The position numbers were made by a program, and so were the translations under genes. Positions 1 through 31,557 of a stretch of DNA of 31,557 bases are shown here, one piece after another. Source of the stretch: a virus; IMG/VR virus record IMGVR_UViG_3300017786_000073, positions 1 through 31,557 of that record; one strand, given 5' to 3'. Each line of letters opens with the position of its first letter. The first letter of the stretch is position 1. The notes beneath the pieces were generated by a model. The model saw nothing but the letters and a program-made list of their open reading frames with translations. It was not told the DNA's origin and made no database searches.

Positions 1-123
1 TGAAAGCATTTAAAGGAATATAATATGGACGAAAGTAGACACATAAAAAAGGAAAGTATTTTAAAAGCATTAGAAAAGTCGCTAGGTGTTGTTACGGTTG
101 CTTGTAAATCTTCTGATGTTCCA
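1..123. repeat. Terminal direct repeat, left copy
   Basis: The first 123 bases are identical to the last 123 (31435-31557). The repeat covers the end of the dioxygenase gene and the start of the small terminase gene. It means the sequence closes into a circle of about 31,434 bp. It may be an assembly overlap on a circular or circularly permuted genome, or a true short terminal repeat. The sequence alone cannot tell these apart. Confidence 0.95.
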
Positions 124-378
124 CGTTCAACATATTACAAATGGTTAAACGAAGATGAAGAATTTGCAAAGGCAGTTAAGGACATTGAGAATATAGCACT
201 CGACTTTGGGGAAAGTCAGTTACACAAGCAAATAGGAGATGGAAACACCTCGGCTACTATTTTCTTTTTAAAGACAAAGGGTAAGAAAAGAGGTTACATA
301 GAACGTAACGAACTAGATTTAACTTCAGGAGATGAACCAATTAAAATTAATGTAAATATAAAAGGGGTTGAATATTGA
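25..378 (+). CDS. terS: Terminase small subunit (DNA recognition for packaging)
   Basis: This 117-residue protein carries a helix-turn-helix around residues 22-45 (GVVTVACKSSDVPRSTYYKW), the usual N-terminal DNA-binding fold of terminase small subunits. A short helical region and a charged tail follow. The family binds the packaging site and hands DNA to the large subunit. The next gene, which overlaps the end of this one, is a clear large terminase, which supports the call. In the closed circle the ATG lies one base after the stop of the dioxygenase gene, so it is probably co-transcribed with the modification genes. No Shine-Dalgarno sequence is present. Small terminases diverge strongly, so the role rests on the HTH plus position. 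Confidence 0.85.
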   Translation: MDESRHIKKESILKALEKSLGVVTVACKSSDVPRSTYYKWLNEDEEFAKAVKDIENIALDFGESQLHKQIGDGNTSATIFFLKTKGKKRGYIERNELDLTSGDEPIKINVNIKGVEY

Positions 379-1678
379 TACTGAATTTACTGTTACACAA
401 GGACAGGCAATAGAATATCTATTTGACAACAAAACAACAGAAGTATTATTTGGTGGTGCAGCAGGTGGGGGTAAGTCTTGGGTTGGTTGTAGTTGGTTAA
501 TTCTTTTATGTATCAAATACCCTAAGACAAGATATTTAATGGGCAGGTCTAAGTTAGACAGTTTGAAAAAGACCACTCTAAATACTTTCTTTGAAGTATG
601 TCAGACTTGGGGCATCTTAGCTAACAAGCACTATAATTTCAACGCAGGTTCTAACATTATTAAGTTTTATAACGGAAGTGAGATAATACTGAAAGACCTG
701 TTTCTATATCCTTCAGACAGAAACTTTGACAGTCTTGGTTCACTAGAAATAACTGCTGCTTTTATAGATGAAGCAAATCAGATAACAGAAAAAGCCAAGA
801 ACATAGTGGCTTCAAGAATGAGATATAAGTTAGATGATTATAATATCATACCTAAACTGTTAATGACTTGTAACCCTGCTAAAAATTGGGTATATACTCA
901 ATACTATAAACCTGCAAAGGAAGGTGTAGAAAAACCACACAGAAAGTTTATACAAAGCCTTGTTGATGACAATCAATTTATTTCAAAGCATTACAAATCA
1001 CAACTACTAACTTTAGATGAATTAAGTAAACAAAGATTACTATTTGGTAATTGGGAATACGATGCTACTAACGATAACTTAATAGAATATGATGCTATAC
1101 TTAACCTGTTTAGTCAGTTTGGGAAAGAAGGCGATAAATACATCAGTTGTGATGTTGCACGATTTGGAAGCGATAAAACAGTTATAATGTATTGGGAAGG
1201 GCTTAATATCATTAAAATAAGAACCTTGCTTAAATCGGCTGTAAATGAGGTTGTGGAGGAAATTAGAAGGTTACAACAACAATATGCAGTTAAACTTACA
1301 AATATTATAGTTGATGAAGATGGTGTGGGTGGTGGTGTTAAAGATTATATGAGATGCCGAGGTTTTATAAATAACTCAAAGGCAATTAAGGGCGAGAACT
1401 ATCAGAACTTAAAAACCCAATGTTATTATAAATTAGCTGACTTAGTAAATACTGCACAGATTGGTATTGAATGTCCTGATATAAATATTAAGAACCAAAT
1501 CATTGAGGAGTTAGAGCAGGTTAGAACAAAAGATGCAGACAAAGATAATAAGCTAAAGATAATACCTAAAGAAACTGTAAAAGACATTATAGGTCGTTCT
1601 CCTGATTATTCAGATGCCTTAGCTATGAGAATGTTTTTTGAGTTAGATGCTAATTATGGTAGGTATTTTGTTCAATAA
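368..1678 (+). CDS. terL: Terminase large subunit (packaging ATPase and nuclease)
   Basis: This 436-residue protein has the two-domain terminase layout. The N-terminal ATPase shows a Walker A motif at about residues 28-37 (FGGAAGGGKS) and a Walker B at 130-135 (AAFIDE). The C-terminal RNase H-like nuclease shows an acidic strand around 257 (SCDVARFG), a second (IIVDEDGVGGG) near 316, and a late aspartate in SPDYSDAL. It powers DNA translocation into the prohead and cuts genome units. The start is TTG at 368, overlapping the small subunit by 11 bases. The next in-frame Met is at residue 58, after Walker A, so the TTG or another non-ATG start is required. A hairpin terminator follows directly. 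Confidence 0.96.
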   Translation: MNIDTEFTVTQGQAIEYLFDNKTTEVLFGGAAGGGKSWVGCSWLILLCIKYPKTRYLMGRSKLDSLKKTTLNTFFEVCQTWGILANKHYNFNAGSNIIKFYNGSEIILKDLFLYPSDRNFDSLGSLEITAAFIDEANQITEKAKNIVASRMRYKLDDYNIIPKLLMTCNPAKNWVYTQYYKPAKEGVEKPHRKFIQSLVDDNQFISKHYKSQLLTLDELSKQRLLFGNWEYDATNDNLIEYDAILNLFSQFGKEGDKYISCDVARFGSDKTVIMYWEGLNIIKIRTLLKSAVNEVVEEIRRLQQQYAVKLTNIIVDEDGVGGGVKDYMRCRGFINNSKAIKGENYQNLKTQCYYKLADLVNTAQIGIECPDINIKNQIIEELEQVRTKDADKDNKLKIIPKETVKDIIGRSPDYSDALAMRMFFELDANYGRYFVQ

Positions 1679-1679
1679 A

Positions 1680-1709
1680 AAAGGTGCAACCCCTAAGAAC
1701 TGCACCTTT
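1680..1709 (+). terminator. Intrinsic terminator after terminase
   Basis: An AAAGGTGCA arm (1680-1688) pairs with TGCACCTTT (1701-1709), a 9-bp perfect stem with a 12-base loop, starting right after the terL stop codon. The stem is A-rich on the left and T-rich on the right. It fits a terminator separating the modification/packaging unit from the tail unit, and a promoter-like motif follows about 65 bases later. Confidence 0.75.
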
Positions 1710-1772
1710 AATAAACAAAAACTTTATTGAAAACGAGGTCAAATATACGATTTTAAACTAAATAACCAAAAA

Positions 1773-1786
1773 TTCTATTATATAAT
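1773..1786 (+). promoter_or_regulatory. Phage late-promoter-like motif, copy 1
   Basis: TTCTATTATATAAT directly abuts the ATG at 1787. The core TTCTATTATATA recurs before the genes at 12027, 14362 and 29421, and as aTCTATTATATA before 11268, always between genes. If TATTAT acts as the -10 box, transcription would begin at or next to the ATG, giving a leaderless mRNA. It follows the 1680-1709 terminator, as expected for a new transcription unit. Confidence 0.65.
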
Positions 1787-2431
1787 ATGCGATTACAAAT
1801 AAATAAAGATGGCAAGGAGAGTGTTTACACACTAATCAACAGTTGGAATGATGTAACACTTGATAAGTGGATTAAACTAATAAGCAAAAAAGAAAAAACT
1901 ACTAGCCAAGAAGCTATTGAAACCATTAGTGTATTGACTGATATTCCTAAAAAGTTAATCACAAAATTAAGTATCAATGATGTTGCAGCTATAATGAAAA
2001 GAATATCTTATTTACAAGAAAAATCAGATACTTCTTTAAAAAGAATTATAAGGATTAATGATATTGAGTATGGATTCCACCCAAATCTAGAAGAAATTAC
2101 ATTAGGCGAGTATGCAGACATAGAAACATATCTGAAAAATGGATTAGAACATAACCTAACTAAATTAATGTCAGTGTTATACAGACCAATAACAGAGAGA
2201 GATGGAGATAATTATTCAATAGAAGCATACGGATTAAGTAATGCTAGAATGAGGGCAGAAAAGTTTAAAAAGATGAAAGCAAAAGATGTTAATAGTTCAT
2301 TGGTTTTTTTTTGGACTTTCGTAAAGCAACTATTGATATGTTTGCAGCAGTATTTAACGGAACAGAATCTAACGATACTAAACAAAGTACAGATGAACAA
2401 TTTGCAGACAAGTGGGGTTGGTTCGGAGTGA
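1787..2431 (+). CDS. Tail assembly chaperone, upstream (zero) frame
   Basis: This 214-residue frame is the first part of a gene that appears to continue in another frame. Residues 1-175 read like a globular phage tail protein (charged, regular, no low complexity). After a run of nine T at 2304-2312 the rest (about 39 residues) overlaps a much more protein-like -1 frame. In lambda-type phages a tail assembly chaperone makes a short form and a -1 frameshifted long form (gpG/gpGT). The layout here matches that pattern: a T TTT TTT slippery heptamer in the zero frame, then a -1 frame that ends in an ATGA overlap with the next gene. The family assignment is inferred from this architecture and position in a tail block. 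Expected products are 214 residues without the shift and about 256 with it. Confidence 0.7.
   Translation: MRLQINKDGKESVYTLINSWNDVTLDKWIKLISKKEKTTSQEAIETISVLTDIPKKLITKLSINDVAAIMKRISYLQEKSDTSLKRIIRINDIEYGFHPNLEEITLGEYADIETYLKNGLEHNLTKLMSVLYRPITERDGDNYSIEAYGLSNARMRAEKFKKMKAKDVNSSLVFFWTFVKQLLICLQQYLTEQNLTILNKVQMNNLQTSGVGSE
2304..2312 (+). other. Slippery T9 run, candidate -1 frameshift site
   Basis: Nine consecutive T contain a T TTT TTT heptamer in register with the zero frame (T at 2305, codons at 2306 and 2309). Slipping back one base at 2311 reads TTG GAC and enters the downstream frame. Transcriptional slippage on the homopolymer would also join the frames. An undercounted T (true run of ten) would fuse the frames outright, so a sequencing or assembly error must be considered. 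Confidence 0.6.
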
Positions 2432-2556
2432 TGTATAGATTAACTAATGGTGAGATAATTAATTTAGAAAGAATAACTAATCTAAGTCTGTATGAATGTT
2501 TGACTTGGCTAACTTATGAAACAGATTTAAACGAAACTAAAGCAGTACAGAAATGA
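2311..2556 (+). CDS. Tail assembly chaperone, downstream (-1) frame extension
   Basis: About 81 residues in the -1 frame relative to the 1787 gene. The composition looks like a real folded domain, with FADKWGWFGVMYRLTNGE followed by a helix containing SLYECLTWLTYETD. This resembles the C-terminal part of short tail proteins in Bacteroidetes phages. The stop TGA (2554-2556) overlaps the next start (ATG at 2553), the tight coupling seen elsewhere in this genome, which argues that this frame is translated. It has no good independent start; an internal ATG lies at 2338. It is best read as the C-terminal half of a fusion made by frameshifting at 2304-2312. Confidence 0.65.
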   Translation: MDFRKATIDMFAAVFNGTESNDTKQSTDEQFADKWGWFGVMYRLTNGEIINLERITNLSLYECLTWLTYETDLNETKAVQK

Positions 2557-3047
2557 CATATTTTAAAGATTATAATAACACAATAGACACTTTAAAACAA
2601 TTAGGTGCTAATCATTATCAAATTAAAACTACATCATCAGGGGATATATATGAGATAGACTTAGAGAAAAACACAATGTACCCATTGATGCATATTAACC
2701 CTGTAAATGCAATAGCAGGAACACACGAGATGACTTTAAACTTTCAGATATTTATAATGGACTTAGTGTTTCCAGACCAATCAAATGAACAGGAAGTGTT
2801 ATCAGATTGCCTACAGATTTGTAATGACTTAATAGGTACGTTTAAAAATGGGGAAAGCCTTTTATTGTCTAACCAAGGTGTAAATGCTATACCTAAATAC
2901 TTTACAGATGGCGACATAAGTTTAGAACCATTTACAGAAAGATTTGACAGTTCAGTAACAGGTTGGGTATTTACCTTGCCGATAATAATAGAAAATGAAT
3001 ATAACACCTGTATAGCACCTCAATCTACAACTGATGCAATACAATAA
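2553..3047 (+). CDS. Tail completion/terminator-like structural protein
   Basis: This 164-residue protein has no signal peptide or membrane segment. The middle and C-terminal parts (LMHINPVNAI near residue 50, PFTERFDSSVTGWVFTLPI near 125-145) resemble a conserved tail protein of Bacteroidetes phages in which a strand-rich core ends in a 'GW.F.(I/L).I' segment. That pattern recalls tail-completion or tail-terminator proteins. Its place between a tail chaperone and neck-type proteins fits. The start overlaps the previous frame (ATGA). The exact role is not proven by motifs. Confidence 0.55.
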   Translation: MTYFKDYNNTIDTLKQLGANHYQIKTTSSGDIYEIDLEKNTMYPLMHINPVNAIAGTHEMTLNFQIFIMDLVFPDQSNEQEVLSDCLQICNDLIGTFKNGESLLLSNQGVNAIPKYFTDGDISLEPFTERFDSSVTGWVFTLPIIIENEYNTCIAPQSTTDAIQ

Positions 3048-3115
3048 TGTTTAAATTTAAAATAGGAAAATTAACAATACAACTAATACCACCAAAGATA
3101 AGTTATGAATTATGA
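3047..3115 (+). CDS. Very small possible protein (22 aa)
   Basis: An ATG overlaps the previous stop (TAATG) and opens a 22-codon frame starting MFKFKIGKLTIQLIPPKIS and ending 11 bases into the next gene. It fills a spacer that would otherwise be empty between tightly packed genes, and the stop-start overlap is the local style. No function can be assigned. It could be a leader peptide or a remnant of a longer gene. Confidence 0.3.
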   Translation: MFKFKIGKLTIQLIPPKISYEL

Positions 3116-3452
3116 AGATGTAATAGAAAAGCTAGAAGAAATAAGTATAGAATTAGAATCATATAATGACTATCCTGATTCAGCTAGTAACAATGCTAAA
3201 AAGGCGATAGAATGGAAAAAGAAAAATGGGAGTGATTGTGGAACTAGGGTTGGGTGGACTAGGGCTTCACAATTAGCAGGTAAAAAGAATATAAGCAGAG
3301 ATACCATAGCACGTATGGCTTCATTTAAAAGGCATCAACAAAATAAAGATGTTCCTTATTCTGAGGGTTGTGGTGGTATTATGTGGGATGCTTGGGGTGG
3401 AACATCAGGAATAGAATGGGCAATTAATAAATTAAAACAAATAGATAAATAA
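3105..3452 (+). CDS. Conserved phage domain protein of unknown function (CGTRVGW/SEGCGG type)
   Basis: This 115-residue protein is dominated by a highly conserved phage module: SNNAKKAIEWKKKNG, CGTRVGWTRASQLA, ISRDTIARMASFKRHQQNK and YSEGCGGIMWDAWGG. In many phages this module is found alone or fused to head proteins such as proteases or portals. Its function is unknown to me. The conserved Cys, Arg, His and Trp residues suggest a catalytic or metal-linked role, but that is inference. Here it is free-standing within the tail/neck block. ATG at 3105 follows an AT-rich 57-base spacer. Confidence 0.75.
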   Translation: MNYEDVIEKLEEISIELESYNDYPDSASNNAKKAIEWKKKNGSDCGTRVGWTRASQLAGKKNISRDTIARMASFKRHQQNKDVPYSEGCGGIMWDAWGGTSGIEWAINKLKQIDK

Positions 3453-3453
3453 A

Positions 3454-3897
3454 ATGGCAGACTTAACAACAACTCTAAGCGAATCAGTAGTCTTAAATGG
3501 TGCAGTTAGAGGAACAACAAACACAGTAACAACTACAGGGATTAATAACGTATATGAACGTATTGTAACTTGCACAACAGGGCAAACTACACACTTAGCA
3601 GCTTTTAATACTAATTCTTATGGCTCGGCAGTTCAAATAGACAAAGAAGATGTAAGGTATATTAGAGTAACTAATTTAGATGCTACAAACACTTTAGAAT
3701 TAGCAGTAGTTGGTGCAGCTACATTATACCAAGTATTACTAAAAGCAGGTCAATCACATATACTTTGTGCAGCAGAAGATGTTATGTTAGCAGAAGCTGA
3801 TACATCTCCTAGCTTTGGTACTATGGCTGATTTAACTAGCTTACAGGTTAGCCCTGCAGCTACTTTAGATGTAGAGATATTTGTAGCTAGTGTATAA
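3454..3897 (+). CDS. Putative small structural (virion) protein
   Basis: This 147-residue protein is rich in Thr, Ala and Val. Alternating beta-strand-like stretches (YIRVTNLDATNTLELAVV, YQVLLKAGQSHIL) suggest a small beta-sandwich such as a decoration or tail-associated protein. It has only two Cys, no membrane segment and no enzymatic motif. It begins one base after the preceding stop and its own stop overlaps the next ATG, so it belongs to the tail/neck operon. The structural role is inferred from composition and position only. Confidence 0.6.
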   Translation: MADLTTTLSESVVLNGAVRGTTNTVTTTGINNVYERIVTCTTGQTTHLAAFNTNSYGSAVQIDKEDVRYIRVTNLDATNTLELAVVGAATLYQVLLKAGQSHILCAAEDVMLAEADTSPSFGTMADLTSLQVSPAATLDVEIFVASV

Positions 3898-4451
3898 TGA
3901 AAGCATTAGAACGATACCTAAATAGTTTCGGTAAAGGTGTAGTAAACAAGTCTAAAGGAATACTACAAAAGAAGAAAAAAGTATCTTCAGGTGCATTATT
4001 AAATAGTATTAAATTTAATGTATTAAAAACTACTAACGGATATAAAGTAGATTTTAGCATGTTAGATTATGGCGAGTTTATTGATAAAGGTGTTTCAGGT
4101 GCAGGGGGGGGAATTAAAACAGGTAAAAACAAAGGCTTATACACAGGAGAAAGAACTTATGTTGATTTTAAAGGACAAAGGTTAAAAAGCCCATATAGTT
4201 ATACTAATAAAATGCCACCAACAAGGGCTTTAGATAAGTGGACAGTTAAAAGGGGTATAGCACCTAGAGATGCTAGAGGTAGGTTTTTAACAAGACAAAG
4301 TTTGAAGTTTGCAATAGCTAGAAGTATTTTTATAAAAGGTATCCAAGGTGTAAGTTTTTTTCAAAAACCTTTACAATTAGAATTAAGGGGGTTTACAACA
4401 GAAGTAATCAAAGCATTTAAACAAGATATATTAAATAATTTAAGAAAATGA
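3897..4451 (+). CDS. HK97 gp10-like neck / head-tail completion protein
   Basis: This 184-residue basic protein has the outline of HK97 gp10-type head-tail joining proteins: an N-terminal helix, a SSGALLNSIKF segment (about residues 31-41), a YGEFIDKGVSGAGGG segment (58-72) like the 'YA.(Y/F)(V/I)E.G' strand of this family, a basic arm, and a C-terminal helix (TTEVIKAFKQDILNNL). Members sit at the neck between connector and tail tube. Start and stop both overlap neighbours (TAATGA and ATGA types), so translation is probably coupled. It is somewhat longer than usual (about 120-150) because of an insertion rich in Gly, Lys and Arg at about 68-120. Confidence 0.7.
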   Translation: MKALERYLNSFGKGVVNKSKGILQKKKKVSSGALLNSIKFNVLKTTNGYKVDFSMLDYGEFIDKGVSGAGGGIKTGKNKGLYTGERTYVDFKGQRLKSPYSYTNKMPPTRALDKWTVKRGIAPRDARGRFLTRQSLKFAIARSIFIKGIQGVSFFQKPLQLELRGFTTEVIKAFKQDILNNLRK

Positions 4452-5884
4452 GTTTAGTAATAGAACAAAAACCATTATACAAGACATTACCTGTAGGTCA
4501 AGATATAATTTTCACTGTATCAGACAGCACAATAGTTGCAAATAATTTTAATGTAAAATTTGTAGCTTATGTATATGTAAGTAATAATAATGCAAATTTA
4601 AACACCACTACTAATAGGGTGGCAGTATTAAAAACAACACCTAATAACACAGGTGTAGGTATATTTTCTATGCAACCTGTTTTAGAAAGTTTTGTTAAAC
4701 CTGATAATAATGGTACTGATTTTTTAAATGGTAGTACATATAAGACAGTTACTTATTCTAACACAAGCCCACACCCTATTCATTTAATTGATAAATATGC
4801 AACATCAAACAATGCTGCTAAATATTTTATGGTAGAATTTTTTTTAGAATACTCTCCAACTATAGATGGTGTTGTAACTATAGATAATTCAAATTCAGTT
4901 TTGTCTGAACCTCGTTTATTTTACAATGGGTATTTGAATTTTGATGAAGTTCTGAATCAAGTAGGTAATAATTATGGTTACCCTTTGTCTGATTTAAACT
5001 ATGTTATGGATGCTTCTAATTCATATTTTTTAAGTAATGCACCTACCACACAATATGCAAGATTAACTGATTATGGAACTTTACCTTTTTTTAATTTTTT
5101 ATCTACAGGAGATTATTCTTTTCAAACAGGTTCTGATACTGCAACAATTTATAAAATACATTACTTTTCTATAAAACTATATAATAGTTCTAACACACAA
5201 TTAACAGGTATAACTTCTTTTGTTAATTTTACTAATGGTTCTGCCACCACACCTAACCAATATGCAAATTGTAGGATTAATTACTTCGGTGCTTTTCCTG
5301 CTAACTTAGATGGTTGGAGTTCACAATGGAATTCACATAAAGCTAATACAAGCTATTACACTATACAAGCATTTGATGATGACAACCAAATTATAAGTCA
5401 ATTATACACAATAAATATGATATCAGATGATTGTAAAGGTTATGAAAGTGTAAGATTAACTTGGTTAAACCCACATGGGGTTTGGGATTACTATACATTT
5501 ACTAAAAAGTCGGTAAGGTCATTACAAACTAAAAGGACTTCTTACACACAACTAGGGGGTACTTGGAATGAAAGCACATATAAGATAAATGGTTTCAAAG
5601 GTGGTAAGAAAAACTTTAGGTTAAATTCAAAAGAACTAATAACAATAAATACTGATTTTTTAATTGATGCTGATGCTGTTTGGTTTGAAGATTTAATAAA
5701 TAGCCCTGAAGTATATATACTTAATGGTTATTCATCAGATGCTAATGGTATGGTAAATAAATATGTAGAGCCTGTTATATTAACTACATCTAGCTATACT
5801 AGGAAAACCAAAGTAAATGATAAACTAATACAATATACATTTGAATTAGAAAAAAGTAAAAATAATAGAATACAACCTGCATAA
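4448..5884 (+). CDS. Large tail/baseplate-like structural protein
   Basis: This 478-residue protein is rich in Asn, Thr, Ser and Tyr and predicted mostly beta. Recognisable segments are an N-terminal strand region, a WFEDLINSPEVYIL segment near the C-terminus, and VRLTWLNPHGVWDYYTF around 335-352. The last resembles the core of tail proteins in Bacteroidetes phages that are usually found beside the tape measure and hub genes. Its start overlaps the neck gene by four bases and its stop overlaps the next ATG. No signal peptide or catalytic site is visible. A distal-tail or baseplate role is an inference from size, composition and neighbours. Confidence 0.6.
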   Translation: MSLVIEQKPLYKTLPVGQDIIFTVSDSTIVANNFNVKFVAYVYVSNNNANLNTTTNRVAVLKTTPNNTGVGIFSMQPVLESFVKPDNNGTDFLNGSTYKTVTYSNTSPHPIHLIDKYATSNNAAKYFMVEFFLEYSPTIDGVVTIDNSNSVLSEPRLFYNGYLNFDEVLNQVGNNYGYPLSDLNYVMDASNSYFLSNAPTTQYARLTDYGTLPFFNFLSTGDYSFQTGSDTATIYKIHYFSIKLYNSSNTQLTGITSFVNFTNGSATTPNQYANCRINYFGAFPANLDGWSSQWNSHKANTSYYTIQAFDDDNQIISQLYTINMISDDCKGYESVRLTWLNPHGVWDYYTFTKKSVRSLQTKRTSYTQLGGTWNESTYKINGFKGGKKNFRLNSKELITINTDFLIDADAVWFEDLINSPEVYILNGYSSDANGMVNKYVEPVILTTSSYTRKTKVNDKLIQYTFELEKSKNNRIQPA

Positions 5885-8667
5885 TGAGTGTTCAACTAAT
5901 ATTATACCCACAAAACTATCAAGGGGTTTATCAATCTAACTCTAGTGTTATAACTACTAACTTAGTTGCAGATGGTTCTCGGTTTACATCAATATCTAGT
6001 CATAGTGGTTACAGTTCTTCAACAAGCGACCCTGCATTTGATGCAATAACTAATGATGCACCAATAAGTAATTGGAAAAAGTTTAGGTCGCAAGGAAGTA
6101 CTGCTTTTGCAAATGTAGATTTTCCTATTGTTATATCAGGTTTTAACCCTAAACTAAGATTTAGAGCAGCATCAGGGGGTACTAATTCAAGTAGTGGTGT
6201 ATACCAAACAATAAACAATTTAGTAGTAGGTGCTTCATATCAATTAAAATTTAGGGTAGTCAATGCAGCATCAGGGGGGTTTATATTTATAGGTGCTAAT
6301 GGTTATGGTAACAATTTAGGTGGTGGTGGTGTAACTGCTATATCAACCACAGGAACAGGTTTTAAGACATTTGATTTTACAGCAGTAAATTCATCAGAAG
6401 AACTTATAATGGATTACCAAAATGATGGTGCTGATGCTATAGATATAAGAAGAATAACAATTAAAGGTGCAGGTGCCACCCCACCAATAGTATTTACTGA
6501 TTTAGCAGATGGACAAGTTATATGCGACTTATATGAAGATGAAGATATACCATTAAGCCTTTCTATTGATGACTTTAAAAATGTAGCTGAAAAAACACAA
6601 AGTTATTCTAAGGACTTTAACTTACCTGCTACTAAACGAAACAATAGAATATTTACACAAATATTTGAGATAACTAATTCTGTAGAAAGTAACGCAGAAT
6701 CTTTTAACCCTTATGTGCAAACACAATGTGTATTAAAACAAGATGGAAATATTATTTTTAGGGGTTTTTTAAAATTAATTGATATAGTTAATAAAGAAGG
6801 GGAAATAAGCTATAACGTAAATTTATATTCTGAATCAATAATATTAGTAGATGTGTTACAAAATAAACTATTTAGAGATTTAGATTTTTCAGAACTAGAA
6901 CACGAATATAACAAAACAAATATAGTTAATAGTTGGTATGATAGCACAGGTATAACCTTAACAGAACCTTTAGCTGCTAATTCTTTTGCAGGTGCAGTTA
7001 ATGACACCACAACTACTGTTTTAAAATACCCTTTTGTTGATTGGACAGGAGATTTAACAGTAAACAATTCTACTAACTTTCCTATATTAAAAAAATTAGA
7101 AGATGCTTTTAGACCTTTCATACAATGTAAATATATATTAGATAATATATTTAATGATGCAGGCTTTACATATACATCAACTTTTTTAAACAGTTCTACA
7201 TTTACTAATTTATTTATGGACTTTAATTGGGGTGCAGGAAATGCACCTATCGATTTAGGTAGTAATTCAGAAGTTGGTATTTATAGAAATTTATCAGCAC
7301 ATTATGCAGGAACAAGCTATACTAATTTAAAAATTAATTTAGATGCTTTAGGTGGTTCTTTTGGTTCAAGTGTTGATTATAACACTACTACTAATAAAAT
7401 AACATCAGTTAATAACAATAGTACATATAATTTAAATTATTGGTACGAAATAATAGTTCAAAGCAATTTCCCTAACCATCAATATTCTACAAGATGGTTT
7501 ATAACAAGAAATAATGGTACTACAGAAGAAATAGATTTAGTCCCTTTAACAAGTGCAAGTGGTATAGTAACTTATCAAGGAACTGTATCTATAATATTAG
7601 ATGCAGGGGAAACTGCTGAAGCACAATTCAAAGCATCTGCTGCTAACCAAGTGTACCAAAGATATGACACTATAAACACACCACCTACACTTAATTTTTC
7701 ATCTATATTTATAACTAGGTCTGTAGATGGTATAACAGATTCTACTTTACTAAATAATTTAAGGGGGGATTTAGGGCAATGGGATTATTTAAAAAGTATT
7801 ATTAATATGTTTAATTTAATTATTAGGCAAGATGAATCTAATCCTACTAATTTATTAATAGAAACCTACGACACTGTGTTTAATGACATCAGTAAGGGTT
7901 TAACTTTATCAGAAAGAAATATTACACACGATTGGACAAATAAAATAGATGCTACTGAAATTAAATTAACACCTTTAGATTTAATTAAGGAAACTATATT
8001 TGATTACTCTGAAGATGAAGAAGATTATTGTGGTAATTTATATAAAGAAACTTTTAACGAAACTTATGGGGGTAAAAAGTTTATTGCAAGGGGTAACACT
8101 TTATTTGTAGGAAGCGAAGAAATAGAAGCTATGGCATTTGCTGCTACAGTTGTTAAACCTTTATTTGACTTTACCCCACAATTTATTACACCTGCTATAT
8201 TTTCTAAAGATAGTGGAACATATCAGAGTTTTGATAATTTACCTAGAATATTATACAAAACATCTGCTATTCCTTTTACAATGACTGATGGTACTTCTTA
8301 TAAGATACCTGCACAAAATGGGGTAGGAGAAACTGCTGCTGAAACAAGATTTTTACAATTTAGCCATACTACAGATATGCTTCCTCAAAACACATCATTA
8401 GATTTAAACTTTGGTTCTCATCAATTAATAGGGATACCGACTAATACTATACATAGTTTATATCAAGAATATTGGTCTACATATTTTGATGAGTTATATA
8501 ATTTTGACACAAAGTCAATGACACTTAAAGTTAATTTGAATGCAGCAGATATTAATCAATTTAATTTTAACGATAAAGTTATTATTATGAACAGGGCATT
8601 TAGAGTAAATAAAATAGATTATAAACCGACAGATTTATCTACAGTTGAATTTATACTTATACCATAA
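5884..8667 (+). CDS. Tail hub / minor tail protein with N-terminal carbohydrate-binding-like domain
   Basis: This 927-residue protein is the largest product of the genome. Residues about 1-200 form a beta-rich region resembling a carbohydrate-binding module. A second region starts near 205 (GQVICDLYEDEDIPLSLSID) and continues with SQ-type segments such as KTQSYSKDFNLPATKRNNR and VLKQDGNIIFRGFLKLIDI. That region is typical of large tail-hub proteins in Bacteroidetes phages and prophages. The C-terminus (NDKVIIMNRAFRVNKIDYKPTD) resembles the end of hub or baseplate proteins. It probably forms the tail tip that contacts the host surface. It overlaps the genes on both sides by one base (TAATG). 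Confidence 0.65.
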   Translation: MSVQLILYPQNYQGVYQSNSSVITTNLVADGSRFTSISSHSGYSSSTSDPAFDAITNDAPISNWKKFRSQGSTAFANVDFPIVISGFNPKLRFRAASGGTNSSSGVYQTINNLVVGASYQLKFRVVNAASGGFIFIGANGYGNNLGGGGVTAISTTGTGFKTFDFTAVNSSEELIMDYQNDGADAIDIRRITIKGAGATPPIVFTDLADGQVICDLYEDEDIPLSLSIDDFKNVAEKTQSYSKDFNLPATKRNNRIFTQIFEITNSVESNAESFNPYVQTQCVLKQDGNIIFRGFLKLIDIVNKEGEISYNVNLYSESIILVDVLQNKLFRDLDFSELEHEYNKTNIVNSWYDSTGITLTEPLAANSFAGAVNDTTTTVLKYPFVDWTGDLTVNNSTNFPILKKLEDAFRPFIQCKYILDNIFNDAGFTYTSTFLNSSTFTNLFMDFNWGAGNAPIDLGSNSEVGIYRNLSAHYAGTSYTNLKINLDALGGSFGSSVDYNTTTNKITSVNNNSTYNLNYWYEIIVQSNFPNHQYSTRWFITRNNGTTEEIDLVPLTSASGIVTYQGTVSIILDAGETAEAQFKASAANQVYQRYDTINTPPTLNFSSIFITRSVDGITDSTLLNNLRGDLGQWDYLKSIINMFNLIIRQDESNPTNLLIETYDTVFNDISKGLTLSERNITHDWTNKIDATEIKLTPLDLIKETIFDYSEDEEDYCGNLYKETFNETYGGKKFIARGNTLFVGSEEIEAMAFAATVVKPLFDFTPQFITPAIFSKDSGTYQSFDNLPRILYKTSAIPFTMTDGTSYKIPAQNGVGETAAETRFLQFSHTTDMLPQNTSLDLNFGSHQLIGIPTNTIHSLYQEYWSTYFDELYNFDTKSMTLKVNLNAADINQFNFNDKVIIMNRAFRVNKIDYKPTDLSTVEFILIP

Positions 8668-9512
8668 TGAATTATAAAAAAGGCTTTAAAATAAAACCAT
8701 TAAAAATTAGTAAATCAGGAGAGGTTTTTTTCACTGATGGAACTAACGAATTAGTGCCAAACCAATTATCTTGTGAAGCATATGGTTATAAATACAATGC
8801 AGACACAGGAACTTGTGTGGCTTATGATTTTAACACTAAATTAGACAGGTTTTTTAATAATATAAATAATAATCAATTAGGTGCAGATAATACAACTGAA
8901 AGGGCTACTAATAAAACTTTATTAAATGGCACAGACAATAAAACAAAAGGAAACAATAATAATTGTTTTGTAAATGGTAGGCAACACGAAATATCTAGGG
9001 GTTTAAATGATACATCTATTATATCAGGTAGGTTTGGGTTAGCTTCTAACCAAGGAGAAGTCGTGTTTAGTGGTGGGGGTTTTGGTGAAAAGCTAGGAAT
9101 GTCACAAACTTCTTTTATTCAACAATCAGGAAATACAACAAATGGAACAGAAACATCTTTGCTTACACAAAATATACCATTAACATATATTCAGAAAGTA
9201 AAAAACTCTGTAATAGGGTTTGAAGCTAATGTAATAGGTGTAAATACAGGGGTAGGAGAGGGAACAACAGGACAGTATGGATATGTGCAAGTAACAGGTG
9301 CAGTAAAGTTTACAAATGGATTGGCTTCTACTTACCACCAAGCTACAACACATATTGTTCAGTCAGGACACAGTGGTATGAATATAACTGCACAAATGAA
9401 AGATGTAACTGCAACATCTTTTGGAATAGCTGTAACAGGATTAGCAGAAACATATATACAATGGACTGCTGACATTAAATTATTTAGAAATAACATACAA
9501 CAAACTTTTTAA
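8667..9512 (+). CDS. Tail fibre/adhesin-like protein
   Basis: This 281-residue protein starts with a small segment (FKIKPLKISKSGEVFFTDG) that may dock to the preceding hub. A Cys-containing short region follows, then an Asn/Gly/Thr-rich stretch (about 75-150) with the periodic look of a beta-helix or trimeric stalk. A strand-rich C-terminal domain includes GQYGYVQVTGAVKFTNG and FGIAVTGLAETYIQWTADIKL. Such architecture is typical of tail fibres or adhesins. It lies between the hub and tape measure genes. The assignment is by composition and context. Confidence 0.55.
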   Translation: MNYKKGFKIKPLKISKSGEVFFTDGTNELVPNQLSCEAYGYKYNADTGTCVAYDFNTKLDRFFNNINNNQLGADNTTERATNKTLLNGTDNKTKGNNNNCFVNGRQHEISRGLNDTSIISGRFGLASNQGEVVFSGGGFGEKLGMSQTSFIQQSGNTTNGTETSLLTQNIPLTYIQKVKNSVIGFEANVIGVNTGVGEGTTGQYGYVQVTGAVKFTNGLASTYHQATTHIVQSGHSGMNITAQMKDVTATSFGIAVTGLAETYIQWTADIKLFRNNIQQTF

Positions 9513-9515
9513 GAT

Positions 9516-11231
9516 ATGAGTGAAGAAAAAATGGTATTTTCAATAGAAGCAGATGTTAAACCTGCTACTAAACAAGTTGATGATTTTACAAAATCTTTGA
9601 CTACTGCTGAAAAAGCACAGAAAGAATTAAACGAACAAATAAGCATACAGAATAAAGTTTTAAATGATTTAGAAAAAGAACTTGTTGAATTAAAATCTAC
9701 ACAAGATGCTATACCTAAAGGTGCATTTTATGCAGGTATGGACGACCTTAATAAAAAAATAAAAGAAACAGAAAAAAACATAAAACTTGAAAAATTAGGT
9801 TTAAAAGATTTACAAAACCAACAAAAAGATAATAATAATGAGATAAAAGAACAGACTAAAGCATTAAAAGAAACAAATAAAGAAGCTAAAGATTCTATTG
9901 GTAATTTTAAGGTAATGGGTGTTTCTATAAATGGTATTAAGACATCTATAGGTAAAGTTATTCCTCTTATAAAAACTATGTTTGGTACAATTAAAGCAGG
10001 TATAATGTCTACAGGAATAGGTGCTTTACTTATAGCTTTTGGTTCTCTAGCTACTTATTTTACTTCAACACAAAGGGGTGCAGATAAATTAAAACTAGCT
10101 TTAACAGGGGTAAGTGCAGCATTTAATGTAATTAGAGATAGAATATCATCAGTAGGAGAAGCTGCAAGTTTGTTTTTTTCAGGTAAATTTTCAGAAGCTG
10201 TAGATAAACTTAAAGGTAGTTTTACAGGTTTAGGAGATGAAATAAAAGAAGAAGTAGCTTTAATGACTGCTTTAGAAAAAAGAACACAAGCACTTAGAGA
10301 TGCAGAAATACAATTTACAGTACAAAGAGCAAAAACAAGAAAAGAGATAGAAAAAGCAAGGTTATTAGCAGAAGATGAAACTAAATCTCAAGAAGTAAGG
10401 GTAGAAGCATTAAAAAAGGCTTTAAAATTAGAAAAAGAAACCACAAACCAAGAACTAGAATTAGCTAGAGAAAGGGTTAGAATACAAGAAGAACAGATGG
10501 CAGTATCTGAAAACCTTGTAGAAGATGAAAAGAAATTAGCTGATTTTAAAGCAGATGTAATTAATAAAGAAACTAAGTCATTAAGGTTACAAAAAAGGGT
10601 TAAAACAGAAATAAATGAATTAAATAGGGAAATAGAAGCAGAAGAAAAAAGAATAGCAAAAGAAAAAGAAGACAGGGAAGAAGAAGCTAGAAAGAAAAAA
10701 GAAGCAGCAGATAAAAAAGCTGCTAAAGATGCAGAAGATTTAGCTAAAAAACAAGCTAAAGAAATTTTAGACATAGCAAAAGCAACAGAAAATGCTAAAG
10801 AAAATCTAATTAAACAAGGTTTTGCAGTTGCAGGGGAATTAGCAGGGGAAAATGCAGCTTTGTCTAAAGGTGTGGCAGTAGCACAGACAGTCTTCAGCAC
10901 ACAACAAGCTATAATGGCAGCATTAGCAGCAACATCAGTTGGAGATAAACTTTTACCTTACCCATTAAGATTAGCTAATGCAGTAGGAGCAGGTATTATG
11001 GGTGCTTCTGCTATTAAAAATATATTATCAACAGGCACAGATGGTTCAGGTGCAAATGTTTCAGCACCATCAGTACCATCAGCAGGAACACCTGCACCTG
11101 AAATGTTAAGTGGTAGGTTTGAATTAGGGGGAACACCTGAACAACAACCTGTTGAAGCCTATGTAGTTACAGACAACTTAACAGATAATCAGAATAAACT
11201 TGCTTATATACGTAGGAGAGCAACAATTTAA
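9516..11231 (+). CDS. Tape measure protein (short)
   Basis: This 571-residue protein has long Lys/Glu-rich coiled coils (about 30-128 and 245-420) around a hydrophobic segment at 160-185 (MSTGIGALLIAFGSLATYF followed by a Ser/Thr/Gln patch). A second Ala/Gly-rich hydrophobic region lies near 440-500. This is the usual tape-measure architecture: the protein fills the tail tube during assembly and sets its length. Using the common rule of about 1.5 angstrom per residue, the tail would be roughly 85 nm, which is an estimate. It is the last gene of the tail block. The C-terminus ends in a basic RRRATI. A minus-strand frame across the coiled coil is a shadow. Confidence 0.75.
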   Translation: MSEEKMVFSIEADVKPATKQVDDFTKSLTTAEKAQKELNEQISIQNKVLNDLEKELVELKSTQDAIPKGAFYAGMDDLNKKIKETEKNIKLEKLGLKDLQNQQKDNNNEIKEQTKALKETNKEAKDSIGNFKVMGVSINGIKTSIGKVIPLIKTMFGTIKAGIMSTGIGALLIAFGSLATYFTSTQRGADKLKLALTGVSAAFNVIRDRISSVGEAASLFFSGKFSEAVDKLKGSFTGLGDEIKEEVALMTALEKRTQALRDAEIQFTVQRAKTRKEIEKARLLAEDETKSQEVRVEALKKALKLEKETTNQELELARERVRIQEEQMAVSENLVEDEKKLADFKADVINKETKSLRLQKRVKTEINELNREIEAEEKRIAKEKEDREEEARKKKEAADKKAAKDAEDLAKKQAKEILDIAKATENAKENLIKQGFAVAGELAGENAALSKGVAVAQTVFSTQQAIMAALAATSVGDKLLPYPLRLANAVGAGIMGASAIKNILSTGTDGSGANVSAPSVPSAGTPAPEMLSGRFELGGTPEQQPVEAYVVTDNLTDNQNKLAYIRRRATI

Positions 11232-11254
11232 AAATCAAATATTAATTAAATAAA

Positions 11255-11267
11255 TCTATTATATATT
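11255..11267 (+). promoter_or_regulatory. Phage late-promoter-like motif, copy 2
   Basis: TCTATTATATATT directly abuts ATG at 11268, in a 36-base spacer after the tape measure gene. It matches the core of the other copies except for the first base. A 13-base stretch just upstream (AAATATTAATTAA) is also found upstream of the copy at 29407. It would start the head-morphogenesis unit. Confidence 0.6.
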
Positions 11268-11999
11268 ATGCCTTGTAAACAATGTGGAAAAAAATGGAAG
11301 TGGGGAGAAAATGGAGAGTGTAAATACGATTCTAAAGAAGCTTGTGAAAAAGCTAACCCTAAACACTATGAAAGTCTTAAAAGCACTAAGATAGTTGAAT
11401 TAGTAATTAGTGATGAAAGCGAAGAACTAACTATTGATGCTATAAGTCTAGTAACAAGCCCTGCTATTGAGCAAGATTTTGTATTCTTTGGTAAAGAAAA
11501 GAACAACTTGACACTAGCTAAGGTAGATGAAGAGAAACGTATGCTAGTTAGTCCTGCATTAATACCTAATAAACAGATATTTAGATACGACCCAAATACA
11601 GATAGTGATTATTATGTATATTTTTCTAAGGACACAGTTAAACAAGCTGCTGAACTCTATTTAAAGCACAATAACCACCACAAGGCGACTTATCAGCACG
11701 AAGAAAGGGTATCAGGTGTATTGACTATAGAAAGTTGGATTAAGGAAGGCGATATGGACAAATCAAAGCTATATGGCTATGACTTACCTGACGGAACTTG
11801 GTTTGTAAAAATGAAGATTGAAAATGATGAGATGTGGGAGAAAATTAAAGGTGGCGAGTTAAAAGGCTTAAGTATTGAAGGTTACTTTATAGACAAGATG
11901 GAGAAGATGTCAGAAACTGTAAAACCATCTAATGAAGAAATACTTTCAGCATTAAATGAAATTATACAAGATATCAAAAATCAAACAAAAGGAAAATAA
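11268..11999 (+). CDS. XkdF-like prohead protease with N-terminal Cys cluster
   Basis: This 243-residue protein has an N-terminal mini-domain with Cys at 3, 6, 18 and 26 (CKQCGKKWKWG...C...C), which looks like a small metal-binding knuckle. The remainder resembles the XkdF family, proposed phage serine proteases that mature the prohead: conserved features are LVTSPAIEQDF, ALIPNKQIFR, YLKHNNHHKATYQHE, VSGVLTIESWI, PDGTWFVKMKIENDEMW and GGELKGLSIEGYF. Proteases of this type cleave the scaffold and capsid N-terminus. Scaffold-like and capsid genes follow in order, supporting the role. A promoter-like motif abuts the start, so the mRNA may be leaderless. Confidence 0.8.
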   Translation: MPCKQCGKKWKWGENGECKYDSKEACEKANPKHYESLKSTKIVELVISDESEELTIDAISLVTSPAIEQDFVFFGKEKNNLTLAKVDEEKRMLVSPALIPNKQIFRYDPNTDSDYYVYFSKDTVKQAAELYLKHNNHHKATYQHEERVSGVLTIESWIKEGDMDKSKLYGYDLPDGTWFVKMKIENDEMWEKIKGGELKGLSIEGYFIDKMEKMSETVKPSNEEILSALNEIIQDIKNQTKGK

Positions 12000-12011
12000 T
12001 TCTATTATATA
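12000..12011 (+). promoter_or_regulatory. Phage late-promoter-like motif, copy 3
   Basis: TTCTATTATATA just after the protease stop. Unlike the other copies it lies 15 bases before its ATG (12027), separated by an A-rich stretch. This copy supports a promoter rather than a translation signal, because the spacing to the start codon is not fixed. Confidence 0.6.
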
Positions 12012-12026
12012 AAAAAAGAACTAACT

Positions 12027-12722
12027 ATGGATTTAAAAAAACAAATATTAGTAGCACTTGGTCTTGATAAGCAAGATGAGGTTGCTTTAGAATATCAAGC
12101 AAAATTGGAAGATGGTACTTTGATAGTATCTACTTCTACAAATTTAGAAGCAGGTGTGGACATATCTGTTTTAACTGAAGATGGTTCAACAATGTTACTT
12201 CCTGTTGGAGAATACAAGACTGAAGATGGTCAAAGGTTCTCAGTAGAAAAAGATGGGGTAGTTGCTGAATTATATTCTGATGAAGTAGAAAAAGAAACAG
12301 AAGGAGAACCTGTTAATGAGGAAATGGGTAATGAAAAAGATGAAGATGAGTATGAAGATGATGGTAAAGAAGCTGATGTAGAAGATTGGGCAGGTATGGA
12401 AAAACGTATCAAAAACCTTGAAGATGCAGTAGCTGATTTAAAGAAAGACAAAGTAGGAAATGATGAAGTTGAAGAATCAGATGTTGAAATGAACTCTGAC
12501 ACAGAACCAACTCCTAAGAAAGTAAAAACTACAGAGGAAATAGAATTTGAATATCAAGCTAAGATAGATGAATTAAAATCTAAGGTTGTTGAGTTATCTA
12601 ACCAACCTGCTGATACTCCTGTAGATACTAATAAATTTAGCACAAACAAAAAAGATTCTACTCCTGATTTAAGAAAAATGACAAAAAGGGAAAGAATTTT
12701 ATACAATTTAACTAATAATTAA
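12027..12722 (+). CDS. Scaffold-like / prohead core protein
   Basis: This 231-residue, strongly acidic protein has an N-terminal small beta region (residues 1-90), an Asp/Glu-rich middle (about 90-125 and 145-165), and heptad-like helices (MEKRIKNLEDAVADLKKDK; EFEYQAKIDELKSKVVELSN). It ends in a basic tail (KMTKRERILYNLTNN). Acidic coiled-coil proteins between protease and major capsid genes are usually internal scaffolds removed by the protease. It has no enzymatic motif. A minus-strand frame here is a Ser-rich shadow. The role is by position and composition. Confidence 0.65.
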   Translation: MDLKKQILVALGLDKQDEVALEYQAKLEDGTLIVSTSTNLEAGVDISVLTEDGSTMLLPVGEYKTEDGQRFSVEKDGVVAELYSDEVEKETEGEPVNEEMGNEKDEDEYEDDGKEADVEDWAGMEKRIKNLEDAVADLKKDKVGNDEVEESDVEMNSDTEPTPKKVKTTEEIEFEYQAKIDELKSKVVELSNQPADTPVDTNKFSTNKKDSTPDLRKMTKRERILYNLTNN

Positions 12723-12740
12723 TTTAAAAAAAAATAAAAA

Positions 12741-13652
12741 ATGGCTTTTACAGTAACTAGTAACTATGCAGGTAAGGCAGCAGGATTTTATATCTCGGCA
12801 GCACTTAAAGAAGCAACTTCTTTAGACCACTTAACTGTATTACAAAATATAAAGTATAAAGAAAACTTACAAAAAGTAGCAGGTTCTAATTTAGTTAGAA
12901 ATGCTGATTGTAACTTTACAGACCACGGAACACTAGCTTTAACAGAAAGTATCTTAACACCAAAAATGTTACAGATTAATATGCAAACTTGCAAGGACAC
13001 ACTTCTATCTTCTTGGGAAGCTGATACAATGAGAGCAGGTGCTATGAATAACAATTCTCCTAAATTTGAGGACTATGTTATTTCTTACTTTACACAACAT
13101 ATTGCTGATGCAGTTGAATCTTCAGTTTGGAGTGGTGCTGCTGCAACTAACGGACAGTTTACAGGGTTTTTAACTGCTACAACAGGTGCTTTCGCTACAG
13201 GGGGTGCAGTACAAGTAAATAATGTAGGTGGTGCAGGTACGGCTTATACTGCTGCAAATATTATTGCTAACTTACAATCTATAGCTGCTGCAATTCCTTC
13301 TAATATTTATGGAAAAGAAGATTTAAGAATCTATATGAATTGGAAAACTTACAGATTATATGTATCGGCTATTTCAGCATTAGGATATGTAAATATGTAT
13401 TCAATGAATAACGACTATGAAGCTACTTTTGAAGGTATTAAATTAGCAGTTGTTTATGGAATGCCTGATAATAAATTAGCTGCTGCACAAGTATCTAACT
13501 TATTCTTTGGAACTGACCTGTTAAGTGATACGACACAAGTAAAAATGCTTGATATGTCTCCACTAGATGGAAGTGAGAACCTAAGATTTGTTGCTAAGTA
13601 TTCTGCAGGTGTACAAGTAGGTATCGGTGCTGAAGCAGTACAACAAGACTAA
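12741..13652 (+). CDS. Major capsid protein
   Basis: This 303-residue protein immediately follows the protease and scaffold-like genes, is highly expressed-looking (A-rich leader, own terminator), and is Ala/Asn-rich with few Cys. Segments such as LTESILTPKMLQINMQTCKDTLLSSW, which covers about residues 68-93, and VFGTD/LRFVAKYSAGVQVGI at the C-terminus match capsid proteins seen in Bacteroidetes phages, which have an HK97-like fold. It forms the icosahedral shell. The strong 13666-13690 hairpin directly downstream is consistent with a highly transcribed gene needing an end signal. Confidence 0.85.
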   Translation: MAFTVTSNYAGKAAGFYISAALKEATSLDHLTVLQNIKYKENLQKVAGSNLVRNADCNFTDHGTLALTESILTPKMLQINMQTCKDTLLSSWEADTMRAGAMNNNSPKFEDYVISYFTQHIADAVESSVWSGAAATNGQFTGFLTATTGAFATGGAVQVNNVGGAGTAYTAANIIANLQSIAAAIPSNIYGKEDLRIYMNWKTYRLYVSAISALGYVNMYSMNNDYEATFEGIKLAVVYGMPDNKLAAAQVSNLFFGTDLLSDTTQVKMLDMSPLDGSENLRFVAKYSAGVQVGIGAEAVQQD

Positions 13653-13665
13653 TAACTAATTATAT

Positions 13666-13690
13666 GGAGAGAGGGTTTTTCCCTCTTTCC
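13666..13690 (+). terminator. Hairpin terminator after major capsid gene
   Basis: GGAGAGAGGG (13666-13675) pairs with CCCTCTTTCC (13681-13690) around a five-T loop. The 10-bp stem has one G-T pair. It lies 13 bases after the capsid stop codon. The T-tract after the stem is interrupted, so it may be a partial terminator or an mRNA-stabilising hairpin. Confidence 0.7.
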
Positions 13691-13712
13691 TTAACTTTTA
13701 AAACAAAAATAA

Positions 13713-14276
13713 ATGGCTTGTGATTTAACTAAAGGTAGAGGAATTCCTTGTAGGAATTTAATCGGTGGTGTAAAGTATATTTATTTTGGTCAATTTGATG
13801 AGATAACTTCTATTACTACTGTAGCTTCTGAAGTAACTGATATAGAAATGGGTAGTAATACTTTATTTAGATATTCAGTTAGAAGGGGTAATGCAAGTGT
13901 AACAGAAACTATCACAGGTTCTACAGAAAATGGTACAGTTGTGTATGCACCATCATTAAATGTAAAATTAACAGGGCTTAGTAAGGCAGACCAAAACGAA
14001 TTAAAACTTATAGCACAAAATAGACTTGTTTGTTTTGTTCAATTAAATCAAACATTATCAACTAATGACCATAATGTAATATTATGTTTAGGTGCAACTA
14101 ATGGATTAGACCTTAATACAGGTACTAATCAATCAGGTGCTGCTTTTGCAGACCTCAATGGATACGATTGGACACTAGAAGGGCAAGAATTTGCACCAAT
14201 GCAAACTGTAGCAGATTATACTGCTGTTCCGTTTGATAATAGTGCATTTACTATGGGAACTATTGTAACTTCTTAA
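13713..14276 (+). CDS. Major tail (tube) protein-like
   Basis: This 187-residue protein begins with ACDLTKGRGIPCRNLIGGVKYIYFG, covering residues 2-26, with paired Cys at 3 and 13. It continues with a beta-rich core (FRYSVRRGNASVTETITGS; SLNVKLTGLSKADQNELKLIA) and ends in GYDWTLEGQEFAPM. This pattern is that of tail-tube-like structural proteins common in marine Bacteroidetes phages. It is framed by two hairpin terminators, as expected for an abundant virion protein whose level is set separately. It follows the capsid gene rather than lying next to the tape measure, which is unusual. Confidence 0.7.
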   Translation: MACDLTKGRGIPCRNLIGGVKYIYFGQFDEITSITTVASEVTDIEMGSNTLFRYSVRRGNASVTETITGSTENGTVVYAPSLNVKLTGLSKADQNELKLIAQNRLVCFVQLNQTLSTNDHNVILCLGATNGLDLNTGTNQSGAAFADLNGYDWTLEGQEFAPMQTVADYTAVPFDNSAFTMGTIVTS

Positions 14277-14297
14277 TTAGATTTTACATATAAATTT

Positions 14298-14328
14298 AAA
14301 GGAACTACTTCGGTAGTTCTTTTTTTTT
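14298..14328 (+). terminator. Strong intrinsic terminator (UUCG tetraloop)
   Basis: GGAACTAC (14301-14308), loop TTCG, GTAGTTCT (14313-14320), then a run of T to 14328. The stem closes with C-G around a UUCG loop, an exceptionally stable tetraloop, and has flanking A/T pairing. This is the most canonical terminator in the genome. A promoter-like motif begins 20 bases later. Confidence 0.93.
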
Positions 14329-14347
14329 CCAAACAAAATCAATGTTT

Positions 14348-14361
14348 TTCTATTATATAAT
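14348..14361 (+). promoter_or_regulatory. Phage late-promoter-like motif, copy 4
   Basis: TTCTATTATATAAT abuts ATG at 14362, identical to the copy at 1773-1786 over 14 bases. It directly follows the strong terminator at 14298-14328, so a new transcription unit (fibre, portal, lysis genes) is expected to start here. Confidence 0.7.
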
Positions 14362-14844
14362 ATGATACATGGACAATACGGACAACCTTATACTTTTTAC
14401 ACTACGACAGAGGAAAAAAGAATAAACAAAGCAGTACCTAGTACACAGATAAGGTTTTTGTTCAAGTTTACTAATGGTATGGATAGAAATGTGGTTTATG
14501 CTTATGGGCAGAATCAGTTAGTAAACAACAGATATACAAAAGTTAGTATGACACCTAATACAACAGAAAATGTATTTACAGGAAATATTGACTTTATGCC
14601 TAATGGCTATTGGGAGTATGAGGTCTATGAAGTAAGTTGGCAGGGTTCTAGTGTAGTTTTAGGAACAGGAACTGCACCAATAAAAGAAACAGATGTACTC
14701 AGTCCTGCTGCAAATACAAAAGGGGTAGTACAAGGAAGGGTAGAGATAGGAAAGCTTTATATAACAGAAGCATCAGGACAAGAAGAAGTACAATATCAAG
14801 AATATGTTAAACCGACACAAACAAATTATATATACGTTAGTTAA
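14362..14844 (+). CDS. Putative virion-associated beta-sandwich protein
   Basis: This 160-residue protein has an Ig-like run of strands: YTFYTTTEEKR, QIRFLFKFTNGMDRNVVYAY, FTGNIDFMPNGYWEYEVYEVSW. The C-terminal segment (VVQGRVEIGKLYITE) resembles a short region often found in small phage structural proteins beside major tail or fibre genes. It has no membrane or catalytic motif. It is the first gene after the promoter-like motif at 14348, so its mRNA may be leaderless. Function is inferred only from context. Confidence 0.55.
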   Translation: MIHGQYGQPYTFYTTTEEKRINKAVPSTQIRFLFKFTNGMDRNVVYAYGQNQLVNNRYTKVSMTPNTTENVFTGNIDFMPNGYWEYEVYEVSWQGSSVVLGTGTAPIKETDVLSPAANTKGVVQGRVEIGKLYITEASGQEEVQYQEYVKPTQTNYIYVS

Positions 14845-14855
14845 AAATAAAAAAA

Positions 14856-15119
14856 ATGGGAATAAAAAATACACAAGCATTATTAAATGAACAATTAGGT
14901 CAATTAGGAGGAGTAGAAATATTTACAACTGCTGCACAGACAGGTAAAGATTACTATGCTATTTACTTTGTAAAGGAAAGTGTTATAGGTACTATCACTA
15001 TGACTGATTCAACAGGTTCTAGTGCTTTACATACAACTGTACCTGCGGGTATGACTTTGTTTGGTAAAGTAACTGCTATTACACTTACAAGTGGTTTAGC
15101 TATTGCATACAAAAACTAA
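14856..15119 (+). CDS. Small structural protein of unknown function
   Basis: This 87-residue protein has two parts: an N-terminal helix (NTQALLNEQLGQLGG) and a beta-rich remainder (DYYAIYFVKESVIGTITMTD; GMTLFGKVTAITLTSGLAIAYKN). The second part resembles very small decoration-type proteins found near phage fibre genes. No known catalytic or binding motif is visible. It starts after an A-rich leader and is followed after three bases by the next small gene. Confidence 0.55.
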   Translation: MGIKNTQALLNEQLGQLGGVEIFTTAAQTGKDYYAIYFVKESVIGTITMTDSTGSSALHTTVPAGMTLFGKVTAITLTSGLAIAYKN

Positions 15120-15122
15120 GAA

Positions 15123-15290
15123 ATGAAATTAGCATTAGGATTATCTTTACCTTCAAGTAACAAGGGAGGTCTCACACCTACTCAGATACAAGTTAATGTT
15201 TTTGAAGCTAGGGTTATAGCTGATGGTGGAGTATTTGAAGCTAAAACTTGTTTAGTAAATCAATTAAAAACTTTAAATAATATAGCATGA
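15123..15290 (+). CDS. Small conserved phage protein (55 aa)
   Basis: A 55-codon gene that I translated by hand: it starts MKLALGLSLPSSNKGG and carries VFEARVIADGGVFEAKTCL near residues 26-44. The 'ARV.ADGG..EA..C' pattern recurs in short proteins or domains of Bacteroidetes phages next to fibre genes. It starts three bases after the previous stop, and its stop overlaps the next ATG (ATGA at 15287-15290), both signs of a genuine gene. Function is unknown; an adaptor or small virion protein is likely. Confidence 0.7.
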   Translation: MKLALGLSLPSSNKGGLTPTQIQVNVFEARVIADGGVFEAKTCLVNQLKTLNNIA

Positions 15291-17341
15291 GTTTATTAGA
15301 TGATGTAAGTATAGTAGTTACTCCTAACGGATATAAGGCAGGAACTTTGTATGGTGTTTTACCAACAGCTACTTTAGGAAGTGAGCAAGTTACAAATGGA
15401 GATTTTGCTACGAATTTAGATAGTTGGGGTATCGCAGGAAATAGTGATGCAGACCACACAGTAACTTGGACTTCACAAGGTGCTAGATACCAAAGTACAA
15501 CAACATCTCCAACATTACTTCTTTTTCAGAATACTTTAACATCAGGTAAGACATATAAATTTACTGTAGATATAGCATATACTTCAGGAACAATAAAATT
15601 ACAAACAGGTTCAGGAGGAAGTTTATTTAATCCAACTTTAGTAGAGGGTACTAATACTTTTTATTTTACTGCTTCAAATACACAATTTTTATTTATAAGG
15701 TCTTCAGCTAATGTTGATGTGTTAATAGACAACGTATCAATAAAAGAATGGACATCATCAGATATGGATGTTACTAGAGCAACTGCTGCTACAAGAGTAG
15801 ATGAGAATGGTTTAGTAAATTATGCTGAGGTTTTAAAAGATAGTATTTTAACAGGAAACAATAGCACTTTTGATACAGGTATAGGTGATTGGGTAACTTA
15901 CAATGGTGCAACACTAACACACAGTACAGATAAATTAGAAGTTACTTTAGTAAGTGCAGAAAGTGGTGCAACAATAACTACAAATACTTTAATTTCAGGT
16001 GGTCAAGCAGGAAAATTGTTAAAAATTTCAGCAGATATATGGAGAGGAACTACAACAGACACAGCTTTTAAAATATATATTGGTAATGTACAGGAAGATG
16101 TAACTATAACTAATACACAAACTAATTATGTAGTATATTTAACACCATCTACTACTTCAGGATTATTTATATATAGGGCAGGTAGTGGTAATACAGGAAC
16201 ATTTTATGTAGACAATGTAAAAGTAGAAGAAGTAACAAGAAACAACGTACCTCGTATAGACTACACAGGAGGAGGTTGTCCACATATATTAGCAGAGCCA
16301 CAGAGGACTAATCTTATAACTTATAGTGAAGATTTTAGTAATTCTTATTGGACAAAGAGTGGTGCTAGTGTTACAAGTGGTTTTACTTCTCCATCTGCAA
16401 CTAATAATGCTTTTAAATTAGTTGAAAATACAAGTAATTCAAATCATCAAGTGTATAGAAATACAATAACAACTACTGGAAGTTTTTCTAATACAATATT
16501 TGTAAAAGCAGCAGAAAGAAGTAAAATAAGATTAAATAGTGGTTCAAGTTCAGAAAGTGTTTCATTTAATTTATCAAATGGTACTATAATAAGTCAAACT
16601 GGTGCAACTGGTAAAATTGTAAGTATGTTAAATGGATGGTACAAATGTACTATATCTTGGAATGTAACAAGTGTTGCTGCTCAATATTTACTTTTAGGAA
16701 TATTAGATGATAGTGGAAATGCTTCATATACTGGAAATGGTAGTTCAGGAGTTTATATTTGGGGCGCACAATTTGAAGCAGGTTCTTACCCAACATCATA
16801 CATACCAACATCAGGAAGTACAGTTACAAGAAACCAAGACCTCTTTACAAGAGATGGTATAAGTAGTTTAATTAATGATAGCGAAGGTGTTTTGTTTGCT
16901 GAAATTGTTGCTTTAACTGATAATGATGCTACAAATAGAAGTATCTGCTTATCTGATGGTACAGCTAATAATAGAATACTTTTTAGATATGAGGGTAATA
17001 ATTTAATAAGAGGATTTGTTATTAGAGGAGGGACTATAGTTGCAAATTTTTCATTTACTTATAATAATATAAATAATTTAAAGTTTGCTATAAAGTGGAA
17101 AGTTAATGATTTTGCTTATTGGGTAAACGGAACTGAAGTTTCAACACATGGTAGTGGAAGCGTTCCAACAGGTTTAAATAGATTAGCTTTAGATAATGGT
17201 AGTGGTACACAAGATTTTTACGGCAAAGTAAAACAACTACAAGTTTATAAGACTGCACTAACAGACTTACAGATAGAATCAATAACAAGTTGGACTTCAT
17301 TTACAGAAATGGCTAACGCATTAAATTATACAATATATTAA
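15287..17341 (+). CDS. Receptor-binding/fibre protein with multiple lectin-like modules
   Basis: This 684-residue protein is Ser/Thr/Gly/Asn-rich and modular. Two carbohydrate-binding-like modules occur in the N-terminal half: GSEQVTNGDFATNLDSWG...VLIDNVSIKEW (about 30-160) and NNSTFDTGIGDWV...FYVDNVKVEEV (about 190-315). A fibre/spike domain follows (EPQRTNLITYSEDFSNSYW; GVYIWGAQFEAGSYPTSYIP; about 330-510). A concanavalin/LamG-like C-terminal domain comes last (LFAEIVALTD; NLKFAIKWKVNDFAYWVNG; DFYGKVKQLQVYKTALTD). The likely role is binding host surface glycans. It is paralogous to the next gene. The second module splits a motif pair (TRA.AATRVDENGLV / RIDYTGGGCP) that is contiguous in the paralogue, suggesting domain insertion. 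Confidence 0.75.
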   Translation: MSLLDDVSIVVTPNGYKAGTLYGVLPTATLGSEQVTNGDFATNLDSWGIAGNSDADHTVTWTSQGARYQSTTTSPTLLLFQNTLTSGKTYKFTVDIAYTSGTIKLQTGSGGSLFNPTLVEGTNTFYFTASNTQFLFIRSSANVDVLIDNVSIKEWTSSDMDVTRATAATRVDENGLVNYAEVLKDSILTGNNSTFDTGIGDWVTYNGATLTHSTDKLEVTLVSAESGATITTNTLISGGQAGKLLKISADIWRGTTTDTAFKIYIGNVQEDVTITNTQTNYVVYLTPSTTSGLFIYRAGSGNTGTFYVDNVKVEEVTRNNVPRIDYTGGGCPHILAEPQRTNLITYSEDFSNSYWTKSGASVTSGFTSPSATNNAFKLVENTSNSNHQVYRNTITTTGSFSNTIFVKAAERSKIRLNSGSSSESVSFNLSNGTIISQTGATGKIVSMLNGWYKCTISWNVTSVAAQYLLLGILDDSGNASYTGNGSSGVYIWGAQFEAGSYPTSYIPTSGSTVTRNQDLFTRDGISSLINDSEGVLFAEIVALTDNDATNRSICLSDGTANNRILFRYEGNNLIRGFVIRGGTIVANFSFTYNNINNLKFAIKWKVNDFAYWVNGTEVSTHGSGSVPTGLNRLALDNGSGTQDFYGKVKQLQVYKTALTDLQIESITSWTSFTEMANALNYTIY
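16298..16390 (+). repeat. Paralogous repeat block A1 (matches 17565-17657)
   Basis: This stretch encoding EPQRTNLITYSEDFSNSYW is closely similar at the DNA level to 17565-17657 in the next gene, without gaps and at a constant offset of 1267 bases. It marks a duplication or recombination between the two fibre genes. Confidence 0.8.
16724..16830 (+). repeat. Paralogous repeat block B1 (matches 17997-18103)
   Basis: The block encoding GVYIWGAQFEAGSYPTSYIP is closely similar in DNA to 17997-18103 at a constant offset of 1273 bases. Two conserved blocks with a more divergent middle suggest conversion or selection on the fibre domain core. Confidence 0.75.
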
Positions 17342-17342
17342 T

Positions 17343-18572
17343 ATGGCAGCAACATTAAAATTAGGTAATGCAAATTGGGCAGCAAAAGAAGGTTCTTTGT
17401 TAGCTTACAATGATGAGAACGACAACTTTAAACCATTACCATTTGATTTTACAAGAGCAAGTAGTGCTACTTATGTAGCTAGTGATGGTCTTATAAAAAC
17501 CTCTACAACTGGACAACCTAGAATAGACTTTTTAGATAATACTAATGGTACTTTACTTTTAGAACCACAGAGGACTAACCTTATAACGTATTCAGAAGAT
17601 TTTAGTAATTCTTATTGGGTAAAGAATGGTGCAAGTGTAACTAGTGGTATTGTTTCTCCTGATGGAACTACAAACTCTTTTAAATTGGTTGAAGATACAA
17701 GTACGGCTAGACACGAAACACAAGCACCAAGTTCATCGAGTGGTAATTTATCAACTAGTTTTTTCGCAAAAAAAGGTGAAAATTCTTTTATTCAAATTAC
17801 TAACAGTCAAGATGCTAATGCTTATGCTAATTTTGATTTAAATTCTGGAGTGTTAGGTAGTTCAAATGTTTTTACTCCAACTATTATTGATTATGGGAAC
17901 GGATGGTATAGATGTATAGCTACTATTAATGCCCCTTTAGCTATAAATTTTGCTCGTATAGGGTTAATAACTTCATCAACAAGTGCAAGGGTTGAATCAT
18001 ACACAGGAGATGGAACATCAGGGGTTTATATTTGGGGCGCACAATTAGAAGCAGGTACTTTCCCTACATCTTACATACCTACAAGTGGTAGCACAGTAAC
18101 TAGGGTGGCAGAAACTTGTAGTCAAACTCCTGCAAGTGGTGTTATAGGACAAACAGAAGGAACTGTATTTTTTGATGTAAACATTTCGCACATTGTAGGA
18201 AATGAAGCACTTGGAGGAATAAACTCAGGAGGATATGCTAATCATGCAACAATACAAAGGATTGGAAATACTATTCAATTTGTAAGAAATTCAGCAACAC
18301 AAAGTGGTGCAACAATAGTAACAAGTTCAGCAATTACAGTAGGGCGTTATAAGTTGGCTCTCGCATACAAAAGTGGAGATACTGCTTGTTTTTTAAATGG
18401 TACACAAGTTAGCACTACACAAACACAAACATTTACTAATGCAACTTTAAATCTAATAAGAATTAGTGGAGATGCTATTGGAGCATTACCAATTTCAGAT
18501 ACTTATAATCAAGCACAACTATACAACACAAGATTATCAAATAGCGAATTAGCAACATTAACAACAATATAA
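17343..18572 (+). CDS. Second receptor-binding/fibre protein, paralogue of the preceding gene
   Basis: This 409-residue protein lacks the two N-terminal carbohydrate-binding modules of its paralogue but has the same core. It shows FTRASSATYVASDGLI and PRIDFLDNTNG (about 35-70), EPQRTNLITYSEDFSNSYW (about 75-95), GVYIWGAQLEAGTFPTSYIP (about 225-250), and a LamG/concanavalin-like C-terminus (TVFFDVNISHIVG; GRYKLALAYKSGDTACFLNG). Its own N-terminus (LKLGNANWAAKEGSLLAYND) differs and may be the virion anchor. Two paralogous binding proteins could broaden host range or form a hetero-complex. It starts one base after the previous stop. Confidence 0.75.
   Translation: MAATLKLGNANWAAKEGSLLAYNDENDNFKPLPFDFTRASSATYVASDGLIKTSTTGQPRIDFLDNTNGTLLLEPQRTNLITYSEDFSNSYWVKNGASVTSGIVSPDGTTNSFKLVEDTSTARHETQAPSSSSGNLSTSFFAKKGENSFIQITNSQDANAYANFDLNSGVLGSSNVFTPTIIDYGNGWYRCIATINAPLAINFARIGLITSSTSARVESYTGDGTSGVYIWGAQLEAGTFPTSYIPTSGSTVTRVAETCSQTPASGVIGQTEGTVFFDVNISHIVGNEALGGINSGGYANHATIQRIGNTIQFVRNSATQSGATIVTSSAITVGRYKLALAYKSGDTACFLNGTQVSTTQTQTFTNATLNLIRISGDAIGALPISDTYNQAQLYNTRLSNSELATLTTI
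17565..17657 (+). repeat. Paralogous repeat block A2 (matches 16298-16390)
   Basis: Second copy of the EPQRTNLITYSEDFSNSYW-encoding block, gap-free relative to 16298-16390. Confidence 0.8.
17997..18103 (+). repeat. Paralogous repeat block B2 (matches 16724-16830)
   Basis: Second copy of the block encoding the GVYIWGAQ...PTSYIPTSG segment, gap-free relative to 16724-16830. Confidence 0.75.
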
Positions 18573-18573
18573 A

Positions 18574-18933
18574 ATGAATATATACAAACTACAATACACA
18601 GACAAAGCAACAGGAGATGCTGACTTACTATCTAAAGGTACTTATGAAGTAGTAACTGAAGAAGGTGTAACTCAAGATGTTTACATTAATGGTACACAAG
18701 CTATAGTATATATAGGTAAGATAGTAGAGATACCTGCAAAGTATGACAAAGATGGACACGAGATAACTCCTCCTGTTTATTTTACTGGAGTATTCTACGA
18801 CTTAATGACTACAGAAGAATTTGACTTTGGAACTAATGAGATATTTCCAACAGATTGCGTACATTCGTTTGCAGGATATGAGAAAAATGCTGAGGGTACT
18901 GATATAGACCCTGAAGAACTAGAAGAAATATAA
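18574..18933 (+). CDS. Small unknown protein downstream of fibre genes
   Basis: This 119-residue acidic protein has no membrane segment. The sequence (MNIYKLQYTDKATGDADL; VYINGTQAIVYIGKIVEIP; YFTGVFYDLMTTEEFDFG) reads as a small alpha/beta or beta fold. It begins one base after the second fibre gene and precedes the portal by four bases, so it is in the same operon. A chaperone or small virion protein for the fibres is possible. I do not recognise the family. Confidence 0.5.
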   Translation: MNIYKLQYTDKATGDADLLSKGTYEVVTEEGVTQDVYINGTQAIVYIGKIVEIPAKYDKDGHEITPPVYFTGVFYDLMTTEEFDFGTNEIFPTDCVHSFAGYEKNAEGTDIDPEELEEI

Positions 18934-18937
18934 AAAT

Positions 18938-20956
18938 ATGGAAAATATACTAAGTGTAGATTTATCAAGTGCAACTAGCCCTGTTATTGAAGAAATAAGG
19001 GGTAAGAATTATATAGAGTACGGAACAGAGGAATATAGAAACCTATACCCTCAGTTCTTGATAGACCTTTACTACAATTCTAGTACTCATGCAGCAATTA
19101 TTAATGCTACTGCAGAAATGATTGCAGGGGATAATATTGTTATTGATAATGAAGAAGAAGAACAAAGAGATAACCTAGACAGATTAGTTAAATTAAAAAA
19201 CTTTTTCTTCCACGCTAACGGAAAAGAAACACTACACGAAGTAATTAAAAAAATATCATTTGACTTTAAGCTACAAGGGGCTTTTGCATTACACCTCATA
19301 TGGAACAAAGCTAAGACAGAAATCGTAGAAATCTACCACGTGCCTGTTGAGAGGGTACGAGCAGGAAAGCCAAATGCTATGGGAGTTGTTGATTGTTATT
19401 ATGTATCAGCAGATTGGTCTAATACTAGGCAAAACAGACCTACTAAGATTGCAGCATTTGATATGAATGACAGAACAAGTCCTAGTCAGTTATTATACAC
19501 AGGATTATACAGTCCTAATATGGACATCTACCACACACCTGATTATATAGCTGCAAATAATTGGGCTTTAGTAGACCAAAGAGTTGCAGAGTTTCATCTT
19601 AACAATATATCCAATGGCTTTTCAGGTTCTTATATGGTTAATTTTTCAAATGGTGTGCCAACACAAGAGGAAAGGTTACAAATAGAACGTAGCTTAACTG
19701 ACAAGTTCACTTCAGCTAGTAATTCAGGGAAATTTGTATTGACTTTCTCAGATGACAAAACTAGAACACCTGAGATATTTCCAATATCAGTAAGTAACGC
19801 AGACAAACAATACTTGGCTTTACAGGAACTCTTGGTTCAGAACATCCTTACAGGACACAGGGTGACCTCTCCTATGCTGATGGGTATAAAGTCCGACACA
19901 GGGCTTGGAAACAATGCTGACGAGTTAATGAATGCTGCTGACTTCTATCTAAACACTGTAGTTAAGCCATTTCAAACACATATCATCAAAGTACTAGCTA
20001 AAATATTTAAGATTAACAATATGGACTTGCCTGTTTCTTTTGTGCAAACTAAACCAATTACATCTAAGTTTACTATTGAAGATATGAAGTCAGTAATGAC
20101 ACAAGATGAAATTAGAGCAGAACTAGGATTAGAACCTTTAGAAAAAGAAGAAGTAGTAGAAGAAGATTTAAGCAAAGTAGGAATAATAGATGGTAAACCT
20201 GTTTTTGATTCTATAGCTGAAGCAGAGGAACACGCTAAAAAGATTGGGTGTAGTGGTTATCACGAACACGAATACGAGGGTAAGACAGTCTATATGGCTT
20301 GTGAATCACACGATGAAATGCTGAACTTTGAAAAGACAGAGTTAGATGCATTTTTAGATACTATGGAAGATATACCTAATGATTGGGAATTAATATCTGA
20401 AGAAATAGTTGATGGGGAACACCAAGATTTTGATTACGAAGCTGAACTAAACAACATAAGCAATACAGAATTAACCTCAACAGGTAGGGCTAACCCTAAT
20501 GCAAGAAGTAGTCAAGATGGATTGAATAAATCTAAGACTGCTTTTTATAAAGTTAGATATGTTTACACACACGATAATTTCCTAATAAATGAATCAGGAA
20601 CAAACAGGGAGTTTTGTAAGAAAATGGAAAAAGCCAAAAAGATTTATCGTAAAGAGGATATAATGAGAATGAGTAAAATACCTGTTAATCCAGGTTTTGG
20701 TAAAAAAGGTGCAGCGACATACTCAATCTGGCTCTTCAAAGGAGGACCTCAATGCGAACATTTTTGGTTGAGACAAGTCTATAAAGCACCAAAAACAGAT
20801 GACAACTATGTTTACTACCCTGACAAGATACAAGATGATAAAAACATAGGTTACACAAAAGCTAAGTCAGAAGGGTTTACTGCAAAGAAAAATGATAACT
20901 TAGTTGCTAAACCACCAAAGAGAATGAAGAATCACGGATATATAAAACCTAGATAA
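18938..20956 (+). CDS. Portal protein with C-terminal extension domains
   Basis: This 672-residue protein has a portal-like core over about the first 400 residues: IEYGTEEYRNLYPQFLIDLY, the helix HAAIINATAEMIAG, FDFKLQGAFALHLIWNK, IYHVPVERVRAGK, and the long-helix region ALQELLVQNILTGHRVTSP...LGNNADELMNAADFYLN. The portal forms the ring at the capsid vertex through which DNA passes. Beyond the core lies a small segment with conserved CSGYHEHEYEGKTVYMAC, and a C-terminal module (about 530-672) with FYKVRYVYTHDN, REFCKKMEKAKKIYRKEDI, NPGFGKKGAATYSIWLFKGG and CEHFWLRQVY. These conserved extensions recur in Bacteroidetes phage head proteins; their function is unknown. It lies 17 kb from the terminase. 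Confidence 0.85.
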   Translation: MENILSVDLSSATSPVIEEIRGKNYIEYGTEEYRNLYPQFLIDLYYNSSTHAAIINATAEMIAGDNIVIDNEEEEQRDNLDRLVKLKNFFFHANGKETLHEVIKKISFDFKLQGAFALHLIWNKAKTEIVEIYHVPVERVRAGKPNAMGVVDCYYVSADWSNTRQNRPTKIAAFDMNDRTSPSQLLYTGLYSPNMDIYHTPDYIAANNWALVDQRVAEFHLNNISNGFSGSYMVNFSNGVPTQEERLQIERSLTDKFTSASNSGKFVLTFSDDKTRTPEIFPISVSNADKQYLALQELLVQNILTGHRVTSPMLMGIKSDTGLGNNADELMNAADFYLNTVVKPFQTHIIKVLAKIFKINNMDLPVSFVQTKPITSKFTIEDMKSVMTQDEIRAELGLEPLEKEEVVEEDLSKVGIIDGKPVFDSIAEAEEHAKKIGCSGYHEHEYEGKTVYMACESHDEMLNFEKTELDAFLDTMEDIPNDWELISEEIVDGEHQDFDYEAELNNISNTELTSTGRANPNARSSQDGLNKSKTAFYKVRYVYTHDNFLINESGTNREFCKKMEKAKKIYRKEDIMRMSKIPVNPGFGKKGAATYSIWLFKGGPQCEHFWLRQVYKAPKTDDNYVYYPDKIQDDKNIGYTKAKSEGFTAKKNDNLVAKPPKRMKNHGYIKPR

Positions 20957-20957
20957 T

Positions 20958-21536
20958 ATGGCAGGATATGTACTATTCATAAGTGAAGATAAGCTAAAAG
21001 ATTCAACTGCAATCAATATGAATGTGGATGTAAATTTCTTATTGCCTTATGTAAAAATCGCACAGAAAAAATATGTAGAAACTAAACTTGGTACTAATCT
21101 GTTTGTAGCAATACAAGGAATGATTAGTGGGGGAACAATTAGTAACCCTGCAAATGCTAACTACAAAACATTGTTAGAAGATTATGTAGCTGATATGTTG
21201 GTTCACTATGCTTTTTATGAGGTATTACCTTTTTTAAGATATAAGGTACAAAATAACAATGTAGTTTCTAAGACTGCTGAAAACTCTACACCTTTAACTA
21301 GGGCAGAAGCACAAGACCTTAGGTCAGAAATATCAAATACTGCACAATTTTACACAGAAAGACTAGTGGATTATTTATGTAACAATTCTAGTTTGTTTCC
21401 TGAATACTCTACAAATAGTGGTGCTGATGTTTCTCCTAATTCAAATGCTTATTACCAAGGAATGAACCTAGAAAGACCTGATAAACAAGATACTAAAATT
21501 ACAATTAGAGATTTTTTAGACACTACATATAATTAA
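20958..21536 (+). CDS. Head-tail connector/adaptor protein (DUF6712-like)
   Basis: This 192-residue, mainly helical protein starts with a short strand region (YVLFISEDKLKDSTAINMNVD). It continues with the helix pattern LPYVKIAQKKYVETKLGTNLF, followed by YKTLLEDYVADMLVHYAFYEVLPFLRYKV and a helix with FYTERLVDYLCNN. This is the layout of small helical adaptor proteins that dock under the portal, and in Bacteroidetes phages matches the DUF6712-type family. Its place directly after the portal supports the role. Confidence 0.7.
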   Translation: MAGYVLFISEDKLKDSTAINMNVDVNFLLPYVKIAQKKYVETKLGTNLFVAIQGMISGGTISNPANANYKTLLEDYVADMLVHYAFYEVLPFLRYKVQNNNVVSKTAENSTPLTRAEAQDLRSEISNTAQFYTERLVDYLCNNSSLFPEYSTNSGADVSPNSNAYYQGMNLERPDKQDTKITIRDFLDTTYN

Positions 21537-21679
21537 TGAAGAAACATTATAAAGTAAAAGAAGAAAATAAAACTAAATTAAAATCATATTTGACAAATGC
21601 CAATACAAAAAACAGTACAGGACACACTAGAAGTTGCAGCAGTCAACGGAACAGTCCTAAGTGTAACAACATTCAGTAA
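21536..21679 (+). CDS. Possible small basic protein (47 aa), doubtful
   Basis: An ATG overlapping the connector stop (TAATG) opens a 47-codon frame starting MKKHYKVKEENKTKLKSYL. Only its first 20 or so codons are free of overlap; the rest lies in another frame over the start of the holin-like gene and has shadow-like composition. The stop-start overlap is the usual coupling here, so it could be a short translated leader. Function unknown. Confidence 0.25.
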   Translation: MKKHYKVKEENKTKLKSYLTNANTKNSTGHTRSCSSQRNSPKCNNIQ

Positions 21680-21788
21680 TATAGAACTAGCTTTAAAGAT
21701 TATTCTGCTAGTAGTATCAATAGCTTATACTGTAGACAAGTGGTATAGTCAAAAAAAGAAGTACAATGAAAAAAAGAAAACTAAATAG
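21597..21788 (+). CDS. Holin-like single-span membrane protein
   Basis: This 63-residue protein has one clear transmembrane helix (about 28-48, LALKIILLVVSIAYTVDKW) and a very basic C-terminal tail (SQKKKYNEKKKTK). The size, single span and charged tail fit a small holin-type protein, and an M15 endolysin lies just downstream. A holin would open the inner membrane to let the endolysin reach the wall. It could instead be a spanin-type or anchoring protein. ATG follows a short AT-rich spacer. Confidence 0.6.
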   Translation: MPIQKTVQDTLEVAAVNGTVLSVTTFSNIELALKIILLVVSIAYTVDKWYSQKKKYNEKKKTK

Positions 21789-21891
21789 CAAAAATCCTCG
21801 TTATCAAAAGGTAGAAGAAGCAAAGAAAACTACTAAGGTTTTGATTAACAATCTAAAAGGGGTAAAAATCTTTGCAGTATTTAATATATAA
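21766..21891 (+). CDS. Small basic protein (41 aa) between holin and endolysin
   Basis: A 41-codon gene that I translated by hand: it begins MKKRKLNSKNPRYQKVEEAK and ends in KGVKIFAVFNI. It overlaps the end of the holin-like gene by 23 bases. Its TAA stop lies in the same frame as, and just three bases before, the TTG that opens the endolysin. This gap is otherwise empty, and the composition is protein-like (Lys-rich, then a short hydrophobic end). Function unknown; it may act in lysis control. Confidence 0.5.
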   Translation: MKKRKLNSKNPRYQKVEEAKKTTKVLINNLKGVKIFAVFNI

Positions 21892-21894
21892 AAT

Positions 21895-22257
21895 TTGAAT
21901 CATTTTAAAATATCTGAATTTGATAGCCCTGACTTAAAAGGTAGTGGTCAAAAAATGGATAGAGTGTTTTTAAAACTCTTAGACCAAGCTAGAGATAGGG
22001 CAGGAGTACCATTTAAAATACTAAGTGGCTATAGAACAATAGAACATAATTTATATGTAGGTGGTAGAGTTGGTTCTAGCCACCTTTTTGGTTTAGCAGC
22101 AGATATATACTTACCTAATAATTCTAGGGAAAGATTTTTAATCATAAATGCTTTATTGGAAGTAGGGTTAAACAGGATAGGCATAAACTTTAAAGGAAAA
22201 TTTGTACACGTAGATATGGATAGAAGTAAAGATGAAAATGTCCTATGGACATATTAA
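21895..22257 (+). CDS. Endolysin, M15-family peptidase (D-Ala-D-Ala type)
   Basis: This 120-residue protein matches the M15 (VanY/M15A-type) zinc peptidases that cut peptidoglycan cross-links. The motif SSHLFGLAAD (61-70) gives zinc ligands His63 and Asp70 in the S-x-H-x-x-G-x-A-x-D pattern. FVHVDMD near the end supplies His105 and catalytic-site Asp107. SGYRTIEHNLYVGG (44-57) is the conserved substrate loop. The start must be TTG at 21895, because a TAA lies in frame at 21889-21891 and the N-terminal FKISEFDSPD is conserved in this family. The next Met is residue 21. It would be released to the periplasm by the holin-like proteins on either side. Confidence 0.9.
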   Translation: MNHFKISEFDSPDLKGSGQKMDRVFLKLLDQARDRAGVPFKILSGYRTIEHNLYVGGRVGSSHLFGLAADIYLPNNSRERFLIINALLEVGLNRIGINFKGKFVHVDMDRSKDENVLWTY

Positions 22258-22276
22258 TTAATTTAAAACAATAAAA

Positions 22277-22459
22277 ATGAAAAACTATTTAATTTTAACA
22301 ATGTTAAAGTCTAAGAAGGTATGGTTCACTATAGCAGCAATTATCGTTCCTTTTATAGCAAGAAGTCTAGACGTAGAAGAAGTACATGTTAGTGAAATGT
22401 TTTGGGCATTAGTAGGTTTAACAGGCGCACAAGGATTAGCTGATAGTGGAAAGAAGTAA
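22277..22459 (+). CDS. Holin-like two-span membrane protein
   Basis: This 60-residue protein has two hydrophobic segments: WFTIAAIIVPFIARSL (about 16-31) and MFWALVGLTGAQGLAD (about 41-56), joined by an acidic loop. The pattern KS.K.W..IAAI...AR...V and GL.GAQGLADSGKK resembles class II-type holin-like or small membrane proteins next to phage endolysins. Its place just after the endolysin supports a lysis role. The ATG at 22277 follows an A-rich leader; a later ATG at residue 9 would also give a plausible protein. Confidence 0.65.
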   Translation: MKNYLILTMLKSKKVWFTIAAIIVPFIARSLDVEEVHVSEMFWALVGLTGAQGLADSGKK

Positions 22460-23168
22460 TAGATACAGATTAAAGCCACACGAGATAAAAGTCCTACAGA
22501 AACTGCGAGAGCAAGAAAAAAATAATGTATTAGTAATAGGAGATTTGCACGAACCTTTTTGTTTGGATTCTTATCTTGATTGGTGTTTAGAACAATACCA
22601 CACCTATAATTGCACGGAGATAGTGTTTATAGGCGATATAATAGACAATCATTACAGCAGCTACCACGAAACCTCTGCTGATGGTATGGGTGGCTTAGAT
22701 GAGCTAGAATTAGCTATTAAGAGAATATCTAGGTGGTACGAAGCATTTCCTAAAGCCACAGTTGTTATTGGTAATCACGACAGAATCATAATGAGAAAGG
22801 CACAAACAAGTGCAATCCCATCAAAGTGGATAAAATCTTATAAAGAAGTATTAGAGGTTCAGGGTTGGGAATTTGTAGAAAGGTACGAATTAAATGGTGT
22901 TCAGTATATACACGGAGAAGGTGGTACTGCGAGGACTAAATGTCGTGCAGATATGATGAATACTGTTCAAGGACACTTACACACACAAGCATATTGTGAA
23001 CACTATGTAGGTAAAAAGTTTAGAATCTTCGGTATGCAGGTTGGTTGTGGTATAAATCACAAGTCATACGCAATGGCTTACGCAAAATACGGTAAAAGAC
23101 CTGCGGTTGGGTGTGGAGTTGTCTTAAATAACGGCGAAACACCACTAAATTTGTTGATGCCTTTATAA
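22446..23168 (+). CDS. Calcineurin-like metallophosphoesterase
   Basis: This 240-residue protein carries the full metal-binding motif set: GDLH (32-35), GDIID (63-67), GNHD (109-112), a lone His at 156 and GHLH (176-179). Such enzymes are two-metal phosphodiesterases acting on phosphoesters, including nucleic-acid ends or nucleotides; the substrate here is unknown. The start is GTG at 22446, overlapping the previous gene by 14 bases; no better ATG exists upstream of the first motif. It is the last gene before the palindrome-rich spacer. Possible roles are DNA processing, attack on host signalling nucleotides, or tail/wall degradation. The fold call is firm; the role is not. Confidence 0.88.
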   Translation: MERSNRYRLKPHEIKVLQKLREQEKNNVLVIGDLHEPFCLDSYLDWCLEQYHTYNCTEIVFIGDIIDNHYSSYHETSADGMGGLDELELAIKRISRWYEAFPKATVVIGNHDRIIMRKAQTSAIPSKWIKSYKEVLEVQGWEFVERYELNGVQYIHGEGGTARTKCRADMMNTVQGHLHTQAYCEHYVGKKFRIFGMQVGCGINHKSYAMAYAKYGKRPAVGCGVVLNNGETPLNLLMPL

Positions 23169-23197
23169 AAAATTAGCTTAATTTTCTCGGTTTTTTT
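23169..23197 (+). terminator. Weak AT-rich hairpin with T run, end of late unit
   Basis: AAAATTA (23169-23175), loop GCT, TAATTTT (23179-23185), followed a few bases later by seven T (23191-23197). The stem is all A/T and so weak, but it lies immediately after the last late gene and before the early promoter, where a terminator is expected. Confidence 0.4.
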
Positions 23198-23198
23198 A

Positions 23199-23271
23199 AA
23201 AATTATAATTTTATTTTAGTAAAATTTACTAGAGTAGAATTATTTTTTTATATATATTAGTTAAAAACTAA
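23199..23271. promoter_or_regulatory. Cluster of inverted repeats in the early intergenic region
   Basis: Three further inverted repeats follow the weak hairpin: AAAATTATAATTTT (23199-23212, perfect palindrome), TAGTAAA-a-TTTACTA (23217-23231), and TTAGTT-aaa-AACTAA (23257-23271, 6-bp arms, then a short direct repeat GTTAAAAA). They lie between a late gene and the best host-type promoter, a position fitting operators or a replication origin. In such AT-rich DNA short palindromes also arise by chance, so function is only a candidate. Confidence 0.4.
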
Positions 23272-23279
23272 GTTAAAAA

Positions 23280-23311
23280 TTTGGTTGGTAAATATAATTT
23301 TTTTAAATTTG
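23280..23311 (+). promoter_or_regulatory. Bacteroidetes-type early promoter
   Basis: TTTG (23280-23283), 20 bases, then TAAATTTG (23304-23311) match the known Bacteroidetes consensus TTTG / TAnnTTTG. Transcription would start around 23317, giving a leader of roughly 17 bases before ATG at 23335. It heads the early and replication region, so it should be read by the host sigma factor soon after infection. Confidence 0.8.
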
Positions 23312-23317
23312 AACCAT

Positions 23318-23344
23318 AATTAAAAACAAAAACAATGAAAACAA
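23318..23344 (+). repeat. Translation-leader repeat, copy 1
   Basis: 27 bases identical to 23485-23511, spanning AATTAAAAACAAAAACA, ATG and the first codons (AAA ACA A). The A-rich, C-dotted leader replaces a Shine-Dalgarno sequence and probably drives translation of early genes. Confidence 0.8.
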
Positions 23345-23490
23345 CAAAATGGTGGTCTAACAAAAATCAATTAATAATAAAATTAGAAAAAGAAATAGAA
23401 TTAAAATCAAAAGATATTTGGTTTAAAGTTAGTAATGAATATTATGATTTATTGACAAGATTAACAAACGAATACAAAAAAATAAATTAA
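23335..23490 (+). CDS. Small early protein (51 aa), unknown
   Basis: A 51-codon gene that I translated by hand: it starts MKTTKWWSNKNQLIIKLEKE and is basic and helical, ending YKKIN. It is the first gene after the host-type promoter at 23280, so it is probably among the earliest expressed. Small early phage proteins often modify host enzymes, but there is no motif to support a specific role. Its ATG sits in the conserved A-rich leader. Confidence 0.7.
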   Translation: MKTTKWWSNKNQLIIKLEKEIELKSKDIWFKVSNEYYDLLTRLTNEYKKIN

Positions 23491-23511
23491 AAACAAAAAC
23501 AATGAAAACAA
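23485..23511 (+). repeat. Translation-leader repeat, copy 2
   Basis: Second identical copy of the 27-base leader, 167 bases downstream, spanning the stop of the first early gene and the start of the second. The duplication hints that the two small early genes may derive from each other or share a recombination boundary. Confidence 0.8.
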
Positions 23512-23627
23512 TGAGAATAAAAAAAATACAAGCAACTGAAAAACCTACATATAATCAATGGGTAAAACACTTAAAAGATTATCAAGTGAAAGTCGGTAAC
23601 CTTAAAATATATAAATTAAATGGATAG
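23502..23627 (+). CDS. Small early basic protein (41 aa), unknown
   Basis: A 41-codon gene that I translated by hand: it starts MKTMRIKKIQATEKPTYNQW and ends KVGNLKIYKLNG. It has the same leader as the previous gene and overlaps the next start by eight bases (ATGGATAG). It is basic and may contact nucleic acid or host proteins. No family is recognised. Confidence 0.65.
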   Translation: MKTMRIKKIQATEKPTYNQWVKHLKDYQVKVGNLKIYKLNG

Positions 23628-23970
23628 AATACCTACACCCACCCCTTTAACTGATGAAGAATATGCTCAGTTACAAATTCAACACGAACTAGAAAGGCAA
23701 AAAAGACTACTCACTTATGACAATAGAATTGTAAAAGCTGATTTAGTTTACTACAAAGGTTATATCGCTGCATCAGGAACTGATTATAATTTAAACAAAA
23801 AGTTTGCTGATATAGAATCAGGTATAAACTCTGTTGTTATGGTTGGTACTGAAAGGCAAATGGCTGCTGATGATACAATATATAATATAACAGGAACTTA
23901 TTCATATAACTTAACAGAAGAAATGTTAAAGGAATATGAAGCTAACGATAAACAACTTTTAATAATATGA
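23620..23970 (+). CDS. Early protein of unknown function
   Basis: This 116-residue protein begins with a Pro/Thr-rich tip (MDRIPTPTPLTDEEY), then a charged helix (LQIQHELERQKRLLTYD), then a mixed region with DLVYYKGYIAASGTDYNLN and a C-terminal TYSYNLTEEMLKEYE. It has no recognisable domain, signal peptide or membrane segment. It overlaps both neighbours by a few bases, so it is part of the early operon. Confidence 0.6.
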   Translation: MDRIPTPTPLTDEEYAQLQIQHELERQKRLLTYDNRIVKADLVYYKGYIAASGTDYNLNKKFADIESGINSVVMVGTERQMAADDTIYNITGTYSYNLTEEMLKEYEANDKQLLII

Positions 23971-24266
23971 AAACAACAGTAAACTTTTACGAATTTAGAA
24001 ATTGGTTTGAAAAAAATAGACCTAACAATTTTTCTTATGATGGCTTAATTGCTTTATGGGAAATGTTAGAAGAATATGAAGAAGGAACAGGGGAAGAAAT
24101 AGAATTTGACCCTATAGCTTTATGTTGTGAATATTCAGAATATGATGATATGCATGAGTTTTGGAAAGATTATGACAAAGAAGATTACCCTGATGAACAA
24201 TCAATAATGGATGCCACAATGTATTGGGATTTTGGTCATGATAGGTTTATTATACAACAATTTTAA
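23967..24266 (+). CDS. Acidic early protein, unknown (ArdA/anti-restriction-like size and charge)
   Basis: This 99-residue protein is very acidic (EEYEEGTGEEIEFDP; EYDDMHEFWKDYDKEDYPDE). It starts with a short basic/aromatic helix (VNFYEFRNWFEKNRPNNFSYDGL). Such charge recalls DNA-mimic or anti-restriction proteins, but there is no specific motif and this is only a thought from composition. The ATG overlaps the previous stop. Confidence 0.55.
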   Translation: MKTTVNFYEFRNWFEKNRPNNFSYDGLIALWEMLEEYEEGTGEEIEFDPIALCCEYSEYDDMHEFWKDYDKEDYPDEQSIMDATMYWDFGHDRFIIQQF

Positions 24267-24268
24267 TT

Positions 24269-24460
24269 ATGATACTAAAAAGATTACACGAATTAAATAC
24301 ATTTGCTTGTCAAGACAACGAATTGTATTTAGCAGGGAAGGATGAAAATGGAGAGGATTTTACAATAGTATTTGATGCTTTTAACTTTTTAGAATGGATA
24401 GATAGAGAGCAGATACAATACATAAAAAAACAAACAATTAAATATATTAAACAAAAATGA
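24269..24460 (+). CDS. Small early protein, unknown
   Basis: This 63-residue protein has LHELNTFACQDNELYLAG near the start, a central DFTIVFDAFNFLEWIDREQIQYI and a basic end (KKQTIKYIKQK). It has no membrane segment or known motif. It lies two bases after the preceding stop and overlaps the next ATG by four bases. It is probably a small regulatory or accessory protein of the early operon. Confidence 0.55.
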   Translation: MILKRLHELNTFACQDNELYLAGKDENGEDFTIVFDAFNFLEWIDREQIQYIKKQTIKYIKQK

Positions 24461-24837
24461 AAACAGAACTTATTAAAGAAAAGTACAACAAGTACAATTT
24501 AGAACCTAGTGATGTATTTAAACATCAACACTACATTATTATAACAAGAAGTGGTATTGAAAAAATACAAGCCCAAGAAGAAATAACTATGGACTTTCAG
24601 GTTATAAAATGTGAAAAAGACTTTGCAGTTGTTAAAGCAGTTGCAAATAAAAAAGATACTCTAATAGAAACCTTTGGTAGTGCTTTAAAAGGGGATTATA
24701 AGAATGGTAACTGTAATACTTGGTACGTTATGGAGATGGCTGAAAAAAGAGCAATGTCAAGGGCAGTATTGAAGCTGACAGGTTTTTATGAACTTGGGGT
24801 GTTTGGGGAGGATGAAAGTGAAGAATTTAAACAATAA
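24457..24837 (+). CDS. Conserved phage protein next to SSB, possible recombination/annealing factor
   Basis: This 126-residue protein shows a conserved C-terminal helix pattern, WYVMEMAEKRAMSRAVLKLTG followed by FYELGVFGEDESEEF. It resembles 'EMAEKRAK.RA.LKL.G' segments of phage proteins often found beside SSB and recombination genes. The N-terminal part is mixed alpha/beta (HYIIITRSGIEKIQAQEEITMDF). A role in ssDNA annealing or replication is suggested by context with the SSB-like gene 16 bases downstream; the motif itself is not diagnostic. Confidence 0.55.
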   Translation: MKTELIKEKYNKYNLEPSDVFKHQHYIIITRSGIEKIQAQEEITMDFQVIKCEKDFAVVKAVANKKDTLIETFGSALKGDYKNGNCNTWYVMEMAEKRAMSRAVLKLTGFYELGVFGEDESEEFKQ

Positions 24838-24853
24838 TTAAAATAATAATAAA

Positions 24854-25201
24854 ATGAATAATTTAATAGAAGGTAAATTAATAAAAGTATTTGAATTAGA
24901 AACAGGAGTTTCTAAAGCAGGTAAGGAATGGAAAAAGCAATCAATATTAATAGAACAAGATACTGAATACAACAAAGAGGTTGTGATAAGTTTTTTTGGA
25001 GATAATGTAAACAAAATAAAAGCAAAAACAATAGGAGATATTGTAAGTTGTAATATCAATTTATCATCTAGAGAATATAAAGGTAAGTGGTATCACAATA
25101 TAGATGGTTGGACTTGTAATATGTCTGATGTAAAAGCTGAAATAAAAGATGCTTTTAATGAAAAGTATGCAGGTACAACTTCTGATGATTTACCTTTTTA
25201 A
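24854..25201 (+). CDS. SSB-like protein (DUF3127 type OB fold)
   Basis: This 115-residue protein shows the DUF3127 pattern: IEGKLIKVFELETGVSKAGKEWKKQ in the N-terminal strand pair, then VVISFFGD, KTIGDIVSCNINLSSREYKGKWYHNIDGW, and a C-terminal DDLPF. The acidic C-terminal tip (DDLPF) resembles the DDIPF tail that recruits replication partners to bacterial SSBs. It likely coats single-stranded DNA during replication or recombination. It starts after a short A-rich leader. Confidence 0.85.
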   Translation: MNNLIEGKLIKVFELETGVSKAGKEWKKQSILIEQDTEYNKEVVISFFGDNVNKIKAKTIGDIVSCNINLSSREYKGKWYHNIDGWTCNMSDVKAEIKDAFNEKYAGTTSDDLPF

Positions 25202-25202
25202 T

Positions 25203-25718
25203 ATGACAGATAGAGAAAAATTTGAAACCATATGCGACCTTACTACAAATTTAGTAGGGTTGCATCAAGGTGCATTATCAGATAAAACTAGGAAACAAAT
25301 TATTCACGTTCCTAGAATGGCTGCTTCAGTTGTGGCTAGGGTAAACGACATACACCCTAACACTATTGCTCAAGTAATAGAAAGGGATAGAACATCTGTA
25401 TTGCATTATTATAAATCACATGGACATAATTTAAAATCATTTCCTAAATACAGGGAAGTATTTTTTGAAGTTTATGCTGCCTACGAAGATATAATTAGGA
25501 GTAAAAGAATATTTCAAGACAAAAATGATTTAAGAATGTATTTAGTTTCACAAGGAATTGTTATGAAATGTTCAAAACCACAGGTGGTAGTTGTTGTGAA
25601 AAGTGGTAAAGTAAGTTGTAATGTAAAAACTAGATATAGTTTGTGTTCAGATTTGATGGAAGATATTAAAGATGTTTTGAGATATCATAATTTCACATTA
25701 GAAATAAAAACAATATGA
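25203..25718 (+). CDS. DnaA domain IV-like HTH protein
   Basis: This 171-residue protein uses ATG 25203 (two bases after the SSB stop) rather than an upstream ATG at 25149 that would run through the SSB gene. Residues about 34-72 (HVPRMAASVVARVNDIHPNTIAQVIERDRTSVLHYY, in segments) resemble the DNA-binding domain IV of DnaA, including a RDxTSVLHYY end like the RDHTTVxHA signature. The C-terminal half is unrecognised. DnaA-like phage proteins can mark or open the replication origin. It is followed by, and overlaps, a replication initiator-like gene. Confidence 0.7.
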   Translation: MTDREKFETICDLTTNLVGLHQGALSDKTRKQIIHVPRMAASVVARVNDIHPNTIAQVIERDRTSVLHYYKSHGHNLKSFPKYREVFFEVYAAYEDIIRSKRIFQDKNDLRMYLVSQGIVMKCSKPQVVVVVKSGKVSCNVKTRYSLCSDLMEDIKDVLRYHNFTLEIKTI

Positions 25719-26353
25719 AAGCATTACTGAGTAGCACTGCGTTTCTTGTAGTCAATAAAGAACTTGCTAGGAATATCGGTTTAAAGGAAACAGTCTTGTT
25801 AGCTGACTTAATTAGCAAGGAAGAATACTTTATAGAAAAAGGAATGACTGATGGGTGGTTTTTTAATACTGAAGCGAATATACAGAAAGATACTACACTT
25901 ACTCCTTATCAGCAGCGAAAGGCTCTTAAAACTCTTAAAAAGTATGAAATAATAGAAACCATACGTAAGGGTGTTCCTGCTAAACAATACTTTAAAATTA
26001 ATGAAGAACAAGTTGTTCAGTTTCTTAACAACAAGTCCTTAACTAACTTAACTTCTATTAATAAGAATAAAGTAATAAAATTAAATAATAAACTCTTTAA
26101 TAAGCCAAGCATTAATGATGTTGAACTTTATTGTATAGAACGTAATAATAAAATAGATGCAATTTCTTTTGTTAATTTTTATGAGAGCAAAGGTTGGATG
26201 GTTGGAAAAAACAAAATGAAAGATTGGAGAGCAGCAGTCAGGACTTGGGAAATGCGAGATAATAATAAAAGTTATAAAAAAACAGGTACATCAAAATTAG
26301 ATTCACAAATAAGCGAATGGGAAAAAGCAAAGAAATATATAGAAAAAATATAA
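25715..26353 (+). CDS. Replication initiator-like protein (winged helix, O/DnaD type layout)
   Basis: This 212-residue protein has an N-terminal winged-helix region (about 15-105: LARNIGLKETVLLADLISKEE; TEANIQKDTTLTPYQQRKALKTL; KKYEIIETIRKGVPAKQYFKIN, in segments). A low-complexity Asn/Lys/Leu linker (about 105-135) and a C-terminal domain (about 136-190) follow: DVELYCIERN, FVNFYESKGWMVGKNKMKDW, RAAVRTWE. This domain order is that of phage replication initiators (lambda O and DnaD-like). They bind the origin and recruit the host helicase. The AT-rich DNA encoding the linker (about 26020-26115) is a candidate origin. It overlaps the DnaA-like gene by four bases. Confidence 0.75.
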   Translation: MKALLSSTAFLVVNKELARNIGLKETVLLADLISKEEYFIEKGMTDGWFFNTEANIQKDTTLTPYQQRKALKTLKKYEIIETIRKGVPAKQYFKINEEQVVQFLNNKSLTNLTSINKNKVIKLNNKLFNKPSINDVELYCIERNNKIDAISFVNFYESKGWMVGKNKMKDWRAAVRTWEMRDNNKSYKKTGTSKLDSQISEWEKAKKYIEKI

Positions 26354-26520
26354 TAGAACTAGATGACTACTTTGCATATAGTGGTAAAATAGAAATAGGT
26401 GGTAAGTTTGTAAAGCCTAGTGGTGATTTAATATATCAAGAAAAATCTATTATAAAAAACGATATGAAAAAGTATAAATTAAAAAACTATAATGAAAACA
26501 CTTCAGGAAGAAAACATTAA
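26317..26520 (+). CDS. Small unknown protein overlapping the initiator gene
   Basis: This 67-residue frame starts with ATG at 26317, 37 bases inside the initiator gene, and ends 29 bases into the next gene. The sequence (MGKSKEIYRKNIIELDDYFAY; IEIGGKFVKPSGDLIYQEKS) looks protein-like in the free middle part. It fills an otherwise empty 140-base gap. The long overlaps on both sides lower confidence. Function unknown. Confidence 0.5.
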   Translation: MGKSKEIYRKNIIELDDYFAYSGKIEIGGKFVKPSGDLIYQEKSIIKNDMKKYKLKNYNENTSGRKH

Positions 26521-26860
26521 GGAACTAACTGCAAAAGTCTTGGACTTAGTAGCTAAGACTTCAGTAGAGTTAGGACACAGAGCAGATGGGAAAACAATGG
26601 GTTCACTATCACAAATATTTGCACTAGACTTACAAAAGGAAAACAGGTTCAGGCGAATGACATTTAATCAAATACAAGATGCTTTTCATATAGGTGTTAG
26701 GTATTGTGAATTTGAACCTTTTATAAATATAAAAACATTTTTCAGGTGGATTATTGAACATAAGAAAAAAGTAAATGATGCTTATTACCAAGTTCATACA
26801 CTAAACAAAAACCCTAATCAAGTTCCGTTTTATCAGGAACCATTAAAATTATTAAAATGA
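26492..26860 (+). CDS. Conserved phage replication-region protein, unknown
   Basis: This 122-residue helical protein has an N-terminal helix (EENIKELTAKVLDLVAKTS), a central MGSLSQIFALDLQKENRFRR, and an IQDAFHIGVRYCEFEPFINIKTFFRWI segment (residues 61-87, split). This resembles small proteins in Bacteroidetes phage replication regions. Helicase-loader-like roles are possible since the genome has no helicase, but this is inference. Start ATGAAAACA follows the A-rich leader style. Confidence 0.55.
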   Translation: MKTLQEENIKELTAKVLDLVAKTSVELGHRADGKTMGSLSQIFALDLQKENRFRRMTFNQIQDAFHIGVRYCEFEPFINIKTFFRWIIEHKKKVNDAYYQVHTLNKNPNQVPFYQEPLKLLK

Positions 26861-27135
26861 AAACAATAAAAATTACTAAAGAAGAAATCAAGACAGGTAA
26901 AGATGCTATCAAATGGCACCTTAAAAACTATGGGCATATAACAAGTTTAGAAGCTATACAAGAATACGGAGTAACTAGACTTGCTAGTATTATATGGTAT
27001 TTAAAAGAAGAAGGTTACAGTATACATAGTGAAGATTTAAGAAAGACTACAAGGTTTGGTAGAACAACTACCATAGCTAAGTATCTTTATTTTAAACCAA
27101 AACCAACATTTGAACAGAAAGTAATATGGGGGTAA
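26857..27135 (+). CDS. HTH regulator (HTH_39-like winged helix)
   Basis: This 92-residue protein is a compact winged helix-turn-helix: AIKWHLKNYGHITSLEAIQE, then YGVTRLASIIWYLKEEGY, then a wing. It resembles the phage HTH_39-type domain that begins 'LK.YG.ITS.EAI...G.TRL...I..L...GY'. It likely binds DNA as a regulator or replication accessory. It overlaps the previous gene by four bases and the NinG gene by ten. Confidence 0.75.
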   Translation: MKTIKITKEEIKTGKDAIKWHLKNYGHITSLEAIQEYGVTRLASIIWYLKEEGYSIHSEDLRKTTRFGRTTTIAKYLYFKPKPTFEQKVIWG

Positions 27136-27539
27136 AGAAACCTGTTAGCAAACTCAAAAAAGAGTTAGACAGTTGGTTCTCTAAATACATAAGACTAAGA
27201 GAATCAAACGATTATGGAATGGCACAATGTTTTACTTGTGGTAAAGTTGATTATTACAAGAAGTTACAGAACGGACATTTTCAATCTCGCAGACACCATT
27301 ACACAAGGTGGAACGAACAGAACTGCCAAGTACAATGCGTAAAATGTAATATGTTTGAACAGGGAGAGCAGTATAAATTCGGTTTAAACCTAGATGCTAA
27401 GTATGGTTTAGGTACTGCTGAAGAATTAGAATTAATGTCTAAGCTAAATATTAAGATGACTAGGATAGATTATGTAGAACAAATCACTTATTACAAAAAC
27501 CTTGTTAATAACTTTATAAAAGAAAAAAATCTAGAATAA
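27126..27539 (+). CDS. ninG: NinG/Rap-like recombination endonuclease
   Basis: This 137-residue protein shows NinG family marks: CxxC at 35-38 (CFTCGK), LQNGHFQSRRHHYTRWNEQN with the GH pair at 50-51, CxxC at 71-74 (CVKC), and the following NMFEQGEQYKFG. NinG (Rap) is a structure-specific endonuclease acting on recombination intermediates, related to HNH-type zinc nucleases. Together with the SSB-like and annealing-like genes it gives the phage its own recombination set. It is the last gene of the early block. Confidence 0.9.
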   Translation: MGVKKPVSKLKKELDSWFSKYIRLRESNDYGMAQCFTCGKVDYYKKLQNGHFQSRRHHYTRWNEQNCQVQCVKCNMFEQGEQYKFGLNLDAKYGLGTAEELELMSKLNIKMTRIDYVEQITYYKNLVNNFIKEKNLE

Positions 27540-27548
27540 AATATTTTC

Positions 27549-27556
27549 TATATTTG
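27549..27556 (+). promoter_or_regulatory. Host-type promoter (-7 box) before the sigma-like operon
   Basis: TATATTTG fits TAnnTTTG exactly and lies four bases before ATG at 27561, so the transcript would be almost leaderless. No good TTTG lies about 20 bases upstream, so it may need help or be weak. It would put the sigma-like gene under host control, before the late promoters. Confidence 0.55.
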
Positions 27557-27560
27557 GAAT

Positions 27561-27917
27561 ATGACTAAACCCATATTTGCAAATACAATGCATCAGATAA
27601 TTGTAAATGATTATTTGAACCTAATGATGTCCTTTGCAAAGGAAATATCTACAAAGACAAAATACCAAAATTTTAAAGAAGTACTAGAACTAATTATTGA
27701 ATACCACAATAGTTATGGGGAAGATGTTTCAATGGGTAATTGGAATGATTGGTTAATGGTTATACCTATTAATACTTCGGTAATGGTTAATGGTTACTTT
27801 GCAGGATTATCCACAAGAAATAACTCAGAAATAATAAAATCGTATAAATTATTGTTAGACAATAGTTTAGAATTATTAGTCAGAGATTTAAAAGATATAG
27901 AATATAATAATGAATAA
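27561..27917 (+). CDS. Unknown protein upstream of the sigma-like gene
   Basis: This 118-residue, mainly helical protein has no membrane segment or known motif; notable segments are MHQIIVNDYLNLMMSFAKE and MGNWNDWLMVIPINTSVMVNG. It follows the TATATTTG box and overlaps the sigma-like gene by eight bases, so the two are co-transcribed. It could regulate the sigma-like factor. Confidence 0.55.
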   Translation: MTKPIFANTMHQIIVNDYLNLMMSFAKEISTKTKYQNFKEVLELIIEYHNSYGEDVSMGNWNDWLMVIPINTSVMVNGYFAGLSTRNNSEIIKSYKLLLDNSLELLVRDLKDIEYNNE

Positions 27918-28470
27918 AATATATCAAGCAGTAGCAGATTGTAGAAAGACATTCGTAGAGATGTCTTACACTTTTACGCAAGATATAAATGAGATAGAAG
28001 AAGCAGTTCAAGAGTTGATGTTGTATTTTATGCAAATGAACCCTGAAACACTAAAGTCTATATATGAAAAAGATGGAACAAAAGGTATTATCAGGTATGG
28101 TGCAGTTGTATTAAGAAGAAGTTACACAAGTACACGAAGTCCATATTATTATAAATATAAAAAATACTACACACATATTGACACAAGTTCAACTAATATA
28201 ACTTATGATATAATAGAGAAAGATGATAACCACAGAAAGCATTTATACAATATTCCTAATGCAAAAGAATACCAACAATGGCAAAAGTTAGAATTAATCG
28301 ACAAAGCATTAGATGATTTTTATTGGTATGATAGAGATGTATTTAAGTTATACTATTATGAAGGAAACACCTTGACAGGACTAGCAAAAAAAACAGGCAT
28401 AAGCAGGAATAGTCTTTTCACGACTATAGACAAAGTTAGAGAACAACTTAAAGACTTGCTTGATGAATAA
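27910..28470 (+). CDS. Sigma-70-like / HTH transcription factor
   Basis: This 186-residue protein has an N-terminal helical region (about 18-75; DINEIEEAVQELMLYFMQMN, GIIRYGAVVLRRSY) similar in position to sigma region 2. A Tyr/Lys-rich linker (KYKKYYTHIDT) follows. The C-terminal HTH (151-180; EGNTLTGLAKKTGISRNSLF followed by TTIDKVREQL) has the sigma region 4 pattern, preceded by DRDVFKLYYY. It is probably a phage sigma-like factor that redirects host RNA polymerase. The five TTCTATTATATA sites are its candidate targets. A terminase-small-like HTH protein would be an alternative, but a terS is already present. Confidence 0.65.
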   Translation: MNKIYQAVADCRKTFVEMSYTFTQDINEIEEAVQELMLYFMQMNPETLKSIYEKDGTKGIIRYGAVVLRRSYTSTRSPYYYKYKKYYTHIDTSSTNITYDIIEKDDNHRKHLYNIPNAKEYQQWQKLELIDKALDDFYWYDRDVFKLYYYEGNTLTGLAKKTGISRNSLFTTIDKVREQLKDLLDE

Positions 28471-28861
28471 ATTTTTAGTTAGTGATAAGGTTTACAAAGA
28501 CAGGCTAGACATCTGTAAAGGTTGTGATTATTACTTCAGACCTACAGGAAGTTGTAAAGTGTGTTTGTGTTTTATGTCCATTAAGGCTAGGATTAGTTTA
28601 ATGGAATGCCCACAGAAGTATTGGTTAAAGACTAAGGAAATTGAACAACCTGAAGGAATACCTGAAGAATTAATTGAAGAAGTATTAACGATATGGAAAG
28701 ATATAAAAACAGGAATAGCAAAAAATCAAGCAACTAAAAAAAGAATGATAACATTATTTAATACAATTTATGGAACTAACTACGACACAGGAACAAGTTG
28801 TGGTACTTGTCTTAGTGATTGTTTTAAAGGAATAAAAAGAATATATGAAAAATACAGATAA
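28463..28861 (+). CDS. Cys-rich metal-binding protein, two Cys clusters
   Basis: This 132-residue protein starts at ATG 28463; a TTG one codon earlier is not needed. The N-terminal part has CKGCDYYFRPTGSCKVC, then CFMSIKARISLMECP, a zinc-ribbon-like set with five or more Cys, found in many phages. The C-terminus has a second cluster, SCGTCLSDCFKGIKRIYEKY. The middle is helical (EELIEEVLTIWKDIKTGIAK). The N-terminal module is common in phages, but its function is unknown to me. It overlaps the sigma-like gene by eight bases and the next gene by 17. Confidence 0.7.
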   Translation: MNKFLVSDKVYKDRLDICKGCDYYFRPTGSCKVCLCFMSIKARISLMECPQKYWLKTKEIEQPEGIPEELIEEVLTIWKDIKTGIAKNQATKKRMITLFNTIYGTNYDTGTSCGTCLSDCFKGIKRIYEKYR

Positions 28862-29090
28862 GACACCTAATTATTATAAAGGAAAAGTATATGGTTATAA
28901 AGCATTTGATATAATAGAAGATTTTGAATTAAATTATAATTGTGCCACTGCACTTACTTACATTTTAAGAAGTGACAGAAAACATAACAGTCCAACAGAA
29001 TGTTTGCAAAAAGCCATAGACCATTTAAATAATGAGCTAAAAGTATTAGAAAAAAAGAAAAAAAAGAATGTAAGGATAAGTCATATATAA
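28845..29090 (+). CDS. DUF3310-like small protein
   Basis: This 81-residue protein fits the DUF3310 pattern: PNYYKGKVYGYKAFDIIEDF (9-28), NYNCATALTYILRSDRK, and a helix AIDHLNNELKVLEKK. DUF3310 proteins are widespread in phages, sometimes fused to or near nucleotide kinases; their role is not established. The C-terminus is very basic. The stop codon lies inside the left arm of the following hairpin. Confidence 0.85.
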   Translation: MKNTDKTPNYYKGKVYGYKAFDIIEDFELNYNCATALTYILRSDRKHNSPTECLQKAIDHLNNELKVLEKKKKKNVRISHI

Positions 29091-29146
29091 AGGAGAGTAG
29101 GCATATTGCCATAATAATTATTAAATGTTTTTATGCTCTCCTTTAT
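29087..29146 (+). terminator. Structured RNA hairpin with nested elements
   Basis: An 11-bp stem pairs ATAAAGGAGAG (29087-29097) with CTCTCCTTTAT (29136-29146). Within the 38-base loop lie GGCA-tat-TGCC (29100-29110) and the palindrome TAATAATTATTA (29112-29123). The left arm includes the stop of the DUF3310-like gene. It may end transcription or be a processing or regulatory RNA. The loop is unusually large for a simple terminator. Confidence 0.65.
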
Positions 29147-29161
29147 TTAAAATAAAATACT

Positions 29162-29395
29162 ATGTTAAAATATCAATGCAATAAATGTGATATACAAAAA
29201 GAACTAAGCAAAGTAACTATGAAAGTTATAGATGGAAAAGTAGTTAATCTTGGTACTGAATGCCCTGAGTGTGGAGAATATATGATAGAAATAGAAAAGG
29301 CATTTGGTGGTTTTCCTTCGCTTAAAAGAACTGAACCTACTTTGTCTAATAGAAAAGACAAGCTATGGAGTAGGGCAAAAGACAGATTAAACTAA
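29162..29395 (+). CDS. Small zinc-ribbon protein
   Basis: This 77-residue protein has CNKC (6-9) and CPEC (about 34-37), a four-Cys zinc ribbon. A conserved tail AFGGFPSLKRTEPTLS and a basic end follow. Such 'GGFP...RTEP' proteins are common small phage products of unknown function, possibly binding nucleic acid. It sits alone between the structured hairpin and the promoter-like motif at 29407. Confidence 0.7.
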   Translation: MLKYQCNKCDIQKELSKVTMKVIDGKVVNLGTECPECGEYMIEIEKAFGGFPSLKRTEPTLSNRKDKLWSRAKDRLN

Positions 29396-29406
29396 ATATT
29401 AATTAA

Positions 29407-29420
29407 TTCTATTATATACT
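29407..29420 (+). promoter_or_regulatory. Phage late-promoter-like motif, copy 5
   Basis: TTCTATTATATACT abuts ATG at 29421. It would start a unit of ParB-like, glycosyltransferase, dioxygenase and both terminase genes, which runs through the circle junction to the terminator at 1680-1709. The upstream AAATATTAATTAA stretch is shared with copy 2. Confidence 0.65.
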
Positions 29421-29981
29421 ATGAAACTAAAAATCAATGAGTTAAAACCAAACCTCAGTAATCCGAGGATAATTAAAGAAAGTAAATTCAAAAAACTTGT
29501 AAAGTCTATTAAAGATTTTCCTGAAATGTTAGAACTGCGACCAATAATCGTAGATGAAGATATGACAATACTTGGGGGAAATATGAGATACAAAGCAAGT
29601 GTTGAAGCAGGGCTGAAAGAAGTGAACGTAAAAGTAGCTAAAGGATTAACAGAAGAACAGAAACAAGAGTTTATTGTAAAAGACAATGTTGGTTTTGGGG
29701 AGTGGGATTGGAGTATATTGGCTAATGAATGGGATAATACAAAGCTAGGAGATTGGGGAATGGATGTTTGGCAGCCTGAAAAAGAAGTTGATTATTCTAT
29801 ATTAGATGACATAGACTTAGGCTCAACTTTAGATGATAAAACCTCAGCAGTAAAAAGAGGAATAGTAGTAGAGTTTGAAGCTAATGAATATGATGAAGCT
29901 AACGAACTAATCACACAGGCAAGAAAAGATGGAAAAAATATAGGTATGATTGTTCTAAATGCTTTTAGGAATGAAGCATAA
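29421..29981 (+). CDS. ParB/Srx-like domain protein in modification cassette
   Basis: This 186-residue protein begins with a ParB N-terminal-like domain (about 1-90): LKINELKPNLSNPRIIKES with NPR at 14-16, then VDEDMTILGGNMRYKASVEAG with GGNMRYKA at 52-59 in the place of the GERRxxA box, and an IVKDNV segment. In phages this domain is often the N-terminal part of DNA methyltransferases; no methyltransferase domain is present here. The rest has GEWDWSILANEWD and a C-terminal RGIVVEFEANEYDEANELI. It probably binds or nicks DNA, or guides the next two enzymes. It shares an operon with them. Confidence 0.8.
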   Translation: MKLKINELKPNLSNPRIIKESKFKKLVKSIKDFPEMLELRPIIVDEDMTILGGNMRYKASVEAGLKEVNVKVAKGLTEEQKQEFIVKDNVGFGEWDWSILANEWDNTKLGDWGMDVWQPEKEVDYSILDDIDLGSTLDDKTSAVKRGIVVEFEANEYDEANELITQARKDGKNIGMIVLNAFRNEA

Positions 29982-30651
29982 TGTTTATGTAATATCAGCA
30001 GGTAGATATGATAAATTACCTTTTGATAAAAAACAAAAAGAAAAATACATATTTTGTGTAAAGAACGGAGAGGGCAAATTGTATGAAGAAAATGGTTGTA
30101 AAAATGTATATGAAACAGGCAACCTAATGAAAAGCAGGAACTTCGCACTAGACCACGCATTTAAAAATAAAAAGATATGCGTACAACTTAGTGATGATAT
30201 AAAAAAAGTAAGAGTAAATAAGAATTTTGGTGAGCCTGTAAAGGTAAAATTAGATTATGCTATAGAAGATATAGTAGAAAAATTTAATAGAGTTACAGGT
30301 GTTAAATTATTAGGCATACCTCCTACTGATAATTATTTTTTTGCTAATAAAATAGTAAGCACTAATACATTTTGTATAGGGGATATGTTATTTATAAAAC
30401 CAAATGAATTAAGGTTTGATGAACAACTAACTTTAAAAGAAGATTATGATTATACTTTACAACACAAAGAAAGGGGGGATGTAATTAGATACCAAAAATA
30501 CTTATTCACTTTTGAGCATTATTCTAACAAAGGTGGTGCAGTTGATGTAAGAGATGATGAGGAAGAACAGAAGAACATACAGATATTAAAATCTAAATGG
30601 GGGGATAAAATAAAATTAAACCCTAAACGTAAAAATGAAATATTGATATGA
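29971..30651 (+). CDS. GT-A-like glycosyltransferase (TET-associated type)
   Basis: This protein has 226 residues from ATG 29971; an ATG at 29959 would add four. It fits a GT-A nucleotide-sugar transferase of the type associated with TET/JBP enzymes: VYVISAGRYDKLPF (5-18), KSRNFALDHA (54-63), an acidic metal-binding box QLSDDI (72-77) in the place of DxD, FCIGDMLFIKP (134-144), and LKEDYDYTLQ (155-164) as likely catalytic base region. It probably adds a sugar to a hydroxylated base in phage DNA. It overlaps the ParB-like gene by 11 bases and the dioxygenase by four. The exact sugar and family cannot be read from sequence alone. Confidence 0.75.
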   Translation: MKHNVYVISAGRYDKLPFDKKQKEKYIFCVKNGEGKLYEENGCKNVYETGNLMKSRNFALDHAFKNKKICVQLSDDIKKVRVNKNFGEPVKVKLDYAIEDIVEKFNRVTGVKLLGIPPTDNYFFANKIVSTNTFCIGDMLFIKPNELRFDEQLTLKEDYDYTLQHKERGDVIRYQKYLFTFEHYSNKGGAVDVRDDEEEQKNIQILKSKWGDKIKLNPKRKNEILI

Positions 30652-31457
30652 AAATAATTAAATTAGAAAAAGTAGAACACAACAGAAAAGTAGGAAAGAG
30701 ATGCGAATACATTGAACCTAACGTAAAAGAAGATTGTTTATTAGAATCAGATGGGGAAATAATAGGTTTTTATATTAAAGATGTAAACAAGTATAGTAAA
30801 AAGCTAGGGGCATTAATAGATATAGCAAACAAAGAGTTTAAAAGTGATAATGTGCCTAAGTCATTATTAGAAAGAAGTGATGTTTTTGCTAATAAATATA
30901 AAAAAGGAATGACACGAAAAGAAGCTAAAGCAATGGGAACTGTACAGATGAGTTCTATACTTGGCTCAATACCACCTAAACCACATATGAGAAGACCTTA
31001 CCCAACAATATCTTCAGTACACAGAGAACCAAAGGCAAAGACATTTATTAAAGCAATGTGGGGAGCCTGTGTTGAAGCTGAAAAGATAGTGAAAGAATTA
31101 ACTCCTGAAATATACGACAGGCAAATAGAACTGTTTAAAGAAATAAAAAAAGACTGGAAGTTTGGTAATATGTTTACAAGCAGTATATCTAATTTTAATA
31201 TCTCAGCACCATTTCACAGAGATACAGGAAACTTAGAAGGAACAGTAAACATAATCCTCACTAAAAGAAACAATGCTAATGGTGGTTGTCTTAACGTACC
31301 TGACTATAATGCAACATTTGAACAGGCTGATAACTCAATGCTAGTATATCCTGCTTGGAGAAACGTACACGGAGTAACACCAATTAAACCAATAGCTGAT
31401 GATGGTTATAGAAACTCATTAATATTCTATCCATTGAAAGCATTTAAAGGAATATAA
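30648..31457 (+). CDS. TET/JBP-family 2-oxoglutarate/Fe(II) DNA-base hydroxylase
   Basis: This 269-residue protein has a double-stranded beta-helix with the expected iron ligands: H190-R-D192 (APFHRDTGNLEGTVNIIL), distal His241 (WRNVHGVTPI) and Arg255 for 2-oxoglutarate (YRNSLIFY). Between them, GGCLNVPDYNATFEQADNSM matches the TET/JBP branch, which hydroxylates 5-methylcytosine or thymine in DNA. The N-terminal half (ARKEAKAMGTVQMSSIL region; PPKPHMRRPYPTISS at 109-123) is helical/basic and may bind DNA. With the preceding glycosyltransferase it forms a hydroxylate-then-glycosylate pair. The last 23 bases lie in the terminal repeat, and terS begins one base later. Confidence 0.85.
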   Translation: MKIIKLEKVEHNRKVGKRCEYIEPNVKEDCLLESDGEIIGFYIKDVNKYSKKLGALIDIANKEFKSDNVPKSLLERSDVFANKYKKGMTRKEAKAMGTVQMSSILGSIPPKPHMRRPYPTISSVHREPKAKTFIKAMWGACVEAEKIVKELTPEIYDRQIELFKEIKKDWKFGNMFTSSISNFNISAPFHRDTGNLEGTVNIILTKRNNANGGCLNVPDYNATFEQADNSMLVYPAWRNVHGVTPIKPIADDGYRNSLIFYPLKAFKGI

Positions 31458-31557
31458 TATGGACGAAAGTAGACACATAAAAAAGGAAAGTATTTTAAAA
31501 GCATTAGAAAAGTCGCTAGGTGTTGTTACGGTTGCTTGTAAATCTTCTGATGTTCCA
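31435..31557. repeat. Terminal direct repeat, right copy
   Basis: Identical to 1-123. It holds the last codons of the dioxygenase gene and the first 99 bases of terS. Confidence 0.95.
31459..31557 (+). CDS. terS: Small terminase, N-terminal fragment (second copy from terminal overlap)
   Basis: 33 codons identical to the start of the gene at 25-378, cut by the window end. It is the same gene seen again through the terminal repeat, not a separate gene, and shows that the genome reads continuously from the dioxygenase into terS. Confidence 0.9.
   Translation, partial: MDESRHIKKESILKALEKSLGVVTVACKSSDVP

Follow-up and report, generated by a model that had tools for sequence, protein, structure and literature searches.

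A predicted bipartite late promoter and its candidate phage-encoded sigma factor in uncultivated marine phages with Flavobacteria-like hosts

Introduction

The closest described systems in which a phage serves its non-early genes with its own sigma factor are those of Salmonella phage 7-11 and phage phiEco32. Phage 7-11 encodes SaPh711_gp47, a sigma factor with a region 4, and has bipartite late-gene promoters of the consensus GTAAtg-(16)-aCTA, with the early genes left to the host sigma; its host is enterobacterial, the published account makes no mention of leaderless starts, and its authors expect that other sigma/promoter pairs are "yet to be described" (PMC8948821). Transcripts of the 7-11 type start 6–9 bp from the downstream element in a sigma-dependent manner. 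In phiEco32, the gp36 middle/late promoters consist of a single element, tAATGTAtA, with starts 6–8 bp downstream of it, and gp36 has no recognisable region 4 (PMC8948821, PMC4331800). In Bacteroidota, the primary sigma reads TTTG/TAnnTTTG, not TATAAT, and in F. johnsoniae the start site lies 4 nt past the end of the TAnnTTTG box (PMC6847099).

Here, we describe a predicted promoter/sigma pair in a viral DNA stretch of 31,557 nucleotides (IMG/VR record IMGVR_UViG_3300017786_000073), analysed at its full length and referred to below as the window. An initial annotation had proposed that a recurring motif in this DNA is a phage late promoter giving leaderless mRNAs.

Results

The record is complete and of the circular type, with 123 identical bases at both ends of the window, and is densely coding: intergenic DNA makes up 941 of 31,434 bases (~3%). 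A megablast search of the window against cultured phages gave no match, and tRNA and Rfam scans of it were both empty. Similarity of the terminase and capsid proteins to their counterparts in Flavobacterium phage 11b, Cellulophaga phi10:1 and Nonlabens P12024S makes a marine Flavobacteria-like bacterium the likely host. Within the packaging unit, a gene resembling TET-associated glycosyltransferases (PF20691) and, after it, a Tet/JBP oxygenase-like gene (PF12851) occupy 29959–31457, a pair that forms a candidate DNA hypermodification cassette.

The 12-mer TTCTATTATATA occurs at 1773, 12000, 14348 and 29407, and the variant ATCTATTATATA at 11254. The five coordinates given in the initial annotation were all exact: every copy lies on the + strand, none is inside an ORF, and each heads a packaging, head or tail unit. 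The form TCTATTATATA was counted five times on the + strand and never on the − strand, and TCTATTATATANTATG four times and never, respectively, with a reversed control also giving zero. Markov models of order 1–4 predict 0.011–0.019 copies of TTCTATTATATA on the + strand, a value that applies to this exact, post hoc chosen 12-mer only, and for it the earlier estimate of well under one copy by chance therefore holds. A chance repeat in AT-rich DNA could account for the copy number as such, as some 12-mer reached at least four copies in 8 of 60 (order 3) and 14 of 60 (order 5) simulated genomes (13–23%), and the window itself holds a second 12-mer with four copies, TTAGAAAAAGAA. Copy number alone is thus unremarkable post hoc and insufficient to reject chance; the evidence proper is placement, strand and conservation. 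With five of five copies intergenic and sense, and with the same positions kept among relatives whose sigma proteins are as little as ~53% identical, the probability of a chance repeat is negligible, and conservation is what rejects it.

The motif stands at matching places in 29 capsid-related loci. Ten near-complete genomes, one of them the window, have 40 sense copies, all in intergenic DNA before late genes, and a single antisense copy, within an ORF. The sense copies take up five recurring positions: ahead of the tail genes, the maturation protease, the scaffold/capsid genes, the gene of the 14362 type and the packaging genes. In 78 further sigma loci, exact motif copies numbered 71 in the sense orientation vs. 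one in the antisense orientation. Seven loci (L043, L061, L070, L071, L077, L088, L090) carry a palindromic form, TTCTATTATATAATAGAA, well upstream of the start codon.

A second element, T[AC]AA[AC][CT]AAA, emerged at −19 to −11 relative to the motif in 59 dereplicated sites, separated from the 12-mer by a spacer that carries no information in these sites. The genome is A-rich, as is the element, which weakens the element as evidence. Allowing up to two mismatches, the joint pattern matched six sites in the window vs. 0.21 expected, namely the five named promoters and one antisense site at 23879. Motif and upstream element together have the sequence organization of a bipartite promoter. A scan of the whole collection with this pattern matched at least 120 stretches, and a scan of genome contigs turned up a single relative; its bin is labelled Pseudooceanicola, and it is probably a misbinned phage contig. 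The viruses with this predicted late promoter are a family of uncultivated marine phages with likely Flavobacteria-like hosts, known almost only from metagenomes.

The five predicted promoters, all on the + strand, cover the late genes as follows. The promoter at 1754–1784 combines TAAACTAAA (1754–1762) with TTCTATTATATA (1773–1784) and precedes a unit of tail genes with a tape-measure-like protein (1787–11231). At 11235–11265, TCAAATATT (11235–11243) and ATCTATTATATA (11254–11265) stand before a gene for a head-maturation-protease-like protein (11268–11999), and at 11981–12011, TCAAACAAA (11981–11989) and TTCTATTATATA (12000–12011) stand before a scaffold-like gene (12027–12722) and the likely major capsid gene (12741–13652). 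The promoter at 14329–14359, built of CCAAACAAA (14329–14337) and TTCTATTATATA (14348–14359), heads a tail/portal unit, and the one at 29388–29418, with TAAACTAAA (29388–29396) and TTCTATTATATA (29407–29418), precedes ParB-like, glycosyltransferase-like and Tet/JBP genes and, on the circular genome, the terminase subunits.

The claim that two of the copies follow terminators stood in one case: a good intrinsic terminator in the sense orientation (14298–14323, +) precedes the 14348 copy, but the hairpin at 1680–1709, 3′ of the gene for the terminase large subunit, has its T-tail on the − strand. On that strand, an antisense host-type sequence, TTG-N19-TATATTTG (1740–1769), overlaps the late promoter at 1773. 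Another intrinsic terminator (13666–13690, +) lies 3′ of the capsid gene, in the gap 13653–13712, and the gene that follows at 13713 is without a late motif.

The distance between the motif and the start codon separates a promoter from a signal acting in translation initiation or in the mRNA leader. The ATG follows after 2 nt at four window sites and after a 15-nt spacer at 12000. Across 112 distinct sites, the gap is exactly 2 nt in 38, as a translation signal could produce; the rest mostly show 3–37 nt, the upstream element nevertheless keeps its spacing to the motif, and the motif is found at unit heads only. A fixed internal spacing combined with a variable start codon is explained by a promoter and not by a translation signal, which the variable distance rules out and which we regard as hardly credible.

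The likely start of transcription is indicated by a dinucleotide TA at +13/+14 from the first base of the motif: of 36 dereplicated sites without an ATG at this position, 20 carry it (p ~1e-9, counting related sites as independent). This initiator-like TA supports a transcription start at its A. The messages from four promoters would then most likely begin with AUG, at 1787, 11268, 14362 and 29421, each the A of the ATG, and the message from the 12000 promoter would most likely start at 12014 with a 13-nt leader. The term "leaderless" in the initial annotation thus fits four of the five window sites, where the conserved TA would place the A at the ATG, but many relatives carry leaders, and leaderlessness is for that reason no fixed property of the system. 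The host mRNAs of F. johnsoniae, which are mostly leadered, also count against the leaderless reading (PMC6847099).

The gene at 27910–28470 (+) encodes a 186-aa protein that we propose as the late sigma factor. Profile matches were weak, with Pfam Sigma70_r4 below its cut-off (E 0.0027; 17.6 bits vs. 24.1) and PHROG sigma families at E ~0.007, and tblastn detected no relative of the protein in cultured phages. An AlphaFold2 model had a mean pLDDT of 72.8, with ~90 for most of residues 1–72, ~80 for residues 130–180 and a disordered linker; a second run with a more diverse alignment brought no gain (69.7). In a fold search with this model, the top PDB matches were all sigma factors (E. coli sigma-E, Z 9.9). 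Residues 1–80 superimposed on region 2 of SigR (rmsd 1.7, Z 9.2) and residues 119–186 on region 4 of sigma-E bound to −35 DNA (rmsd 3.5, Z 9.5), so that the modelled protein would consist of regions 2 and 4 only, as do ECF (group 4) sigma factors. The product is most likely an active sigma that reads the late promoter. Among the proteins scanned, which are part of the ORFs, none matched a phage RNA polymerase.

Sigma gene and motif tend to occur together: among sigma loci spanning at least 12 kb, 56 of 58 have the motif, and the sigma gene is present in 19 of 29 motif-bearing records, the other ten being mostly fragments, together with two apparent chance matches and one chimeric contig. This co-occurrence is not independent evidence, since both features share their phylogeny. 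The chimeric contig, record G017 (L250/L251), was considered as a counter-example, with a motif and no sigma gene, and was rejected: it contains two different early regions, breaks off within NinG, immediately short of where the sigma gene would be expected, and is apparently a chimera within IMG/VR.

The sigma gene overlaps at its start with a 118-aa gene (27561–27917, +), which adjoins it in the relatives examined. The product of this neighbour had no confident family match; it is possibly a partner of the sigma or an anti-sigma.

A host-type −7 box, TATATTTG (27549–27556, +), precedes the pair, 4 nt from the ATG at 27561, and is the proposed promoter of both genes. TAnnTTTG was found ahead of the sigma pair in 134 of 143 loci (antisense control, 0), and its gap to the ATG of the gene running into sigma was 3–4 nt in 133 of the 143 and 8 nt in one. 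Given the 4-nt distance from box to start in F. johnsoniae, the message of the sigma pair may therefore be leaderless too. Host-type boxes 4 nt before an ATG also occur in cultured flavophages (L115, L347), for example at 21116 in 11b and at 13709 in P12002L. The early region of the window is preceded by a predicted host-type promoter, TTG-N20-TAAATTTG (23281–23311, +). Of the early-region heads of 50 distinct relatives, 49 had TAnnTTTG (mean of shuffles 8.2; 14 on the antisense strand) and none had the late motif. In the window, the heads of the early region and of the sigma pair resemble Bacteroidota primary-sigma promoters, unlike the late heads (PMC6847099). The upstream element, the sigma-like gene and the host-type promoter feeding that gene were absent from the initial annotation; its central proposal, a phage late promoter, has strong support in the fixed spacing of the second element, the late-only position across dozens of relatives, the 2–37 nt gap to the start codon and this early/late split.

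We compared the late heads of the window with those of four cultured flavophages. This comparison covers five phages only, and heads within one phage are not independent. Phage-specific boxes are found at 5 of 9 late heads in the window and 5 of 9 in P12024S, and at none in 11b, phi10:1 and P12002L, the three phages for which no sigma match was detected. Host-type TAnnTTTG, counted at late heads with a gap of at least 20 nt, shows the opposite distribution, with 0 of 9 in the window, 0 of 9 in P12024S, 6 of 7 in 11b, 5 of 8 in phi10:1 and 2 of 6 in P12002L. P12024S encodes gp33, a protein with a sigma region 2 above the Pfam cut-off (PF04542), and its late genes carry boxes of the form AAACNAA-N14-CGTTA (5 sites vs. 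0.13 expected). Like the window, P12024S has at its late units an AAACAAA-like upstream element (AAACAAA-N14-CGTTAATA), boxes abutting the ATG and a sigma gene just upstream of the packaging genes; the downstream element differs, and similarity between the two sigma families is weak (hhalign E 0.005, probability 6.8%). A hunt for intermediate sigmas with an altered promoter returned almost exclusively TTCTATTATAT[AT], so the covariation of sigma and promoter rests on one jump, that to P12024S.

Discussion

We consider it probable that the late promoter is bipartite and is read by the host core RNA polymerase together with the phage ECF-fold sigma, in a sigma cascade with starts at the A of TA. 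In the proposed mechanism, the host sigma would transcribe the early genes from TAnnTTTG promoters (23281–23311) and the sigma pair from the box at 27549–27556; the phage sigma (27910–28470) would then redirect the host core polymerase to the five late promoters of the packaging, head and tail genes. These would have the form T[AC]AA[AC][CT]AAA-N10-TTCTATTATATA-N-TA, with TTCTATTATATA as the downstream, −10-like half and transcription most likely starting from the A of TA, which lies 14 bases past the first base of the motif. A further proposal, which we put forward tentatively and hold to be somewhat doubtful, is that the sigma-pair mRNA and most late mRNAs are leaderless, whereby virus production would largely bypass leader-dependent translation initiation, with the 27561–27917 product acting as a sigma partner.

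Two other ways of reading the late promoter were weighed. The host primary sigma could act together with an activator of the phage that binds the AAACAAA-like element, comparable to MotA in T4, and the 27910 protein would then act elsewhere: TATTAT in the motif is one base from TATAAT, the position of the upstream element would roughly suit an activator box, and two conserved early genes (28460–28861 and 29162–29395, zinc-ribbon-like) could encode DNA-binding proteins. We regard this as unlikely, since TATAAT is not what the primary sigma of the host phylum reads (PMC6847099), TAnnTTTG is absent from the late heads, and the genome encodes a protein modelled with a sigma fold and both domains that read DNA. 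A scan for E. coli-type sigma-70 promoters found no more of them than in shuffled sequence (93 vs. 98.2; 58 vs. 60.3). ECF promoters in general have a spacing and an AAAC core akin to those of the late promoter, and a host alternative (ECF) sigma could thus be the reader; yet related phages without a sigma gene have TAnnTTTG at their late heads, so that late transcription there does not usually run through host ECF sigmas, and we consider this reading very unlikely.

The sigma cascade that we favour is close to that of phage 7-11: the window combines sigma regions 2 and 4 (in the predicted fold) with a bipartite element before late genes only, and would leave its early genes to the host sigma. 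The window promoter would work like that of 7-11 and differs in consensus, host phylum and predicted leaderless starts. Its sequence does not follow the 7-11 consensus, the likeness drawn to SaPh711_gp47 is one of predicted function, and an initiator-like TA at +13/+14 hints at where its transcripts may start (PMC8948821). With phiEco32 the window shares a proposed phage sigma for non-early genes, an AT-rich downstream element and a comparable predicted start distance, whereas its promoter has two elements and its sigma a region-4-like fold (PMC8948821, PMC4331800). A literature search, mostly outside subscription papers, found no description of this promoter/sigma system.

Overall, these results position the window system as a candidate for the sigma/promoter pairs foreseen by the authors of phage 7-11 (PMC8948821). 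With the promoter signature, late genes could be called across hundreds of contigs, and P12024S, a relative in culture, opens the idea of a matched sigma and promoter to experiment. Should the leaderless starts prove true, these phages would allow leaderless translation to be studied in a phylum already devoid of Shine–Dalgarno signals.
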